A DNA stretch of 64,000 nucleotides from Blastococcus sp. CT_GayMR19. GTDB taxonomy: Bacteria; Actinomycetota; Actinomycetes; Mycobacteriales; Geodermatophilaceae. Location: assembly GCF_004570385.1 (NCBI RefSeq), contig NZ_SPQL01000002.1, forward strand, positions 310,001 through 374,000, given 5' to 3'. This document shows positions 1 to 64,000 of this stretch, in pieces. The translations under genes were made by a program, and so were the position numbers. Below the pieces are notes generated by a model. That model saw nothing but the letters and a program-made list of their open reading frames with translations. It was not told the DNA's origin and ran no database searches. Position 1 is the first letter of the stretch, and the number at the start of each line of letters is the position of its first letter.

Positions 1-757
1 CGGTCAGCCCCGCGGACTCGAGCGCCGTCCGCACCGTCCGCGCCAGCTCGACGGCACCGGGGGTGTCGCCGTGCACGCAGATCGACTCGACCGGCATGAG
101 CAGGGCCGTCCCGTCCACCGTCTCGACGACGCCGTCGGCCGCCATCCGCACCGCGCGCGCGGCGACCACGGCGGGCTCGTGCACCAGGGCGCCGGGCTGC
201 GTGCGGGGCACCAGGGTGCCCTCCGCCGTGTATCCACGGTCGGCGAACCCCTCGGCGACGGGGCGCATCCCGGCCGCCTCCGCGGCCCGCAGCAGCGCCG
301 ATCCGGGCAGCCCGAGCACCGGCAGCCTGCGGTCGAAGGCGAGGACGGCGTCGACGACCGCCCGCGCGTGGCCCTCGTGGGTGACCGCCGCGTTGTACAG
401 CGCCCCGTGCGGCTTGACGTAGGACACCCGGCCGCCGGTGGTCCGCGCGATCCCGTCCAGCGCGGCCAGTTGGTAGAGCAGGTCGTCGGCCAGCTCGGCG
501 GGCTCGACGTCCAGGAAGCGGCGGCCGAACCCGGCCAGGTCGCGGTAGGACACCTGCGCGCCGACCGCGACGCCCCCGGCCGCGGCGCGGGCGCAGACCC
601 GGCGCATGGTGGAGGGATCCCCCGCGTGGAAGCCGCAGGCCACGTTCGCGCTGCTCACGATGCCGAGCAGGGCGTCGTCGTCGCCGAGCCGCCAGACCCC
701 GAAGCCCTCGCCGAGGTCGGCGTTCAGGTCGATCCGGCGGGTTACTGGCGCGCTCAC
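1..757 (-). CDS. pxpA: 5-oxoprolinase subunit A (LamB/YcsF family), 3' end cut by window
   Basis: The reverse strand is open from a GTG at 757 to the window edge, about 252 codons, close to the usual 245-255 residues, so only the last few residues are missing. The N terminus reads [14 protein letters not shown] followed by [14 protein letters not shown], and further on [10 protein letters not shown], all hallmarks of LamB/YcsF proteins. In the family this subunit works with PxpB and PxpC in ATP-dependent opening of 5-oxoproline (pyroglutamate) to glutamate in the cytosol. The pxpB/pxpC partners are not in the window and would lie to the left. The GTG is chosen because the recognisable domain starts nine codons later. 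It is divergent from the SpoIIE phosphatase gene across 166 bp. Confidence 0.88.
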
Positions 758-923
758 CGGGGCAGTCTCGCACCCGGGGCCGGGGACCTGAACGACGAAC
801 GGAGACGACGGATCGAGGTCTCGACTTGGCGACATGTCGACAATCCGTGGCCGCAGTAACACTTTCCGCATGCGATCGTTGAGCAGCGGCAGGACGGGCC
901 TGCCGGGGGGACAGGGGGTGCGG

Positions 924-2597
924 ATGCCGACGTCAGGAGTCGCCGCCACCGCCCTCCTGGAGGCGCTGCCCGACGTCGTGGTCGTCGCCGACGCCCACGG
1001 CTGCATCGTCTACACCAATCCGGCGGTCCGCTCGCTCCTGGGCCGGGACCCCGCCGCGCTGCGCGGCGAGCCGCTGACCGTGCTCGTGCCCGAGCGCTTC
1101 CGCTCCGCCCACGTGCAGGGGTTCCACCGCTTCCTGGCCACCGGTGTCGGACGGCTGGTCGGTGCGACGACCCAGGTGCCGGCCCTGCACGCGGACGGTT
1201 CCGAGGTCGCGGTCGAGCTGACCCTCTCGCGCCTGGACGGCGTCGCCGACGGCACGGTTCCCGCGCCCGAGCAGGCGGCGTCCGGTGGCGTCGTCGTCGC
1301 CGTCCTCCGGGACGCCAGCACCCTGATCCGGCTGGAGCGTCAGCTGGAGGTCGGCCGCTACCTCGCGGCGACCCTCCGGGTGACCGCCGCGCTGACGGAG
1401 GCGCGGGACGCCGAGGTCGCCTTCCGGCAGCTCCTGCCCACCCTGTGCGCCGAGCTCGACTGGGACGCCGCGACGCTGTGGCAGCCGGACGGGTTCGGCG
1501 GCCCGCTCGTCCGCACCGGCGCGTGGACCCCGCCCGGAGCGCCCGTGCCCGCCCTGCACGACGACGTCCGCCGCCGGTCGTTCGCCCGCGGAGAGGGGCT
1601 GCCGGGCCTGGCCTGGCAGCGCGGTGCGCCCGTGGTGATGGAGGACCTCTGGGCAGATCCGGACTTCCTCCGCACCGACGCCGCCCGGGCCGACGCCCTG
1701 CGCACCGGCATCGCCTTCCCCGTCCTCCGCGGCGACGACCTGCTGGCCGTGTGCGAGTTGTTCTCCCGCGAGCCGCGTCCGGTCCCGCAGGAGCTCGTCG
1801 ACGTGCTGGCGAGCGCCGGCCGGCAGATCGGCCAGTTCCTGGCCCGGCTCCGTGCCGAGTCCGAGGTCCGCGAGCTCGCCGACACGCTGCAGCGCAGCCT
1901 GCTGCCCTCCCACCTGCCCGCGATCCCGGGGGTCCAGCTCGCCGCCCGCTACCGGGCGGGCGCCGAGGGCGTCTTCGTCGGCGGCGACACCTACGACGTG
2001 GCGCCGCTGCCGGACGGCCGCTGGATGGTGCTGATCGCCGACGTCTGCGGGACCGGGGCCGAGGCCGCGGGGATGACCGCCCTGACCCGGCACACCGCAC
2101 GGGCGGCGTCGGCCTCCGGGAACCCCGCGGACGTGCTGTCCGCGGTCAACACGGCCCTCCTCCACGAACAGGGGGCGGGCCCGCTCCGGTTCGTGACGGC
2201 CTGCTGCCTGGTGCTCGAGCTCGGGTCCGGGAGCGCGACCGCGCGGGTGGCGCTCGCCGGGCACCCGCGGCCGATGCTCCGGGACGTCGACGGCACCGTC
2301 GCGGAGATCGGCGCCGTCGGGCTGCCGCTCGGCATCGACGTGGACGTCGCCTACGCGGAGGTGAGCGTTCCGCTGTGCCGCGGTTCGATGCTGGTCCTCT
2401 ACACCGACGGGGTCACCGAGGCCCGGGACGACGACGGCGTCCAGTTCGGGGAGGCCGGGCTGATCACCGTCCTGCGGGAGACGGCGGGACGGCCGGCCGC
2501 CGTCACCGTGGAAGCCGTCTCCGCGGCGGTGGAACGGCAGCTGCGGGGGTCGCGGTACGGCGCGGACGACCAGGCCGTGCTCGCCCTGGGTTGCTGA
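924..2597 (+). CDS. PAS-GAF-SpoIIE (PP2C-type) serine phosphatase
   Basis: A 557-residue cytosolic regulator. A PAS domain spans about residues 5-80 ([17 protein letters not shown], then [14 protein letters not shown]), a GAF domain about 150-290, and a SpoIIE/RsbU-type phosphatase from about 320 to the end. The phosphatase shows the LQRSLLP lead-in, the metal motif GGDTYDV (usually GGDWYDV), [10 protein letters not shown] and the terminal DDQAVLAL. Such proteins dephosphorylate anti-sigma-factor antagonists and so tune alternative sigma factors; no partner genes adjoin it. The frame extends up to an ATG at 834, but those 30 codons are rich in A/T third positions, unlike the rest, while a purine-rich GGGGGGACAGGGGG run precedes GTG 918 and ATG 924. 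Start 918 is equally possible. Confidence 0.85.
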
Positions 2598-2609
2598 CCG
2601 CCCGCCGGC

Positions 2610-3296
2610 TCAGCCGGTCTGGCCGGTCTCGGCGTGCGCGACGCCGACGGGCTTGGACTCCGGGGATCCCCGCTGGCGCAGATAGACGGAGAACACCGCC
2701 ATCGAGCCCACGGCGAGCATCTCCGACTGCCAGTTCTGGAAGGACCTGTTCCAGAAATCGGCCTCCGCGAGGTAGCCGAGCCAGCTGACGGGGTCCTGTC
2801 GCCGGCCGAGCTGCTCGCTGTTGAACGCGGCCCAGCCCGCGATCGAGGAGGCGGCCCAGGTCAGCAGGAACAGCCCGCCCATCAGGAGCCCGAGCGATCG
2901 CGAGAACAGCGTCGTGCGCCAGCCTCCCGCGCGGGCCCACTCCGGCGAGTCCTCGGTCGCATGCCGCCCGATGCGCTGTTCCTCGTCGGACTCCGGGCCC
3001 TCCTCCCCGGGCTTCTTGGACTCGGCCGAGCCGCGCTGGATCAGCCACACGGTGCCGAAGATGTACAGGAAGAACTGGAGGTACTCCGACTGCCAGTTCT
3101 CCATGACGTCGACGCCGAACGACGACGACGTGACGTAGTCGAGCAGAGACACCGGCTCCAGCCCGTCGGCGATCTGCTGGGCGTTGTAGTCGGCCGCGCC
3201 GGAGAGGGCCTGGCCGACGAGGGTCGCGAGGAACAGCCCCCCGAAGGCGAGGCTGAGCGCGTTGTCGCGGACGAAGCCGCGCGAATGCTCGGTCAT
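2610..3296 (-). CDS. DUF6766-type membrane protein with internal tandem duplication
   Basis: A 228-residue protein with four probable membrane helices, arranged as two copies of one unit. Copy one (about residues 10-90) contains LAFGGLFLATLVGQALSG, VMENWQSEYLQFFLYIFGTV and IQRGSAESKKPG. Copy two (about 130-215) contains LLMGGLFLLTWAASSIAG, SFQNWQSEMLAVGSMAVFSV and LRQRGSPESKPVG. A charged linker (EEGPESDEEQR) separates them. I recognise the sequence as the DUF6766 type from memory; its function is unknown. The ATG overlaps the stop of the 30-residue peptide gene upstream (ATGA), so it is the last gene of a translationally coupled three-gene operon. It converges with the SpoIIE phosphatase gene with only 12 bp between stops. 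Confidence 0.8.
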   Translation of the reverse strand: MTEHSRGFVRDNALSLAFGGLFLATLVGQALSGAADYNAQQIADGLEPVSLLDYVTSSSFGVDVMENWQSEYLQFFLYIFGTVWLIQRGSAESKKPGEEGPESDEEQRIGRHATEDSPEWARAGGWRTTLFSRSLGLLMGGLFLLTWAASSIAGWAAFNSEQLGRRQDPVSWLGYLAEADFWNRSFQNWQSEMLAVGSMAVFSVYLRQRGSPESKPVGVAHAETGQTG

Positions 3297-3385
3297 CGGC
3301 CCATCAGCCCCAGGGCAGTGACGTACACGATGCCGACCACGATCACGGCCAGGTAGAGGGCGAACACTGCCCGGACGGTCTTCAC
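3293..3385 (-). CDS. 30-residue single-helix membrane microprotein
   Basis: A short reading frame starts at GTG 3385, overlaps the preceding lipoprotein stop as GTGA, and ends by overlapping the DUF6766 gene start as ATGA. The product begins VKTVRAVFALYLAVIVVGIV and ends in GLMGR: a short basic N terminus, one hydrophobic segment of about 20 residues and an arginine at the end. Being bounded by start-stop overlaps on both sides is the main evidence that it is translated. It could be a small membrane subunit or stabiliser for its neighbours. No family is recognised. Confidence 0.6.
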   Translation of the reverse strand: MKTVRAVFALYLAVIVVGIVYVTALGLMGR

Positions 3386-3792
3386 GGTCCGTCCACCTCG
3401 CAGTCGTACGGCGCCTCGCCCCGCGACTCGCAGGCGGCCGCGCTCACGCGCCACCCGGCGCGGGTCTCCGTCAGGAAGAGCGTGTCGCCGGCGAGCCGGA
3501 CCTGCGCGTTGCCGCCCCAGATCTCCACCGACTCCACCTCGCCGCCCTCCAGCGGCACCTGCTCGATCGCCTCGGTGCACGCCGCGGACTCGCTCTTCTC
3601 GAACTCGGCCAGCGTCGCGGGAGCCAGCAGGTCGCACCGGGCCCCGGGATCGGCGCCGGGGTCCTCGAACGTCACGGCCACGCCCTGCACCTCGGGCTGC
3701 TGCATGCTCGAGCACCCGGTCAGCAGCATCCCCGCGGTCGCCAGTGCCACCGGCAGGGCACGGGCCCTCGACCAGGCACCTGAGCGGTTCAT
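3382..3792 (-). CDS. putative lipoprotein of unknown function
   Basis: A 136-residue exported protein. The N terminus (MNRSGAWSRARALPVALA) leads to the lipobox LLTGCSS, with the lipidated cysteine near residue 27. The mature part is acidic and carries four further cysteines (RCDLL, ACTEA, AACESR, YDCEV), which could form disulfides outside the cell. A GGGAGGAGGT ribosome-binding site lies just upstream of the ATG. It is the first gene of the coupled operon lipoprotein - 30-residue membrane peptide - DUF6766, which implies a common envelope function. A sigma-B-like promoter candidate sits about 50 bp upstream. Divergent to the carotenoid-type desaturase gene. Not matched to any named family. 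Confidence 0.75.
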   Translation of the reverse strand: MNRSGAWSRARALPVALATAGMLLTGCSSMQQPEVQGVAVTFEDPGADPGARCDLLAPATLAEFEKSESAACTEAIEQVPLEGGEVESVEIWGGNAQVRLAGDTLFLTETRAGWRVSAAACESRGEAPYDCEVDGP

Positions 3793-3844
3793 GGCACCTC
3801 CTCCCGGGTCGGACGACGGAACCGAAGGCCCATTCGACGGGTCG

Positions 3845-3871
3845 CTACCCGGGCCCGAGCGGCGGACGAAC
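3845..3871 (-). promoter_or_regulatory. sigma-B-like promoter candidate for the lipoprotein operon
   Basis: Read on the minus strand, GTTCGT (3871-3866), a 15-nt spacer and GGGTAG (3850-3845) resemble the actinobacterial/Bacillus sigma-B consensus GTTT-N14-17-GGGTAT. The -10 element lies about 50 bp before the lipoprotein ATG. Only the -10 is a close match. Confidence 0.4.
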
Positions 3872-3930
3872 GATCGTCACCCGCCCGGACGACGCCCGCC
3901 TCGCCGTCCCCTCGCGACTACGGTGCGGGC

Positions 3931-5433
3931 GTGGCTCGGGTTGCAGTCGTGGGTGCCGGGCTCGGGGGGCTCGCGGCCGCGGCGCGGCTCGCGTCGACAG
4001 GCCACGCGGTCACCGTGTTCGAGCGGGCGGACACCGTGGGGGGCAAGCTCGGCCGGTTCACCCGGGACGGCCACGTGTTCGACACCGGGCCCAGCCTGCT
4101 CACGCTGCCGCAGGTGTACCGGGACCTCTTCGCGGCGACCGGCGGGCGCCTCGAGGACGCGGTCGATCTCGTCCGGCTCGACCCGGCCGTGGCCTACCGG
4201 TTCGCCGACGGGACGCGGCTGACCATGCCCGGCACCGCCGAGGCGGTCCCGGCCGCTCTGGACGCCGCTTTCGGCGGGAGCGCCGGCGCGCAGTGGGGAG
4301 CCCTGCAGGAGCGGGCGGCGCGGATGTGGCGGATCAGCGAGGCGCCCTTCCTGCGGACGCCGCTGCAGGGTGCCGCGACGCTGGCCCGGCTGGCCCGCGA
4401 CCCGGCGGACGTCGCCGCGATCGCACCCTGGCAGACCCTGCGGGGCCTGGGACGGCGCTACCTCCGCGACCCTCGCCTGCGGACGCTGCTCGACCGCTAT
4501 GCGACCTATTCGGGCTCCGACCCCCGGCGCGCGCCCGCCGTCCTGGCGACGGTGCCCTACGCGGAGCAGGCGTTCGGATCCTGGTACGTCCGCGGCGGCC
4601 TGCACCGGCTGGCCCTGGCGGTGGCGGACCGCGCGACCGCGCACGGGGCCGTCGTCCGGACCGGCTGCGCGGTGCGCCGCATCGTGGTCGACGGCGGCCG
4701 GGCCGCCGGGGTCGAGCTGGCGGACGGCGAGCGGGTGCCGGCGGACGTGGTCGTCTCCGGCGCGGACGCCGCGGCGCTCTACGGCGGCCTGCTCCCGGAG
4801 GACCGGCGGACCCGCGGCGTGCGGCGGGACCTGGGGCGGGCCACCCCCTCGCTCTCGGGATTCGTCCTGCTGCTCGCACTGCACGGCCGGACCCCGGGCC
4901 TGGCGCATCACACGGTCCTCTTCCCCGCGGACTACGACGCCGAGTTCGACGCCGTCTTCGGCACCGGCCGCTTCCGCGGGGCGCCTCGCCCGGTGGCCGA
5001 CCCGACGGTCTACATCAGCGCGCCGGACGACCCCGCGCTGCGCCCCGACGACGCCGGCGAGTCCTGGTTCGTCCTGGTCAACGCGCCGCGGCACGACCCG
5101 GGTCGCGGAGTCGACTGGGACGAAGCCGGGCTGTCCGAGCGGTATGCCGACCGGGTGCTCGACGTGCTGGCGGAGCGCGGCCTCGACGTCCGGGACCGAG
5201 TGACGTGGCGGGTCGTGCGGACGCCGGCCGATCTCGAACGGGACACGGGCAGCGTCGGCGGTTCCATCTACGGGACGTCGAGCAACGGCGCCCGCGCGGC
5301 GTTCCTCCGGCCGGGCAACACCTCGCCGCTGCCCGGGCTGTTCCTCGTCGGCGGTTCCGCGCATCCCGGCGGCGGACTGCCCCTGGTCGCCCTGTCGGCG
5401 GAGATCGTGTCCGGGCTCATCGGGCCGGCCTGA
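3931..5433 (+). CDS. phytoene desaturase family FAD-dependent oxidoreductase (CrtI/CrtN-like)
   Basis: A 500-residue cytosolic or membrane-peripheral flavoprotein. The N terminus (VAVVGAGLGGLAAAARLAS, residues 4-22) is the FAD-binding GxGxxG fold, followed by FERADTVGGKLGRFTRDG and FDTGPSLLTLP, both typical of bacterial carotenoid desaturases. The C-terminal segment LFLVGGSAHPGGGLPLVALS is the family's FAD-binding end motif. Length matches CrtI (490-510). No crtB or crtE lies nearby, so the substrate cannot be set: phytoene, a later carotene or a related polyene are all possible. The GTG start follows a TACGGT -10 box by 6 nt and has no Shine-Dalgarno sequence, so the transcript is probably leaderless. 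The next gene encodes a peroxiredoxin 27 bp downstream. Confidence 0.85.
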   Translation: MARVAVVGAGLGGLAAAARLASTGHAVTVFERADTVGGKLGRFTRDGHVFDTGPSLLTLPQVYRDLFAATGGRLEDAVDLVRLDPAVAYRFADGTRLTMPGTAEAVPAALDAAFGGSAGAQWGALQERAARMWRISEAPFLRTPLQGAATLARLARDPADVAAIAPWQTLRGLGRRYLRDPRLRTLLDRYATYSGSDPRRAPAVLATVPYAEQAFGSWYVRGGLHRLALAVADRATAHGAVVRTGCAVRRIVVDGGRAAGVELADGERVPADVVVSGADAAALYGGLLPEDRRTRGVRRDLGRATPSLSGFVLLLALHGRTPGLAHHTVLFPADYDAEFDAVFGTGRFRGAPRPVADPTVYISAPDDPALRPDDAGESWFVLVNAPRHDPGRGVDWDEAGLSERYADRVLDVLAERGLDVRDRVTWRVVRTPADLERDTGSVGGSIYGTSSNGARAAFLRPGNTSPLPGLFLVGGSAHPGGGLPLVALSAEIVSGLIGPA

Positions 5434-5460
5434 CGGAATGCGCGGGGTTAGCGTGCCCGC

Positions 5461-6021
5461 ATGACCCACGACCCGGCCGTGCTCCCGCCCGGTCTGCCCG
5501 TGCCCGAGGACGACGGCGCCGCCGCACACCTGCCCGGGCTGCCCGTCCCCTCCGTGGCCCTTCCAGCCACGGGTGGCGGCACGGTCGACCTCGCCGAACG
5601 GAGCCGCGGCCGGCGGGTCGTGCTGTTCGCGTATCCGCGGACCGGGCGCCCGGGCCAGGACCCGCTCCCCGGCTGGGACGACATCCCCGGTGCACGCGGC
5701 TGCACCCCCGAGGCCTGTTCCTTCCGCGACCTCGCGCCGGAGTTCGCCGAACGGGGCGCCGAGGTCTATGGGCTCTCCACCCAGAGCGCGGCCGACCAGC
5801 AGGAAGCGGCCACGCGGCTACGCCTCCCGTACGCCCTGCTCAGCGACGCCGGGTCGGCGTTCGCGATCCCTCTCCGGCTGCCCACGTTCACCGCCGGAGG
5901 CCTTCGCCTGCTCCGCCGGCTGACCCTCCTCGTGCACGACGGCACCATCCAGCGGGTGCTCTACCCGGTCTTCCCGCCCGACCGGGCGGCGGCCGACGCC
6001 CTCCGCGCGCTGGACTCCTGA
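5461..6021 (+). CDS. peroxiredoxin, Bcp/PrxQ type (AhpC/TSA fold)
   Basis: A 186-residue thiol peroxidase. Residues 75-85 read ARGCTPEACSFRD, where the first cysteine is the peroxidatic residue and the one five positions later the resolving residue, as in PrxQ-type enzymes. Downstream FAERGAEVYGLSTQSAADQQEAATRLRL is the usual second half of the thioredoxin-like fold, followed by FTAGG in place of the common R-x-TF segment. It reduces hydroperoxides with thioredoxin-like donors. The sequence TAGCGT six nt before the ATG and lack of a ribosome-binding site suggest its own leaderless promoter rather than strict co-transcription with the desaturase gene. Confidence 0.85.
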   Translation: MTHDPAVLPPGLPVPEDDGAAAHLPGLPVPSVALPATGGGTVDLAERSRGRRVVLFAYPRTGRPGQDPLPGWDDIPGARGCTPEACSFRDLAPEFAERGAEVYGLSTQSAADQQEAATRLRLPYALLSDAGSAFAIPLRLPTFTAGGLRLLRRLTLLVHDGTIQRVLYPVFPPDRAAADALRALDS

Positions 6022-6027
6022 GCTCCG

Positions 6028-7065
6028 TCAGCCGGGCAGCGTCGCCGTCACGGTCACGGCCGGGGCGCCCGGCGCGATCGGGCGCGGTCGGTCCACGACG
6101 AAACCGGCCTCGGTCAGCTGGCTCACGAGCCCGTCGGCGTCCGTGAGCTCCATCCGGCCCTCCTGGGCGCGGAGCAGCAGGTCGAAGTGCCGGCTGAAGA
6201 ACTGCGGGGTCGCCACGGTGGCCACGAGGAACAGCAGTCCCCCCGGGTTCAGCAGGCCGGCGATGTCGCGGAGGAGGGGGACCCGCTCGGCCATCGGCAG
6301 GTAGTAGATGACGTTTGCGAGCAGCGCGACGTCGAACGGCTCGGCCAGCGGTCCCGACGCCCGGGCCGAGGGATCGCGGATGTCGGACCGGACGACGGAG
6401 GCGCGGCCGGAGAGCCCCCGCTCGCGCAGCGTCCGCTCCGCCAGGTCGGCGGCCTCGGCGTCGAGGTCGATCCCCACGCCGTGGGCCGCGGGCGCCGCCT
6501 CGAGCATCACGGCGAGCTCGAGACCGGCGCCGCACCCGACGTCGAGCACGCGGCGGGGACGACGCTCGGCGACGGTCCGCGCCAGCGCGTCCATGACCAG
6601 CGACTCGAACCCCTGGGAGATCCGCGCGATCAGCGCGCCGTGCTCGGCCATGTCCCGGCGCCGCTCTCCGCCCCTCAGCAGCGTCGCCATCTCCCGGTAG
6701 ACGGCGCTGTGCAGCCCGGAGAAGGCCTCGTACCCGGCCCGGACCAGGTCGTCCTCCACGATCGCCCGGCCGCGGGCGGTGAGACGCCAGGGCCGGCCCT
6801 CTCCCCCGCCGATCAGCCCCACCGACGCCGCCACCCGGAGGAACGCGGTCAGCAGCTCCTCGTCGACCGCGCCCAGCCGCCGCGCGAGCTCGGCCGTGGT
6901 GGCGTCCCCGGTGGCGAGCGAGTCGAGCAGGCCCGTCTCGACCGCGGCCGCACCCAGGTGCAGGCGGACGGCGGTGAGCCCGTCGCGGGTGGCGCGCAGC
7001 CTCGCGCGTGGGTGCCCCGCCCGCACGATCTTCCACAGCGCGCCCGGGTTGATCAGCCCCGGCAT
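6028..7065 (-). CDS. class I SAM-dependent methyltransferase with winged-helix N-terminal domain
   Basis: A 345-residue enzyme. The N-terminal third (GLLDSLATGDATTAELARRL, then TAFLRVAASVGLI) looks like the dimerisation/winged-helix domain of O-methyltransferases acting on small aromatic or polyketide substrates. The Rossmann core begins near residue 170 with RRVLDVGCGAGLELAVML (motif I) and continues with GVGIDLDAEAADLAE, a DIRDP acidic loop, and LLRDIAGLLNPGGLLFLVATV (motif III). The substrate is not determinable from sequence. It converges with the peroxiredoxin gene at a distance of 6 bp and lies 60 bp downstream of the aminopeptidase gene on the same strand. Confidence 0.82.
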   Translation of the reverse strand: MPGLINPGALWKIVRAGHPRARLRATRDGLTAVRLHLGAAAVETGLLDSLATGDATTAELARRLGAVDEELLTAFLRVAASVGLIGGGEGRPWRLTARGRAIVEDDLVRAGYEAFSGLHSAVYREMATLLRGGERRRDMAEHGALIARISQGFESLVMDALARTVAERRPRRVLDVGCGAGLELAVMLEAAPAAHGVGIDLDAEAADLAERTLRERGLSGRASVVRSDIRDPSARASGPLAEPFDVALLANVIYYLPMAERVPLLRDIAGLLNPGGLLFLVATVATPQFFSRHFDLLLRAQEGRMELTDADGLVSQLTEAGFVVDRPRPIAPGAPAVTVTATLPG

Positions 7066-7125
7066 GAGCGGTCCCTCCTCCGGCGGGTGCGCTCCGGCGG
7101 CGCGCTGCCCGCGGGCGTCAGGTTC

Positions 7126-8640
7126 TCAGTCCAGGACCGTCTCCGGACCGTCCACGGGCGCGCCGGCCTCGAGCCAGCGCAGCAGCGTGCGTGCTCCGAA
7201 ACCGGTGCCGCCCTTGACGATCTCGCCGTCGTCGGCGCCGGCGCGGGCCGGCCCCGCGACGTCCAGGTGCGCCCACGCGAGAGTGCCGGCGAAGGGCCGG
7301 AGGAACAGCGCGGCCGTCGTCCCGCCCGGACCGCCCGGCGCGTTGTTGGCGTCGGCGACGGTGCTGTCGAGCAGGTCGGTGTACTCCTCGGCCAGCGGCA
7401 TCCGCCACAGCGGCTCCCCCGCGTGGGCGCCGGCCGTGAGCAGCGCATCGGCGAGCCCGTCGGAGGTGGCGTACAGCCCGGCGGTCTTGGTGCCGAGGGC
7501 CACCTTCATGGCGCCGGTCAGGGTGGCGACGTCGACCAGCACGGTGGCCCCGAGCTCCAGGCGGGCGTAGGCCAGCCCGTCGGCCAGCACCATGCGGCCC
7601 TCGGCGTCGGTGTTGAGCACCTCCGTCGTCCGCCCGCCGACGTGGCGGACGACGTCGGCCGGACGGTAGGACGACCCGGAGACGGCGTTCTCCGCGGCCG
7701 GCACGACCGCCGTCACGGCCACCGGCAGCTCCAGGCGCGCAACGGCGTCCAGCGTGGCCAGCACGGCGGCGCCGCCCGCCATGTCGGTCTTCATCTCCCG
7801 CATCCCGGCGTTGGGCTTGATGGAGAGACCACCGGTGTCGAACGTGATGCCCTTGCCGACCAGGACGGGATGCGCGGGCCCGGCGGACGGCGGGCGGTAG
7901 CTCACGACGACGACCCGGGGCGGGGTCGCGGACCCGCCGCCGACCGCGAGCACGCCCCCGAAGCCGCCGGCGCGGAGCTCGTCGGGGCCGAGCACCGTGA
8001 CGGTGGTGTGCGGGAGACCGGCGAAGCGCGCGGTGACCTGCTCGGCCAGCCAGGCCGGGTTCTTCGTGTTGCTCGGGGTGTTGATCAGGTCGCGGGCCCA
8101 CGCGACGGCCTCGCCCGAGACCTGTCCGCGCCGCCCGCCGGTGACGACGGCGGGATCGGCGCCGTCGGCCGCGACCAGGCTGACCTCGGCCAGCCGCTTC
8201 GGGTGATCGGCCGAGGTGTCGCGGAAGCGGTAGCCGGCCAGGAGCGCGGCCTCGACCGCCGCCCGCACCTCGTCCGCCCCGGCCGGGGACGCGGCGCTGT
8301 CCAGCGGCACGACCAGGCGCTTCGCGCCGAACTCGGCCAGCGACTGGGCGCGCCGGACGGCGGCTGCGACGTAGCCGCGCATGTCGGGCACGGTTGCCTC
8401 GCCGACGCCGACGGCGAGGACGCTCCGGGGGCGACGGCCGGCGATGGGGATAGCGGTGACCGTGCCGGGCTTCCCCCTGTTCCCGGTGTCGGCCAGGGCT
8501 CCGGTGAGGAGCTCGGGACTGACCGGCGGCGCCGGGTCGCTCAGCCAGCCCGGCAGCGCGGCACCGCTGCCGACCGGCACCGCCAGCACGTCGTCCGGAC
8601 CGAGGACGGGCAGGTCGGCCAGGACGTCCACCCGAGGCAA
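7126..8640 (-). CDS. pepA: leucyl aminopeptidase (M17 family)
   Basis: A 504-residue cytosolic dizinc aminopeptidase that trims N-terminal residues from peptides and often handles Cys-Gly and mycothiol-derived conjugates. The M17 core is intact: LVGKGITFDTGGLSIKP supplies the lysine and first aspartate, MKTDMAGGAAVLATL the next, and NTDAEGRMVLADGLAYA the NTDAEGR signature. A GGTGFGARTLLRWL tail matches the family end. The start is a TTG with a weak ribosome-binding region; the frame stays open for 31 more codons to a CTG overlapping the DUF3117 stop (CTGA), so the true N terminus may be longer, but the extra part is a low-complexity Ala/Pro/Thr linker. Confidence 0.88.
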   Translation of the reverse strand: MPRVDVLADLPVLGPDDVLAVPVGSGAALPGWLSDPAPPVSPELLTGALADTGNRGKPGTVTAIPIAGRRPRSVLAVGVGEATVPDMRGYVAAAVRRAQSLAEFGAKRLVVPLDSAASPAGADEVRAAVEAALLAGYRFRDTSADHPKRLAEVSLVAADGADPAVVTGGRRGQVSGEAVAWARDLINTPSNTKNPAWLAEQVTARFAGLPHTTVTVLGPDELRAGGFGGVLAVGGGSATPPRVVVVSYRPPSAGPAHPVLVGKGITFDTGGLSIKPNAGMREMKTDMAGGAAVLATLDAVARLELPVAVTAVVPAAENAVSGSSYRPADVVRHVGGRTTEVLNTDAEGRMVLADGLAYARLELGATVLVDVATLTGAMKVALGTKTAGLYATSDGLADALLTAGAHAGEPLWRMPLAEEYTDLLDSTVADANNAPGGPGGTTAALFLRPFAGTLAWAHLDVAGPARAGADDGEIVKGGTGFGARTLLRWLEAGAPVDGPETVLD

Positions 8641-8729
8641 CGGCGCGGCCCCGGTCGCCGGCGTGCTGCCGGCGGCCGGGGCCGTGTCGTCGGTCGCGGC
8701 GCTGCCCGGGGGCAGGTTCGCGGCGGTGT

Positions 8730-8897
8730 TCAGCTGGTCGCGCCCTTCAGGGCCTCCGAGAGCGCCGCCGCCTCGTCGGGCGACAGCTCGACCACGAGGC
8801 GACCGCCCCCCTCGAGCGGTACGCGCATGACCAGGCCTCGCCCCTCCTTGGTGACCTCGAGGGGACCTTCACCCGTGCGCGGCTTCATGGCCGCCAT
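8730..8897 (-). CDS. DUF3117 small conserved protein (Rv1211-like)
   Basis: A 55-residue protein beginning MAAMKPRTGEGPLEVTKEG and ending in ELSPDEAAALSEALKGATS; the middle (RGLVMRVPLEGGGRLVVEL) is predicted beta sheet. This matches the near-invariant DUF3117 family of Actinobacteria, of unknown function. An AAGGAGG ribosome-binding site six nt before the ATG at 8897 fixes the start; an in-frame ATG at 8918 lies upstream of that site and is rejected. In Mycobacterium tuberculosis the homologue Rv1211 also neighbours the tag glycosylase gene (Rv1210). Confidence 0.9.
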   Translation of the reverse strand: MAAMKPRTGEGPLEVTKEGRGLVMRVPLEGGGRLVVELSPDEAAALSEALKGATS

Positions 8898-9024
8898 GCG
8901 TGCCTCCTTCACGGCCACACCCCTCCCACCTGGGGCGGAAGGAATGCGGCGTCCGTCGATGCTGTGCGCTCCGGGTCAATGATCCCGTATGAGACGCCGT
9001 CGTCCAACATGAGCCCCCTGACGG

Positions 9025-9612
9025 TCACCCTCCCGCGCTCGCACGGAAGCAGTCGGCGACGTGGTCGTCCACCATCCCGGTGGCCTGCATGAGCGCGTAG
9101 GCGGTCGTGGGCCCGACGAACACGAAGCCACGGCGCTTGAGCTCCTTGGCCATCGCGACGGACTCCGGACTCGTCGCCGGGACGTCGGCCAGGGTCGCCG
9201 GCCGGCCACGCGGGCCGTCCGGGGCGAAGGACCAGAGCAGCTCCGACAGGCCCTCCGGCAGACCCTGCGCGGCCCGGGCGTTGCGGATGGCGGCGGAGAT
9301 CTTCGCCCGGTTGCGGACGATCCCCGCATCGGCCATGAGGCGCGCCTCGTCCTCGTCGGTGAACCCCGCGACCGCGTCGATCGCGAAGCCCGCGAACGCC
9401 GACCGGAAGGCCGGCCGTTTCCGCAGGATCGTGATCCAGGACAGCCCCGACTGGAACGCCTCCAGGCAGAGCCGCTCGAACAGGGCGTCGTCCCCGCGCA
9501 GCGGCGTCCCCCACTCCTCGTCGTGGTAGACGACGTACTCCGGAGAGCTGTCGCCCCAGGCGCACCTCGTCACCGGAGGGAGGTCGGTCTGCACGGACTG
9601 GTCGATCAGCAC
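9025..9612 (-). CDS. tag: DNA-3-methyladenine glycosylase I
   Basis: A 195-residue base-excision repair enzyme that removes 3-methyladenine from alkylated DNA. The zinc-snap ligands are visible: Cys in CAWGDSSPEY near residue 17, His in YHDEEWG near 30, and His and Cys in MVDDHVADCFRA near 185-189. Other hallmarks are RLCLEAFQSGLSWITILRKR and RGFVFVGPTTAYALMQATG. Length is standard. It starts with GTG and has no strong ribosome-binding site. Together with DUF3117, the DivIVA-like gene, LOG, dapE and dapD it forms a block conserved in Actinobacteria, here interrupted by the FN3 gene and two others. Confidence 0.92.
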   Translation of the reverse strand: MLIDQSVQTDLPPVTRCAWGDSSPEYVVYHDEEWGTPLRGDDALFERLCLEAFQSGLSWITILRKRPAFRSAFAGFAIDAVAGFTDEDEARLMADAGIVRNRAKISAAIRNARAAQGLPEGLSELLWSFAPDGPRGRPATLADVPATSPESVAMAKELKRRGFVFVGPTTAYALMQATGMVDDHVADCFRASAGG

Positions 9613-9650
9613 GCCGCGACGCTAGTGCCGCCCACCGACAGTTCCACCGG

Positions 9651-12600
9651 TCAGCCGATCGGTGATCCGGCCACGCCGCTGAGCAGGTCCTTGGTGTACA
9701 GGTCACGCAGCCGGTTGGTGTCCCCGGACGCGAGCGCCTGGGAGGTCAGGACCAGCACCCGGTCGCCGGTGGCGGCGAAGAGGCGGCCGTACTCGGCGGG
9801 CGCGACCGAGCCCGCCGGTCCGGTGGTCGCCGCCCCGCCGGCGTCGGCGGTGACCAGGACGAGGGGTGCGCCCCCACCGGCGTCGAGATCCCGCCGGTAG
9901 AAGTCGCTATGCAGGTTGGTGTCCCCCGCCAGCTGGCCGGCGGCCGTCGAGAAGAACCCGTAGCGGCCGGTCGGGTCGAGCTCCACCCGGTGCTCCCAGA
10001 CGCTCTGCTGGCCGTTGCCCATCGCGACGACGCTCCCGGTGACGAGGTCCTTGCGGTAGGCCAGTCCGGTGCCGCCGATCGAGCCGGGGGTCGCCGTCAT
10101 GATCCGGGCCGCCGTCACGAACGCCACGTACCGGCCGTCGTCGCTGATCGCGATGTCACCGGCGTCCCGGTAGACGGCGAACTGCGTGGTGCTGCCGGAC
10201 ACCACGACCGAGGAGACCACGACGAGTTCGCCCGCGCCGGCGCCGGCCAGCGTCTTGCGGTGCAGCAGGATCGCCCCGTTGGTGCCGGTGGCTGCCGGGA
10301 AGAGCGCGAACCGGCCGTCCGCGGTCAGTGCCAGGGCGGGACCGACCGCCTCCCCCGGGAGGTTCGCCCCGGCGCTCGTCGTCGAGACCCGGGTGACCAC
10401 GCCGGTCGAGAGCCGCTTCGCGAACAGGTCCACGGCACCGTTGGTGTCACCGGCGACCAGGTCGGCCCGCTCCGAGTAGAAGAGCACGAGGTCGCCGTCC
10501 GCGGAGACCGCCACCGACGGGGTGATGGCGTAGACCGACGAACCAGGCTGCAGGACCGTGCCCGCGGTCGAGGGGTGCACCGACCCGGCGAGCGGGACGC
10601 TGACGAGGGTGCGGGTGCCGGCGGTCATGTCCAGGCGGTAGATGTCGGCCAGGCCGTTGGTGTCGGCGGGCAGCAGGGCGGCCGTCGTGACGAGGACGAC
10701 GTACCGGCCGTCGTCGCTGATCGCCGGCGCGGCGGAGTTGGTCGGGTCGGTGTCACCGGTAGCCGACGCCGACAGCGGGGCGATCCGCCGGGCGGTGCCG
10801 GCGGTCCGGTCGAGCAGGTACAGCTCGTAGGCGGAGTTGGTGTCGGAGGCCTCCCGCTGGGCGCGCGTGCCGACGACGACGAACCGTCCGTCGCCGCTGA
10901 CGGCCGCGCCGCCTCGCTCCCCGGCCCCCGTCGCCGGGACGGTCGGCGAGACGGGCACCACCGAGACCTGCACCGAGCCGGCCGAGACGTGGCCCCCGGC
11001 GTCGACCGCCACCACCGTGAACCGGTGGGTGGTCCCGTTGGTGAGGAGGGAGACGGTCGCCTGGGTGGCCGGCGCCGTCGCGGTCGCCGCGATGCTGCCG
11101 TCCTCGGCCAGCACCCGGTAGCCGACGACGTCGGGATCGGGCGACGCCGTCCAGCTGATCACCGCGCGTCGGTCGCCGGGGGCGGCCGTCGGGCCCGTCG
11201 GGGCCGCCGGCGGCCCGTCCCGCGGCGTCGCGGGAGCCGGTGCCGATGCGGTCGACCGGTTCCCGTGGGTGTCGACGGCGACGAGCGTGTAGGTGTAGGT
11301 CACGTCGTTGGTCAGGCCGGTGTCGGTGTACGTGGTCCCGGTGACCGTGGCGATCTCCACCCCGCCCCGCAGCACCCGGTAGCTCGCCAGGTCCGGCTCG
11401 GCGTTCGCCGTCCACGACAGGCCGACCCGGTTCTCCCCGGCAGCCGAAACCAGCCCGGTCGGCGCCGACGGTGGGGTGAGGTCGGTGGGCGTCGCGGAGA
11501 CGGGGCCCGAGGCCGCCGACCGGTTGCCGCTCGTGTCGACGGCGACCAGCGTGTAGGAGTAGGTGACGTCGTTGGTGCGCCCGGTGTCGACGTAGGCGGC
11601 GGTGCCGGTGACGGTGGCGATCTCGACGCCGCCCCGCAGCACCCGGTAACTCGCCAGGTCGTTCTCGGAGTTCGCCGTCCAGGCGAGGGTCACCCGGCCG
11701 TCCCCGCGGGTGGCGGTCAGCCCGGTCGGCACGGCGGGCGGAGTGACATCGGCGCTGGACGTGATCCCTGCGGACGGCGCCGAGCGGTTGCCGTGCGTGT
11801 CCACCGCAACCAGCGTGTAGGTGCGGTTGACGCCGTTGGCCTGGGTGTCGGTGTAGGACGTGCCGGTGACCGCGGCGATCTCCACCCCGTCCCGGAGAAC
11901 GCGGTAAGTGGCCAGGTCAAGCTCGGAGTTCGGCGTCCACGACAGGGACACTTGCCCGCTGCCCTTGGTTGCGATCAGCCCGGTGGGCGCGGCAGGCGCG
12001 GTCAGGTCGGTCGGGGTGGCGATCACCGGTGCCGAGTCGGCCGACCGGTTGCCGTGGGTGTCGATCGCGGCCAACCGGTAGCTGTAGGCCACGTCGTTGG
12101 TCAGCCCGGTGTCGACGTAGCCGGTCGTCCCCGTCACGACGGCGACCTCCAGGCCGTTCCGCAGCACCCGGTAGTTCGCCAGGTCCGGCTCGGAGTTCGC
12201 CGTCCACGACAGGGTGACCTGCTGATCCCCCCGCACGGCCGCCAGTCCCGTGGGTACCGCCGGAGCTCCCAGGTCCGTGGGCGTCGCCGGCACCACCGGG
12301 CTGGAGGACACCGAACGGTTGCCGTGCGTGTCGACGGCGACGAGCGTGTAGCCATAGGTCGTGTCGTTGATCAGGCCGGTATCCACGTAGGTGGTCCCCG
12401 TGACGGTGGCGACCTCCACGCCGTCCCTCAGTACGCGGTAATCGGCGAGATCGGGCTCGCCGTTCGCCGTCCAGGACAGGCCCACCTGCCCGTCGCCCCG
12501 GATGGCGGCCAGCCCGGCCGGTGCGTCCGGCGGTGTCAGATCGGTCGGCGCGACCAGCACCGCGGCCGAGGGTGCCGACCGGTTCCCGTGGGTGTCCACC

Positions 12601-13511
12601 GCGACGACCGTGTAGCTGTAGGTCGTGTCGTTGGTCAGCCCCAGATCGAGGTGGCTGGTGGCGGTGACGGAGGCGACCTCCACGCCGTTGCGCAGCACCC
12701 GGTAGGAGGCCAGGTCCGGCTCCGCGTTGGCATCCCACGACAGACCGGCGCGTTCGTCGCCCCGGCCGCCGACGACGCCCGAGGGCGCTGCGGGCGGGGT
12801 CAGGTCGGTCGGCGTCGCGGTCGCCGCCGGCGAGGAGGAGCCCGACCAGTTGCCCGATGTGTCGTGGGTCTGGACGGTGTAGGCGTAGGTGGTGTCGTTG
12901 ACCACCGTCGCGTCCGTCCAGCCGGTGGTGCCCCGACCGGCGAGGAGCGCGGTCAGCGGCGCCCCGTCGCGCAGCACCCGGTAGCCGTCGGCGTCGTAGT
13001 CACCGCTGTTCACCACCCAGGACAGGGCGACCTGGCCGTCGCCGCGAACCGCGGTCACGCCGGTGGGTGCGGCCGGGGGGACGGCGTCGCGCGGCGTGCC
13101 GGTGACCGGCGTGCTCGCCGTCGTCCCCTCGTTGGTGCCGATGAACGTGGTGACGGTCGTGACGGTGACGACATAGCCCCGGCCGTTGACGAGTCCGGTG
13201 ACCGTCGCCGACGTCGACGAGGGGCTGGCGGCCAGCGTGCCGTCGAGGTACACCCGGTAGCCGCTGATGAACCCCTCGGTGGAGGCGGTCCACGAGACGT
13301 TCAACGCCCGGTCGGCCGCCACCGCGGTGACGGCGGTCGGCGGGGTCGGGTTGGCCGTGCTGGCCAGGCGCAGGTGCGTGGACGGCAGCGGCGTCGGCGC
13401 ACCGCCGGGGATGCCCGTCATGGCGAGTACCGCGAGGACGGCCGTCGCCCGCAGGACCCACGAGCGGTGCCGGTGCCGCGCAGGGCGGGCTCCGACGTCC
13501 TGGTCGCGCAC
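9651..13511 (-). CDS. large secreted protein: nine fibronectin type III repeats plus DTN-motif beta-propeller
   Basis: About 1286 residues. The N terminus has a basic stretch (ARPARHRHRSW) and a hydrophobic signal segment (RATAVLAVLAMTGIPG). Nine FN3 units of roughly 90 residues follow, most containing the pattern SWTAN-x-PDLA-x-YRVLR and VDTHGNRS; several are nearly identical, so recent duplication is likely. The C-terminal 400 residues form TolB/PD40-like blades: SGDGRFVVVG, SDDGRYVVLV and SDDGRYVAFV, with five loops of the type GDTN-x3-D-L/I/F-Y (for example ADTNGLADIY, GDTNLHSDFY), likely calcium-binding. Start GTG 13511 is chosen because GGAGG lies 5 nt before it; the frame extends to 13532 without a site. 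Probably a cell-surface or matrix protein; no catalytic domain seen. Confidence 0.82.
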   Translation of the reverse strand: MRDQDVGARPARHRHRSWVLRATAVLAVLAMTGIPGGAPTPLPSTHLRLASTANPTPPTAVTAVAADRALNVSWTASTEGFISGYRVYLDGTLAASPSSTSATVTGLVNGRGYVVTVTTVTTFIGTNEGTTASTPVTGTPRDAVPPAAPTGVTAVRGDGQVALSWVVNSGDYDADGYRVLRDGAPLTALLAGRGTTGWTDATVVNDTTYAYTVQTHDTSGNWSGSSSPAATATPTDLTPPAAPSGVVGGRGDERAGLSWDANAEPDLASYRVLRNGVEVASVTATSHLDLGLTNDTTYSYTVVAVDTHGNRSAPSAAVLVAPTDLTPPDAPAGLAAIRGDGQVGLSWTANGEPDLADYRVLRDGVEVATVTGTTYVDTGLINDTTYGYTLVAVDTHGNRSVSSSPVVPATPTDLGAPAVPTGLAAVRGDQQVTLSWTANSEPDLANYRVLRNGLEVAVVTGTTGYVDTGLTNDVAYSYRLAAIDTHGNRSADSAPVIATPTDLTAPAAPTGLIATKGSGQVSLSWTPNSELDLATYRVLRDGVEIAAVTGTSYTDTQANGVNRTYTLVAVDTHGNRSAPSAGITSSADVTPPAVPTGLTATRGDGRVTLAWTANSENDLASYRVLRGGVEIATVTGTAAYVDTGRTNDVTYSYTLVAVDTSGNRSAASGPVSATPTDLTPPSAPTGLVSAAGENRVGLSWTANAEPDLASYRVLRGGVEIATVTGTTYTDTGLTNDVTYTYTLVAVDTHGNRSTASAPAPATPRDGPPAAPTGPTAAPGDRRAVISWTASPDPDVVGYRVLAEDGSIAATATAPATQATVSLLTNGTTHRFTVVAVDAGGHVSAGSVQVSVVPVSPTVPATGAGERGGAAVSGDGRFVVVGTRAQREASDTNSAYELYLLDRTAGTARRIAPLSASATGDTDPTNSAAPAISDDGRYVVLVTTAALLPADTNGLADIYRLDMTAGTRTLVSVPLAGSVHPSTAGTVLQPGSSVYAITPSVAVSADGDLVLFYSERADLVAGDTNGAVDLFAKRLSTGVVTRVSTTSAGANLPGEAVGPALALTADGRFALFPAATGTNGAILLHRKTLAGAGAGELVVVSSVVVSGSTTQFAVYRDAGDIAISDDGRYVAFVTAARIMTATPGSIGGTGLAYRKDLVTGSVVAMGNGQQSVWEHRVELDPTGRYGFFSTAAGQLAGDTNLHSDFYRRDLDAGGGAPLVLVTADAGGAATTGPAGSVAPAEYGRLFAATGDRVLVLTSQALASGDTNRLRDLYTKDLLSGVAGSPIG

Positions 13512-13632
13512 GGGTGCCTCCGATCCGGGCACCCGCGAGCCATCGGACTGCCGTACCGGTTCTCGGCACCCCGAGCCGGGGAGTTGACCTGTCCACGAGG
13601 TCGCCGTGGCGGCCTACGCCGGACCGGGTGCC
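13509..13632 (-). promoter_or_regulatory. structured 5' leader with putative translational switch before the FN3 protein gene
   Basis: On the minus strand, GGCACCCG (13632-13625) can pair with CGGGTGCC (13535-13528), closing a domain of about 90 nt that contains smaller stems (CCACG/CGTGG at 13609-13593 and CCCCG/CGGGG at 13581-13569). The same 3' arm can alternatively pair with GGCACCC (13518-13512), which overlaps the GGAGG ribosome-binding site (13521-13517) and ends directly before the start codon. These mutually exclusive pairings are the layout of a translational riboswitch. I do not find the GGCAAA or CGCAAAGC cores of the cyclic-di-GMP-I class, so the ligand, if any, is unknown. Confidence 0.45.
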
Positions 13633-13634
13633 AC

Positions 13635-14540
13635 TCAGCGGCAGACGGCGTCGACCCCCTCGGCCTCCGGCACGGGCGTCCGCGCGGGGCTGGGCCGGGT
13701 GGCCAGCACGCAGCCGGCCAGGACCAGCGGCAGCCCGAGTGCGATGCCGAGGGTGAAGGGTTCGTCGAGCAGCAGGACGCCGAGGAGCACCGCCACCGCC
13801 GGGTTGACGAAGGTGATCACCAGCGCCCGCTGGGGGCCGACCTCACGGATGAGGGCGAAGAACAGCGCCAAGGCCAGCGCGGTGCAGAGGGCGCCGAGAG
13901 CCGCCAGGGCGAGCCAGGCGGGAACCGATGCGTCGGCGAGCGTGCCCAGCTGCGGCACCGCGAAGGGCGTGTAGACGACGGCCGTGACGAACAGCGCGAT
14001 GGAGCTCGCCGCCACGCCGGAGACGCCGGGCAGCGCGCGGGTCACGACCAGCGGCCCGGTGGCGTAGCCGATGAGCACCAGGCCGATGGCCAGGAGGGGC
14101 AGCAGCTGGGCGCCCTCGAGGTCCAGGCCCAGGAGGACGGCGATGCCGACGACGCCGATCACCATGCCCACGATCCGGATCGGGGTCAGCCGCTCCTCCT
14201 CACCGAGGAGCACGGCGGCCAGGGCGGCGACGAACGGGACGCCCGCGATCAGCAGCCCGGTCAGCGAGCTCGACAGCGATTCCTCGGCGTAGGCGATCAG
14301 CAGCCAGGGGCCGGCCATCTCCAGGACCGTGAACAGCAGCAGCGCCCGCCAGTGCCGCAACGCCGGCCGCAGGTGCCCCTTCGCGATCGTCCAGGGCAGG
14401 AGCAGCGCCGCACCGATGACGCACCGCACGAAGACCAGGACGACCGGCGAGACCTCCCCGACGGCGACCTTGATCAACAGGTACGGAACGCCCCAGATGA
14501 CCGACATGCTCAGGAACAGCACCCAGCCGCGCCGGCTCAC
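13635..14540 (-). CDS. EamA/DMT-family transporter
   Basis: A 301-residue integral membrane protein with about ten hydrophobic segments in two five-helix halves. Each half carries an EamA-type end: LLIAGVPFVAALAAVLLGEE in the first and FVNPAVAVLLGVLLLDEPFT in the second, the latter being the typical NP-x-A-x-LLG-x-LLLDE motif. The family exports amino acids, nucleobase-type metabolites or drugs; substrate not predictable here. GTG start with a GGGGAG ribosome-binding site. It ends about 120 bp before the FN3 gene on the same strand, so that gene's leader lies in the gap. Confidence 0.85.
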   Translation of the reverse strand: MSRRGWVLFLSMSVIWGVPYLLIKVAVGEVSPVVLVFVRCVIGAALLLPWTIAKGHLRPALRHWRALLLFTVLEMAGPWLLIAYAEESLSSSLTGLLIAGVPFVAALAAVLLGEEERLTPIRIVGMVIGVVGIAVLLGLDLEGAQLLPLLAIGLVLIGYATGPLVVTRALPGVSGVAASSIALFVTAVVYTPFAVPQLGTLADASVPAWLALAALGALCTALALALFFALIREVGPQRALVITFVNPAVAVLLGVLLLDEPFTLGIALGLPLVLAGCVLATRPSPARTPVPEAEGVDAVCR

Positions 14541-14593
14541 GGCTGCTCCCCTGTCCGGCTCCCGTGCGTCACCGGCTCATTCTCGCCGACGGG

Positions 14594-15055
14594 TCAGATA
14601 CTTCCGCGGGAGGCTGCGACCGCGGCGAAGCGCTTCAGCGACCGGCGGATGCCGAGCAGGGCGAACGGCCGCACCAGGAACCAGCCGAGCTCGCCCAGGT
14701 AGCCGTAGGGCAGGTACAGACGCTCGGTCCACACGAACGTCGAGTGCGGTCCGCGCGGCTCGATCTCGAAGATTCCCGGGCCGCGGATGAGCCGGCCCGT
14801 GTGCTGCACCTCCACCAGCCGCGGCGGCTCCCACTTCGTGATGATCATGGTGTCGAGGACGCCGACGTGCCGGCCACCGGGCAGGGGCAGTCCCGTCCGT
14901 GCGACCAGCCGGCCGTGCAGGCCCTGGGCGGGGCCGCCGACGGTGCGGACGTCGGTCGCGAGCATCCACTCGCCCTGGCTCTCCCAGTCGGTCAGCGCCG
15001 CCCAGACCTGGTCCGGTGGGGCGTCGACGTCGATCCGTTCGACCAGCTCAGGCAT
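14594..15055 (-). CDS. SRPBCC family protein
   Basis: A 153-residue START-like (polyketide cyclase/dehydrase) protein. The family opening VERIDVDAPPDQVWAALTDWESQGEWM and the late motif STFVWTERLYLPYG outline the hydrophobic ligand-binding cavity fold. Ligand and role are unknown. The ATG, preceded by GAGGAG, overlaps the end of the DivIVA-like gene by 8 bp, so the two are likely co-translated. It sits in the run dapE-LOG-DivIVA-SRPBCC-EamA on the minus strand. Confidence 0.8.
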   Translation of the reverse strand: MPELVERIDVDAPPDQVWAALTDWESQGEWMLATDVRTVGGPAQGLHGRLVARTGLPLPGGRHVGVLDTMIITKWEPPRLVEVQHTGRLIRGPGIFEIEPRGPHSTFVWTERLYLPYGYLGELGWFLVRPFALLGIRRSLKRFAAVAASRGSI

Positions 15056-15431
15056 GTGGACGCTCCTCGTCGGGGTCGCGGGCCTCGTCCACGGTGGCGG
15101 GGTCCTCCCCCTGCTTCGTCGCGCCGGCGGCCTGCGGATGCGCCGGGCCGCGGAGGGCGGCCAGCTCGGCGTCCCGCTCGTCGAGGAGCTGGGCGAACTG
15201 GTCGATCAGCCAGTCGACCTCGGACATGCGGTAGCCGCGGAAGGCCGGCGAGAGCCGCAGCGAGCGCACGTCGTCGCCGACCACCGGGCGGTCGTCGGGG
15301 AGCTCCACCGGCGAGCGGGTCAGCTCGGCCGGCGGCTGCGTCTCCCCGCGTCCCAGCAGCAGGGAGGCGCCGAGGAAGAGCAGTCCGCCGACGACCAGGA
15401 CACCGACGACGAAGACGAAGAAGTCCAACAC
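15048..15431 (-). CDS. DivIVA domain-containing membrane protein (Rv1209-like)
   Basis: A 127-residue protein with one N-terminal transmembrane helix (FFVFVVGVLVVGGLLFLGASLLLG) followed by a short DivIVA-like segment (RGYRMSEVDWLIDQFAQLLDERDAELAALR) and a charged disordered tail. The FRGYRMSEVD piece is the usual actinobacterial DivIVA-domain signature associated with cell-pole or septum proteins. In M. tuberculosis the corresponding gene Rv1209 also lies directly beside tag. GTG start one base after the stop of the LOG gene, implying an operon with dapE and LOG. Confidence 0.82.
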   Translation of the reverse strand: MLDFFVFVVGVLVVGGLLFLGASLLLGRGETQPPAELTRSPVELPDDRPVVGDDVRSLRLSPAFRGYRMSEVDWLIDQFAQLLDERDAELAALRGPAHPQAAGATKQGEDPATVDEARDPDEERPHA

Positions 15432-15432
15432 G

Positions 15433-16299
15433 TCAGTCGAGCGGTCCCGGGTTCACCGGCGCCCGCATGCCACCGCCGCCGTTCCCCTGCTTGCGCGCGT
15501 CGTCGGCGGCCTGGATGACGGAGACGACCTCGGCGATGTCGTCGGTCACCGTGAACAGGTCGAGGTCGGTCGGGCTGATGGTGCCCGTCCCGCCCATGGT
15601 GCTGCGGATCCAGTCGATCAGCCCCGCCCAGTAGGCGGTGCCGAAGAGGATCACCGGGAAGCGGGTCACCTTGCGCGTCTGCACCAGGGTGAGCGCCTCG
15701 AACAGCTCGTCGAGAGTGCCGAACCCGCCGGGGAGGATCACGAACGCCTCGGCGTACTTCACGAACATCGTCTTGCGGACGAAGAAGTAGCGGAAGGCGA
15801 TGCCGACGTCGACCCATTCGTTGAGGTCCTGCTCGAACGGCAGCTCGATGCCCAGCCCGACCGACAGCCCGCCGGCCTCCGACGCGCCCCGGTTGGCCGC
15901 CTCCATCGCACCCGGGCCGCCGCCGGTGATGACCGCGTAGCCCGCCTGGGCGAGGGCCGCGCCGATCTGCACGCCCGCGGCGTAGTGCGGGTGGTCGCGC
16001 GGGGTTCGGGCGCTGCCGAAGACGCTGACCGCTCGCGGCAGCTCGGCCAGCAGCCCGAAGCCCTCGACGAACTCGCTCTGGATCCGAAGCACGCGCCACG
16101 GGTCGGTGTGCACCCAGTCCGTCGGCCCGCGCCGGTCGAGCAGCCGCTGGTCGGTGGTCGAGCCCTGGGACTGCGCGGGCTCACCGCCGCGCAGCACGAC
16201 CGGGCCGCGGTGCCGGGTGGGCCGGGGACGGCGGCCGTCCGGCGGGGTGGGTGGGGGCGGGTCCGGCAGCGCCGGGGGCGGGTTCGGCGGGGTGGTCAT
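15433..16299 (-). CDS. TIGR00730/LOG family Rossmann-fold protein (cytokinin riboside 5'-monophosphate phosphoribohydrolase-like)
   Basis: A 288-residue protein. After a proline-rich N-terminal tail of about 55 residues comes the LOG core: [33 protein letters not shown] and the signature [22 protein letters not shown] proteins release free base from nucleoside monophosphates. The longer N-terminal form is the actinobacterial type II group. Its ATG overlaps the dapE stop (ATGA), and the DivIVA-like gene follows at once. The same dapE-LOG proximity exists in mycobacteria (Rv1202, Rv1205). Confidence 0.88.
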
Positions 16300-17414
16300 G
16301 CACGGCTCCCGGACAGGTAGGCGATCAGGGCGTCCTCGGCCGGCTGCAGCCGGTCGACGAGGACGTGTTCCTCACGGGTGTGGGCCAGCTGCGGGTCCCC
16401 GGGGCCGTAGTTGACCGCCGGGATGCCGAAGGCGGCGAACCGGGCGACGTCGGTCCAGCCCAGCTTCGCGCGCGCGGGCCGGCCGACGGCGGCGATGAAC
16501 GCCGCCGCCGCGGGTTCCGCGAGGCCGGGAAGGGCTCCGCCGGCGTTGTCGACGACGGTCAGGGTGGCCCCCTCGGGAAGGACGTCGGCGAACACCTCGC
16601 GGACGTGCGCCTCGGCGGCGTCCTCGTCCCGGTCGGGGGCGTAGCGGAAGTTGACCTCGATCCGGCAGTCGTCGGGGATCACGTTGCCCGCGTTACCCCC
16701 CTGGATCCGCACGGCGTTGAGGCCCTCGCGGTAGGTGCAGCCGTCGATGTCCACCTCGCGGGCGCGGTACGCGGCCAGCGTGGCGAGGACGTCCGCGGCA
16801 CCGTGGATCGCGTTGACGCCGAGCCAGCTGCGCGCGCTGTGCGCCCGTCGTCCCGGCACCTCGATCACGGCGCGCAGGGTGCCCTGGCAGCCGGCCTCGA
16901 TCTCGCCGTCCGTCGGCTCGAGCAGGACCGCCAGGTCGCCGTAGAGCCAGCCGCGCCGCTCGCGGGCGACCCGGCCGAGCCCGTTGCGGGCCGACTCGAC
17001 CTCTTCGTTGTCGTAGAACACGAAGGTGAGGTCGCAGCCGGGCTCCGCGCCGGGGACGCCGAAGCGCCCGGCCAGGCGCAGCATCACCGCGTCGCCGGAC
17101 TTCATGTCGCTCGTGCCGCATCCGTACAGCCGTTGTGCCCCGTCGACCTGCCGGAGCTCCGACGGCACGTTGTCGGCGATCGGCACGGTGTCCAGGTGCC
17201 CGGCGAGCACCACCCGGGTCGGCCGGTCGAGAGTGGTGCGGGCGAGGACGGTGTCGCCGACCCGCTCGACCTCGAGCCCGCCCATACCCCGCAGCGCCGC
17301 CTCGACCGCGTCGGCGAGCGCCGCCTCGGTGCCGGACACCGACGGCGCGTCGACCAGCGCTCGGGTGAGGGTGAGGACGTCGGCGGAGAGATCGAGCGGC
17401 GGCAGGTTCCTCAC
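16296..17414 (-). CDS. dapE: succinyl-diaminopimelate desuccinylase
   Basis: A 372-residue M20-family metallohydrolase that converts N-succinyl-LL-2,6-diaminopimelate to LL-diaminopimelate for lysine and peptidoglycan. Metal-binding motifs are complete: [15 protein letters not shown] (His and catalytic Asp), [11 protein letters not shown] (bridging Asp), [11 protein letters not shown] (catalytic and ligand Glu). The dimerisation lid follows ([17 protein letters not shown]). GTG 17414 (VRNLPPLDL) is the first codon giving the standard N terminus; the frame runs open far upstream through dapD antisense. Divergent from dapD with 72 bp between starts, and coupled to LOG by ATGA. Confidence 0.93.
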
Positions 17415-17473
17415 GGGGACCGAGCCTAGGCGGCGCCCCCTGCACCGGCCGTCCGGACGGGCCGACAGCTCGG

Positions 17474-17479
17474 TAGCGT
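17474..17479 (+). promoter_or_regulatory. -10 element of a leaderless dapD promoter
   Basis: TAGCGT fits the actinobacterial TANNNT -10 and ends seven nt before the dapD GTG. No Shine-Dalgarno sequence lies between, so transcription probably starts at the start codon. Confidence 0.5.
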
Positions 17480-17486
17480 CCTTGCC

Positions 17487-18461
17487 GTGACTTCCGCCGC
17501 AGCCATGTCCGCCGTAGCCGCGGGTCTGGCCACCCTCAGCCCGTCCGGCACCGTCCTCGACACCTGGTACCCCGAGCCACGGCTCGGGGCAGCGGACGGC
17601 GCCAGGCCGGGGACGACGCGGCTCGGCGCGCTCGAGCTGTCGGGTGAGCTCGGCCCCGACTACGGCGGCCTGGTGCGGCGGGACGAGGCGCGGGGGGTGG
17701 AGATCATCGCCGTCCGCACGGTGATCCCCGACCTGTCGCAGCCGCCGGCCGACACGCACGACGTCTGGCTGCGGCTGCACCTGCTCAGCCACCGGCTGAT
17801 CCAGCCGCACGGGGCGAACATGACCGGCGTCTTCGGACTGCTGACCAACGTGGCGTGGACCAGCGCGGGCCCGGTCGAGGCGGCCGGGTTCAACGTGCAC
17901 CGGCTGCGGGCCGCGGTCGGTCACGTGACCGTCTTCGGCGTCGACAAGTTCCCGCGGATGGTCGACTACGTCATCCCCTCGGGAGTGCGGATCGCCGACG
18001 GTGACCGGGTGCGGCTGGGCGCGCACCTGGCCGAGGGCACCACGGTCATGCACGAGGGTTTCGTGAACTTCAACGCCGGCACGCTCGGGCCGTCCATGGT
18101 GGAGGGCCGGATCAGCGCCGGCGTCGTCGTCGGGCCGGACAGCGACATCGGGGGCGGGGCCTCGATCATGGGCACCCTGTCCGGGGGCGGCACCGAGGTC
18201 ATCTCCATCGGCAGCGGCTGCCTGCTCGGGGCCAACGCCGGCATCGGCATCTCGCTCGGCAACGGCTGCGTCGTCGAGGCCGGCTGCTACGTCACCGGTG
18301 GGTCCCGCGTCAGCCTGCCCGACGGCTCGGTGGTCAAGGCGCGCGAGCTGTCCGGCCGCGACGGGCTGCTGTTCCGCCGCAACAGCGTGAGCGGGGCGCT
18401 CGAGGCACTCCCCCGCGACGGCGACTGGGGCGCCCTCAACGCGGAGCTCCACAAGAACTGA
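17487..18461 (+). CDS. dapD: 2,3,4,5-tetrahydropyridine-2,6-dicarboxylate N-succinyltransferase
   Basis: A 324-residue left-handed beta-helix acyltransferase that succinylates tetrahydrodipicolinate, the first step of the succinylase branch. The actinobacterial form is recognised from [21 protein letters not shown], the hexapeptide-repeat region ([60 protein letters not shown]) and the C-terminal [17 protein letters not shown] start; TAGCGT seven nt before it, with no ribosome-binding site, suggests leaderless transcription. A palindrome pair lies 8 bp after its stop. Confidence 0.93.
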
Positions 18462-18468
18462 CCCCATC

Positions 18469-18523
18469 CCGCTTTCGGTACCGAGAGCGGGGCCCGCCGA
18501 CGTCGCTTTCGGTACCGAAAGCG
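18469..18523 (+). repeat. paired 20-bp palindromes, pair 1
   Basis: Two cores, cgctttcggtaccgagagcg (18470-18489) and cgctttcggtaccgaaagcg (18504-18523), are separated by exactly 14 bp. The second is a perfect palindrome centred on GGTACC; the first has one position that would be a G-U pair in RNA. The pair starts 8 bp after the dapD stop and lies before trpB2. Confidence 0.95.
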
Positions 18524-18605
18524 CCGCCTGAAGGTGGACGACGGCCCCTGGACCGGCACTAGGATCGCCCGCACTTCGGGGCGCGACGAGTCGAGGGAGA
18601 CGCCG

Positions 18606-19988
18606 GTGACCGGGGTCCGGAACCAGCAGCACAAGGTCCTGCTCGACGAATCGCAGATGCCGACGCAGTGGTACAACGTCGTGCCCGACCTGCCCAGCCC
18701 GCCGCCACCACCGCTGCACCCGGGCACCCTGCGGCCGGTCGGCCCGGACGACCTCGCGCCGCTGTTCCCCATGGACCTCATCGCCCAGGAGGTGACCACC
18801 GAGCGGTACGTGGACATCCCCGGCGAGGTCCTCGACGTCTACAAGCTCTGGCGGCCCTCCCCGCTGTACCGGGCGCACCGGCTGGAGAAGGCACTCGGGA
18901 CGCCCGCCCGGATCTACTACAAGTACGAGGGCGTCTCACCGGCCGGCTCGCACAAGCCGAACACCGCCGTCCCGCAGGCGTACTACAACGCCAAGGCCGG
19001 GGTGCGGAAGCTGACGACGGAGACCGGCGCCGGTCAGTGGGGCACCGCCCTGGCCTTCGCCGCCACGCTCTTCGGGCTCGAGTGCGAGGTCTGGCAGGTC
19101 GGCGCCTCCTACGACCAGAAGCCCTACCGGCGGATCATGATGGAGACCTACGGCGCCACCGTGCACCGCTCGCCGTCGGACCTCACCGCGGCCGGCCGGG
19201 CCATCCGCGCGGACAACCCCGATCACCCGGGCTCCCTCGGCATCGCCATCAGCGAGGCGGTGGAGGTCGCCGCCGCGGACCCGGAGACGCGCTACGCCCT
19301 CGGGAGCGTGCTCAACCACGTGCTGCTGCACCAGACGGTCATCGGCGAGGAGGCCCTGCTGCAGTTCGCCGCGATCGACGAGACTCCAGACCTGATCGTG
19401 GGGTGCACCGGCGGCGGCTCGAACTTCGGCGGGCTCACCTTCCCGTTCCTGCGCGAGAAGCTGGCCGGCCGGATCTCCCCGACGCTCCGGGCGGTCGAGC
19501 CGGCGTCCTGTCCCTCGCTCACCCGGGGCGTGTACGCCTACGACTTCGGCGACACCGCCGGCATGACCCCGCTGATGAAGATGCACACGCTGGGCCACCG
19601 GTTCATCCCCGACCCCATCCACGCCGGCGGCCTGCGCTACCACGGGATGTCCCCGCTGCTCTCGCACGTCTACGAGCTGGGCCTGATCGAGGCGATCGCG
19701 CTACCGCAGACCGAGTGCTTCGAGGCCGCGCTCCGGTTCGCCCGGACCGAGGGAATCGTGCCCGCCCCGGAGCCGACGCACGCCGTGGCCGCGTGCATCC
19801 GGGAGGCGCTGGCCTGCAAGGAGTCCGGTGAGGAGAAAGTGATCCTGACGGCACTGTGCGGGCACGGGCACTTCGACCTGGCCGCCTACGAGTCCTACCT
19901 CGCCGGCGCGATGGTGAACGAGGACGTGTCCGACGAGCGGTTCGCCGAGGCGCTCACCGACCTGCCGCAGGTGCCCGCCGGCGCCTGA
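18606..19988 (+). CDS. TrpB-like pyridoxal-phosphate enzyme (tryptophan synthase beta, TrpB2 type)
   Basis: A 460-residue fold-type II PLP enzyme. The PLP lysine is in [18 protein letters not shown], the glycine-rich phosphate loop in [16 protein letters not shown], and the TrpB2-specific long form is seen in [36 protein letters not shown] and [21 protein letters not shown]. TrpB2 proteins make tryptophan from indole and serine or salvage indole; no trpA, trpC or trpD lies nearby, as usual for TrpB2. GTG 18606 is chosen because GGGAGA lies seven nt upstream; an open extension to 18534 lacks a site and overlaps the repeats' downstream flank. Confidence 0.9.
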
Positions 19989-20026
19989 GCAGGGACCGCC
20001 TCGCACGTTCGCGGCGGGCCATCCAG

Positions 20027-20083
20027 CGCGCTTTCGGTACCGAAAGCGCGACCCCTCCGCCCCGCTCTCGGTACCGAAAGCGG
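20027..20083 (-). repeat. paired 20-bp palindromes, pair 2
   Basis: Cores at 20029-20048 (perfect, cgctttcggtaccgaaagcg) and 20063-20082 (cgctctcggtaccgaaagcg, one arm mismatch) with exactly 14 bp between. Read on the minus strand, the imperfect copy comes first and is identical to copy one of pair 1. The element sits between the convergent trpB2 and hydrolase genes and ends 2 bp before the hydrolase stop codon. Confidence 0.95.
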
Positions 20084-20084
20084 G

Positions 20085-21191
20085 TCAGGTGAGGTTGGCG
20101 GGCGCCTCGGCTGGGACGTCGAGGTGCTCCAGCAGGGCGACGGCGAACTCCTGCGGCCGTTCCACGTGCGGGGAGTGGCCGACGCCGGGCAGCACGACCT
20201 CCCGGTAGGCGCCCCCGGTGGCGGCGTAGCGGTCCAGCACCGCCCGCGTCTGGGTGACCATCGGCTGCGGCGGGCAGGTCTCCGCACCCGGCCAGCCCGG
20301 CACCGCACCGACGGACCCGAGGAAGGCGAGGTCGAACACCGAGGTGTCGGAGATGATCTGGTCGGCGTCGCCCCGGATCCAGAGCACCGGCGGCTTGACC
20401 GGCAGGTCCACGATGCCCGAGACGTCGAAGACGGTCGGCGCGAACGTGTTGAGCACCCCACGGCGCCCCGGGGCCGTGCCGGGCCAGGTCTCGACGGCGA
20501 CCGCGTCGCCCGGGTAGTGGTCGACGCCGGTGCGGGTGCTGTTCATGGACGCGACGAAGACGTCCTCGAGGTGGGGGTCGAGCGGCAGCGACCCGGGGGC
20601 CACGTAGAACGCGCGCAGGACCGACCGAGGGCTGGTCGGGCTGTCCGCGGTGGTGTCGCCGGCGGCCAGCGCCGCGACGAACTCCGGATTGGCCGCCCCG
20701 CCGCCGGAGCCCGCGCCGTCCTCGGACAGCGGCACGCCGTCGGGGCCGGCCGTCCCCCCGAATCCGTACGGCGAGACGGGCGCGACCAGCGCGACGGACG
20801 CGACCCGGTCGGGCGCATCCAGCAGGTACTGGAGGACGACGCCGCCGCCCATGCTCCAGCCGACCAGGTGGACCCGGTCCAGCCGGAGGACCTCGATCAG
20901 CGCGGCGAGGTCCTCGGCCCAGTCGCGCATCCCGCGCGTCGCGTCGATCGGGAGCGGGTCGGTGTCGCCGTAGCCGCGGAGGTCCACCGCGAGCGCCCGC
21001 ATCCGCCCGGTCTCCGCGAGGGCGAGAAGGGGCTGCTGCCAGAAGAGCGAGGAGCTCACGTTGCCGTGCACGAACAGCACGGCCTCCCCCGGGCCGGCGG
21101 GCTCGACGCCGTCCGCGTGCAGGACCTGCTGGGTCAGCCGTGGCGTCTCCACCCGCGTGGCGGCGATGCCGGGCAGCAGCAGTTCGGGCAT
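20085..21191 (-). CDS. alpha/beta hydrolase
   Basis: A 368-residue alpha/beta hydrolase. VLFVHGNVSSSLFWQQPL provides the oxyanion region, HLVGWSMGGGVVLQYLL the nucleophile elbow with serine near residue 123, LWIRGDADQIISDTS the acid, and LPGVGHSPHVERPQEFA the catalytic histidine. A cap-like insertion of about 100 residues with low-complexity glycine/serine sequence follows strand 6. Substrate unknown. Start ATG 21191 is chosen over 21227 since AGGAGA lies five nt upstream of it. The stop codon is immediately next to palindrome pair 2. Confidence 0.85.
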   Translation of the reverse strand: MPELLLPGIAATRVETPRLTQQVLHADGVEPAGPGEAVLFVHGNVSSSLFWQQPLLALAETGRMRALAVDLRGYGDTDPLPIDATRGMRDWAEDLAALIEVLRLDRVHLVGWSMGGGVVLQYLLDAPDRVASVALVAPVSPYGFGGTAGPDGVPLSEDGAGSGGGAANPEFVAALAAGDTTADSPTSPRSVLRAFYVAPGSLPLDPHLEDVFVASMNSTRTGVDHYPGDAVAVETWPGTAPGRRGVLNTFAPTVFDVSGIVDLPVKPPVLWIRGDADQIISDTSVFDLAFLGSVGAVPGWPGAETCPPQPMVTQTRAVLDRYAATGGAYREVVLPGVGHSPHVERPQEFAVALLEHLDVPAEAPANLT

Positions 21192-21305
21192 GTCGTCTCC
21201 TGGGCTCGGCCGACGGGGCCCGCACACGCTAAGCGACGGACGGCCCTCCGCGACAGCGCCCCGGACCCGCCGACGTGACCGCGGGCACCCCGGAACTGCC
21301 AGGAA

Positions 21306-21322
21306 CCCGACCTACAGTCGGG
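21306..21322 (+). promoter_or_regulatory. operator-like palindrome overlapping a leaderless promoter
   Basis: CCCGAC-N5-GTCGGG is a perfect 6-5-6 inverted repeat. TACAGT (21313-21318) inside it lies seven nt before the ATG at 21326 and fits the TANNNT -10. A repressor bound here would cover the promoter. Confidence 0.4.
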
Positions 21323-21325
21323 CCG

Positions 21326-21994
21326 ATGTCCAGCCCGCAGACCGCCGTGCACCCGTCGGGCACCCGTCGGTCCGCCTCGCGACGGCCGGTGCGGCGGCGG
21401 CGCCCGACGCGGGTGGCGGGTCGCCGTCGGTCCTCGACCACGGGGCCCCGGCGGCGGTCGCCAGCTCGGGCCAAGGGGAACTGGTGGTCCGTCGTCCTGG
21501 TCGCCGTGGCGGTCCTCGTTGCGGTGGCCTGGAGCAGGGACGATGGGCCCGAGTCGACCGTTCCGACCTGTCCCCTCCCGGGCTCGGCGATCACGATCAC
21601 GTCCGAGCAGGCCGGGAACGCGGCGGTCATCGCCGAGGTGGGCTGGGAGCGCGGTCTGCCCGACCGGGCCGTCGTCATCGCGCTGGCCACCGCCCAGCAG
21701 GAGTCGGGGCTGCGCAACATCGACTACGGCGACCGGGACTCGCTGGGCCTGTTCCAGCAGCGCCCCTCCCAGGGCTGGGGCACCGAGGCCCAGGTCACCG
21801 ACCCTGAGTACGCCGCCGGCATGTTCTTCGACCGGCTCGTCGGCGTCCCCGGCTGGGACAGCGGGCGGCTCACCGAGGTCGCCCAGGCCGTGCAGCGCAG
21901 CGGTTTCCCGGAGGCGTACCAGAAGCACGAGGCGATGGCGATCGATCTCACAGCTGCACTACGCGCCGGCGGCGGCGAACTCGCCTGCAGCTGA
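21326..21994 (+). CDS. membrane-anchored lysozyme-like protein
   Basis: A 222-residue protein. A very basic, disordered cytosolic segment (about residues 10-50, RRPVRRRRPTRVAGRRR) precedes one transmembrane helix (WWSVVLVAVAVLVAVAW). The extracytoplasmic part has VIALATAQQESGLRNIDYGDRDSLGLFQQRPSQGWG, a lysozyme-like/transglycosylase fold signature common in actinobacterial exported proteins, with Glu in QQESG as the likely general acid. Such proteins are often labelled only as hypothetical or heavy-metal transporter. It may act on peptidoglycan, but the second half of the active site cannot be confirmed. ATG 21326 is preferred to GTG 21275 because it follows a -10 box. Confidence 0.72.
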   Translation: MSSPQTAVHPSGTRRSASRRPVRRRRPTRVAGRRRSSTTGPRRRSPARAKGNWWSVVLVAVAVLVAVAWSRDDGPESTVPTCPLPGSAITITSEQAGNAAVIAEVGWERGLPDRAVVIALATAQQESGLRNIDYGDRDSLGLFQQRPSQGWGTEAQVTDPEYAAGMFFDRLVGVPGWDSGRLTEVAQAVQRSGFPEAYQKHEAMAIDLTAALRAGGGELACS

Positions 21995-22079
21995 TCGGGT
22001 TCGGGCCCGCGCCACTTTCGGGCGAGATTCCGGTTCCCCGAGTCTCGGTGATGCGAGATCCGCCCTAGCCTGGCCCCCG

Positions 22080-23504
22080 ATGTCCACCACGGGGGGTTCG
22101 GGCTCTCGTCAGCATCCCGCTGCGCTGGCCGGGTGGGTCGCCGGAATCGCTTCCGCGGCCACCGTGGCCGTCGTCGCGTTGCCCTTCGTCGGTTTCGCCT
22201 ACCGGGCACCGGCTCTGCACGTCGCGCTGGAGACGGCCAACGCCCTCATCGCCCTGCTGGTCGGCTACCTGGTGTACGGCCGGTACCAGCAGAGCCGGCG
22301 ACTGCAGGAACTCCTGCTGGTGCTCGCACTCGGAACGGTCGCGATCGCCAATCTGCTGCTGACGGCGCTCCCCACGGCGGTGACCATCGGGAGCGACGAC
22401 GAGTTCAGCCGGTGGGCGGCGGTCGCCATCCGCTTCCTCGGCACGGCCCTGCTGGCCACTGCAGCGCTCTCCCCGGTCGGTATCCGGCTCGATCAGCGGC
22501 GCGCGCGGGCCGTGATCCTGGCTCTCGGGGTAGTCGTGGTGGCCGTCGGAACGGCGGGCCTGGTCTGGGGTGGGGACCTTCCGCCCACCGTGGACCCCGC
22601 CGTCGAACTCGGCGACGCGACGCGGCCCCGGCTCGCGGCGCATCCCCTCGTGCTGGTCGCCCATGCCGTCGGCGTGCTGCTCTACTCCGTCGCGGCGGTC
22701 GCGTTCACCCGCCAGTCCGCACGACGCGGCGACGAACTCCTCCGCTGGGTCGGGGCCGCGTGCGTCCTCGCCGCCGTGGGCCGCGTGCACTACCTCCTCT
22801 TCCCCTCCCTGTACTCCGAGTACGTCTACACCGGGGACGTGCTGCGGCTGGGCTTCTACCTCCTGTTGCTGGTGGGTGCCGCCCGGGAGATCAAGTCGTA
22901 CTGGGAACTCAGGACCCGCACCGCGGTGCTGGAGGCCCGTCGGCGGATGGCACGTGATCTCCACGACGGCCTGGCTCAGGAGCTGGCGTTCCTGTGGAGC
23001 CAGTCCCGGGCCCTGGCCAGCGGTCCCCCGGACAGCGCAGCTGTCGAGCGCATCGGCGGGGCGGCTTCCCGGGCGCTCGACGAGGCTCGGCGGGCGATCG
23101 CCGCGTTGACCCGCCCGCTCGACGAGCCGTTCGCCCGCGTCCTGCAGCAGGTGGCCGACGACCTGGGCAGCCGGTACGACGTGAAGATCGTCGCGACGGT
23201 CGATCCGGAGGTGGAGGTCAGCGCTGAGCAGGGCGAAGCGCTCGTGCGGATCGCTGCCGAAGCCGTGCGCAACGCGGTGCGGCACGGAAAGGCCGAGCAG
23301 ATCGACCTCGTGCTCGCCGCGGATCCACTGTGCCTCTCCATCACCGACGACGGACGGGGCTTTGCCGGGACGCTGGGCGTCGCGGGGCCCGCCGGCGGGT
23401 TCGGCCTCACCAGCATGCGTGAACGCGCCCGGGGGATCGGCGCGGAGTTCTCCATCTCCTCCCGTCCGGGGGAAGGGACCACCGTGCTGGTGACCACGCG
23501 ATGA
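22080..23504 (+). CDS. sensor histidine kinase, HisKA_3 (NarL partner) type
   Basis: A 474-residue membrane kinase. The N-terminal half has seven or so hydrophobic segments (from WVAGIASAATVAVVALPFVGF to LRLGFYLLLLVGAAREI), a MASE-like integral sensor without a clear extracellular domain. The phosphoacceptor motif ARRRMARDLHDGLAQELAFLW lies near residue 295, and the ATPase domain shows EAVRNAVRHGKAEQI (N box), ITDDGRGFAG (G1) and GGFGLTSMRERARGIGA (G2). It should autophosphorylate on His and pass phosphate to the response regulator whose ATG overlaps its stop (ATGA). ATG follows TAGCCT by 8 nt, so probably leaderless. Signal unknown. Confidence 0.88.
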   Translation: MSTTGGSGSRQHPAALAGWVAGIASAATVAVVALPFVGFAYRAPALHVALETANALIALLVGYLVYGRYQQSRRLQELLLVLALGTVAIANLLLTALPTAVTIGSDDEFSRWAAVAIRFLGTALLATAALSPVGIRLDQRRARAVILALGVVVVAVGTAGLVWGGDLPPTVDPAVELGDATRPRLAAHPLVLVAHAVGVLLYSVAAVAFTRQSARRGDELLRWVGAACVLAAVGRVHYLLFPSLYSEYVYTGDVLRLGFYLLLLVGAAREIKSYWELRTRTAVLEARRRMARDLHDGLAQELAFLWSQSRALASGPPDSAAVERIGGAASRALDEARRAIAALTRPLDEPFARVLQQVADDLGSRYDVKIVATVDPEVEVSAEQGEALVRIAAEAVRNAVRHGKAEQIDLVLAADPLCLSITDDGRGFAGTLGVAGPAGGFGLTSMRERARGIGAEFSISSRPGEGTTVLVTTR

Positions 23505-24172
23505 CCGATGTCCTGCGCGTCGTCATCGCCGACGACCATCCGCCCACCCGCGTCGGGGTGCGCGAGGCACTGGAGAAGCAGTCCTGTGCCGTCGTGGCCG
23601 AGGCCGCAACGGCCGAGGAGGCGATCGCCGCCGCACGAGAGCACGCGCCCGATGTCTGCGTGCTCGACATCAACATGCCCGGCAGCGGGATCGCCGCGGC
23701 GGCCGAGATCACGCACACCATGCCCGACATCGCCGTGGTGATGCTCACCGCATCCCGCGATGACGAGGACCTCTTCGCCGCTCTCCGGGCAGGAGCGTCG
23801 GGCTACCTGCTCAAGGACATGGACCCGACCCGGATCGGTTCCGCTCTGCGCGGTGTCCTGGCCGGTGAGGCGGTCCTCCCCCGGTGGCTCGTCCTCAAGG
23901 TCGTGGAACAGCTCCGGGCCACCCCGCGGCGGCGGATCGCACTGCCGAATCGGAAGGCCACGGCGCAGCTGACCGAGCGCGAGGCCGAGATCCTGGACCT
24001 GATGGCGAACGGGCTCTCCACCGAGGACATCGCCGGCCGGCTCTTCGTCGCCCAGGTGACCGTGCGGAGTCACATCGCCGCGATCCTGCGCAAGCTCCGG
24101 GTCAAGGACAGGAACGCGGCCGTGCGGCTGGCGCAGGGCACCAGGGATTCACCGGACCTGCCGTCGCGTTGA
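23501..24172 (+). CDS. NarL/LuxR-family response regulator
   Basis: A 223-residue regulator. The receiver domain begins VLRVVIADDHPPTRVGV, with the phosphoacceptor Asp in DVCVLDINMPG near residue 54 and Thr/Lys switch residues in VMLTASRDDED and GYLLKDMDP. The C-terminal LuxR helix-turn-helix is LTEREAEILDLMANGLSTEDIAGRLFVAQVTVRSHIAAILRKL. It is coupled to the kinase gene by ATGA overlap. A GTTGAG-N4-CTCAAC palindrome lies 386 bp downstream, before the threonine-rich protein gene, which is a plausible target but untested. Confidence 0.9.
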   Translation: MTDVLRVVIADDHPPTRVGVREALEKQSCAVVAEAATAEEAIAAAREHAPDVCVLDINMPGSGIAAAAEITHTMPDIAVVMLTASRDDEDLFAALRAGASGYLLKDMDPTRIGSALRGVLAGEAVLPRWLVLKVVEQLRATPRRRIALPNRKATAQLTEREAEILDLMANGLSTEDIAGRLFVAQVTVRSHIAAILRKLRVKDRNAAVRLAQGTRDSPDLPSR

Positions 24173-24748
24173 GCAACCACCAGGGAGACGGTCACGGAGA
24201 ACAGAACCGCGACCACGCCGACCGACTGAAAGAGAACAAGAGCAGCAGCAGCGACCGGGAGCACGCCTACCCGACCCCGTGACCTGTCGGCCCTCGGGCC
24301 CGGAGTCCCGAGACCTCGCTCGAGCAGCCCGTCGCCCTCGCGGCGGCGGGCTGCCCGCTCGTTCACCGGCGCCGTCCGCCCCCGGCCGGTCGTCATCCCC
24401 GTGCAGCCGATCGCCGGCCGCCGTGGACGGCTCACCGCATGAACCTCAGGAACGCAGACGGCGCCGGACGACAGTGCCGCAGCCCGCGCGCCGGGGGCGC
24501 AGTCAGGCAGACGTCCGCCCGGCCAGGGGCCGTTCCGAACGACTGCGATCCGGAACCGTTGAGGAATCTCAACGCCGAGCAGCCCCTTTCACCCATTGTG
24601 GGCGACGGATTGCAGGTCGTAAGGTCCGTCCGTCAGACCGTGACGCACTGATCCGGGGCCTCCATCTGGTCGCTTGGGCCCCGGGGAGCGAGTAGCGAAA
24701 CCGCGCGGTGAAGGGCTCGCTTGCGAGCTCACCACGGGGAGTCTTTTC
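24173..24748. other. 576-bp intergenic region with operator-like palindrome and hairpin
   Basis: No convincing gene; short frames here have unbiased third positions. A perfect inverted repeat GTTGAG-GAAT-CTCAAC lies at 24558-24573, and a CCGGGGCC/GGCCCCGG stem at about 24652-24683 is followed by a second stem (GCTCGC/GCGAGC) close to the next gene's ribosome-binding site. The region is probably the promoter and structured leader of the threonine-rich protein gene. Confidence 0.45.
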
Positions 24749-26452
24749 ATGCGCACTCGCACTCGTTCGCGCGCCCTACCGGCGCCCCTGACGGCCACGG
24801 GTTCCGCCTCGCGGACCGGACGGGCCATCCGGCGTTCGCTGGTCGTCGGCGCCTCCTCCGGGGTGCTCCTGCTGGTCGCCGCCGTGACGCCCGCGTCCGC
24901 CGATCACAACATCACGCACACCCGGCAGCAGATCTGCACGGCGGCCGGAGGGACCTTCTCCGGGCCGGGTACCACCACCCCCAACACGTCCCAGCAGGAC
25001 AACCAGCGGTGCACCGTCACCACGACCGCCGACGGGCCGGCAGTGCCCTCCGGCAGCCCGCAGACCACCGACGGACCGGCGTCCCCGTCCGGCTCGTCCA
25101 CCAGCGTGGACTCGCCGCCCGTTCCCGAGGGAGCACCGACCGACTCCGTCGAGACGGTCGACAAGGGGGAGCCCGTCGTCGTCGTCACCGATGAGCGCGG
25201 CACGCCCCGGATCGAGACGGACGAGCGGAACAGCGGCGACCCGACCGCCACCTCCGAGACGGTGAACAAGGGCACGCCGACGGTCACGCGGGAGACCGTG
25301 AACAGCGGCGAGGCCGTCGTGACGTCGCAGACGGTCAACAACGGCACCCCGACGTTCTCCTCCGAGACGAACGACGTGGGAGAGCCCACCAGCACCTCCG
25401 AGACCGTGAACGACGGCGCGCCGGTCATCACCACCGAGACCCGGCGCGGCACTCCTACGACCACCCGCGCGGCGGGCCCGCCGGTGAACTGCCAGTCGGC
25501 CGGCAAGAGCAGCAAGGTCCAGAAGTGCGAGCGCTCGGAGATCACGACCACGACCACACCGACCACGGTCGTCACCACCGTCACCCAGCCCCGGCAGACG
25601 GTCACGACGACCACACAGCGGCGTGAGACGACGACGACCACGACCCAGCAGCGGGAGACCGTCACCACGACGACACAGCCCCGGGTGATCGTGGTCACGA
25701 CCACCCAGCCCCGCGAGCGGGTGACGACCACGACCCAGCCGCGGGAGACCGTCACCACGACGAGCACCGACGTCACGCCGATCACCACGAGCACTCAGCA
25801 GCGCGAGACGGTCACCACGACCACGCAGCCCACGACCGTGCTCACGACGACGACGCAGCCCACGACGTTCGAGCGGACCGTCACGCAGCAGACGACGATC
25901 ACGACGACCACGACCACGGCCGTGTTCTCCTTCAGCCGGCCCGGCAACGCGCTCGTGCCCGTCGGCTCCCCGACGAACAGCACGAGCACTCGCCCGGGCG
26001 ACCCGATCGTCACGACGACGACGCTTCCGGGCGAGCCGGTCGTCACCACCAGCACCGCCGCCGGGACGCCCGTGGTGACCGAGGTGCGGACGCCGGCCGA
26101 CCCGGTCATCACCATCACGCGTGGGGAGACCACGACGGAGGCGATCGTCGTGGTCACCCCCGCCGAGCCGGTCGTGACCGTCACCCGTGAGGACGTCGCG
26201 GACGAGGTGACCGTCGTGGAGCTCCCCACCGAGCCGGAGGTCACGACCAGCCGGGAGGCTGCCGACTCCGTCGTCACCACGGCCACCACGCCGGCGGACC
26301 CCGACGTGAGCATCACCCGGGAGGCGGCCGAGCCCGTCGTCACCAGCACGCCGGCGCCGGGCGCGCCGATCGTGACCAGCACCACCCGGTCCACCGGACA
26401 GAAGTGCGTCAAGAACCCCAGCACCGCCCAGGAGCGCGCGAACGCCTGCTGA
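24749..26452 (+). CDS. secreted threonine-rich repetitive protein
   Basis: A 567-residue protein with signal peptide (RRSLVVGASSGVLLLVAAVTPASA, cleavage near residue 51). The mature part has four zones: a cysteine-containing start (QQICTAAGGTFSGPG, RCTVTTT); repeats of SETVN-x-GTPT type; a long tract of TQPRETVTTT-like repeats made almost only of Thr, Val, Gln, Arg and Glu; and a tail of repeats such as PADPVITITRE and AEPVVTVTRED. It ends in KCVKNPSTAQERANAC. Six cysteines flank the repeat zones. The composition is mucin-like and suggests an O-glycosylated cell-wall or extracellular filament. No known domain. GGGGAG upstream of the ATG. A strong terminator follows. Confidence 0.75.
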   Translation: MRTRTRSRALPAPLTATGSASRTGRAIRRSLVVGASSGVLLLVAAVTPASADHNITHTRQQICTAAGGTFSGPGTTTPNTSQQDNQRCTVTTTADGPAVPSGSPQTTDGPASPSGSSTSVDSPPVPEGAPTDSVETVDKGEPVVVVTDERGTPRIETDERNSGDPTATSETVNKGTPTVTRETVNSGEAVVTSQTVNNGTPTFSSETNDVGEPTSTSETVNDGAPVITTETRRGTPTTTRAAGPPVNCQSAGKSSKVQKCERSEITTTTTPTTVVTTVTQPRQTVTTTTQRRETTTTTTQQRETVTTTTQPRVIVVTTTQPRERVTTTTQPRETVTTTSTDVTPITTSTQQRETVTTTTQPTTVLTTTTQPTTFERTVTQQTTITTTTTTAVFSFSRPGNALVPVGSPTNSTSTRPGDPIVTTTTLPGEPVVTTSTAAGTPVVTEVRTPADPVITITRGETTTEAIVVVTPAEPVVTVTREDVADEVTVVELPTEPEVTTSREAADSVVTTATTPADPDVSITREAAEPVVTSTPAPGAPIVTSTTRSTGQKCVKNPSTAQERANAC

Positions 26453-26464
26453 TCGGCTCCGTCC

Positions 26465-26504
26465 CGACGATGCCCCGACCGCCCAGGCGGCCGGGGCATC
26501 GTCG
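26465..26504 (+). terminator. strong stem-loop terminator after the threonine-rich protein gene
   Basis: CGACGATGCCCCG (26465-26477) pairs perfectly over 13 bp with CGGGGCATCGTCG (26492-26504), 12 bp after the stop codon, followed by TTCCT. Part of the right arm (GGGCATCGTCGTTC) is repeated directly downstream. Confidence 0.8.
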
Positions 26505-26660
26505 TTCCTGGGCATCGTCGTTCGGGGGTCTCGACACCGGCGGCGCCCTCCGTCGCCGGACCGGGCAGAGCAGCGGCGTTCCCCGCTTCCGTTCCCCCGG
26601 CGGAGGGACATCGGGGCGCCGCCGCTCAATGCGGGTCCCGGAGCGGCCGAAGAGGGAGGC

Positions 26661-27173
26661 ATGGTGCCTGCCCCCGAAGCCGCCGCCGTCGCGGCCCTGC
26701 CCGATGCGACCGGCGTGCCCGTCGGCGAGGTCCCCTCGCTGCTGCCGCCGCGCGAGGCCGTGCTCGTCCGCCTGGCCGAGCAGCTGCCCGCCACGAGCGG
26801 GACGACCGCCACGCTGGTGGTCCTCGGGCTGATGCGCCGTGACGACGGGCGGCCCGTCGCGGGGAGCACCGTCGCGCGGGTGACCGCGCTGCTCGCACGC
26901 TCGCTGCGGGGTGAGGACTGGCTCGGCGGGTCCGGACCGGCCGAGTTCGTGATCGTCATGTCCGGCGCGGCCACCGGCGCCGAGATCGCGGCCCAGCGAC
27001 TGGTCGCCGCCGTCGAGGGGCTCGGCGTCCCCGGCCTGTCCGCCGCGGCGGGACTCGCCCCGCTGACCCCCGACCTCACCGCCGGGGAGGCGTTGCGCCG
27101 CGCGACCGTCAGCCTGACCGCCGCCCGGCGCGTGGGCTGCGGCACGGTCGTCCAGCACCGCCTGCCCTACTGA
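26661..27173 (+). CDS. degenerate GGDEF-domain-like protein
   Basis: A 170-residue cytosolic protein resembling a lone diguanylate cyclase domain: AEQLPATSGTTATLVVLGLMRRDD corresponds to the first strand and helix, VARVTALLARSLRGEDWLGGSGPAEFVIVM to the region ending in the active-site hairpin, and GVPGLSAAAGLAPL to the later strand. The GGDEF signature is replaced by SGPAEF and the metal-binding aspartates are lost, so catalysis is unlikely; it may bind a nucleotide or act as a scaffold. Start ATG has a GAGGGAGG site. It converges with dapC at 4 bp distance. Confidence 0.65.
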   Translation: MVPAPEAAAVAALPDATGVPVGEVPSLLPPREAVLVRLAEQLPATSGTTATLVVLGLMRRDDGRPVAGSTVARVTALLARSLRGEDWLGGSGPAEFVIVMSGAATGAEIAAQRLVAAVEGLGVPGLSAAAGLAPLTPDLTAGEALRRATVSLTAARRVGCGTVVQHRLPY

Positions 27174-27177
27174 CGGC

Positions 27178-28314
27178 TCAGGGGGCGAGCCGCTCCACGG
27201 CGGCGGCGATCCGCTCGTCGGTCGCGGTCAGCGCCAGGCGCACGTGCCGCGCCCCGGCCGGCCCGTAGAAGATTCCGGGCGCAGCCACGATCCCCAGGCC
27301 GGCCAGCCAGTCGATCGTCGTCCAGCAGTCCTCGTCGCGGGTGACCCAGAGGTAGAGCCCGGCCTCGGAGTGGTCGATCCGCGCCCCGGTGGCCCGCACC
27401 GCGGGCGCCAGCAGGTCGCGGCGGGCGCGGTAGCGCTCCCGCTGGGCGTCCACGTGCGCGTCGTCCTCCAGCGCCGCCACCATCGCCGCCTGCACCGGAC
27501 CGGGCACCAGCAAGCCCAGGTGCCGCCGGACCTCCCAGATGCGGCGCACGAGAGCGGGGTCGCCCGAGATGAGCCCGGCGCGGTACCCCGCAGCCGTGGA
27601 CTGCTTGGACAGCGAGTGCACCGCGAGCAGGCCCGTGTGGTCCTCCCCCGCGATCGACGGGTGCAGCAGCGAGCGCGGCTCCGCCTCCCAGCCGAGCGTC
27701 ACGTAGCACTCGTCGGCGACGACCGGGACGCCGTGCGCCCGGCCCCACCCCACCCACGCCCGCAGCTCGTCGTGGGAGAGCACCCGGCCGTGCGGGTTCC
27801 CGGGCGAGTTCAGCCAGACGAGCACGACCCCCACGGCGTCGGCCGGCGGGGTGTCGGTACGCCGCACCCCGAGCCCGGCCAGGACCGCACCCACCTCGTA
27901 GGTCGGGTACGCGACCTCGGGGACGATCACCGTGCCGCCGCCGGACAGGCCGAGGAGGGTGGGCAGGAGCGCGACCAGTTCCTTGGACCCCACCGTGGGG
28001 ATCAGCGACAGGTCGGCACCACCCAGCGGATCGGCCACCTCGACCCCGAGGCGGCGGCGCAGCCAGGCGGCGGCCGCGGTCCGGAGGGCCGGCGTGCCCA
28101 GGGCGGTGGGATAACCCGGTGCGTTGCCTGCCGCGGCGAGCGCCCTGCTGAGGACATCGGGAGTGTCGTCGACCGGCGTGCCGATCGAGAGGTCGACGAC
28201 CCCGCCGGGGTGCTGCGCGGCGCGGGCGCGCGCCCCGGCCAGCGAGTCCCAGGGGAAGTCCGGCAGCGCGTGCGCGGTCCCGGAACCCGCGCCCCCCGGG
28301 GGTCGAGCCGTCAG
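27178..28314 (-). CDS. dapC: succinyldiaminopimelate transaminase
   Basis: A class I/II PLP aminotransferase of about 378 residues, forming N-succinyl-LL-diaminopimelate from the keto precursor with glutamate. The actinobacterial DapC start LPDFPWDSLAGARARAAQHPGG, VDLSIGTPVDDTP, the NSPGNPHGRVLS loop and the PLP lysine in VHSLSKQSTAAGYRAGL are clear. No ATG, GTG or TTG exists near the expected N terminus: the only start-like codon is CTG 28314, overlapping the fdxA stop as CTGA with GGAAGG just upstream. The nearest in-frame GTG is about 115 bp further up, inside fdxA. Enzyme identity is firm, start is not. The fdxA-dapC order matches M. tuberculosis Rv1177-Rv1178. Confidence 0.88.
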   Translation of the reverse strand: MTARPPGGAGSGTAHALPDFPWDSLAGARARAAQHPGGVVDLSIGTPVDDTPDVLSRALAAAGNAPGYPTALGTPALRTAAAAWLRRRLGVEVADPLGGADLSLIPTVGSKELVALLPTLLGLSGGGTVIVPEVAYPTYEVGAVLAGLGVRRTDTPPADAVGVVLVWLNSPGNPHGRVLSHDELRAWVGWGRAHGVPVVADECYVTLGWEAEPRSLLHPSIAGEDHTGLLAVHSLSKQSTAAGYRAGLISGDPALVRRIWEVRRHLGLLVPGPVQAAMVAALEDDAHVDAQRERYRARRDLLAPAVRATGARIDHSEAGLYLWVTRDEDCWTTIDWLAGLGIVAAPGIFYGPAGARHVRLALTATDERIAAAVERLAP

Positions 28315-28637
28315 GAGCCTTCCGCCTGCGGCGGCAGGGCGGCGACCAGCGGGTGGTCCTTGCCGATCTTCCCGGTCTTGGCGGCACCACCGGGGCTGCC
28401 CAGGTCGGAGAAGAACTCCACGTTGGCGTTGTAGAAGTCCTTCCACTTGTCCGGGACGTCGTCCTCGTAGTAGATGGCCTCCACCGGGCAGACCGGCTCG
28501 CACGCACCGCAGTCGACGCACTCGTCGGGGTGGATGTAGAGCATCCGGTCGCCCTCGTAGATGCAGTCCACCGGGCACTCGTCGATGCACGCCTTGTCGA
28601 GGACGTCGACGCAGGCCTGTGTGATCACGTAGGTCAC
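28311..28637 (-). CDS. fdxA: seven-iron ferredoxin
   Basis: A 108-residue ferredoxin with both cluster motifs: ACVDVLDKACIDECPVDCIY (one [3Fe-4S] and part of the [4Fe-4S] ligands) and CVDCGACEPVCPVEAIYYED ([4Fe-4S]). The C-terminal extension (DKWKDFYNANVEFFSDLG) is typical of actinobacterial FdxA/FdxC. It is a small cytosolic electron carrier, for example to cytochromes P450 or other oxidoreductases. GTG 28637 is fixed by GGAGGG seven nt upstream. dapC follows with overlap. Confidence 0.93.
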   Translation of the reverse strand: MTYVITQACVDVLDKACIDECPVDCIYEGDRMLYIHPDECVDCGACEPVCPVEAIYYEDDVPDKWKDFYNANVEFFSDLGSPGGAAKTGKIGKDHPLVAALPPQAEGS

Positions 28638-28920
28638 GGTGGTTCCCTCCCGGGGACGGGGTAGTGGCCGCCGGCCCGGAGAGACGCCTGGCCAGCGGCG
28701 ATTTTTCGCGCCTCCAGTATGCCGCGCCCCCACGGGGCGGGCGCGACGGGTTCCCCGCCTTCGGGACACCGCTCCCCCTCGGTGGGGGTGGGTGGTCGGA
28801 GGGGCCCGGCTCAAGCACTGCCGCTGACGGGCCGATCTCGGTCGCGTGTCCGAGGGACGAGCACGGCCTGGCGCTGCGGGACGTCGCGCCCACCCATCGC
28901 CCTTCGACGCCCAGGCGGCA

Positions 28921-31695
28921 ATGGAGGACCTGCTCACCCGGCTGAGGGCATCCACCGGCGCAACCCGCATCTCGGTGTGGGTGCACGAGGCCTCGACCGA
29001 GATGGTGGTGCCCTTCCACCGCGTGGTCTGCGCGTCGGGCGAACCACCCCCCGTGCACTCCCGGCTGACGATGCCGATCACCCTCGACCAGTCCTTCCTC
29101 CTGTCCACCGTCATCCGCGACCGGCGGCCCGTCATCGCCCGGGCGGACGGCCGACGCGCGGTGGACAAGGAGTGCGCCGCGCTGGGCATCCGGTCCGGTC
29201 ACGGCGAACCACTGATCCGGGACGGCGAGGTCATCGGCGTCCTGACCGTCGAGCCCGCGGCGGCCGCATCCCCGCACCTGCTCCGTACGGTCGCTCCCCA
29301 GCTCGCCGCGGCGGTGGCCGAGGCCTGGGCCCGGCGATCGGACCGGCGCCGTCTGGAGCAGGCGGCGGTCCTGCTGGGCCTGATCGAGTCCGCGGCCAAG
29401 GCGGAGTCCATGCGCCAGCTCCTGGGGGCGGCCTGCCGGCAGCTCGCGGAGCTCGGCGAGGTGGAGCGCGCCAGCATCTTCCTGCTCGACGACGCAGGCA
29501 ATCTCGTACCCCGGATGGCCGCCTATGCCGACGGACGACGGGACCCGGCCACCCTGAAGCGGTTCCGCAGCGCGCCCGTGCCGCTCGGCATCACCGAGAC
29601 GGTCCTCCGCACCGGCGAGCCCATGGCCGCGGACCGCGACTCCGGCCTGCTGTCCGCCTGGTGGGTCGAGAACTTCGGCGCCGTCTCGGTCCTGGCCGTC
29701 CCGCTCGGCCGCGCCCCGCACCTGACCGGGGTGCTCACCCTGGACAGCAGCCAGGTGCGGCCGTTCTCCGAGGACGTGCGGCGGCTGGCCGTCGCGGCCG
29801 GCGCCCACCTCGGCGGCGTGATCGAGCAGGCCCGGGCCAGTCAGGCGCGCGAGACCTCCCTCAAGACCGCGCAGACCGTGCGGCAGCTGCTCGTCGACGG
29901 TGCCGGCGCCACCGGCGTCGCGGAGGCCGCCGAGGTCGTGGCCCGTGCGGTGCAGCGGCTCGCCCGCACCGACCGCAGCGCTGCCTACCTCATCGGCGAC
30001 GACGGCACGATCGGCGACGTCCGCCACGTGGACTGGCCCGAGGCGCACAAGCAGGTGATCCGGGCGCAGCTCCTCGGCCGCCCGGCGAGCGACGTCCCGC
30101 TGTGGCGGCGAACAGCGGCGGAGATGCTCCCCGTCTTCGTCCGGGACGCCTCGGCCAGCGATCTCCTCGATCCCCGACTGGTCGCCGACCTGGCCCTCGA
30201 GTCCTACATCAGCGTGCCGCTGCTCTCCGGCGACCGGATCCTCGGGCTGATCGTCACCGGTTCGACCAGCGAGTCCCGGCACTGGTCGCCGTCGGTCCGG
30301 GAGGCCGTGCGCCAGGTGACCCTCGAGGGCGCCCTCGTGGTCCAGAACGCGGAGCTGCGCGCGGTCGAGCAGCTCCGCCTCACCCAGCTGGCCACCGAGG
30401 CGCACCAGGACCCGCTGACCGGCCTGGCCAACCGCCGCCGCTTCATCGAGGACCTGGAGGCCACGGTCTACGGCGACGGGGACCGGCCGTGCGCCGTCCT
30501 CATGATCGACCTCGACCGGTTCAAGGAGGTCAACGACAGCTTCGGGCACAGCGTCGGCGACGACCTGCTGTGCCTGGTCGGACCGCGCCTCCAGGGCGCG
30601 CTCTCCGACGGCGACCTGCTCGCCCGGATGGGCGGCGACGAGTTCGCCGTCCTGCTGCCCGACGCCGACACGACGCGCGCACAGCAGGTCGCCACGCGTC
30701 TCGGGAACGCACTCCGGGACGCCTTCGTCCTGGACGGGACGTCCCTGCACGTCGACGCCAGCATCGGCATCGCCGTCTGCCCCGACCACGGCCGGGACCG
30801 TTCCCTGCTGCTCGCCCGTGCCGACACCGCGATGTACGCCGCCAAGCGCGGCCGCCACGAGTTCGAGGTCTGGGCGCCCGACGGCACTCCCGACTCGCGC
30901 GACCGGCTGGAGACTCTCGAGCAGCTGCGGGACGCCCTGGACTCCGACCAGCTGGTCAACCACTACCAGCCCAAGCTGGACCTCCGGACCGGCGCGGTCA
31001 TCGGCGTCGAGGCGCTCGTGCGCTGGGACCACCCGTCGCGCGGTCTCCTCTACCCCGACGTCTTCCTGCCGCTCGCCGAGCAGGCCGGACTGATGCGCCG
31101 CCTCGCCCTCGGGGTGCTGGAGCGGTCGCTGCGCGACCTGCAGGCCTGGCGCGCGGCCGGACACGACCTGTCCGTCGCGGTGAACCTCTCGGTCTCCAAC
31201 CTCCAGGACGTCGCCCTGCCCGAGCAGGTCGAGATGCTCCTCGAGGCGTTCGCCGTGCCGGCCGAGGCACTCATCCTCGAGATCACCGAGGACCTCCTGA
31301 TGGCCGACGCGGCACGCAGTTCACAGGTCATGACCGGGCTGCGCGCCCTCGGTGTCCTCCTCTCCATCGACGACTACGGCACCGGCTACTCCTCGCTCTC
31401 CTACCTGCGCGCGCTCCCCGTCGACGAGCTCAAGCTGGACCGCAGCTTCGTCGGGCAGCTGACGTCCGACGAGCGGGCCGCGGCCATCGTGCGCAGCACC
31501 CTGCAGCTCAGCCGCGACCTGGGTATGACCATGGTGGTGGAGGGCGTGGAGGACGCCGCGACGCTCGACGCCCTGCGCGGATGGGGCTGTGAGTACGCCC
31601 AGGGGTACTTCATCGCCCGGCCCATGCCGGGGGACGACGTGCTCGGCTGGCTGGCGTCCCAGGAGCGATCCGTGCTGCGTCCCGCCCGCTCGTAG
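28921..31695 (+). CDS. GAF-GGDEF-EAL cyclic-di-GMP signalling protein
   Basis: About 924 residues, no membrane helices. Three GAF-like domains occupy roughly residues 1-145, 165-310 and 330-480. The GGDEF domain (about 505-665) starts QDPLTGLANRRRF and has the intact active site RMGGDEFAVLLP. The EAL domain (about 680-915) shows NHYQPKLDLRTGAVIGVEALVRW, NLSVSNLQ, ILEITEDLLM, IDDYGTGYSSLSYL and VVEGVED, so both synthase and phosphodiesterase sites look complete. It likely adjusts cyclic-di-GMP in response to GAF ligands. The frame opens at GTG 28846, but the first 25 codons are rich in A/T third positions with no ribosome-binding site, so ATG 28921 is preferred. Confidence 0.87.
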   Translation: MEDLLTRLRASTGATRISVWVHEASTEMVVPFHRVVCASGEPPPVHSRLTMPITLDQSFLLSTVIRDRRPVIARADGRRAVDKECAALGIRSGHGEPLIRDGEVIGVLTVEPAAAASPHLLRTVAPQLAAAVAEAWARRSDRRRLEQAAVLLGLIESAAKAESMRQLLGAACRQLAELGEVERASIFLLDDAGNLVPRMAAYADGRRDPATLKRFRSAPVPLGITETVLRTGEPMAADRDSGLLSAWWVENFGAVSVLAVPLGRAPHLTGVLTLDSSQVRPFSEDVRRLAVAAGAHLGGVIEQARASQARETSLKTAQTVRQLLVDGAGATGVAEAAEVVARAVQRLARTDRSAAYLIGDDGTIGDVRHVDWPEAHKQVIRAQLLGRPASDVPLWRRTAAEMLPVFVRDASASDLLDPRLVADLALESYISVPLLSGDRILGLIVTGSTSESRHWSPSVREAVRQVTLEGALVVQNAELRAVEQLRLTQLATEAHQDPLTGLANRRRFIEDLEATVYGDGDRPCAVLMIDLDRFKEVNDSFGHSVGDDLLCLVGPRLQGALSDGDLLARMGGDEFAVLLPDADTTRAQQVATRLGNALRDAFVLDGTSLHVDASIGIAVCPDHGRDRSLLLARADTAMYAAKRGRHEFEVWAPDGTPDSRDRLETLEQLRDALDSDQLVNHYQPKLDLRTGAVIGVEALVRWDHPSRGLLYPDVFLPLAEQAGLMRRLALGVLERSLRDLQAWRAAGHDLSVAVNLSVSNLQDVALPEQVEMLLEAFAVPAEALILEITEDLLMADAARSSQVMTGLRALGVLLSIDDYGTGYSSLSYLRALPVDELKLDRSFVGQLTSDERAAAIVRSTLQLSRDLGMTMVVEGVEDAATLDALRGWGCEYAQGYFIARPMPGDDVLGWLASQERSVLRPARS

Positions 31696-31743
31696 CCCCC
31701 GCCGTCTCCTGGGCGCCGTTCGCGCCTTGCGAGGATCTCCCGC

Positions 31744-32514
31744 ATGGCCGGACCCCATCCCCCGCCCGGGGTCGCGCACCTCGAGCGCCTCACCGCGCGC
31801 AGCTGGCGGGGACTCGAGGAGGAGCCCTACGGCGACTGGGTGCTGCGGGCCGGGGGCGGGTTCACCGGCCGCGCCAACTCCGTGCTGGTCGTGGGTGAGC
31901 CGCCGGAGGACCTCGCGACCGCCGTCCGCACCGTCACGCGCTGGTACGCCGAGCGCGGTCTCCGGCCCCGCGCCCAGGTTCCGCTGCCCGGGAGCGAGGC
32001 GGCGGACGGCGCGTTCGCCGCCGCGGGTTGGGCCCGCGACGACGACAACCTCGTCCTGACGGCGGCACTGTCCGATTGGGAGGCACCGACGGTGGACGTC
32101 GACCTCGCGCCGCGACCCGACGACGCCTGGCTGGCCGGCTACCGCTACCGCGGGACGCCGCTGCCCCCGGAGGCCCACGACGTGCTCGTCAACGCCGAGG
32201 ACCCGGTGTTCGCCGCCATCCGGTGCGGCCCCGGGCCCCTGGCGGCCGTTGCCCGGGGCGTGCTGGTCGAGGGCTGGCTCTGCGTCACGGCGGTCACCGT
32301 CGACGAGCGGTACCGCAGGCGGGGACTGGCCACGGCGGTGATGGCGGGACTCGGCGCCTGGGCCCGGGAACGGGGCGGGCGCTCCTGCGTCCTGCAGGTC
32401 GCCGGCGGCAACGCTGCTGCGCTGGCCCTCTACGCGCAGCTCGGGTTCACCGAGCACCACCGCTACCACTACCGGCTGGGTGCGGAGCGGGCTTCCGGGG
32501 CGGCCCCGCGCTGA
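31744..32514 (+). CDS. GNAT-family N-acetyltransferase
   Basis: A 256-residue protein with a poorly conserved N-terminal half (LERLTARSWRGLEEEPYGDWVLRAG) and a C-terminal GNAT domain: VTAVTVDERYRRRGLATAVMAGLGAWA is the acetyl-CoA pyrophosphate loop (motif A, R-x-x-G-x-A) and [28 protein letters not shown] motif B. The substrate is unknown. Its last 68 bp overlap the 3' end of the convergent membrane-protein gene downstream of mshB. GAGGAT lies eight nt before the ATG. Confidence 0.83.
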   Translation: MAGPHPPPGVAHLERLTARSWRGLEEEPYGDWVLRAGGGFTGRANSVLVVGEPPEDLATAVRTVTRWYAERGLRPRAQVPLPGSEAADGAFAAAGWARDDDNLVLTAALSDWEAPTVDVDLAPRPDDAWLAGYRYRGTPLPPEAHDVLVNAEDPVFAAIRCGPGPLAAVARGVLVEGWLCVTAVTVDERYRRRGLATAVMAGLGAWARERGGRSCVLQVAGGNAAALALYAQLGFTEHHRYHYRLGAERASGAAPR

Positions 32515-32920
32515 CCGCCGTCCGCCGCGGCGGGCTGCCGAGCGCCCCGCCGACCGCGACGGCCGCGGCCGTCACCCCCAGCAGCAGGAAGGCGAGGCCT
32601 ACGACGCCGAGCGCCCCGCTGCCGCTGAGGATCAGGTCACCCTCGGGCCGGCGTCCCATCGCGGCGAGCACCACTCCTCCCCAGGTGAGGGCCGGCAGGG
32701 CCGCGACCAGCCGCGACCCGGTCAGCCGGAGCGCCAGCCGGACGAGCAGGAGATTGCCGACGACGGCCGCGACGACCGAGATCGGCACCAGCACGCCGGC
32801 GACGCGCAGCGGCAGCCAGAACACCTCCACCACGGCCAGCCAGGCCGCGACGACGACCACGGCGACGGCGCTCCCGGCGACGGCCAGGCCGCGGACCAGC
32901 CGCGCGCGGAGTCCGCTCAC
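32447..32920 (-). CDS. mshB-linked membrane protein (Rv1171-like)
   Basis: A 157-residue protein with four hydrophobic segments ([79 protein letters not shown]) and a basic, proline-rich tail. GTG 32920 overlaps the mshB stop as GTGA, so the two are translationally coupled. A small membrane protein follows mshB in mycobacteria as well (Rv1170-Rv1171). Function unknown. Its 3' end overlaps the convergent GNAT gene by 68 bp. Confidence 0.78.
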
Positions 32921-33810
32921 GGCACCAGGCCGGCGAACAGGTCGTCCTCCCACCCCTGCGGGCTGCTCCCGGCCGGGCCGCGCTGCCCCTTGACCAGGCG
33001 GAAGTGCTCCACCGCCAGGACCTCCTGGCCGAGCCTGTTGGACAGCGCGAAGAAGGGGCCGTCCACGAGGATCTGGGTCGGATGGGCCCGCATCGCGGCG
33101 TGCTTCTGCGCGACGTGGGCCTTGCCGTCCACGGCGGCCGTGACGTCCTCGTCGTCCACCGCGAAGGGAAGGTCGGCTGCGTCGGTGACCCCCTCGAAGA
33201 AGGACTCCCCGACCTCGGCCAGCGCGTCGATGCCGTGCTGCAGGACCGTGCGCGGCACGCAGCACCAGTAGACCTTGGCCACCTCCCACGGCTTCCCGAG
33301 CTCGGGGCGGTAGGCGGCGTCCGCGGCGGCCTCGACGGCCGCCATCGCGACGCGGTGGGCCTGGATGTGGTCGGGGTGGCCGTAGCCGCCGTTCTCGTCG
33401 TAGGTGACCAGCACCTGCGGCCGCACCTCGCGGACGACGTCGACGGCGTGCGCCACCGCCTCGTCGAGGTCGGCGTTCCAGAACGCGCGAGGGTTCTCGT
33501 TCGCCGGCGTCCCGATCATCCCCGAGTCCCGGTAGCGGCCCGGCCCACCCAGGAAGCGGGAGTCGGTCACGCCCAGGGCGTCCATCGCTCCCCGCAGCTC
33601 CCAGATCCGGTAGCCGCCGAGCTGGTCGGCCTGGTCCGCGGCCAGCTGCGCCAGTTCCGGGACGAGCACCTCGCCCTCCTCCCCGAGCGTGCAGGTGAGC
33701 AGGGTGACCGAGGCGCCCTCGGCGACGTACCGGGCCATCGTCGCCCCGCTGTTGATCGTCTCGTCGTCCGGGTGAGCGTGGACCAGGAGCAGGCGGCGGG
33801 AGGGAGTCAC
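32917..33810 (-). CDS. mshB: N-acetyl-1-D-myo-inositol-2-amino-2-deoxy-alpha-D-glucopyranoside deacetylase
   Basis: A 297-residue zinc deacetylase for the second committed step of mycothiol biosynthesis. Zinc ligands are His13 and Asp16 in [20 protein letters not shown] and the histidine in [13 protein letters not shown]; the catalytic Asp follows the first His. [17 protein letters not shown] and [17 protein letters not shown] are also typical of MshB as opposed to the related Mca. Presence of mshB marks the organism as a mycothiol-using actinobacterium. GTG start. A 147-bp inverted repeat lies directly upstream. Confidence 0.93.
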
Positions 33811-33841
33811 GGAAGTGATCTTCCCCTACGGGGGGACGGCT

Positions 33842-33988
33842 CTGTCGCGCCGAGTGGCGGCCCGGAGGGTCTCGGCCATGACACTGCGATCCTCCGGCTC
33901 GCACCGCGGCCAGGAGCCGTCCCCCTGTCATGCGGAGCGGCTGCGTCGCGCCTGCGCGGAGCCCTCCGGGCTCCACTCGGCGCGACAG
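33842..33988. repeat. 147-bp long inverted repeat (MITE-like or large terminator)
   Basis: The outer arms ctgtcgcgccgagtgg (33842-33857) and ccactcggcgcgacag (33973-33988) are perfect 16-bp complements. After a 2-3 nt bulge the pairing continues as CCCGGAGGG (33861-33869) with CCCTCCGGG (33962-33970). Further inside, ATGACA and TGTCAT can also pair. The element lies 15 bp after the oppF stop and 31 bp before the mshB start. It may terminate the opp operon or be a non-autonomous mobile element; I see no flanking duplication. Confidence 0.8.
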
Positions 33989-34003
33989 AACAGGCTGGCT
34001 CCC

Positions 34004-35089
34004 CTATTCGGCTTCCACCGGGACGACCTGGCGCGCCTCGGCGAAGTGGCAGGCGGCGGGGTGACCCTGGCCGCGGTCGATCAGCGCGGGGATCTCGACG
34101 GCGCAGACGTCCTGCGCCTTCCAGCACCGCGTGCGGAACCGGCAGCCCGAGGGCGGGTTCGCGGGGCTGGGCACGTCGCCCTGCAGGAGGATCCGGTCCT
34201 TCTGCCCCCGCAGCGCCGGCTCGTGGAGGGGAACGGAGGACAGCAGCGCCTGGGTGTAGGGGTGGGACGGTGCGCCGTACACCTCGTCGTCGGTGCCCTC
34301 CTCGACGACGCGGCCGAGGTACATGACAGCCACGCGGTCGGAGATGTGGCGGACCACGGACAGGTCGTGGGCGATGAAGAGGTAGGAGAGGCCGAAGTCG
34401 TCCTGCAGGTCCTCGAGCAGGTTGACCACCTGCGCCTGGACCGAGACGTCGAGCGCCGACACCGGCTCGTCGCAGATGATGATCTCCGGCTGGAGTGCGA
34501 GCGCCCGTGCTATGCCGATGCGCTGGCGCTGGCCACCGGAGAACTGGTGCGGGTACCGGTTGACGAAGTCGGGGTTGAGCCCGACCCGGTCCATCAGCTC
34601 CTGGGTGCGCTTGAGCCGTCCCTTGCGCGGGGCGATGTCGGCGTGCACCGACCAGCCCTCCGCGACGATGTCGCCGACGGTCATCCGCGGGTTCAGCGAG
34701 GCGTACGGGTCCTGGAAGATGATCTGGACCTCGCGGCGGTACTGCTTGAGCGCGCGGCCGCCCATCTTCGCGACGTCCCGGCCCTTGTAGAGGATCGATC
34801 CGTCGGTGGGCTTCTCCAGCGCCACCAGCAACTTCGAGACGGTGGACTTCCCGCACCCGGACTCGCCCACCAGGCCGAGGGTCTCGCCGCGGCGCAGGGT
34901 CAGGTCCACGCCGTCCACGGCCTGGACGTGACCGACGGTGCGCCGGAAGACGATTCCCTGCGTGAGCGGGAAGTGCTTCTTCAGGCCCCGGATCTCCAGC
35001 AGCGGCTCGCCGGGCGGGGGCGCCGGCGGCAGGGCGGAGCCGACGTCCGAGGCCTCGGACGCCGCGGTGGCTCCGGTGAACTCAGACAC
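34004..35089 (-). CDS. peptide ABC transporter ATP-binding protein, OppF type
   Basis: A 361-residue ATPase. Walker [19 protein letters not shown]-loop [17 protein letters not shown], signature [18 protein letters not shown], Walker [20 protein letters not shown] and switch HDLSVVRH are all present. The C-terminal oligopeptide-transporter extension ([22 protein letters not shown]) has cysteines that ligate an iron-sulfur cluster in related DppD/OppD proteins. It forms the nucleotide-binding dimer with the OppD-type subunit. GTG 35089 overlaps the OppD stop by 8 bp. Last gene of the operon. Confidence 0.9.
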
Positions 35090-36134
35090 CGAGCACCTCC
35101 TCGCTGTAGTGGCACGCTGCCTCGCGGCCGGGGACGACCAGGCGCAGCGGCGGGCGGTCGACGGCGCAGTCCCGACCAGGCAGCGCCGCTGCGCCGAGCC
35201 GGCGCCGCGCGCAGCGCGGGTGGAAGGGGCAGCCGGAGGGGATCTTCGCCAGGTTCGGTGGCTGGCCGGTGATCGGCTGGAGCCGACCACCCTTCACCTC
35301 GACCTGCGGCACGGACTTCATCAAGCCCTCGGTGTACGGGTGCGCCGGCCGGGTGAAGACGTCGTCGACGGTGCCCCGCTCGACGATCCGGCCCGCGTAC
35401 ATGACCGCCACGTTGTCGGCCACCTCGTTGACGACGCCGAGGTCGTGGGTGATGAGCACCAGGCCCATCCCGGTCTCCCGCTGCAGGTCCTTGAGCAGGT
35501 CCATCACCTGCGCCTGGACGGTCACGTCGAGGGCCGTCGTGGGCTCGTCGGCGATGAGGATCTTCGGGTCGAGCGCGATCGCCATCGCGATCATCACGCG
35601 CTGCCGCATACCGCCGGAGAACTGGTGGGGGTAGTCGTTCACCCGCTGCGCGGCCGCCGGGATCCGCACCCGGTCCATGAGCTCGGCGGCCAGGCGCTTG
35701 GCCTCCTTGCGGGAGGTCCCCCGGTGCGCGCGGAACATCTCACCGATCTGGAATCCGACGCTGTACACGGGGTTCAGGGAGGACAGCGCGTCCTGGAAGA
35801 TCATCGAGATGCCGGGACCGCGGATCCGGCGCCGGTCCTCGTCGGACATCGCCAGCATGTTCCTGCCCTCGAACAGGATCCCCCCGCCGCCGATCACGGC
35901 CGGCGGCGTGTCGAGGATGCCCATGATCGCCTGCGCCGTGACGGACTTGCCCGATCCGGACTCGCCCAGGATGGCCAGGGTCTCGCCGTGGGAGACGGTG
36001 TAGCTGACGCCGTTGACGGCGTTGACGACGTTCTCCCGGGTGCGGAACTCGACGTGCAGGTCGTCGACGTGCAGCACCGGGGCGCCGGCCACGGCGGTGG
36101 ACTCGGGGTAGGACGAGAGATCAGGTGCGGTCAC
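35082..36134 (-). CDS. peptide ABC transporter ATP-binding protein, OppD type
   Basis: A 350-residue ATPase with Walker [19 protein letters not shown]-loop [17 protein letters not shown], signature [18 protein letters not shown], Walker [20 protein letters not shown] and the C-terminal peptide-transporter domain ([12 protein letters not shown] ... [10 protein letters not shown]). The CSD block is complete enough for cluster binding as in OppD. GTG 36134 overlaps the stop of the permease upstream (GTGA). Confidence 0.9.
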
Positions 36135-37081
36135 GAGCGCTGCCTCGGGTCGAGAGCGTCGCGCAGGGCGTCGCCCATCATGATGAAGGCCATCACGGTC
36201 AGGGTCAGGATGATGCTGGGGAAGAACACCAGGTGCGGGGCCGTCCGGAGCAGGGACTGGCCCGCGTCGATCTGCAGGCCCCAGGAGATGGCCGGGCGCT
36301 GCAGTCCCACGCCGAGGAACGTCAGCGTCGCCTCGGCAGCGATGAGCACTCCGACGGTGATGGTCGCGTAGACCAGCACCGGCGCCACGGCGTTCGGGAG
36401 GATGTGCCGGACGAGGATGCGCCCGTTCGACGCCCCCATCGCCCGGGCGGCCGCGACGTAGTCCGAGCTCTTCACCGCGATCACCTGGGAGCGGACCAGG
36501 CGCATCGCGGTCATCCAGCCGAACGCAGCGAGCGCGATCGCCACCGCCACGACGCCGCGGCCGAGGCTGCCGGTCCGCAGGATCACCAGCGCACCCAGTA
36601 CCAGCGGCAGCGCGTAGAAGATGTCGGTGACCCGGGACAGCAGGCTGTCGATGACGCCCCCGAAGAAGCCGGAGACGGCGCCCACGATGACGCCCAGCAC
36701 GAGGATGACCAGCACGGCCAGCGCACCGATGATGAGCGAGTTCCGTGCGCCGAAGACCACGTTGGCCAGGTAGTCGCAGCCCTGCTGGTCGAAGCCGAAC
36801 CAGTGCTCGCCCGACGGCTTCTGCTTGCTGTTGGCAAGGTTGCAGGCCCGCGGATCCGCTCCTCGCGCGAAGACGCTCGGGAACGTCGCCATCAGCAGGA
36901 AGAGGACGCCGAGGACGGCGCCGATCCAGAACAGCCGGTTCCGCTTGAGGTCGCGCCACGCGTCGCTCCACAGGCTGTTCTGCCGGGCGTCGGTGACGTC
37001 CACCGAGGGCGCCGCGAGGCCGGTCGTCGTCCCGGCCTCGACCTCGTCATGGCGTCGGTCGGCCTGCTGCTGGTCAGTCAT
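36131..37081 (-). CDS. peptide ABC transporter permease, OppC type
   Basis: A 316-residue permease with an N-terminal OppC-like helix (NRLFWIGAVLGVLFLLMATFP), a periplasmic loop containing SGEHWFGFDQQGCDYLANVVFGARNSL (the usual LGTDxxGRD region, here with Cys) and the EAA loop VAAARAMGASNGRILVRHILPNA that docks onto the ATPases. About six membrane helices. The ATG overlaps the OppB gene by 8 bp. Confidence 0.9.
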   Translation of the reverse strand: MTDQQQADRRHDEVEAGTTTGLAAPSVDVTDARQNSLWSDAWRDLKRNRLFWIGAVLGVLFLLMATFPSVFARGADPRACNLANSKQKPSGEHWFGFDQQGCDYLANVVFGARNSLIIGALAVLVILVLGVIVGAVSGFFGGVIDSLLSRVTDIFYALPLVLGALVILRTGSLGRGVVAVAIALAAFGWMTAMRLVRSQVIAVKSSDYVAAARAMGASNGRILVRHILPNAVAPVLVYATITVGVLIAAEATLTFLGVGLQRPAISWGLQIDAGQSLLRTAPHLVFFPSIILTLTVMAFIMMGDALRDALDPRQRS

Positions 37082-37997
37082 AGCGGATCCTCGGGTCGAG
37101 GACGGCGTAGAGCACGTCCACGACCAGGTTGAAGAAGATGAAGAAGAAGACCATCAGCGTGACGATGCCGACGACGACGGCACCCTCCTGCTGGCGCACG
37201 GAGTCGAAGATCGCCCGGCCGACCCCGGGCAGGTTGAAGACCGACTCGGTGACGATCGCGCCGCCCATCAGGTTGCCGATGTCGGCGCCGATGAAGGTGA
37301 CCACCGGGATGAGGCTGTTGCGCAGCGTGTGCCGCACGACGACGGTGCGGTTCGGCAGACCCTTCGCCCTCGCCGTCCGGACGTAGTCCGCGCGCATGTT
37401 CTCGGCCACGGAGGTGCGGGTCAGGCGGGCGACGTAGGCCAGCGAGCCGGAGGCGAGCACCAGGCCCGGCAGCAGGAAGCTGTACCACCCCTCACCGAGC
37501 CCCGAGATCGGGAACAGGCCCAGCTGCAGCCCGAAGACGTACTGCGCGACGAAGGCGAGCACCAGGATCGGGATGGACACGATGAGGGTGCTCGACACGA
37601 GCACGAGGTTGTCGAGGAAGCCGTTGCGCCGGATCCCGGCGAGGACGCCGGCGATGATCCCGATGACGGCCTCGAACAGGATGGCGACCAGGGTGAGCTG
37701 CGCCGTGACCGGCAGGCGCTGACTGATCGTGTCGATCACCTGGCGGCCACGGAAGTCGGTGCCCAGGTCGCCCTGCAGCAGGTTGCCGACGTACTTCCCG
37801 TACTGCACGACCAGCGGGTCGTTGAGGTTGTACTGGGCCCGCAGCTCGGCCACCACCCCGGGCGACAGCGGGCGATCTCCGCCCAGGGCCCGGATCGGGT
37901 CGCCGGGGAGTGCGTAGACCATCGCGAAGATGAGGAACGAAGCGCCGATCATGACCGGGATGGCGAGCAGCAGGCGGCGCGCTACGTAGCGGCCCAT
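37074..37997 (-). CDS. peptide ABC transporter permease, OppB type
   Basis: A 307-residue permease. The N terminus MGRYVARRLLLAIPVMIGAS and FAMVYALPGDPIRAL are typical of OppB/DppB, as are YVRTARAKGLPNRTVVVRHTLRNSL (EAA loop) and the final DVLYAVLDPRIRYD. Six membrane helices. ATG 37997 has a GAGGGGG site. It follows the substrate-binding protein gene by 141 bp, with a long stem-loop in the gap. Confidence 0.9.
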   Translation of the reverse strand: MGRYVARRLLLAIPVMIGASFLIFAMVYALPGDPIRALGGDRPLSPGVVAELRAQYNLNDPLVVQYGKYVGNLLQGDLGTDFRGRQVIDTISQRLPVTAQLTLVAILFEAVIGIIAGVLAGIRRNGFLDNLVLVSSTLIVSIPILVLAFVAQYVFGLQLGLFPISGLGEGWYSFLLPGLVLASGSLAYVARLTRTSVAENMRADYVRTARAKGLPNRTVVVRHTLRNSLIPVVTFIGADIGNLMGGAIVTESVFNLPGVGRAIFDSVRQQEGAVVVGIVTLMVFFFIFFNLVVDVLYAVLDPRIRYD

Positions 37998-38071
37998 GTC
38001 CCCCCTCGGGTGTGTGCGCCGGCCTTGTGGGCCGACGCCGGTTCCATCGTGCCCGGTGCGGGGCACGCGTG

Positions 38072-38114
38072 CCGCCGGGGGCGACCGTCCTGGTAAGGAC
38101 GGCGCCCCCGGCGG
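38072..38114 (-). terminator. intercistronic stem-loop between binding protein and permease genes
   Basis: CCGCCGGGGGCG (38072-38083) pairs with CGCCCCCGGCGG (38103-38114), with an inner CCGTCC/GGACGG stem. It lies 25 bp after the binding-protein stop. A partial terminator or mRNA-stabilising hairpin here would give more binding protein than permease, as in many peptide transporters. Confidence 0.7.
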
Positions 38115-38138
38115 TGTGGTGCGGGTGCTGCTAGTGCG

Positions 38139-39800
38139 TCAGCCGACGACCCGGACGGCCGCGGCGTCGATGCGACCGAAGGCGTCGATGATCACGTTCT
38201 CGACGTTCTCCGAGTGTGCCCCCTGGTTCAGGCGGTAGAACAGCGGGGCCGAGGGGAAGTCCTCGAGGAGGATGTCCTCCGCTGCCTGGTAGGCCGCGAT
38301 GGCGTCCTCGTCGTTCGAGGCCGAGTTGCCCTCCACGAGCAGCGCGTCGAACTCCGGGTTGCTGTAGAAGGTGTAGTTCGACCCGGCCGGCGGGAGCGCG
38401 GCGGAGGAGTACAGCGGGCCGAGGAAGTTCTCGGCCACCGGGTAGTCCATGACCCACGCGTCGCGGAACGGACCGGTCATGCCCTTGGCGTCCTTGAGGG
38501 GCAGGAACTCGGACTGCTGCAGATCGCCGCGGAGCTGGAACTCCACGTCCAGGTTCTCGCGGATCTGGTTGCCGACCGCCTCCATCCAGCCCTCGTGGCC
38601 GGCACCGGCGTTGAACCAGAGGTCCACCGGCTGGCTGCGGTCGAAGCCGGCCTCGTCGAGCAGGCTGTTGGCCTCCTCCACGTTGAGCTCGCACACCTCG
38701 CAGGCGTCGTCGCGGTGACCCTTGACGACCGGGCTGATGAACGACGTCGCCGGGGTGCGGGTGCCGTTGAAGATGGCGTCGCTGATCGCCTGCCGGTCGA
38801 TCGCCATCGAGAACGCCTTGCGCACGTTCGGGTCGGCGAACCGCTGGTCGTAGGTCGGGAAGCCGAGCGAGGTGATGTCACCCTGCGCCGTCTCGATGTA
38901 GCGGTCACCGAACTCGTCGGGCGCCGAGGCGATGGCGTCCGGCGGCAGCGTGTCCATGATGTCGACCTGACCGCCCTGCAGGTCGGTGTAGGCGGTCTCC
39001 TGCTCGGCGTAGACCACGTACTTGACCGAGTCGGCGTTGGCCGGCTCGTCGCCGGCGTACTCCTCGTACTTGGTCAGCGTGATGCCCTCGTCGGGAACGA
39101 AGGGCTCGTCCGCCTGGAAGGGGCCGTTGCCGATCGGCTGCTCGCCGAAGCCCTCGGGGTCCGCGAAGAAGGCCTCGGGCAGCGGGAAGAACGCGGTGTA
39201 CCCGACGGTGGTCGGCCACTGGGCGTACGGGGAGGTCAGTTCGACCTCGAAGGTGAGGTCGTCGACGACCCGCAGGCCGCTCATCTGCTCGGCGACCGGC
39301 GGCGCGATGACGACGTCGTTGTCGTCGGTCTCCGCCTGCAGGTCGCCGTAGCCGGCCACGTTGGCGAAGAAGTAGGAGTTGCCCTGCGCGTTCGGGCTGT
39401 ACGCCGTGTAGTTCCAGGCGTCGACGAACGACTGCGCGGTGACGTCGGTGCCGTCGTGGAAGGTCCAGCCCTCGTTGAGGGTGACGGTCCAGGTCTGCTT
39501 GTCGTCGGACTCGATCGACGCGGCCACGCCGCTGAAGACGGCCTCGTTGGTCTCGGCGTCGTACTGGACGAGACCGGTGAACAGCGAGTCGAGGACCTGC
39601 CCACCCTCGGTCTCGTTCGTGTTGCCCGGGACCAGCGGGTTCTCCGGCTGGCCGATGTACATGCTGAACGTGCCACCGGCCTGTTCGGCGGCTTCGCCCT
39701 CGCCGCTCCCCTCCTCGTCGCTGCCGCCACAGGCGGTCATCAGCAGTGCGGCGGCGACGGCCGTCGCGACGAGCGAACTGTTGCGCTTGCTGAACTTCAC
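38139..39800 (-). CDS. peptide ABC transporter substrate-binding lipoprotein
   Basis: A 553-residue family 5 (OppA/DppA) solute-binding protein. GTG 39800, preceded by GGGAGG, gives the signal sequence KFSKRNSSLVATAVAAALLMTACGGS with lipobox MTAC; an acidic linker (DEEGSGEGEAAEQ) follows. The body contains VLDSLFTGLVQYD, GWTFHDGTDVTAQSFVDAWNY and RKAFSMAIDRQAISDAIFNG, family-5 signatures. It should capture peptides at the cell surface and deliver them to the OppBCDF complex encoded downstream. First gene of the operon. Confidence 0.92.
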   Translation of the reverse strand: MKFSKRNSSLVATAVAAALLMTACGGSDEEGSGEGEAAEQAGGTFSMYIGQPENPLVPGNTNETEGGQVLDSLFTGLVQYDAETNEAVFSGVAASIESDDKQTWTVTLNEGWTFHDGTDVTAQSFVDAWNYTAYSPNAQGNSYFFANVAGYGDLQAETDDNDVVIAPPVAEQMSGLRVVDDLTFEVELTSPYAQWPTTVGYTAFFPLPEAFFADPEGFGEQPIGNGPFQADEPFVPDEGITLTKYEEYAGDEPANADSVKYVVYAEQETAYTDLQGGQVDIMDTLPPDAIASAPDEFGDRYIETAQGDITSLGFPTYDQRFADPNVRKAFSMAIDRQAISDAIFNGTRTPATSFISPVVKGHRDDACEVCELNVEEANSLLDEAGFDRSQPVDLWFNAGAGHEGWMEAVGNQIRENLDVEFQLRGDLQQSEFLPLKDAKGMTGPFRDAWVMDYPVAENFLGPLYSSAALPPAGSNYTFYSNPEFDALLVEGNSASNDEDAIAAYQAAEDILLEDFPSAPLFYRLNQGAHSENVENVIIDAFGRIDAAAVRVVG

Positions 39801-40110
39801 GTGCAAGGCCTCCCTCAACCCGCGTTCGCGGGGGGAACGGACAGGTCGATCCGCGCCCATGACAGGGCTGGCGGACGACTGATTGGTCACGATCTGAGCG
39901 CACCGGGAAGACAGCCGTCTCCCTGCTACGACGAGTGGACCCTAGGCACCCTGCCGGAGGGGTGTCCAACCTCGTCATCGAGTTGTGACCTGCACCAGCG
40001 CCATCTGTGATCAGGCGCAACTTCGTCCCCACCTGGCCCCGCAGAACCGCCGTCTTTCCGCTGTTGAGCCGAAACCGCCGGATGGTTTCCGGTGGGGTGG
40101 ATGAGGCGCG
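39801..40110. other. divergent regulatory region between binding-protein and csbD genes
   Basis: No gene is supported. The binding-protein start has a ribosome-binding site; the side towards it holds a CCCGCGAACGCGGG inverted repeat at about 39819-39832 within the leader. Local base composition is less G/C-rich than the flanking genes. Confidence 0.4.
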
Positions 40111-40136
40111 TGTCAATCGGTGATCTTCCGGGTATG
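40111..40136 (+). promoter_or_regulatory. sigma-B-like promoter of csbD
   Basis: GTGTCA (40111-40116), 14-nt spacer, GGGTAT (40131-40136). The -10 is an exact sigma-B consensus and the spacer is canonical. Transcription would begin about 35 nt before the csbD ATG. CsbD is a sigma-B-controlled protein in Bacillus. Confidence 0.65.
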
Positions 40137-40177
40137 GGCGCTCAGCACACGTCACCGTCAGCAGAGGAGAGCGCCAC

Positions 40178-40348
40178 ATGAGCGGCATCGACAAGATGAA
40201 GAACAAGGCCGAGGAGCTCTCCGGCAAGGGCAAGGAAGCCGTCGGCGACGCCACGGGCGACCGCGACCTGCAGGCCGAGGGCCAGGCGGACCAGGCCTCG
40301 GGCAACATCAAGCAGGCCGGCGAGAAGATCAAGGACGTCTTCAAGTAG
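40178..40348 (+). CDS. CsbD family stress-response protein
   Basis: A 56-residue hydrophilic protein starting MSGIDKMKNKAEELSGKGKE and ending GNIKQAGEKIKDVFK; the middle has AVGDATGDRDLQAEGQADQ. This is the complete CsbD-like pattern, a small helical protein of unknown mechanism induced by general stress. AGGAGA lies eight nt before the ATG. The sigma-B-like promoter upstream fits. Palindrome pair 3 lies 70 bp downstream. Confidence 0.93.
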   Translation: MSGIDKMKNKAEELSGKGKEAVGDATGDRDLQAEGQADQASGNIKQAGEKIKDVFK

Positions 40349-40418
40349 GCCGCTCCGTCCTCGACCACGACGGACGCCGCTCCCCCGGGACGGCGTCCGT
40401 CGTCGCGTCCGGGACCTT

Positions 40419-40476
40419 CCCGCTTTCGGTACCGAAAGCGGGAGCCGCCGTCGCCGCTTCCGGTACCGAAAGCGGG
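40419..40476 (-). repeat. paired 20-bp palindromes, pair 3
   Basis: Cores at 40421-40440 (perfect) and 40455-40474 (cgcttccggtaccgaaagcg, one mismatch that is a G-U pair in minus-strand RNA), again 14 bp apart. Located between convergent csbD and the DUF559 gene, ending directly against the latter's stop codon. Confidence 0.95.
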
Positions 40477-41370
40477 TCAGCCGGCCAGGAAGGGCAGTCC
40501 GAGCTCGCGGGCGATCCGCGCGACGACCGCATCCAGGTCGCGGAGGTCAGGGCCGCTGAGCCGGATGACTCGCCATCCCGCCGCGATCAGGCGGTCGTAG
40601 CGTCGATCGTCCCGGCGGATCTGCAGATCGTCGAAGTGGTAGGCACCCTCGTACTCGACGACGAGGCGGCTCTCGGGCCAGGCGAGGTCGACGCGGCCCA
40701 GGAACTGACCGGCCTCCTGGACGTCGTACTGCGGCACCGGCGCAGGCAGTCCCGCCCGGGCGCACGCGACCCGGACCCACGACTCGGGCGGACTCTCGCT
40801 GCGCCCGTCGACGAGAGGGAGCACCTTCGCCACCCGCCGTGACCCCCACCGTCCCTTCGTGGATTCGACGAGACGGCCCAGAGCAGGGGCGCTGAGGTGG
40901 CCGGCACGCACCATGCCGTCGAGCAGGGCGACGGCCGTGGCCATCGGTTCGATCGCGCAGATCTCCCACGCTGTCCGCAGCGGCGTCGTCAATCGGACCG
41001 CGCCGCCGTCGTCCTCCATGACCACCGTTTCGGACCGAGCCACGTGCCTCCGGTGGACGCGCACACCCCTGGGACCGCGCCAGGCGGTGTCAGGAGGGAC
41101 CACCGCGAGAACAGGCTCGGTCGGTCCCGCGAACGGAGCACCGAACCAGGCGGCGGCTGATCTGCCCCCGAGCACGGCAGTCGCCGGCATCACCAGCAGC
41201 GCTCCTCGCGCATACAGCCGATGGTCAGCCGGGAGCCGCGGATCGGCGTAGACGTTGTGGAGGAGGCGCCGGTACAGACCCGACTGCAGTTGATGCCGGG
41301 TGACCGCACCCTCCGCAACGGCGTGAGAGCCGACGAAGACGCCATGAAGTCCCCGCCTCGATGAGTTCAC
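40477..41370 (-). CDS. DUF559/VSR-like endonuclease-domain protein with AbiEi-like N terminus
   Basis: A 297-residue protein. The N-terminal part (AVAEGAVTRHQLQSGLYRRLLHNVYAD, then ARGALLVMPATAVLGGRSAAAWFG) resembles the winged-helix/AbiEi-like segment seen in many actinobacterial DUF559 proteins. The C terminus is the PD-(D/E)XK-like DUF559 domain: PQYDVQEAGQFLGRVDLAWPESRLVVEYEGAYHF, RRDDRRYDRLIAAGWRVIRLSG, with Asp and Glu-x-Glu in place of the D...ExK set. Function unproven; nuclease activity is inferred from fold. GTG start without a strong ribosome-binding site. Flanked on both sides by palindrome pairs. Confidence 0.78.
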   Translation of the reverse strand: MNSSRRGLHGVFVGSHAVAEGAVTRHQLQSGLYRRLLHNVYADPRLPADHRLYARGALLVMPATAVLGGRSAAAWFGAPFAGPTEPVLAVVPPDTAWRGPRGVRVHRRHVARSETVVMEDDGGAVRLTTPLRTAWEICAIEPMATAVALLDGMVRAGHLSAPALGRLVESTKGRWGSRRVAKVLPLVDGRSESPPESWVRVACARAGLPAPVPQYDVQEAGQFLGRVDLAWPESRLVVEYEGAYHFDDLQIRRDDRRYDRLIAAGWRVIRLSGPDLRDLDAVVARIARELGLPFLAG

Positions 41371-41443
41371 GCCGCAAGGGTGGGGCACGGCCGGCCTCGG
41401 CCCGGGCCGCTGTCCACAGGCCCGCACCGTCGGACGCCCCTCC

Positions 41444-41501
41444 CCCGCTTTCGGTACCGAGAGCGGGCGCCTCAGCCCGCGCTTTCGGTACCGAAAGCGG
41501 G
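41444..41501 (+). repeat. paired 20-bp palindromes, pair 4
   Basis: Cores at 41446-41465 (cgctttcggtaccgagagcg, G-U compatible) and 41480-41499 (perfect), 14 bp apart. Same orientation and order as pair 1. It lies 9 bp from the stop codon of the NUDIX fusion gene and 73 bp upstream of the DUF559 gene start. Confidence 0.95.
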
Positions 41502-41510
41502 AAGTGGGGG

Positions 41511-42272
41511 TCAGGGGCGGGCGAGGAGGGTGCGGACGGCGGGAAGGAGGGGGCGGTCCGCCGCGATCCAGTCGAGGCCCTCCAGCTCGCCGGCCCCGAG
41601 CCAGCGGATCTCCCCGTGCTCGTGCGCGACCGGCCGGCCGGCCGCGATCCGGGCACTCCACAGGCGCAGCGTCGAGACCCCCGGTGCGCCGCCACCGACC
41701 ACGCCGTCCAGGAGCACCTCGCCGAGGAACGACTGCGGCACGATCGCCACCCCGAGCTCTTCCTCGATCTCGCGCGTCAGGGCGGTCAGGTCGGACTCCC
41801 CCGGCTCCACCTTGCCTCCGGGGAACTCCCAGCAGCCGTCGTAGGGACCGCCCGAACGCTGCGCCACGAGCACGCGCTCTCCGTCGACGATCGCGGCACC
41901 GACGACCTGCACCACGTCCAGCGCCCGACGCGCGGCGGCCGCGGCGTAGGCGTCGAGGTGCGCCTGCATCGCACGGAGGATGCGCCGGCGCAGCACCAGC
42001 TGGTCGAACAGGCGGCCCAGCACACCGGGCAGGCCCGTGTCCCAGTCGACCTGCTCGTCGACGAGCGTGCCCTCGCCCGTGGCGGAGAACCGCCGGGAGT
42101 GGGTCAGCCAGCGCCAGCCGGTCCCTGGGCCGACGGCGTAGACGTCGCGCACCGGGCGGGTCGAGACGATCTCCTCCAGCGGCGCCCCCCAGGGCCGGCC
42201 CAGAGTCCTCGCCACGTCGAACGCCACGGTCAGCGGCGCCTCCACCAACGTGGTGAAACGCAGCCGGAACAC
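41511..42272 (-). CDS. SRPBCC-NUDIX fusion hydrolase (MutT-like)
   Basis: A 253-residue two-domain protein. Residues 1-115 (FRLRFTTLVEAPLTVAFDVAR, VRDVYAVGPGTGWRWLTHSR, DEQVDWDTGLPGVLGRLFD) look like an SRPBCC/cyclase-like domain. Residues 120-253 are a MutT-type NUDIX hydrolase with the full box GGKVEPGESDLTALTREIEEELG and the purine-binding lead-in VLVAQRSGGPYDGCWEFP. The NUDIX part may clean 8-oxo-dGTP; what the SRPBCC part adds is unknown. GTG start with GGGAGG nine nt before it. Divergent from the Rrf2 regulator gene. Confidence 0.8.
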   Translation of the reverse strand: MFRLRFTTLVEAPLTVAFDVARTLGRPWGAPLEEIVSTRPVRDVYAVGPGTGWRWLTHSRRFSATGEGTLVDEQVDWDTGLPGVLGRLFDQLVLRRRILRAMQAHLDAYAAAAARRALDVVQVVGAAIVDGERVLVAQRSGGPYDGCWEFPGGKVEPGESDLTALTREIEEELGVAIVPQSFLGEVLLDGVVGGGAPGVSTLRLWSARIAAGRPVAHEHGEIRWLGAGELEGLDWIAADRPLLPAVRTLLARP

Positions 42273-42307
42273 GGTGCGAGCCTCCCAGACGCAGGCAGGA
42301 TGGGTCC

Positions 42308-42781
42308 GTGCGCATCACAGCCCGGGTCGACTACGCCGTCCGTGCGGCCATCGAACTCGCGGCGGCAGCGCCGGACACCCTGACCGCCGACCGGATCGCC
42401 ACGGCGCAGGGCATCCCCGCGCGCTTCCTCCAGGCGATCCTCGGCGACCTCCAGCGCGCCCACCTCGTGACCAGTCAGCGCGGTCGCGACGGCGGGTACC
42501 GGTTGGCGATCCCGGCCTCGGAGGTGTCGATCGCGCGCGTCATGCGCATCGAGCAGGGCTTCCTCGCCGAGGTGCACGGCCAGCGTCCCGAGGACGTCGC
42601 CTATCCGGCCGCCGCCGCCGAACTGGCGAGCGTCTGGGTGGCCGCCCGTGAGGCCTACCGCCGGGTGCTGGAGCAGGTCACCCTCGCCGACGTCGTCTCC
42701 GGCTCGCTGCCCGCACCCGTGGCGGATCTCGTGGCCATGGACAGCGCCTGGCGGTCGTTCGGGAACGTGCCCGCCGGCTGA
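42308..42781 (+). CDS. Rrf2 family transcriptional regulator
   Basis: A 157-residue winged-helix protein. MRITARVDYAVRAAIELAAA is the classic Rrf2 opening and the recognition helix region is ARFLQAILGDLQRAHLVTSQRGRDGGYRLA. The three-cysteine iron-sulfur motif of IscR/NsrR is absent (no cysteine in the protein), so it is a CymR-like or orphan form. It lies 27 bp before cysC and upstream of sirA-cysH, so a role in sulfur-assimilation control is a good guess: CymR, an Rrf2 protein lacking a cluster, controls cysteine metabolism in Firmicutes. GTG start preceded by CAGGAT six nt upstream. Confidence 0.87.
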   Translation: MRITARVDYAVRAAIELAAAAPDTLTADRIATAQGIPARFLQAILGDLQRAHLVTSQRGRDGGYRLAIPASEVSIARVMRIEQGFLAEVHGQRPEDVAYPAAAAELASVWVAAREAYRRVLEQVTLADVVSGSLPAPVADLVAMDSAWRSFGNVPAG

Positions 42782-42808
42782 GCGCAGCGCTCCGGGACAC
42801 TGGCCGTC

Positions 42809-43342
42809 ATGTCAGCTGTGCAGCCCCCCGGCGTCACCGTGTTCCTGACCGGCCTCTCGGGTGCGGGCAAGTCCACGATCGCCGACGCACTCGTCGCCGG
42901 GCTGGAGGCGGAGGGCCGGCCGGTCACGGTTCTCGACGGGGACGTCGTCCGCACCCACCTCTCCAGCGAGCTGACCTTCTCCCGCGAGCACCGCGACCTC
43001 AACATCCGGCGGATCGGCTGGGTCGCCGGCGAGGTGGTGCGGCACGGCGGCACGGTCGTCGTCGCCGCCATCGCGCCGTACGAGGCCGCCCGCGAGGAGG
43101 CCCGGCGACTGGTGGAGAAGCACGGCCGGTTCGTCCTGGTGCACCTGGCCACCCCGCTCGAGGTGTGCGAGCAGCGCGACGTCAAGGGCCTCTACGCCAA
43201 GGCCCGGTCCGGGGTGATACCGGAGTTCACCGGCGTGAGCGACCCGTACGAGCCGCCCGCCCGCGCCGAGGTCGTGATCGACACGTCGGTCACCCCGCTG
43301 CCGGAGTCGGTGGCGCGGATCCGTGCGGCGATGGACGCCTGA
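42809..43342 (+). CDS. cysC: adenylyl-sulfate kinase
   Basis: A 177-residue P-loop kinase that makes 3'-phosphoadenylyl sulfate from APS and ATP. Walker A is VFLTGLSGAGKSTIADAL; LDGDVVRTHLSSELTFSREHRDLNIRRIGWVA is the APS-kinase substrate motif; KGLYAKARSGVIPEFTGVSDPYEPP the lid. Length is standard for stand-alone CysC. No ATP sulfurylase genes (cysD/cysN or sat) are in view. The cysH product here is the APS-reductase type, so CysC may serve sulfation rather than reduction. Confidence 0.92.
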   Translation: MSAVQPPGVTVFLTGLSGAGKSTIADALVAGLEAEGRPVTVLDGDVVRTHLSSELTFSREHRDLNIRRIGWVAGEVVRHGGTVVVAAIAPYEAAREEARRLVEKHGRFVLVHLATPLEVCEQRDVKGLYAKARSGVIPEFTGVSDPYEPPARAEVVIDTSVTPLPESVARIRAAMDA

Positions 43343-43395
43343 GCCCTCCTCCGGAGAAATCCGGCCCGGCGGGCGGGTGTGGCACCATAGACCAC

Positions 43396-43482
43396 GTGAC
43401 CGACCGCGGCAGCCTCCTCGTCGCGCGTCTGCACATCGACCTGGCGCTCGTCTCCAGCGCCGCCTGTCGCGCTCAGCGCTGA
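43396..43482 (+). CDS. putative cysteine-responsive leader peptide
   Basis: A 28-codon frame from GTG 43396 to TGA 43482, with VARLHIDLALVSSAACRAQR at its end. This resembles the short leader peptides found before sulfur-assimilation genes in Actinobacteria, which share an R-x-H-x-D-L core and a cysteine codon near the C terminus. Two stem-loops follow before the sirA start, so ribosome stalling at the single TGT cysteine codon could alter sirA expression. It is separated from sirA by 101 bp. Confidence 0.65.
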   Translation: MTDRGSLLVARLHIDLALVSSAACRAQR

Positions 43483-43494
43483 GCCCGGTCCCCC

Positions 43495-43560
43495 GCGCGG
43501 TCGCCGCCGCGCCCCCGATCTGCAGCGCCCCCTCCGCCCGGCCGGCTGCCGAGCGGGCGG
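43495..43560 (+). promoter_or_regulatory. two stem-loops between leader peptide and sirA (attenuator candidate)
   Basis: GCGCGG/CCGCGC (43495-43500 with 43507-43512) and CCGCCCG/CGGGCGG (43534-43540 with 43554-43560). The second ends a few bases before the sirA ribosome-binding site AGGAAG. Position after the leader stop fits an attenuator. Confidence 0.4.
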
Positions 43561-43583
43561 CGAGCGCAGGAAGAAGTCCCCCC

Positions 43584-45272
43584 GTGACCTCCCCCCGCAC
43601 CAGCACCCGGCCCCCGCGTCGCGACGCAGCACCGCGTGGACAGGGTCAGTGGGCCCTGGGCTACCGCGAGCCGCTCAATCCCAACGAACGGATGAAGAAG
43701 GACGCCGACGGGCTCACCGTCCGTCAACGGATCCTCGACATCTACTCGAGGACCGGCTTCGACGGCATCGACGCCGGTGACCTCCGCGGCCGGATGCGCT
43801 GGATGGGCCTCTACACCCAGCGCGCGCAGGGCATCCCCGGCGGCAAGACCGCGCTGCTGGAGCCGGAGGAGCTCGAGGACTCCTACTTCATGATGCGGGT
43901 CCGCATCGACGGCGGGCAGCTGACCAGCGAGGCGCTGCGGGTCATCGGCGGCATCAGTACGGAGTTCGGCCGGGACGTCGCCGACGTCACCGACCGGCAG
44001 AACGTGCAGCTGCACTGGATCCGCATCGAGGACGTGCCCGAGATCTGGCGGCGGCTGGAGTCGGTCGGCCTGTCGACCACCGAGGCCTGTGGCGACGTGC
44101 CCCGCGTGATGCTCGGCTGCCCGCTCGCCGGGATCCTCGAGGACGAGGTCGTCGACGCCACCGACGTCCTCGCCGACACCGTCGCGAAGTACGTGGGCAG
44201 CCCCGAGTTCAGCAACCTGCCCCGCAAGTGGAAGACGTCGATGTCCGGCTGCGTGGACCACTGCACGGAGCCGGAGATCGACGACGTCTCCTTCGTCGGT
44301 GTCGTGAACGAGGCGGGCGAGGCCGGCTACGACCTCTGGGTCGGCGGCGGGCTGTCGACCAACCCGATGTTCGCCCACCGGATCGGCGTCTTCGTGCGGC
44401 CCGACCAGGTCACCGACGTCTGGGCGGCCGTCACGTCGATCTTCCGCGACTACGGCTACCGCCGGCAGCGCAACCACGCGCGGATGAAGTTCCTCATGGC
44501 CGACTGGGGTCCGGAGAAGTTCCGTCAGGTGATGCAGGTCGAATACCTCCACGAGGCGCTGCCCGACGGCCCCGCCCCCGCGCCGGCCAAGCACGACCAG
44601 CGCGACCACGTCGGCGTCGCGAAGCAGAAGGACGGCGCCAACGCGGTCGGGTTCGCGCTGCGCAGCGGCCGGATCAGCGGCAGCCTGCTCACCCGCATCG
44701 CCCACCTCGCCGACGAGTTCGGCGCCGGCCGCATCCGGACGACGACGCAGCAGAAGCTGGTCATCCTCGACGTGCCGGACGAGAAGGTCGAGGACCTCGT
44801 CACCGCGCTCGCCGAGCACGACCTGCAGGTCCGGCCGAGCGCGTTCCGCCGCGGAACGATGGCCTGCACCGGCCTGGAGTTCTGCAAGCTGGCGATCGTC
44901 GAGACCAAGCAGCACGCGCAGGACCTCTACGCGGAGCTGGAGAAGCGCCTGCCCGACTTCGACGTGCCGATCGGCATCAACGTCAACGGCTGCCCGAACA
45001 GCTGCGCCCGGTTCCAGACCGCCGACATCGGGTTCAAGGGCTCGATGGTCCGCGACGCGAACGGCGAGATGGTCGAGGGCTTCCAGGTGCACCTGGGCGG
45101 GCACCTCGGCGTCGAGGCCACCTTCGGCCGCAAGTTCCGCGGGCACAAGGTGACCAAGGCCGAGACCGCGGACTACTGCGAGCGCGTGCTACGCGGCTTC
45201 CAGGAGCGCCGGACGCCCGGCGAGTCCTTCGCCGCCTATGTCGGCCGCGCCGAGGAAGCCTGGCTGCTCTGA
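43584..45272 (+). CDS. sirA: ferredoxin-type assimilatory sulfite reductase
   Basis: A 562-residue siroheme/[4Fe-4S] enzyme reducing sulfite to sulfide. The duplicated reductase fold is visible: repeat 1 around QLTSEALRVIGGISTEFGRDVADVTDRQNVQLHWI, with GDVPRVMLGCPLAG, and repeat 2 around GSLLTRIAHLADEFGAGRIRTTTQQKLV. Cluster ligands are in GTMACTGLEFCKLAIVETK (Cys-x5-Cys) and INVNGCPNSCARFQTADIG (Cys-x3-Cys). It could in principle be a nitrite reductase, but the cysH/cysC context and NirA/SirA family sequence favour sulfite. GTG 43584 is chosen because AGGAAG lies upstream and the sequence TSPRTSTRPPRRDAAP is the short disordered lead seen in relatives. Confidence 0.9.
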   Translation: MTSPRTSTRPPRRDAAPRGQGQWALGYREPLNPNERMKKDADGLTVRQRILDIYSRTGFDGIDAGDLRGRMRWMGLYTQRAQGIPGGKTALLEPEELEDSYFMMRVRIDGGQLTSEALRVIGGISTEFGRDVADVTDRQNVQLHWIRIEDVPEIWRRLESVGLSTTEACGDVPRVMLGCPLAGILEDEVVDATDVLADTVAKYVGSPEFSNLPRKWKTSMSGCVDHCTEPEIDDVSFVGVVNEAGEAGYDLWVGGGLSTNPMFAHRIGVFVRPDQVTDVWAAVTSIFRDYGYRRQRNHARMKFLMADWGPEKFRQVMQVEYLHEALPDGPAPAPAKHDQRDHVGVAKQKDGANAVGFALRSGRISGSLLTRIAHLADEFGAGRIRTTTQQKLVILDVPDEKVEDLVTALAEHDLQVRPSAFRRGTMACTGLEFCKLAIVETKQHAQDLYAELEKRLPDFDVPIGINVNGCPNSCARFQTADIGFKGSMVRDANGEMVEGFQVHLGGHLGVEATFGRKFRGHKVTKAETADYCERVLRGFQERRTPGESFAAYVGRAEEAWLL

Positions 45273-45273
45273 C

Positions 45274-45444
45274 GTGAGCGAGGACCAGCCCGCGGGAAGG
45301 CGCCGGCAGCTGCCGGTGTTCCACTGCCCGTACTGCGGCGACGAGGAGCTGACCCCGCACGGGGAGAGCTCCGACGCCTGGCGCTGCGGCGCCTGCCTGC
45401 GGGCCTTCTCGGTCCGCCTGATCGCGACGGGAGTGACGGAGTGA
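45274..45444 (+). CDS. zinc-ribbon microprotein between sirA and cysH
   Basis: A 56-residue protein with two knuckles, FHCPYCGDEEL and WRCGACLRAFSV, forming a CxxC-x20-CxxC zinc ribbon. GTG 45274 is 1 bp after the sirA stop, and its own stop overlaps the cysH GTG. Small proteins of this sort are regularly found between sirA and cysH in Actinobacteria; role unknown, perhaps a partner or electron/metal chaperone for either enzyme. The tight coupling is strong support that it is expressed. Confidence 0.8.
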   Translation: MSEDQPAGRRRQLPVFHCPYCGDEELTPHGESSDAWRCGACLRAFSVRLIATGVTE

Positions 45445-46157
45445 CGATCGCCATCCGGCCGACGCCGACGCCTGAACTGGCTGCCGATGCCGACGCCCGG
45501 TTCGAGGGCATCTCCGACCCGGTCGAGCAGGCCCTCGCCGTCCTCCGCTGGGCCGGGGACACCTTCGGCCCGACCTTCGCGATCACGTCGTCCATGGCCG
45601 ACGGCCTGCTGGCTCACCTGGCCAGTCGCGTGATCCCCGGGGTCAACGTCGTCTTCCTGAACACCGGCTACCACTTCGCCGAGACCATCGGCACGCGGGA
45701 CTGGATCACGTCCGCCCTGCCGATCACCCTGGTCGACGTGCAGCCGCCGACCACCGTGGCGGAGCAGGACGCCGAGTTCGGCCCGAAGCTCTACGAGCGG
45801 GACCCCGATCTCTGCTGCTCGCTGCGCAAGGTCCAGCCGCTGGCCACGACGCTTGCCGGGTACCTGGCCTGGGGTTCGGGCGTCCGCCGGGACGAGTCGC
45901 CGACGCGCGCCGGCACGCGGCTGGTCGACTGGGACGCCAAGCGCGGGATGGTCAAGGTCAATCCCATGGCTGCCTGGACCCAGGACGTCGTCGACGCGTA
46001 CGTCACCGAGCACCAGGTGCCGGTCAACCCGCTGTTCGAACTCGGCTACGGCTCGATCGGCTGCGCTCCCTGCACGCGTCCGGTCGCCCCGGGCGAGGAC
46101 CCGCGCGCCGGCCGCTGGGCGGGCAAGAACAAGATCGAGTGCGGCATCCACACCTGA
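45441..46157 (+). CDS. cysH: adenylyl-sulfate reductase (thioredoxin-dependent, CysH family)
   Basis: A 238-residue PP-loop reductase. The P-loop region FAITSSMADGLLAHLASR and VVFLNTGYHFAET open the domain. Two cysteine pairs, DPDLCCSLRKVQPL and GSIGCAPCTRPV, give the [4Fe-4S] site that marks APS reductases as opposed to cluster-free PAPS reductases. The C-terminal nucleophile is in KIECGIHT. It reduces APS to sulfite for SirA. GTG overlaps the preceding stop (GTGA). Confidence 0.92.
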   Translation: MTIAIRPTPTPELAADADARFEGISDPVEQALAVLRWAGDTFGPTFAITSSMADGLLAHLASRVIPGVNVVFLNTGYHFAETIGTRDWITSALPITLVDVQPPTTVAEQDAEFGPKLYERDPDLCCSLRKVQPLATTLAGYLAWGSGVRRDESPTRAGTRLVDWDAKRGMVKVNPMAAWTQDVVDAYVTEHQVPVNPLFELGYGSIGCAPCTRPVAPGEDPRAGRWAGKNKIECGIHT

Positions 46158-46226
46158 TCACAGCTCCGCTGGGGAACCCGAGCGGCTCCGCCGTGCAGCC
46201 GTCCTGACGAGGGGCAGGATGAGCTC

Positions 46227-46520
46227 ATGCCCCGCCCGCCGCGCCTGTCCCCCGACGAGATCGCCGCCGCACTGCATGGGCTGCCGCTGTGGTCCGGCGA
46301 CGGGGACGGCCTGCGCCGGACCGTGGAGCTGCCGAGCTTCCGGGACGCCGTGGCCGCCATCGCCGCGATCGCGGACGTCGCCGAGGACTTGGACCACCAC
46401 CCCGACGTCGACCTCCGCTGGCGCACGCTGCACCTGACCCTGGTCAGTCACTCGGCCGGCGGGGTCAGCGAGCTCGACCTGGAACTCGCCCGCCGCATCG
46501 ACGCCCTGCTCCCCGGTTGA
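46227..46520 (+). CDS. 4a-hydroxytetrahydrobiopterin dehydratase
   Basis: A 97-residue pterin-4a-carbinolamine dehydratase. The conserved motif is VAEDLDHHPDVDLRWRTLHLTLVSHSAGGVSELD, with the His-His-Pro triad and the later His used in catalysis. It recycles pterin cofactors or moonlights in molybdopterin metabolism. No pterin-dependent hydroxylase gene is adjacent. It ends at a stem-loop between convergent genes. Confidence 0.9.
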   Translation: MPRPPRLSPDEIAAALHGLPLWSGDGDGLRRTVELPSFRDAVAAIAAIADVAEDLDHHPDVDLRWRTLHLTLVSHSAGGVSELDLELARRIDALLPG

Positions 46521-46534
46521 TACAGCCGCTGTAA

Positions 46535-46591
46535 CGGACTTTCCGCGCGGAACGTCCTGGGGCGAGGCCGGCCTCTCGGCGCGGAAGTCCG
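46535..46591. terminator. bidirectional stem-loop terminator
   Basis: CGGACTTTCCGCGC (46535-46548) pairs with GCGCGGAAGTCCG (46579-46591), one base bulged, enclosing a GAGGCCGGCCTC palindrome. It lies between the convergent dehydratase and DUF3037 genes, 14 and 2 bp from their stops. Confidence 0.65.
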
Positions 46592-46593
46592 GT

Positions 46594-46986
46594 TCAGGCC
46601 TCGACAGGGAGGACGAGCAGGCGCAGCAGGCGGTCGGCCTCGGCGTCCGGGTCGTCGGTGAGTCCGGTGTGCACCGCCCCCGGCTGGACGACGGTGCTCC
46701 GCGGCGCGGTGAGCCAGCGGAAGCGCGAGCCCAGCGCCTCCCGCCCTGCCGCACCCGCAGCCGGGTCTGCCGCGCAGACGTCGGCCGCGGCCCGCAGCGC
46801 CCGCCCGATCGCGTCGGCGTCGGCGGTCGGGTCCAATGCATACAGTCGCTGTACGTCGAGGTGCACCCGCGAGCCGAGGTAGTCGCGCTGCCGGCAGTAG
46901 ACCAGCACCCCGGCGTTCAGCGCCTCGCCCCGCTCGACCCGCGGAACCACCCGCAGCACCGCGTACTCGAAGGTCTCCTTCGTCAT
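46594..46986 (-). CDS. DUF3037 domain protein
   Basis: A 130-residue protein beginning MTKETFEYAVLRVVPRVERGE, then LNAGVLVYCRQRDYLGSRVHL and a late LTAPRSTVVQPGAVHTGLT: the DUF3037 pattern. Function unknown. Its ATG overlaps the stop of the HipA-type kinase gene (ATGA). This DUF3037/HipA-like pairing recurs in bacteria and suggests the two proteins act together. Confidence 0.87.
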   Translation of the reverse strand: MTKETFEYAVLRVVPRVERGEALNAGVLVYCRQRDYLGSRVHLDVQRLYALDPTADADAIGRALRAAADVCAADPAAGAAGREALGSRFRWLTAPRSTVVQPGAVHTGLTDDPDAEADRLLRLLVLPVEA

Positions 46987-47828
46987 CGCTGCGTGACCCC
47001 CTCGGGCGGTGGCGGGCCCAGCCAGGCGGGCCGGTTCTCCCCGCGGGGCGCCCGTCGGCGGCCCTTCCCCCCGGTCGCGGCCGCGGCGACCAACCCCGGC
47101 AGCCAGGCCTCCCGCGCCGCCAGCCGGGCGAGCAGCTGCGCGACGTAGCGCTCCCGGCTCGCATCCGCGACGCCGTCCTCGAGCCAGTCGTCGGGCACCT
47201 GCGCCAGCACCTCCTCGAGCAGCCGCCGGGTCACCCGCGGCGCCAGCGCGGCGTCGGCGGCCGGCACGTCCGGCTCGCACTCGATCAGCGCGTGCGCCGC
47301 CGCGTCGTAGGGCCGGTCGACGGCGGCCGCCGCACCCGGCCAGGAGTGGTGGAAGGTCAGCGCCGCGCCGTGGTCGATCAGCTGGAGCCGGCCGTGCCAG
47401 AAGAGCATGTTCGGGTTGCGCCAGGAGCGGTCGACGTTGCCCACCAGGGCGTCGAACCACAGCACGCGGCCGGCGAGGTCGGGGTCCACGCCGTCCGCCC
47501 CGGCCTCGAAGTCGAGTGCGCCCGGCAGGTAGTCCAGGCCCAGGTTGCGTCCGGCGGAGCGCTTGAGCAGCTCCTGCACCTCGACGTCCGGCTCCCCGAC
47601 CGCCAGCTCGGGTGCGACGTCGACGGTCACCAGCCGCGGCACCGGCAGCTCCAGGGCGCGGGCCAGCTCGGCGCAGACGACCTCGGCGACCAGCACGTTC
47701 ACTCCCTGGCCGGCGGCCCGCCACTTGACCACGTACGTGCCCAGGTCGTCGGCCTCCATGAGCCCGGGCAGCGAGCCACCCTCGCGCAGCGGGGTGACGT
47801 ACCGGGTGGCGGTGACGGCGGTCAGCAC
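46983..47828 (-). CDS. HipA-family kinase-like protein
   Basis: A protein of 281 residues with the HipA-like fold. MEADDLGTYVVKWRAAGQG holds the ATP-binding lysine, ALVGNVDRSWRNPNML the catalytic loop (Asn-x-Asp-Arg ... Asn) and LQLIDHGAALTFHHSWP the metal-binding DHG triplet (DFG in canonical kinases). It is shorter than toxin HipA and lacks a HipB-type antitoxin beside it; DUF3037 is the partner instead. The start is set at GTG 47828 because an upstream alternative at 47876 would overlap the ABC permease stop and lacks a ribosome-binding site. Regulation and substrate unknown. Confidence 0.78.
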   Translation of the reverse strand: MLTAVTATRYVTPLREGGSLPGLMEADDLGTYVVKWRAAGQGVNVLVAEVVCAELARALELPVPRLVTVDVAPELAVGEPDVEVQELLKRSAGRNLGLDYLPGALDFEAGADGVDPDLAGRVLWFDALVGNVDRSWRNPNMLFWHGRLQLIDHGAALTFHHSWPGAAAAVDRPYDAAAHALIECEPDVPAADAALAPRVTRRLLEEVLAQVPDDWLEDGVADASRERYVAQLLARLAAREAWLPGLVAAAATGGKGRRRAPRGENRPAWLGPPPPEGVTQR

Positions 47829-47841
47829 AGTGCCGGTCAAC

Positions 47842-49485
47842 CTACGTGGTCGGGACGTCCCGTCGCCGGAAGGCACCGACGGCCGCGACGGCGAGCAGCC
47901 CGGCCACCAGCGTCAGGACGGCGACCGGGGCCGGCTCGAACGCCTCCGCCGGGATCACCGGCGTCCACCCGAACGGCGACGTCCTCAGCACCGCCTCCGG
48001 CAGGCCGAGCAGCCCTCCGAAGAGTCCCAGCACCAGCGTCCAGGTGACCGCCGGCCAGGCGAGCGCCGCGCCGCCCGGCACCAGGCCGACCAGCAGCGCG
48101 GCCACCCCGGCCAGCACCAGCACAGCCGGCAGGTGCACCAGCTGCGCGCCCAGCTGCGTGGCCACCAGGGCGGCATCCCCGCGGACGGCCGCTGCGGCCG
48201 TTCCGGTGCCGAGTCCGGCGGCGACCAGCAGGAGGAGCGAGGCGACGGCGGTCACGCCGAGGACGGCGGCCAGGTAGCGCCGGCGGTCCAGGGACGTGGC
48301 CAGCAGCAGCTCCGTCCGGCCCGCCGCCTCCTCCGTCCGCAGGCGCAGCACGGAGCCGACCGCGAACGCCCCCACCCCCAGCGCGAGGTAGAGCGCCGTC
48401 GCCCCGAGGAAGGCGTCCGTCGGATCGCTCGCGCCCAGCGCCGCGAACGCCTCCTGCAGCCGGGCGTTGCCGGCCACCATGGCGGCGACCTCGTCGGCCA
48501 GCGAGCCGAACACCATGCCCATCAGCAGCAGAGCCGTCGCCCAGGAGAGGACCGCGGCCCGCTGCAGCCGGAAGGCCAGCGAGCCCGGTCCGGACAGCAG
48601 GGGGGACGCACCGGCCGGGCCCGGCCGGTCCGGGAGCAGGCCGGCGCCGACGTCCCGCATCCCCACCAGGCGGTAGGCCACAGCGGTGAGGACGACGGCG
48701 AGCGCGACCGGCAGCAGCAGCGGCCACCACCGCAGGTCGACGAACGCGCGGGTCTGCTGGGCCCAGCCGACGGGGGACAGCCAGGACAGCAGCGAGCCGC
48801 CGCGTTCCATCACGTCACCCACGCCGCGGAGCAGCACCGCCGCCGCCAGGACGGCGAGGGCCGCGCCCGAGGCCGCCCTCGAATGCTCGGTCAGCTGCGC
48901 CGTTACCGCCGCGACGGCGCCGAACGTCAGCCCGGTGACCCCGATCCCGGCCGCCAGTGCGAGGGAGTCGACGACGGCGAGGCCCGCGACCGCGAGCCCG
49001 GCCGTCATCCCTGCGGCCACCGCCGCGTTCGCCAGGGCCGTCTCCAGGAGGGTGGCGGTGAGCGCGGCACGCCGGCCCACGACGCCCGCGCGGACGAGCT
49101 CGGCGCGGCCGGACTCCTCCTCGGCACGGGTGTTCCGGACGACGAGCTGGATCGACATGATCGCGGCCGCCACCATGACCGCGAGCGCCACCTCGTTGGC
49201 GATGATCGCGCCGAGCGTGTAATCGCCCAGGCCGTACCCGGGGCCGCTGAGCAGCACCGCGGCCGGGTTGGCCTGCACCGCGGCGCGCCCCTGCCGGTCG
49301 GCCGCGGTCGGGTAGGTGGCGTCCAGGACGACGGCTCCGTAGACCGTCAGGGCAGCGAGCGACAGCACCCACACCGCCAGCCGCACGCGGTCGCGTCGCA
49401 GCGCGAACCGGAGCAGGACGCCGGATCCGGCGAACAGCCGCGGCCCGGCCGCCGGTGCCGTCGCCGGAACCGTCGGCGTGGTCAC
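47842..49485 (-). CDS. ABC exporter permease, polyketide-antibiotic type
   Basis: A 547-residue membrane protein with about twelve helices in two similar halves; each half begins with a segment like [24 protein letters not shown]. Loops carry [25 protein letters not shown] and [25 protein letters not shown], a duplicated motif with E-E-x-G-R-x-E-L typical of the actinobacterial polyketide-antibiotic exporter permeases. GTG 49485 overlaps the ATPase stop (GTGA). It forms an exporter with the ATPase upstream; the cargo is unknown. Confidence 0.87.
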
Positions 49486-50399
49486 GGCGCGGGTACCCCG
49501 GCGGCGGCCGGCTCGTCCCCGTAGTGCCGCAGGAACAGCTCCTCCAGGGACGGCGGGGCAGCCGTCAGGCCGCGCACCCCGAGCGTGCCGAGCGCGCGCA
49601 CGACGCCGTCCAGGTGCGCGTCGTCCACGAGGAAGGTGACCCGCCCGCCGTGGACGGCGAGGTCGTGCACCCCCGGCAGCCCGGCGAGCACGGTCGGGTC
49701 GGCGTCGGTCACCACCGTCACCGTGCTGCGGGTGAGATGGCGCAGGTCGGCGAGCGTGCCGGACTCCACGGTGCGGCCGCTCCGGATGATCGTCACGGTG
49801 TCGCAGAGCTTCTCGACCTCGGCGAGGATGTGGCTCGACAGCAGCACCGACCGGCCGGCCAGCCGCGCCTCGTGGACGTACTCGGTGAACACCGCCTCCA
49901 TGAGCGGGTCCAGTCCGGAGGTGGGCTCGTCCAGGACGAGCAGTTCCACCTCCGCGGCGAGCGCCGCCACCAGCGCCACCTTCTGCCGGTTGCCCTTCGA
50001 GTACGTGCGCGCCTTCTTGGTCGGGTCCAGCTCGAACCGCTCGAGCAGCTCGGCCCGGCGGCGTGGGTCGAGCCCGCCGCGCAGCCGCCCGAGCAGGTCG
50101 ATGGCCTCGCCCCCGGTGAGGTTCGGCCACAGGTTCACGTCACCGGGGACGTAGGCCAGCCGCCGGTGCAGCGCGACGGCGTCGTCCCACGGGTCGCCGC
50201 CGAGCAGCCGCACCGAGCCCGCGTCCGTGCGCAGCAGCCCCAGCAGTACGCGGATCGTCGTCGACTTGCCCGAGCCGTTCGGACCCAGGAAACCCACCAC
50301 CGAACCCACCGGGACGGTGAGCTCCAGGCCGTCCAGGGCCGTCACCGTGCCGAAGGACTTCCTCAGGCCGTGCACCTCGACGGCCGGGCTGTCGGACAT
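49482..50399 (-). CDS. ABC exporter ATP-binding protein
   Basis: A 305-residue ATPase of the drug-resistance type. Walker [21 protein letters not shown], signature [17 protein letters not shown] (SKGNRQK in place of LSGGQ), Walker [20 protein letters not shown], switch [13 protein letters not shown]. The C-terminal region [22 protein letters not shown] is the usual DrrA-like extension. Operon with the permease. ATG with GAGGCT-like upstream context. Confidence 0.9.
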
Positions 50400-50648
50400 G
50401 GCGAGCCTCCGGGAACGGCGCTAACAGGCCGGTCGTCCCCGCACGCTAGATCCCTGCCGGTTCCGGCCCAAGAAGGTTTCGCGCGCCCATTGGCCCCGGC
50501 CGGCCACGGGCAACCGTCGCCCTGATGGCGGCTTCAGGGCTACCCTCCGGCCGTTCGTCGAAGCACCGCGAGCGGCATCGGAGGCGCAGATCAAGCCCGT
50601 GAGGGGCGCTCGTCGCCTTCGCGTCTGACGAGCGGGTGAGGTACTGGC

Positions 50649-50849
50649 CTAGAGGCCCGAAGCGGACCGCGGGACTGCCGTATCTGGGCCGTACCCGTGG
50701 GCAACAACGAAGGCCGCGATCGACCCGTACTTCTCACGGATCACCGCCGTTTCGGCGACACGGTCATGCGTTTGCACGAAGAAGCGGCCCCGCTTCGTAG
50801 CTCCACCGCATCCGCAGAAGCACGAACCGGTGGGCGCCAGGTCGGTCAT
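50649..50849 (-). CDS. small CxCGCG protein, unknown function
   Basis: A 66-residue protein starting MTDLAPTGSCFCGCGGATKRG, continuing RFFVQTHDRVAETAVIREKYGSI. The cluster CFCGCG followed by a basic-aromatic segment and THDR resembles short zinc-knuckle proteins often seen near mobile or phage-like regions in Actinobacteria (family knowledge, low certainty). It is divergent from the orphan gene on the other strand, 132 bp apart. Confidence 0.5.
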   Translation of the reverse strand: MTDLAPTGSCFCGCGGATKRGRFFVQTHDRVAETAVIREKYGSIAAFVVAHGYGPDTAVPRSASGL

Positions 50850-50981
50850 GGCAGGACGCTCTCACGCGAGCGGACGACCTCGGCGGCCGTTGGTCTACGG
50901 ACTGGGAAATTACGTCGTCCAGGTGAAAGTGTCGACGACAGATGCCGATCGCTCCTGCAGACCGGGCGCCACGAGGCGTCG

Positions 50982-51854
50982 GTGATCGAGAATGCGGAGA
51001 GCGCAGTGTCGCTGACATACGGTGGGCCGAGTCGGCCGCCAGCCTTCAAGCCATGCGAGCGGTTCAACCGCGATGGCAGTCGCTGCAGTAACGACACCCA
51101 CCATGTCGACGCCTGGTGCCGACGACCCGGCTGCGATGGCTTCCGCCGAGCTGGCACGGCGTCGGCACCACCGCCGACGCCGGACACCGCGACGGGCGGA
51201 CTGCCGCGTGCGCGCCAGGCAGACGGTGATGCCGCGGCGCTTCCATACTTCGAGCCGGGCACCGTGCACATCACCACGGCGGCAATTGACAGCTACCGCT
51301 ACCACCATGGGGGCTCCATGGAGTCGGCCCGCGGGGAGCTGCGGGACATGCTCGAAGCCTTCGCCCCTACGGCGGCGGTTCGATCGTCGCAGGGCTACAT
51401 CAGTCTGCTGCGTGACGGCTACAAGCTCATTCTGAACGCTGATCTCGACGTGTTGACGAGCTACTTCACCGTGCACCGCGAGCGGACGTGGGCGCAACTG
51501 CAGGCCGGCGTGACCTCCCGCTTCCCCGGCGGTGGCTCTAAGGGGTCGCCGGGCGAGCCATTGAAGAAGCCGGCCGAGTTCCAGTCGTTGACCTGCGATC
51601 CGCAGACGGTGGAACTCAAGCCGCGGCACCTGCGAGCGTTCGCGGTGCGAACGGACCTCGAGCACCTGGCTGGAGGTCAGCTGGAAGTCGCCTTCCGTCG
51701 CTTCATAGTCGAGAAGTTCGCCTCCCAGCCCGGGGTTGTCCGCAGAGACAACTTGGTGGAGTTCACCGAGGGGGACGTGCGTGTCATCTTCTCAGCCGAT
51801 CAGCAGCGGGTATTGACCGTCTTCTGGCCACGTCGAGCAGACGCTGAGGACTGA
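50982..51854 (+). CDS. orphan protein with zinc-knuckle and duplicated C-terminal domain
   Basis: About 290 residues, unmatched to a family. The N-terminal part reads PCERFNRDGSRCSNDTHHVDAW with CRRPGCDGF, giving four cysteines and two histidines for metal binding. A proline-rich linker follows. The rest holds two diverged copies of about 75 residues: one ends RDGYKLILNADLDVLTSYF, the other EGDVRVIFSADQQRVLTVFW. GTG 50982 is chosen since the region before it lacks coding bias; the frame opens at 50697. Base use is less G/C-biased than neighbours, consistent with recent acquisition. Confidence 0.55.
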   Translation: MIENAESAVSLTYGGPSRPPAFKPCERFNRDGSRCSNDTHHVDAWCRRPGCDGFRRAGTASAPPPTPDTATGGLPRARQADGDAAALPYFEPGTVHITTAAIDSYRYHHGGSMESARGELRDMLEAFAPTAAVRSSQGYISLLRDGYKLILNADLDVLTSYFTVHRERTWAQLQAGVTSRFPGGGSKGSPGEPLKKPAEFQSLTCDPQTVELKPRHLRAFAVRTDLEHLAGGQLEVAFRRFIVEKFASQPGVVRRDNLVEFTEGDVRVIFSADQQRVLTVFWPRRADAED

Positions 51855-52191
51855 GCTGTCTCCATCCCACAAGGAGGCAGCTCCAGCCGCTGCCCAACCG
51901 CAACGGCACTAACCTGCCCAGGCCGACCTGGTACCGCCGCGGTCCGCCGGATTGCTGGTGCTGTTCGTGATGACGCTTGCAAACACCGTCTAGGCCCGCC
52001 GGCAGAACCAATCCGGTTCTCGGTAGCCACTGTCCTGAGTGGGCCGCTTGGGGACACCCGCTTCAAGCTCAGGAGTTCCCGCGGAAGCGTCGTCAAGTCG
52101 CACACCTTGACCTTCTTCCGCGGAAGCGTGTTCACCTGCTCCGTGTCCTTGAAGTAGGGCCGGTTACGGCCAAACGTCGGCGGCCGCTGAG
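51855..52191. other. 337-bp gap without a supported gene
   Basis: Only short frames without bias are present. CCGCGGAAGCGT occurs twice (about 52079-52090 and 52118-52129), a short direct repeat. Composition is lower in G/C than neighbours. It may be a remnant of the insertion that brought the orphan gene. Confidence 0.35.
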
Positions 52192-52941
52192 CTACACGTC
52201 GCGGCGTCCTAGCAGCATCGCGCCGAGCAGCCAGGCGACGACCGCCCAGCCCGCGACGATCGCCAGGCCCACCGGCCAGCTCGTGGCGACCGCGGCGAAG
52301 GCGTCCTCCCCCACCCGCAGCGCCGGCAGCGCCTGGGAGGCACGCATCGCGAGCTCCTTCCCCCAGAGCGCCAGGGCCGGCGGCAGGACGAAGACCAGCG
52401 CCACCCCGATGCCCACCGCCCCCGCGGTCGACCGGAGCACCGTGCCCAGCGCGACGGCGAGGACCGCCACGAGCGCACCGTTGACCACCTGCAGCCCCAT
52501 GGGCCGGAGCACCTCCGGGCTGGTCAGTGCCAGGCCGCCCGGAACGTCGGTGAGGGTGAACGCCGCCGCGGCACAGACCACGACGAGGACGGCGGTGAGC
52601 AGGGCGCAGTACAGGGTGACGACGAGCGTCTTGGCCGTCAGCAGCCGCGTGCGCCGGGGCGCGACGGTCAGCGAGACCAGTGCCATGCCGGACGCGAACT
52701 CGGTGGTCACGGCCAGCACGCCGAGCACGAGGACGACGAGCTGACCGATGCCGAAGCCGGTGAGCGCGACACCCAGCGCGACGTCGGACCGCGGGGCCGA
52801 GTTGGTGCTCGCCGCCGCCAGCCACCCGGTGCCGCCGACCACGAGGAGATACAGCGCGGTGCACCACCAGGTCGAGCGGATCGACCGCAGCTTGGTCCAC
52901 TCGCTGCGCAGCAGGGCCCGGAAGGGCACGGCCCCCCTCAT
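52192..52941 (-). CDS. ABC-2 type transporter permease
   Basis: A 249-residue membrane protein with six helices. The opening FRALLRSEWTKLRSIRSTWWCTALYLLVVGG is typical of actinobacterial ABC-2 permeases, as are FASGMALVSLTVAPRRTRLLTAK and the end WAVVAWLLGAMLLGRRDV. The ATG overlaps the ATPase stop (ATGA), making a two-gene exporter. Cargo unknown. It converges with the orphan gene. Confidence 0.87.
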   Translation of the reverse strand: MRGAVPFRALLRSEWTKLRSIRSTWWCTALYLLVVGGTGWLAAASTNSAPRSDVALGVALTGFGIGQLVVLVLGVLAVTTEFASGMALVSLTVAPRRTRLLTAKTLVVTLYCALLTAVLVVVCAAAAFTLTDVPGGLALTSPEVLRPMGLQVVNGALVAVLAVALGTVLRSTAGAVGIGVALVFVLPPALALWGKELAMRASQALPALRVGEDAFAAVATSWPVGLAIVAGWAVVAWLLGAMLLGRRDV

Positions 52942-53840
52942 GCCGACACCGCCCGGAACTCGACCTCGTCCTCGGTCAGCGCGAGGTAGGCCTCCTCCAG
53001 TGACTCGTTCACCTGGGTGAGCTCGTGCACGCGCAGGCCGGAGAGGAACGCCACGTCGCCGACCTCGACGACGTCCAGGCCCTCGACCCAGAGCGCGCCA
53101 TCGGTCAGGACGTCGATGCGGGCGCCGGCCCGCTCGAGCGCCCGTGCCAGCAACGAGGCCATGGGGCTGCGCACCCGGACGGCGGAGTGCTGCCCCAGCA
53201 GGTCGGCCATCGGCAGGTCGGCGAGCAGGCGGCCGTGGCCCAGCACGACGAGGTGGTCGGCGGTCTCCTCCATCTCGCTCATCAGGTGGCTGGAGACCAG
53301 GACGGTGCGCCCCTCGTCGGCGAGGTCGCGCAGCAGCTCCCGGACCCACCGGATGCCCTCGGGGTCCAGGCCGTTCACCGGCTCGTCCAGCACGAGGACG
53401 TCGGGGTCGCCGAGCAGGGCCCCCGCGACGCCGAGGCGCTGGCCCATGCCGAGGGAGAAACCGCGGACGCGCTCGTGGGCGACACTGTCGATGCCGACCA
53501 GCTCGATCACCTCGTCCACCCGCTCGCGGGGAAGATCGTTGCTCTGCGCGAGGGCGAGCAGGTGTGCGTACGCCGTCCGGCCGGGGTGCCGGGCCCGGGG
53601 GTCGATCAGTGCCCCCACCCGCTGCATCGGCCGGGAGAGTTCCCGGTACGGCCGGCCGAGGACCATCACCCGTCCGGCCGTGGGCCGGGTGAGACCGAGG
53701 ATGCAGCGCATCGTCGTCGTCTTGCCCGAGCCGTTGGGGCCGAGGAATCCGGTGACGCGGCCCGGCTCGATGGTCACGGTGAGATCGTCGACGGCGACGC
53801 GCGCGCCGTACTGCTTGGTCAGGCCGTCGATCTCGATCAC
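52938..53840 (-). CDS. ABC transporter ATP-binding protein
   Basis: A 300-residue ATPase with Walker [21 protein letters not shown], signature GFSLGMGQRLGVAGALL, Walker B VLVLDEPVNGLDPEGIRWV and switch SSHLMSEMEETAD, typical of ABC-2 exporters of the bacitracin/NatA group. GTG start. Divergent from katE, whose promoter lies in the 134-bp gap. Confidence 0.9.
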   Translation of the reverse strand: MIEIDGLTKQYGARVAVDDLTVTIEPGRVTGFLGPNGSGKTTTMRCILGLTRPTAGRVMVLGRPYRELSRPMQRVGALIDPRARHPGRTAYAHLLALAQSNDLPRERVDEVIELVGIDSVAHERVRGFSLGMGQRLGVAGALLGDPDVLVLDEPVNGLDPEGIRWVRELLRDLADEGRTVLVSSHLMSEMEETADHLVVLGHGRLLADLPMADLLGQHSAVRVRSPMASLLARALERAGARIDVLTDGALWVEGLDVVEVGDVAFLSGLRVHELTQVNESLEEAYLALTEDEVEFRAVSA

Positions 53841-53938
53841 GTGTCCAGCATGGCCAGGGCCGCGGCGCCGCCGGAGGAGGCGCGCCCCGCCGCCGCCCCG
53901 CCCGCCCCACCGTTCACTCGGCTCGATCCCCGTACGCG

Positions 53939-53965
53939 GTTTCGCCCTCGGCGAGGCGCGGGTAG
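53939..53965 (+). promoter_or_regulatory. sigma-B-like leaderless promoter of katE
   Basis: GTTTCG (53939-53944), 15-nt spacer, GGGTAG (53960-53965). The -10 ends nine nt before the catalase ATG, so the transcript would start at or near that ATG; no ribosome-binding site precedes it. A general-stress sigma factor would fit a catalase. Confidence 0.6.
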
Positions 53966-53974
53966 CGGCGTCGC

Positions 53975-56095
53975 ATGCCTCCCGCGCGCCGACCCGACCA
54001 GTTTGCCCCGACGACCGTCAGCCCGACCGGAGTTCTCCACGAGGGCCCGAAGGGCGGCCGTGACCCACGGGCTCAGGCCGGCGACACGCTGACCTCGCCG
54101 AACGGCGTGCGCATCCCGGACAGCGACCACTCGCTGAAGGCGGGCCCGCGGGGCCCGGTCCTCCTCGCCGACGACTTCCACCTGCGCGAGAAGATCATGC
54201 ACTTCGACCACGAGCGGATCCCGGAGCGCGTGGTGCACGCCCGCGGCGCCGGAGCGCACGGGGTCTTCACGGCCAACGGCGCCGCCGCGACCGTGACCCG
54301 CGCCGCCGTGCTGGCGGAGAAGGGCCTGGAGACGAAGGTCTTCGTGCGGTTCTCCACCGTGCTGGGCTCGCGCGGCTCGGCCGACACGGTGCGCGACACC
54401 CGCGGGTTCGCGACGAAGTTCTACACGAAGGAAGGGACCTGGGACCTCGTCGGCAACAACATCCCGGTCTTCTTCATCCAGGACGCGATCAAGTTCCCCG
54501 ACGTCATCCACGCGGGCAAGCCGCACCCCGACCGGGAGATCCCCCAGGCCCAGTCGGCGCACGACACCTTCTGGGACTTCGTCACCCTCCACACCGAGGC
54601 GACCCACCACACGATCTGGAACATGAGCGACCGGGGCATCCCGCGCAGCTACCGGATGATGGAGGGCTTCGGCGTCCACACGTTCCGGCTGGTGAACGCC
54701 CAGCGGGAGACGGCGCTGGTGAAGTTCCACTGGAAGCCGCGGCTCGGCGTGCACTCGCTGACCTGGGAGGAGGCGCAGATCGCCGCGGGCGTGGACCCCG
54801 ACTTCCACCGCCGGGACCTCTACGACGCCATCGAGAACGGCGCCTTCCCCGAGTGGGACCTCGGCATCCAGGTCTTCCCCGACACCCCGGACGAGACCTT
54901 CGAGGGCATCGACCTGCTCGATCCCACCAAGATCGTCCCGGAGGAGTTCGCGCCGGTGCAGGTCATCGGGACGCTGGTCCTGAACGGCAACCCGACCAAC
55001 TTCTTCGCCGAGACCGAGCAGGTGGCCTTCCACACCGGGCACCTGGTGCCCGGGATCGAGCCCACCAACGACCCGCTGCTGGCCGGCCGGAACTTCTCCT
55101 ACCTCGACACCCAGCTGACCCGGCTCGGCGGGCCGAACTTCACCCAGATCCCGATCAACCGGCCGCACGCCCCGGTCAACGACAACACCCGCGACGGCTT
55201 CCACCAGCACGCCGTGCACACCGGGCAGGCGCCCTACACGCCGAACAGCGTCGACGACGGCGTCGCGTTCCCGGCGGACTGGGCCGAGGGCGGCTACGTC
55301 AACGTCCCGCGGCACGTGGAGGGGGACGTCGTCCGCGCCGCGCCCGCCTCGTTCGACGACCACTACTCCCAGCCGGCGCTGTTCTACGCGAGCCTGACCA
55401 GCGTCGAGCAGCAGCACGTGATCGACGCGTACACCTTCGAGCTGGGCAAGTGCTACGAGCAGGGCATCAAGGAGCGCGGGCTCACCGTACTGGCCCGGAT
55501 CGACGCGAACCTGTGCGCGCAGGTGGCCGCCGGCCTCGGTCTGCCGGTGCCCAAGAAGATCAAGCCGGAGAAGCCGCGGGTGCAGTCGCCGGCGCTGCGC
55601 CAGATCAAGCCGACGCCGTTCCCGATCGCCGGGCGCATCGTCGGCGTCGTCGCCGGGCCGGGCGCGGACCTCGACGGGATCGCCACGCTGCGCAAGGCCC
55701 TGGAGGCCGAGGGCGCGCTGCTCCGGGTGATCGCCCCGCACGGGGGTCAGCTGAAGAAGGGCCGCCAGGTCGAGATCGTCGAACGGACCTTCGCGACCGG
55801 GCGGTCGATCGAGTTCGACGCGATCGTCGTCGCCGACGGCGCACCGAAGGACGGCGACTTCCGCGCGCTGGTCATGCTGCAGGAGGCGTTCCGGCACCTG
55901 AAGGCCGTCGGCGCGTGGGGCGACGGCGTGGAGGTGCTCCGCGCCGCCGGCATCGCCCCGCAGGCGCCCGGCGTGCTCACCGGGAAGAAGGCGAACGCCA
56001 AGCTGGCGGCCGCCACGGTCGCCGCGCTGGGCCTGCATCGGGCCTGGGACCGGATGCCCCTGGTGGCGGCCTCGGCCGTGCCCCCCACGGTCTGA
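53975..56095 (+). CDS. katE: large-subunit heme catalase (HPII/KatE type)
   Basis: A 706-residue clade 2 catalase. The distal histidine is in RIPERVVHARGAGAHGVF, the asparagine in DLVGNNIPVFFIQDAIKFPD, and the proximal heme tyrosine in NFSYLDTQLTRLGGPNF. The C-terminal 150 residues (IVGVVAGPGADLDGIATLRKALEAEGALLRVIAP) form the flavodoxin/DJ-1-like domain present only in large-subunit catalases. It converts hydrogen peroxide to water and oxygen, with a flanking sigma-B-like promoter indicating stress or stationary-phase control. A CCGACC short tandem repeat follows the stop at about 56095-56140. Confidence 0.94.
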   Translation: MPPARRPDQFAPTTVSPTGVLHEGPKGGRDPRAQAGDTLTSPNGVRIPDSDHSLKAGPRGPVLLADDFHLREKIMHFDHERIPERVVHARGAGAHGVFTANGAAATVTRAAVLAEKGLETKVFVRFSTVLGSRGSADTVRDTRGFATKFYTKEGTWDLVGNNIPVFFIQDAIKFPDVIHAGKPHPDREIPQAQSAHDTFWDFVTLHTEATHHTIWNMSDRGIPRSYRMMEGFGVHTFRLVNAQRETALVKFHWKPRLGVHSLTWEEAQIAAGVDPDFHRRDLYDAIENGAFPEWDLGIQVFPDTPDETFEGIDLLDPTKIVPEEFAPVQVIGTLVLNGNPTNFFAETEQVAFHTGHLVPGIEPTNDPLLAGRNFSYLDTQLTRLGGPNFTQIPINRPHAPVNDNTRDGFHQHAVHTGQAPYTPNSVDDGVAFPADWAEGGYVNVPRHVEGDVVRAAPASFDDHYSQPALFYASLTSVEQQHVIDAYTFELGKCYEQGIKERGLTVLARIDANLCAQVAAGLGLPVPKKIKPEKPRVQSPALRQIKPTPFPIAGRIVGVVAGPGADLDGIATLRKALEAEGALLRVIAPHGGQLKKGRQVEIVERTFATGRSIEFDAIVVADGAPKDGDFRALVMLQEAFRHLKAVGAWGDGVEVLRAAGIAPQAPGVLTGKKANAKLAAATVAALGLHRAWDRMPLVAASAVPPTV

Positions 56096-56201
56096 CCGAC
56101 CGCCCGACCGCACCGACCCGACCGACCCGACCGACCCGGCTCGACGCGATCGGCGAGCCGGCGTCGGCGGCCGTGCGTGGCCGCCCCGTCCCCGCGTCAG
56201 C

Positions 56202-56795
56202 TCAGCGTCGCGGGGGCGGCGGCGGCGGGCGGTAGGCCGGCCCCGGGGGAGGCTGCGCGTAGCGGCCGGGTCCCGGTGGGGCCGGCGTGTAGTAGCCGGG
56301 CCCCTGCGGAGGCGGGCCCCGGTGACCGCGGTCCTCGCCGGGCAGGTCTTCGATGAATGGGATCTTGGCGATGTACTGCTGGTAGAGCTTCACCCCGTCG
56401 TCCACCGACAGATTGCCGAACTGGAGCAGGCTCGACAGGCCCTCCAGATCGGCGTTGACCGCCTCTGCGGCGCCCAGCCGGCCGACGTCGTCCTGGGACT
56501 TGCTGAGGTTGGTCAGCACCGCCCCGCCCACCGACACCAGGAGCGCCAGCAGGCAGAGGATCCGCCAGACGTAGGAGTCGCTCTGCAGTGCCAGCAGGTT
56601 CTGGATGTTCTGGGCGAACGGCTCACCGCCCAGCGCCGGCCCCGCGGTGGCGAGCGCGGACACCGAGGTGAGCAGGATGATGAGGTTGGCGCGGCGCCGG
56701 GTGCGCGGCCGGTTCGCCCGCAGGAAGGCCTGAACCGCAGCGCGGCGCATCTCGATTCGCGTGAGCAGGTCGCGGCGAAGCTGGTCGTCGGCCAT
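56202..56795 (-). CDS. hypothetical membrane protein with proline-rich tail
   Basis: A 197-residue protein: a basic, helical cytosolic lead (MADDQLRRDLLTRIEMRRAAV), two transmembrane helices (ANLIILLTSVSALATAGPALG and WRILCLLALLVSVGGAVL) and a C-terminal tail nearly all proline, glycine and tyrosine (PGYYTPAPPGPGRYAQPPPG). No family recognised. ATG 56795 has GGGGGAT upstream; the frame extends to 56900 without such a site. Isolated between katE and sdhC. Confidence 0.7.
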   Translation of the reverse strand: MADDQLRRDLLTRIEMRRAAVQAFLRANRPRTRRRANLIILLTSVSALATAGPALGGEPFAQNIQNLLALQSDSYVWRILCLLALLVSVGGAVLTNLSKSQDDVGRLGAAEAVNADLEGLSSLLQFGNLSVDDGVKLYQQYIAKIPFIEDLPGEDRGHRGPPPQGPGYYTPAPPGPGRYAQPPPGPAYRPPPPPPRR

Positions 56796-57035
56796 CAGCA
56801 GATCCCCCAGGCGTGGGCGTGCACGCTGGCCGAAGCGTAGCGGCGCCGGCAGCCGCAACGGGGGGCTCGCGCCCTGCGAGATGGCTCGGCCGGCGGTCAC
56901 CGCACCCCCTCTCCCACGATCGGCAGACCGCGCCCGAGTCGCGGCAGCGGCGTCGACCGTCCCGTGGCGCAGCGCAGTCCGGTCAGGGTCCGGCCGGCGA
57001 TCTCCACCGCGCTGACCGGGCCGGCCCGACCGCAG

Positions 57036-57051
57036 GTAAGGGCATCCTTAC
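57036..57051 (+). promoter_or_regulatory. operator-like palindrome upstream of sdhCAB
   Basis: GTAAGG-GCAT-CCTTAC is a perfect 6-4-6 inverted repeat 62 bp before sdhC. It resembles half of an iron-regulator (DtxR-type) box but with different spacing, so the factor is unknown. Confidence 0.4.
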
Positions 57052-57100
57052 GAGAGCTGTGTCACCCCGTGTTTACGTGGCCGCAACCCCCGCTGAGATC

Positions 57101-57106
57101 TAGCTT
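57101..57106 (+). promoter_or_regulatory. -10 element of a leaderless sdhC promoter
   Basis: TAGCTT seven nt before the sdhC GTG, with no ribosome-binding site between, suggests leaderless transcription. No convincing -35 at normal distance. Confidence 0.4.
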
Positions 57107-57113
57107 TACCCCT

Positions 57114-57815
57114 GTGGTGACGGTGACGGACTCGGGCCAGCGCAGGACCCCGAAGGCGGCGAAGACCAACTCGGTCTTCAAGAAGGTCGTGATGGCGGTC
57201 AGCGGCATCGTGATGCTGCTGTACCTGGTCGCCCACGTGGTGGGGAACCTCAAGGTCTTCGCCGGCCGGGAGTCGTTCAACTCCTACTCGGAGTGGATCC
57301 GGACGGTCGGCGAGCCCGCCGTCCCCAGCTACACCGTCCTCACTGTCGTCCGCATCGTGCTCATCGTCGCCGTGGTGGCGCACTTCTGGGCCGCGGTCTC
57401 GCTCTGGCGGCAGGCCAAGCGCGCCCGCCCCGACCGGTACGTGACCAAGAAGGCGGTGGCCCAGAGCTACGCCTCGCGGACCATGCGCTGGGGCGGCGTC
57501 ATCGTGCTGCTCTTCATCGTGTGGCACATCCTCGACCTCACCACCGGCACGGTGAACCCCGACGGCGACGCCTCGCCCTACGACCGGCTGGTCGCGAGCT
57601 TCTCCAACCCGTTCAGCACCGCGTTCTACGTCCTCGCCCTGATCCTGCTCGGCATGCACCTGCGGCACGGGATCTGGAGCGCCACGCAGACCCTGGGCCA
57701 GAGCAACAAGCGGCGGGAGCGGACGGTCAACGCCTTCGCGATCGCCTTCTCGACGGTACTGATCGCAGGCTTCCTGCTCGTGCCCTTCAGCGTCCTCTTC
57801 GGGCTCGTGGACTAA
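57114..57815 (+). CDS. sdhC: succinate dehydrogenase cytochrome b subunit
   Basis: A 233-residue membrane anchor with five helices. Histidines for heme axial ligands lie in LYLVAHVVGNLKVF, VVAHFWAAVSLWRQAKRARP, FIVWHILDLTTG and LGMHLRHGIWSATQTLG. This is the single-subunit, five-helix, two-heme type (B-type) of actinobacterial/Bacillus enzymes, so sdhD is absent. It passes electrons from the SdhAB head to menaquinone. GTG 57114 is chosen from the -10 position; a second GTG follows directly. Confidence 0.9.
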   Translation: MVTVTDSGQRRTPKAAKTNSVFKKVVMAVSGIVMLLYLVAHVVGNLKVFAGRESFNSYSEWIRTVGEPAVPSYTVLTVVRIVLIVAVVAHFWAAVSLWRQAKRARPDRYVTKKAVAQSYASRTMRWGGVIVLLFIVWHILDLTTGTVNPDGDASPYDRLVASFSNPFSTAFYVLALILLGMHLRHGIWSATQTLGQSNKRRERTVNAFAIAFSTVLIAGFLLVPFSVLFGLVD

Positions 57816-57833
57816 GGACAGGTATTCACCTCC

Positions 57834-59776
<1,943 letters not shown>

Positions 59777-59780
<4 letters not shown>

Positions 59781-60592
59781 CGATCACCCAGGACGGCTCG
59801 CGGTCGACGGCCGGCGCTGCCTCGGAGCGGCGCGGCATGAACCTGACCCTGCGGATCTGGCGGCAGAAGGACCCGACGGTCAAGGGCAAGATGGTGACCT
59901 ACAAGGTCTCCGACGTCTCCCCCGACATGTCGTTCCTCGAGATGCTCGACGTGCTCAACGAGCGGCTCATCCTCGACGGCGACGACCCGGTCGCCTTCGA
60001 CCACGACTGCCGCGAGGGCATCTGCGGCATGTGCGGCGTCATGATCAACGGGATGGCGCACGGCCCGCAGCAGACCACCACGTGCCAGCTGCACATGCGC
60101 AAGTTCAAGGACGGCGACACGATCGACGTCGAGCCGTGGCGGGCCAGCGCGTTCCCGGTGATCAAGGACCTCGCCGTCGACCGCAGCGCCCTCGACCGGA
60201 TCATCCAGTCCGGCGGCTACATCAGCGTCCCGACCGGGACGGCGCCCGACGCGCACGCGGTACCGGTGCCCAAGAAGGACTCCGACGCCGCCTTCGACGC
60301 GGCCACCTGCATCGGCTGCGGCGCCTGCGTGGCGGCCTGCCCGAACGCGTCGTCGATGCTGTTCACCGCGGCGAAGGTCACCCACCTCGGCCTCATGCCG
60401 CAGGGCCAGCCCGAGCGCAACGACCGCGTGGTCAACATGGTCGCCCAGCAGGACCGCGAGGGCTTCGGCGGCTGCACCAACATCGGTGAGTGCTCCGCCG
60501 CGTGCCCCAAGGGCATCTCGATGGAGAACATCTCGCGGCTCAACCACGACCTGCTCGGTGCGCTCCGGGCCGGAGCGCGACCGAAGAGCTGA
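59777..60592 (+). CDS. sdhB: succinate dehydrogenase iron-sulfur subunit
   Basis: A 271-residue three-cluster subunit. The [2Fe-2S] ligands are in [16 protein letters not shown] and TTTCQLHM; the [4Fe-4S] site is [17 protein letters not shown]; the [3Fe-4S] site is [22 protein letters not shown]. It links SdhA to the membrane heme. GTG 59777 overlaps the sdhA stop, and [19 protein letters not shown] is the normal N-terminal domain. A strong hairpin terminator lies 6 bp after the stop. Confidence 0.94.
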
Positions 60593-60598
60593 GTCGTC

Positions 60599-60638
60599 CA
60601 CGAGAGGACCCGTCCCCGTCGGGGCGGGTCCTCTCGTG
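60599..60638 (+). terminator. sdhCAB terminator hairpin
   Basis: CACGAGAGGACCCG (60599-60612) pairs perfectly over 14 bp with CGGGTCCTCTCGTG (60625-60638); the loop contains a CCCC/GGGG mini-stem. No U-run follows. Confidence 0.85.
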
Positions 60639-60720
60639 CGTCCGGGGCCTGCGACTGTGCAGATGCCGGGCCCGACGGACACCGATCAACCCGAGCACGG
60701 TCGCCGGGTTGGCGGACGTC

Positions 60721-60737
60721 GGTTCAGTATGTGAACC
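60721..60737 (+). promoter_or_regulatory. operator-like palindrome before the thioesterase gene
   Basis: GGTTCA-GTATG-TGAACC is a perfect 6-5-6 inverted repeat ending seven nt before the GTG at 60745. A bound protein would block transcription or translation start. Confidence 0.4.
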
Positions 60738-60744
60738 TAGAGCC

Positions 60745-61308
60745 GTGACCACCGACGCCGCTTCGCCCGCCTCCCCGCCCACGTCGACCGACGCCGCACC
60801 GGATGCCTGGGGTGAGCCCCGGTCCCGGACGGTGACGTGGCACGACCCGCTGCTCACCGCCGCCGGGGCGCTGCAGCGGTCCGGCCTGGAGACGATGCAG
60901 GCGATCCGCGACGGTCTGCTGCCACCGGCCCCCATCGCCATGCTGATGCAGTTCGACATCCGCTCCCTCGAGGAGGGCCGCGTGGAGTTCGGTTGCGTGC
61001 TCGACGAGTCGGTCTACAACCCGATCGGCGTCGTCCACGGTGGGCTCGTCTGCACGCTGCTCGACACGGTCGCCGGGTGCGCGGTGCACACCACGCTCCC
61101 CGCGGGCCTGGCGTACACCTCGATCGAGCTGAAGGTGAGCTACCTGCGGCCCGTGCACGCCTCCAGTGGTCCGCTCACCGCCATCGGCACCGTGGTGAAG
61201 CCGGGACGCCGGGTCGCCTTCGCCGAGGGGACGGTCCTGGACGGCGCCGGGCGCACGGTGGCGACGGCGTCGAGTTCCCTGCTCGTCTTCCCGGTACCGG
61301 CCGCCTGA
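60745..61308 (+). CDS. PaaI family hotdog thioesterase
   Basis: A 187-residue protein with a disordered first 40 residues and a single hotdog domain. The signature is VYNPIGVVHGGLVCTLLDTVAGCAVHTTLP, where the HGG loop binds the thioester, followed by YTSIELKVSYLRPVHASSGPLTAIGTVVKPGRRVAFAEGTV. It probably hydrolyses an aromatic or fatty acyl-CoA. GTG 60745 is the first codon with coding bias; the frame opens further upstream in the sdh terminator. An operator-like palindrome lies just before it. Confidence 0.83.
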   Translation: MTTDAASPASPPTSTDAAPDAWGEPRSRTVTWHDPLLTAAGALQRSGLETMQAIRDGLLPPAPIAMLMQFDIRSLEEGRVEFGCVLDESVYNPIGVVHGGLVCTLLDTVAGCAVHTTLPAGLAYTSIELKVSYLRPVHASSGPLTAIGTVVKPGRRVAFAEGTVLDGAGRTVATASSSLLVFPVPAA

Positions 61309-61431
61309 GCCCGGGAGGCAACCCAGCGAGAACGCGGGCGGACGGCACCTCACCCCGTCGGGGGAGGTCAGCCACGATCCGGTGAACCGATGCCCCCTTC
61401 GGGCCGATGCAGTTCCGGAGGGAGGTGAGTC

Positions 61432-64000
61432 ATGTCCACACCGAGCATCGAACGTACGACGTCCGCCGTCGCAGTGCCGGCACCACCGGTACCCGAGGGA
61501 GAAGAGCACGACGCTGCGCGCCCCGTGCGCGGGATCGCGCGTCGCATCCGGCCGTCCGGGCAGACGCTCATCGTCCTCGCGGTCATCGCCGTCCTCCTGG
61601 CGATCGGCGTCGTCCTGGGCCTCCCGTTCCTGCACCAGGGCCCGTTCCTCCCCTCCGCGACCCTCCCCTGGTGGGTGCTCGCCATCGCCTTCGCGGTGAC
61701 CGAGACCTGCGTCCTGCACATCCAGCGGAGCCGCGAGGCCCGCTCGGTCTCGATGAGCGAGCTGCCGCTGGTCCTCGGTCTCTTCTTCGCCTCACCGGTC
61801 GCCCTCTTCGCGGGGCGGCTCCTCGGGTGCGCGGCCACCCTGGTGGGCCTGCGCCGCGCTGCCCCGCTCAAGACCTTCTTCAACCTCGCCCTCTTCACCG
61901 CCGAGACGGCCGTGTCGCTCGCCGTGTTCTCCACCGTGAGCTCCTGGGGTGGCGGGCACATCGTCCTGACGTGGGCCGGCGCGTACGCGGCCGCCTTCGC
62001 GGCCAACGTGCTCGGCGGCTGCGCCATCGGTCTGGTCATCGCGGTGCACGACGGCCGCCTGCGCCCGCGGGCGCTGCTGGAGGAAGCGTTCGGCGGCCAG
62101 GCCGCGGTGCCGATGGTCGTCACGGTCGGCCTCGTCGCCGTCACCAGCCTGGACGCCTCGGCGGAGAGCGCGTGGCTGCTCGCCGGGTTCGGCCTGCTGC
62201 TGCTGCTCGCCTACCGGGCCTACGCCTCGCTCGCGGACCGGCACCTCAACCTGGAGCGGCTCTACCGGTTCAGCCAGCTCGTGAGCACGTCACCCGAGAT
62301 CGACCAGGTCATGAGCACCGTCCTCGGGGAGGCGCGTGAGCTGTTGCGGTCCGACCGCGCGTCGGCGGCGTTCGTCGGCCCCGACGGCGGGCTGATCGCC
62401 CGCGTGCGCCTCGGTGCCAGCGGCCGGCTCGCACGCTCGGAGGAGCCCTCCACCCCCGAGGACGACTGGGTGCTCCAGCACGTCGTCGCGGGTGGGCAGC
62501 CGCTGCTCATGCCGCGGACCACGCGTGACCCCGACGCCCGGCGCTGGCTCGCCACCTACGGCATGCGCGAGGCGGTGGCGGTCCCCCTCAAGGGCGGGAC
62601 CGGCGTCGTCGGCGTGCTCGTCGTCGCCGACCGGCAGGGCGAGGTCCGGACGTTCGAGCAGAACGACGTCCTCCTGCTGGAGACCGTCGCCAACCAGGCC
62701 GGTGTGGCACTGCGCAACGGCGAGCTGATCGGGCAGCTGCGTCACGAGGCCCTGCACGACGCCCTCACGGGGCTGCCGAACCGGACCAACCTGCAGCGGC
62801 GCCTGGGCTCCGCGCTGGACGACGTCCGGACCGGTCGCACGACCGGCGCGGCGGTGATGATCCTCGACCTCGACGACTTCAAGGAGGTCAACGACACCCT
62901 GGGGCACCAGCAGGGTGATCTGCTCCTGGTCGAGGTGGCCGCCCGCCTGACCGCGGCGGTCGGCGCGGCCGGCTCGGTCGCGCGGCTCGGCGGCGACGAG
63001 TTCGCGATCCTCGTGCCGGACAGCGCGGACGAGAACCGGGTGCTCCGCGTCGGCCGCCGGGTGCTCCGTGCCCTCGAGCAGCCGGTGTCGCTGGACGGTC
63101 TCGAGGTGGAGGTCGGCGGCTCCATGGGCATCGCCCTGGCCCCCGCCCACGCCGACGACCCGGCCGCCCTGCTCAAGCGGGCCGACATGGCGATGTACGA
63201 CGCCAAGACGTCCACCCGTGGCCTGCGGCTCTACGAGCCCGAGCTCGACACGAACAACCCCCGCCGGCTGACGCTCGTCTCGGAGCTGCGCACGGCACTG
63301 CAGAGCGGCGGGATCCAGGTCCACGTGCAGCCGCAGGGCCGGCTGTCCGGCGGCCAGGTCGTCCAGGTGGAGGCGCTGGCCCGCTGGCGCCACCCCGAGC
63401 TCGGCAACATCGCCCCCGACGAGTTCATCCCCATCGCCGAGCGCAGCGGTCTCATCGGCCCGCTGACGACCTACGTGCTCGACTCCTCGCTGGCCGCCTG
63501 CGCGCAGTGGCGCGCGAACGGTCACGACATCGGCGTGGCGGTCAACCTGTCCACGCGCAGCCTGCACGACGCCGACCTCGTCGAGGAGGTGGACCGGCTG
63601 CTCCGGCGGCACGGCGTGCCCGCGCACCGGCTGACGCTGGAGGTCACGGAGGGCTCGGTCATGGCCGACCCCGCCCGCGCGGTCGCGCTGCTGCACCGGC
63701 TGCGCGATCTCGGCGTCCGCCTCTCGGTGGACGACTTCGGCACCGGCTACTCCTCGCTGTCCTACCTCAAGCGCCTGCCGGTGCAGGAGGTCAAGATCGA
63801 CCGCAGCTTCATCACGTCGCTGCGCGAGGGCAGCGAGGACGTCGCGATCGTCCGGGCGATCGTCGACCTCGGCCGGCACCTGCAGCTGGAGGTCGTCGCC
63901 GAGGGCATCGAGGACCAGGAGACGTGGGACCTGCTCGCGTCGATGGGCTGCGACCTCGGGCAGGGCTGGCACCTCGGCCGGCCGATGCCCAGCGAGGAGC
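61432..64000 (+). CDS. membrane GAF-GGDEF-EAL protein, 3' end cut by window
   Basis: 856 residues are visible. Eight or so membrane helices occupy about residues 40-270 (TLIVLAVIAVLLAIGVVLG to AWLLAGFGLLLLLAYRAYAS), then a GAF domain (about 290-430), a GGDEF domain with intact ARLGGDEFAILVPDS (near 522) and DLDDFKEVNDTLGHQQGD, and an EAL domain with VQVEALARWRHPELGN, VNLSTRSLH, LEVTEGSVMAD, VDDFGTGYSSLSYL and VVAEGIEDQE. Both sites look functional, so synthesis or breakdown of cyclic-di-GMP is possible. GGAGGGAGG lies upstream of the ATG. Only the last 20-50 residues should be missing. Confidence 0.88.
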   Translation, partial: MSTPSIERTTSAVAVPAPPVPEGEEHDAARPVRGIARRIRPSGQTLIVLAVIAVLLAIGVVLGLPFLHQGPFLPSATLPWWVLAIAFAVTETCVLHIQRSREARSVSMSELPLVLGLFFASPVALFAGRLLGCAATLVGLRRAAPLKTFFNLALFTAETAVSLAVFSTVSSWGGGHIVLTWAGAYAAAFAANVLGGCAIGLVIAVHDGRLRPRALLEEAFGGQAAVPMVVTVGLVAVTSLDASAESAWLLAGFGLLLLLAYRAYASLADRHLNLERLYRFSQLVSTSPEIDQVMSTVLGEARELLRSDRASAAFVGPDGGLIARVRLGASGRLARSEEPSTPEDDWVLQHVVAGGQPLLMPRTTRDPDARRWLATYGMREAVAVPLKGGTGVVGVLVVADRQGEVRTFEQNDVLLLETVANQAGVALRNGELIGQLRHEALHDALTGLPNRTNLQRRLGSALDDVRTGRTTGAAVMILDLDDFKEVNDTLGHQQGDLLLVEVAARLTAAVGAAGSVARLGGDEFAILVPDSADENRVLRVGRRVLRALEQPVSLDGLEVEVGGSMGIALAPAHADDPAALLKRADMAMYDAKTSTRGLRLYEPELDTNNPRRLTLVSELRTALQSGGIQVHVQPQGRLSGGQVVQVEALARWRHPELGNIAPDEFIPIAERSGLIGPLTTYVLDSSLAACAQWRANGHDIGVAVNLSTRSLHDADLVEEVDRLLRRHGVPAHRLTLEVTEGSVMADPARAVALLHRLRDLGVRLSVDDFGTGYSSLSYLKRLPVQEVKIDRSFITSLREGSEDVAIVRAIVDLGRHLQLEVVAEGIEDQETWDLLASMGCDLGQGWHLGRPMPSEE

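Follow-up and report, generated by a model that had tools for sequence, protein, structure and literature searches.

What holds eight copies of a 20-bp palindrome in four evenly built pairs at gene ends? This question is raised by a 64,000-nucleotide stretch of the genome of Blastococcus sp. CT_GayMR19 (hereafter the window), for which a preliminary description made from the letters alone had proposed a two-site binding protein, a folded RNA of two stacked stems, or a REP/BIME-like element with its own mobiliser. All eight palindromes were located where that description had placed them, as four pairs with a 34-bp period, and 100 shuffled controls returned no match. The pairs and the gene that is discussed below as their putative partner are the following:

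18470–18523, no strand: pair 1, 20-bp palindromes 18470–18489 and 18504–18523 with a 14-bp spacer, 8 bp past the stop of a dapD-like gene
20029–20082, no strand: pair 2, palindromes 20029–20048 and 20063–20082, with the stop of an alpha/beta hydrolase gene (minus strand) 2 bp away
40421–40474, no strand: pair 3, palindromes 40421–40440 and 40455–40474, 2 bp past the stop of the AbiEi/DUF559 gene
40477 to about 41350, minus strand: AbiEi/DUF559 gene, recognised by Pfam DUF559, AbiEi models, conserved residues and palindrome flanks, with homology extending to 41376
41446–41499, no strand: pair 4, palindromes 41446–41465 and 41480–41499, 11 bp past the stop of a NUDIX gene, upstream of the AbiEi/DUF559 gene

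The proximity to stop codons announced for these pairs was thus recovered, the nearest facing stop lying at 8, 2, 2 and 11 bp from pairs 1 to 4. The sole Rfam match, a c-di-GMP-II riboswitch, lies elsewhere in the window.

Spacing and placement of the palindromes across the genome

Genome-wide, 107 palindrome copies were detected with up to 3 mismatches, and a looser pattern retrieved 47 pairs. Spacing and placement were analysed on the genome stretches around the copies with up to 4 mismatches allowed, yielding 106 copies in 55 groups (45 pairs, 3 triples and 7 singles) for the genome carrying the window (G000). The varied spacings and single copies scattered inside genes that the preliminary description had named as arguments against a dedicated paired element did not appear: neighbouring copies were 34 bp apart in 45 of the 51 cases (35 bp in three, 33 bp in two and 28 bp in one), and four of the 55 groups lay inside called genes. 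A facing stop codon was found within 14 bp of the group in 39 of the 46 group-bearing gaps, for a mean expectation under random placement of 20 in the same gaps and of 5 when all gaps are considered. Groups were present in 2 of the 58 divergent gaps versus 44 of the 188 others, and occupied 16 of the 36 convergent gaps of at least 58 bp; some convergent gaps contain little besides a palindrome group.

Two finer regularities held less well beyond the window. The composition of one perfect and one imperfect copy per pair is exact in the window (4 perfect copies, 4 with one mismatch) and was not confirmed at genome scale, where exactly 0 and 1 mismatches were counted in 17 of the 45 two-copy arrays. 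The claim that the imperfect copy comes first in the G-U reading failed as well, this order being observed in 9 of the 13 testable pairs of the genome. Whenever a transition hits an A-T pair, one strand shows G-U and its complement A-C; a mismatch of this kind can therefore always be read as G-U.

The AbiEi/DUF559 gene and its palindromes in relatives

The gene enclosed between pair 3 and pair 4 is predicted to encode an AbiEi-like N-terminal DNA-binding domain followed by a DUF559/Vsr-like nuclease domain. Pfam DUF559 matches all 30 family members, one PADLOC AbiEi model matches 29 of the 30 (best E 2.8e-12) and Pfam AbiEi_1 matches 9 of them, weakly. Acidic and histidine residues of the nuclease domain (E198, D230, H247 and D256) are invariant in 30/30 members, their placing in the EDxHD motif being our own assignment. 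The best PDB sequence match of the nuclease part is 3r3p (E 5.5e-4), which we take to be I-Bth0305I; a single-sequence structure model of the protein, with a mean pLDDT of 44.7, was not used further. Its neighbours in the window are the NUDIX gene and a short gene, presumably CsbD-like.

Homologs of this gene in relatives have palindromes other than that of the window on their flanks. The palindrome following the stop codon recurs upstream of the same gene in 23 of the 35 homologs (at least 54% identity) at a flank score of at least 14 of 16 bases, a cut-off chosen after the scores were known, the gene strand being taken from the hit table. The score was not reached in the 12 other homologs, 8 of which were positive by eye, unblinded. 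As controls, 1 of 15 more distant paralogs (20 paralog places having been hand-picked among the matches listed) and 1 of 57 window genes displayed such a recurrence. Tandem inverted repeats lie upstream of their own gene: in the window this is pair 4, a possible operator of the AbiEi/DUF559 gene, and in homologs the upstream copy is sometimes single. The flanking palindrome accompanies the gene also outside the NUDIX locus and co-varies with the protein tree: across genera, the more alike two proteins are, the more alike their palindromes tend to be (r 0.44, p 0.0002). One genome (G014) kept a gene remnant with one palindrome relic nearby. DUF559 genes between pairs spaced by 1 kb were found in G000, G010, G098 and G040, all at the NUDIX locus. 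A mobile pair–DUF559–pair module, considered from this recurring 1-kb distance, was rejected: these four of the genes tested are DUF559, and others are a glycosyltransferase family 9 gene and a hydrolase.

The genome-specific form of the palindrome, hereafter its dialect, also tends to occur together with the gene in counts over 112 genomes of the family. Next to four Blastococcus homologs lies the palindrome CTTTTCCGCGGAAAAG. The genomes of these four carry 36 (G105), 16 (G100), 10 (G104) and 7 (G108) copies of it, a fifth genome (G102) has 4, and the remaining 107 have none. That the palindrome would be multicopy in the four genomes had been predicted before counting (hypergeometric p 8e-7). 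Palindromes of the type CTTTC-N6-GAAAG lie beside the gene in 7 genomes; pairs of this type were counted in 14 of the 112 genomes, and all 7 belong to these 14 (p 9e-8); this test is weaker, the pattern being derived from the carriers and the pairs at the gene itself being counted. Three viral contigs matched these pairs and suggested a phage origin, which was discarded, the matches being AT-rich and chance-like. Exceptions to the co-occurrence were G109 (Blastococcus TML/M2B), with 22 exact pairs and no homolog above 41% among the matches listed, G106 (TF02A-30), with 11 pairs and a close homolog that bears a different palindrome, and G102, with 4 CCGCGG copies alongside a GTGCAC-type gene. 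The sole exact pair found in G008 adjoins its gene. A 400-kb sample of G141 contained 3 loci of its own dialect, whose distances to a facing stop are 3, 17 and 57 bp, and a similar sample of G137 contained little of its own.

DNA sites, RNA hairpins and other readings

Spacings cluster in two classes, 33–35 bp and 23–24 bp, approximately one DNA turn apart; the CTTTTCCGCGGAAAAG dialect belongs to the latter. Such a shortening by about one helical turn points to a protein on double-stranded DNA and, together with the fixed spacing, supports the two-site binding protein of the preliminary description. Its folded RNA of two stacked stems is not favoured, given these spacing steps, the mismatch counts and the mixed covariation of the arms. 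At one-directional loci of G000, 15 G-U versus 27 A-C mismatches were counted on the mRNA strand, revealing no sign of RNA constraint; a G-U-oriented RNA element was likewise rejected on the mismatch counts, the mixed covariation and the copy-order test. We also regard it as unlikely that the palindromes are bidirectional terminators or 3'-end hairpins of mRNAs, each folding on its own and sharing a sequence merely through the spread of copies. The position of the groups just past stop codons and their occupancy of convergent gaps, some of them otherwise nearly empty, would agree with this, as would arms covarying at position 1 (G000 and G010) and position 5 (TF02A-30). By contrast, the arms vary independently at positions 5 and 6 in G000, position 8 is unpaired in 45 of the 46 G010 copies, and neither the excess of A-C mismatches nor the steps of one DNA turn are expected of hairpins, which moreover offer no reason for tracking a gene for a DNA-binding nuclease.

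A plain regulon, in which sites of an AbiEi-type regulator arose singly at gene ends by selection for host benefit, with neither copying nor a role for the nuclease, is a more serious competitor, though we still hold it to be doubtful. It is consistent with the tandem 23-bp repeats bound by AbiEi and Rv2827c, whose gaps of 3 bp and 13 bp correspond to distances of 26 and 36 bp according to the excerpted text of PMC7319586. It also agrees with the orthologous elements (12 different ones) found among the sampled G010 stretches for 13 of the 55 groups of G000, and with the lack of visible movement, no clean insertion into an empty site having been found. Against it, the sites lie at gene ends and seldom in divergent promoter gaps, the nuclease domain has its acidic and histidine residues unchanged in 30 of 30 members, and 44 of the 46 G010 copies are asymmetric in the same manner, with a G half and a T or C half, a pattern that is easier to account for by copying than by independent origins. 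That the pairs would be recombination sites bounding gene cassettes appears quite improbable. Between G000 and G010, neighbours changed at 8 of 15 pair junctions versus 7 of the 36 other junctions at gene ends (p 0.02), and G010, which has a single pair there, lacks the PALP gene that pairs 1 and 2 enclose in the window, but 7 of the 15 pair junctions are intact, in a small sample with junction classes unmatched for gap length. Least credible of all is a mobilisation of REP elements by a REP-associated tyrosine transposase (RAYT). Size, copy number, gene-end location and species-specific families would fit, yet the Y1_Tnp profile (PF01797) matched none of the 112 family genomes while being positive in 5 of 14 control genomes. 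The preliminary idea of a REP/BIME-like element is supported as regards a dedicated partner, the AbiEi/DUF559 gene, which lies inside the interval first described, is flanked by the pairs and co-occurs with them, and falls for the tyrosine transposase.

A probable REP-like logic with an unrelated enzyme

We consider it probable that the pairs are the cognate double-stranded DNA sites of the AbiEi/DUF559 protein, which would maintain and perhaps spread them following a logic comparable to that of REP/RAYT systems with an unrelated enzyme. Binding of the palindrome pairs is what we infer for this protein: its AbiEi-like N-terminal domain would read one palindrome, and two palindromes would be occupied jointly, their helical phase being kept constant by the spacing (34 bp in this genome and 23–24 bp in some relatives). 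The pair upstream of the AbiEi/DUF559 gene would probably act as operator, as in AbiEi systems, and about fifty further sites would follow closely on the stop codons of other genes, where they may affect transcription ends. More speculatively, the Vsr-like nuclease domain could help to keep and spread the sites, a nick or break near a site being repaired by copying the palindrome from elsewhere; each genome would thus acquire a fairly homogeneous dialect, and gene loss would lead to site decay.

According to the excerpts of PMC2817692 and PMC3733652, REP sequences are small, species-specific palindromes that number tens to hundreds of copies and are found mainly downstream of genes; they also flank a gene for a dedicated enzyme, and enzyme and palindromes co-occur and co-vary. 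The palindromes described here are likewise short, extragenic, multicopy and mostly downstream of genes, and flank and co-vary with an enzyme gene (with G106, G109 and G102 as exceptions), but their partner is an AbiEi/DUF559 nuclease-like protein, no tyrosine transposase being found in the family, and their spacings fall in narrow classes about one DNA turn apart. A large class of REP repeats, CGTC, is itself reported without dedicated transposase in the excerpt of PMC3733652. Operators of the AbiEi antitoxins (Streptococcus agalactiae AbiEi and Mycobacterium tuberculosis Rv2827c), as excerpted from PMC7319586, share the AbiEi-like DNA-binding domain and the tandem inverted repeats upstream of their own gene, the gap between repeats being 10 bp longer in one of the two systems than in the other. 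Here, a C-terminal nuclease-like domain replaces the antitoxin domain, no adjoining toxin gene was recognised and about fifty extra sites are located at the ends of other genes. EDxHD/Vsr-like homing endonucleases such as I-Bth0305I, a dimer with a target of nearly 60 bp in the excerpt of PMC3943268 (the pair measures 54 bp), possess a related nuclease domain; no intron or intein was seen to house the present gene, which has many target copies and whose nuclease activity is putative. VsrA of Caulobacter shares the DUF559 nuclease domain, and its description, as far as excerpted from PMC12907096, includes no AbiEi-like domain or palindrome family. Among the titles and abstract openings searched, with few subscription papers, no palindrome/AbiEi-DUF559 system was described. 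We tentatively suggest that AbiEi-Vsr nucleases might represent a second, independently evolved REP-RAYT lifestyle, as site-specific drives that maintain and multiply paired palindromes at gene ends by breaking DNA near related sites, with repair copying the palindrome and each lineage founding its own dialect and helical spacing.

These results tie a widespread and little-studied type of protein, in which an AbiEi-like domain is joined to DUF559, to a palindrome family of its own; the prediction behind this link was borne out across 112 genomes. They provide a likely DNA target for proteins known merely as DUF559, with the simple rule that this target is readable from the bases just after the stop codon of the gene, and offer a natural series of protein–site pairs for the study of specificity and of one-turn spacing changes.

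Palindrome pairs in the Blastococcus genome

The window contains the following features:

18470/18504: palindrome pair 1
18534-20028: PALP gene, flanked by pairs 1 and 2
20029/20063: palindrome pair 2
24632-24714, plus strand: c-di-GMP-II-GAG riboswitch (49 bits)
40421/40455: palindrome pair 3
40477 to about 41350, minus strand: AbiEi/DUF559 gene, between pairs 3 and 4
about 41409-41418: TGTGGACGAC-like motif, which AbiEi/DUF559 homologs have some 40-90 bp upstream
41446/41480: palindrome pair 4, adjoining a NUDIX gene

All eight copies lay where the preliminary description had placed them, forming four pairs whose period is exactly 34 bp, and 100 shuffles produced no match. Across the whole 4.57-Mb genome (G000), we recovered 107 copies with at most 3 mismatches. 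In stretches fetched around the listed copies, with genes called by a purpose-built codon-usage caller, 106 copies formed 55 groups (45 pairs, 3 triples and 7 singles), with spacings of 34 (45 cases), 35 (3), 33 (2) and 28 bp (1). Only 4 of the 55 groups fell within a called gene. Among gaps of at least 58 bp, 46 carried a group, and 39 of these groups started no more than 14 bp from a facing stop; random placement gave a mean of 20 in the same gaps and of 5 over all gaps. Divergent gaps of this size rarely held a group (2/58 versus 44/188 other gaps). The proposed order, imperfect copy before perfect, was followed genome-wide by 9 of 13 testable pairs, which is not above chance. In those relatives in which the two flanks of the PALP region could be located, dapD adjoins the hydrolase gene, with one pair (G010) or other sequence in between.

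Palindrome dialects in the family

Strict pairs of the window's form were absent from all 97 relatives, and relatives carried dialects, i.e. palindrome types of their own. G010, from the window's genus, harbours 53 near copies, most of those listed being of the CGCTTTCGGTACAGAAAGCG type, with the same period (20/23 spacings of 34). Orthologous elements were found in fetched G010 stretches for 13 of the 55 G000 groups, corresponding to 12 different G010 elements; in seven aligned cases the palindromes were nearly intact, while the spacers diverged more, with lengths that changed by no more than 1 bp. G008 carries a GGACTTTCGGCGCCGAAAGTCC pair of period 34 at the end of the NUDIX gene; G004 carries a single GGACTTTCGGCGCCGAAAGTCC copy there and a pair at the gene's other end. 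CTTTC-N6-GAAAG pairs occurred in 14 of 112 genomes of the family, Geodermatophilaceae, which includes Blastococcus; these 14 are spread over four genera. In five other genomes, 49/51 spacings were 32-35 and 30/40 groups lay 1-16 bp from a facing stop, the remainder including some without a near facing stop or within called genes.

Runs with identical spacers, four palindromes of period 34 in G010 (L183:4447-4568) and three of period 33 in Blastococcus TML/M2B (G109; L209:1822-1907), suggest tandem duplication of the unit. A further palindrome family, TGATCAGGTGACCTGATCA, is represented in G010 by two pairs with copies 63 bp apart (L198:1611-1692 and L200:663-744), one of them sitting where G000 has its own pair; it amounts to 4 copies in 241 kb of G010, with none in the G000, G141 and G137 stretches.

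Association with the AbiEi/DUF559 gene

The product of the gene between pairs 3 and 4 matches DUF559, and its N-terminal half matches AbiEi. Homologs exist in 112/112 family genomes, with close ones in few among the matches listed. In the nuclease part, E198, D230, E241, H247 and D256 are invariant in 30/30 homologs, and among solved structures the best profile match is 3r3p, a 'mobile intron protein' (E 5.5e-4), which corresponds to I-Bth0305I. In 48/50 homologs, distant paralogs included, a TGTGGACGAC-like motif (at most 2 mismatches) occurs no further than 160 bp upstream, versus 12/57 window genes; it resembles a reversed actinobacterial DnaA box.

Palindromes follow the stop in most of the best 30 homologs listed, their types differing between lineages (GGCGCC-, TGCACC-, CCGCGG-, GTGCAC-, TATCGCGATA- and others). 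The same palindrome stood on both sides of the gene in 23 of 35 homologs of at least 54% identity, as scored by one script at a threshold (at least 14/16 bases) chosen after the scores were seen; 8 of the 12 failing homologs share a palindrome by eye, though not blind. This arrangement was found for 1/15 distant paralogs and 1/57 window genes, namely the PALP gene. Paralogs with palindromes of their own were L285 (G010), L300 and L301 (G108). In G014 a remnant of the gene survives, along with a single relic of the palindrome. Directly 3' of the stop of distant DUF559 paralogs (40-44%), we observed TCACC..GGTGATCA hairpins (L293, L294, L296; looser in L291 and L304), perhaps another palindrome class.

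Before searching, we predicted that CTTTTCCGCGGAAAAG, read beside the gene in G105, G108, G104 and G100, would be multicopy there and rare elsewhere. It numbered 36, 7, 10 and 16 copies, respectively, with 4 in G102 and none in the 107 other family genomes (p 8e-7, 112 genomes). In 15 fetched loci, 18/20 groups lay 2-14 bp from a facing stop, with spacings of 23 (14) and 24 (8), counts in which one G102 site is entered twice because two loci overlap. In 400 kb sampled from G141, three sites of that genome's dialect turned up at period 24; the G137 sample contained little of the G137 type, together with some of the G141 type.

Palindrome similarity increased with protein identity among 29 homologs, both for between-genus pairs (r 0.44, p 0.0002) and for all pairs under within-genus permutation (r 0.57, p 0.0002), with cores assigned by hand and sometimes chosen among variants. 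G015, of the window's genus, falls with Blastococcus GTGCAC genes, and Blastococcus G040 and G098 with the window's type. CTTTC pairs were absent from nine genus relatives in which no complete gene was seen at the NUDIX locus (G002, G003, G006, G007, G009, G011, G012, G013, G014); in two of these, G006 and G011, a homolog with a different palindrome lies elsewhere. Contrary cases exist, however: the CTTTC dialect occurs in G109 and Blastococcus TF02A-30 (G106) without a matching gene among the matches listed, the four CCGCGG copies of G102 adjoin a gene of a different dialect, and the one exact pair seen in G008 adjoins that genome's gene. Between G000 and G010, neighbours had changed at 8/15 pair junctions versus 7/36 other gene-end junctions, which is suggestive only. 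We judge the palindrome pairs to be strongly linked to the AbiEi/DUF559 gene.

Readings of the pairs: probable protein-bound DNA sites, RNA hairpins or REP-like elements

The palindrome arms covary at position 1 (G000, G010) and position 5 (TF02A-30), but vary independently at positions 5 and 6 in G000. At one-directional G000 loci, mismatches read along the mRNA strand comprise 15 G-U against 27 A-C. Position 8 is unpaired in 45/46 G010 copies, where independent halves would give about 21 pairing copies; by counts, 44/46 combine one G half with one T or C half. G010 pairs with both copies orientable were inverted in 14/15 (7 FR, 7 RF, 1 RR; five pairs unreadable), and the G010 run of four is in direct orientation. 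With covariation thus mixed, the case for RNA is weaker but not closed.

We consider it likely that the AbiEi/DUF559 protein binds the palindrome pairs. Two palindromes upstream of the L300 gene are about 45 bp apart and, together with the clusters at 23-24 and 33-35 bp, the spacings thus advance by roughly one DNA turn at a time; a 10-bp difference is also described between known AbiEi-type operators (PMC7319586). I-Bth0305I, an EDxHD enzyme, acts as a dimer on nearly 60 bp according to a review (PMC3943268), and a palindrome pair here covers 54 bp. That the predicted nuclease would also spread the pairs is a minority reading. REP elements moved by a REP-associated tyrosine transposase were rejected as a reading: this defining enzyme (Y1_Tnp) was looked for and found in 0/112 family genomes, the control being positive in 5/14 genomes. 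The palindrome pairs and the AbiEi/DUF559 gene are therefore not a member of REP/RAYT, but a system that works like it.
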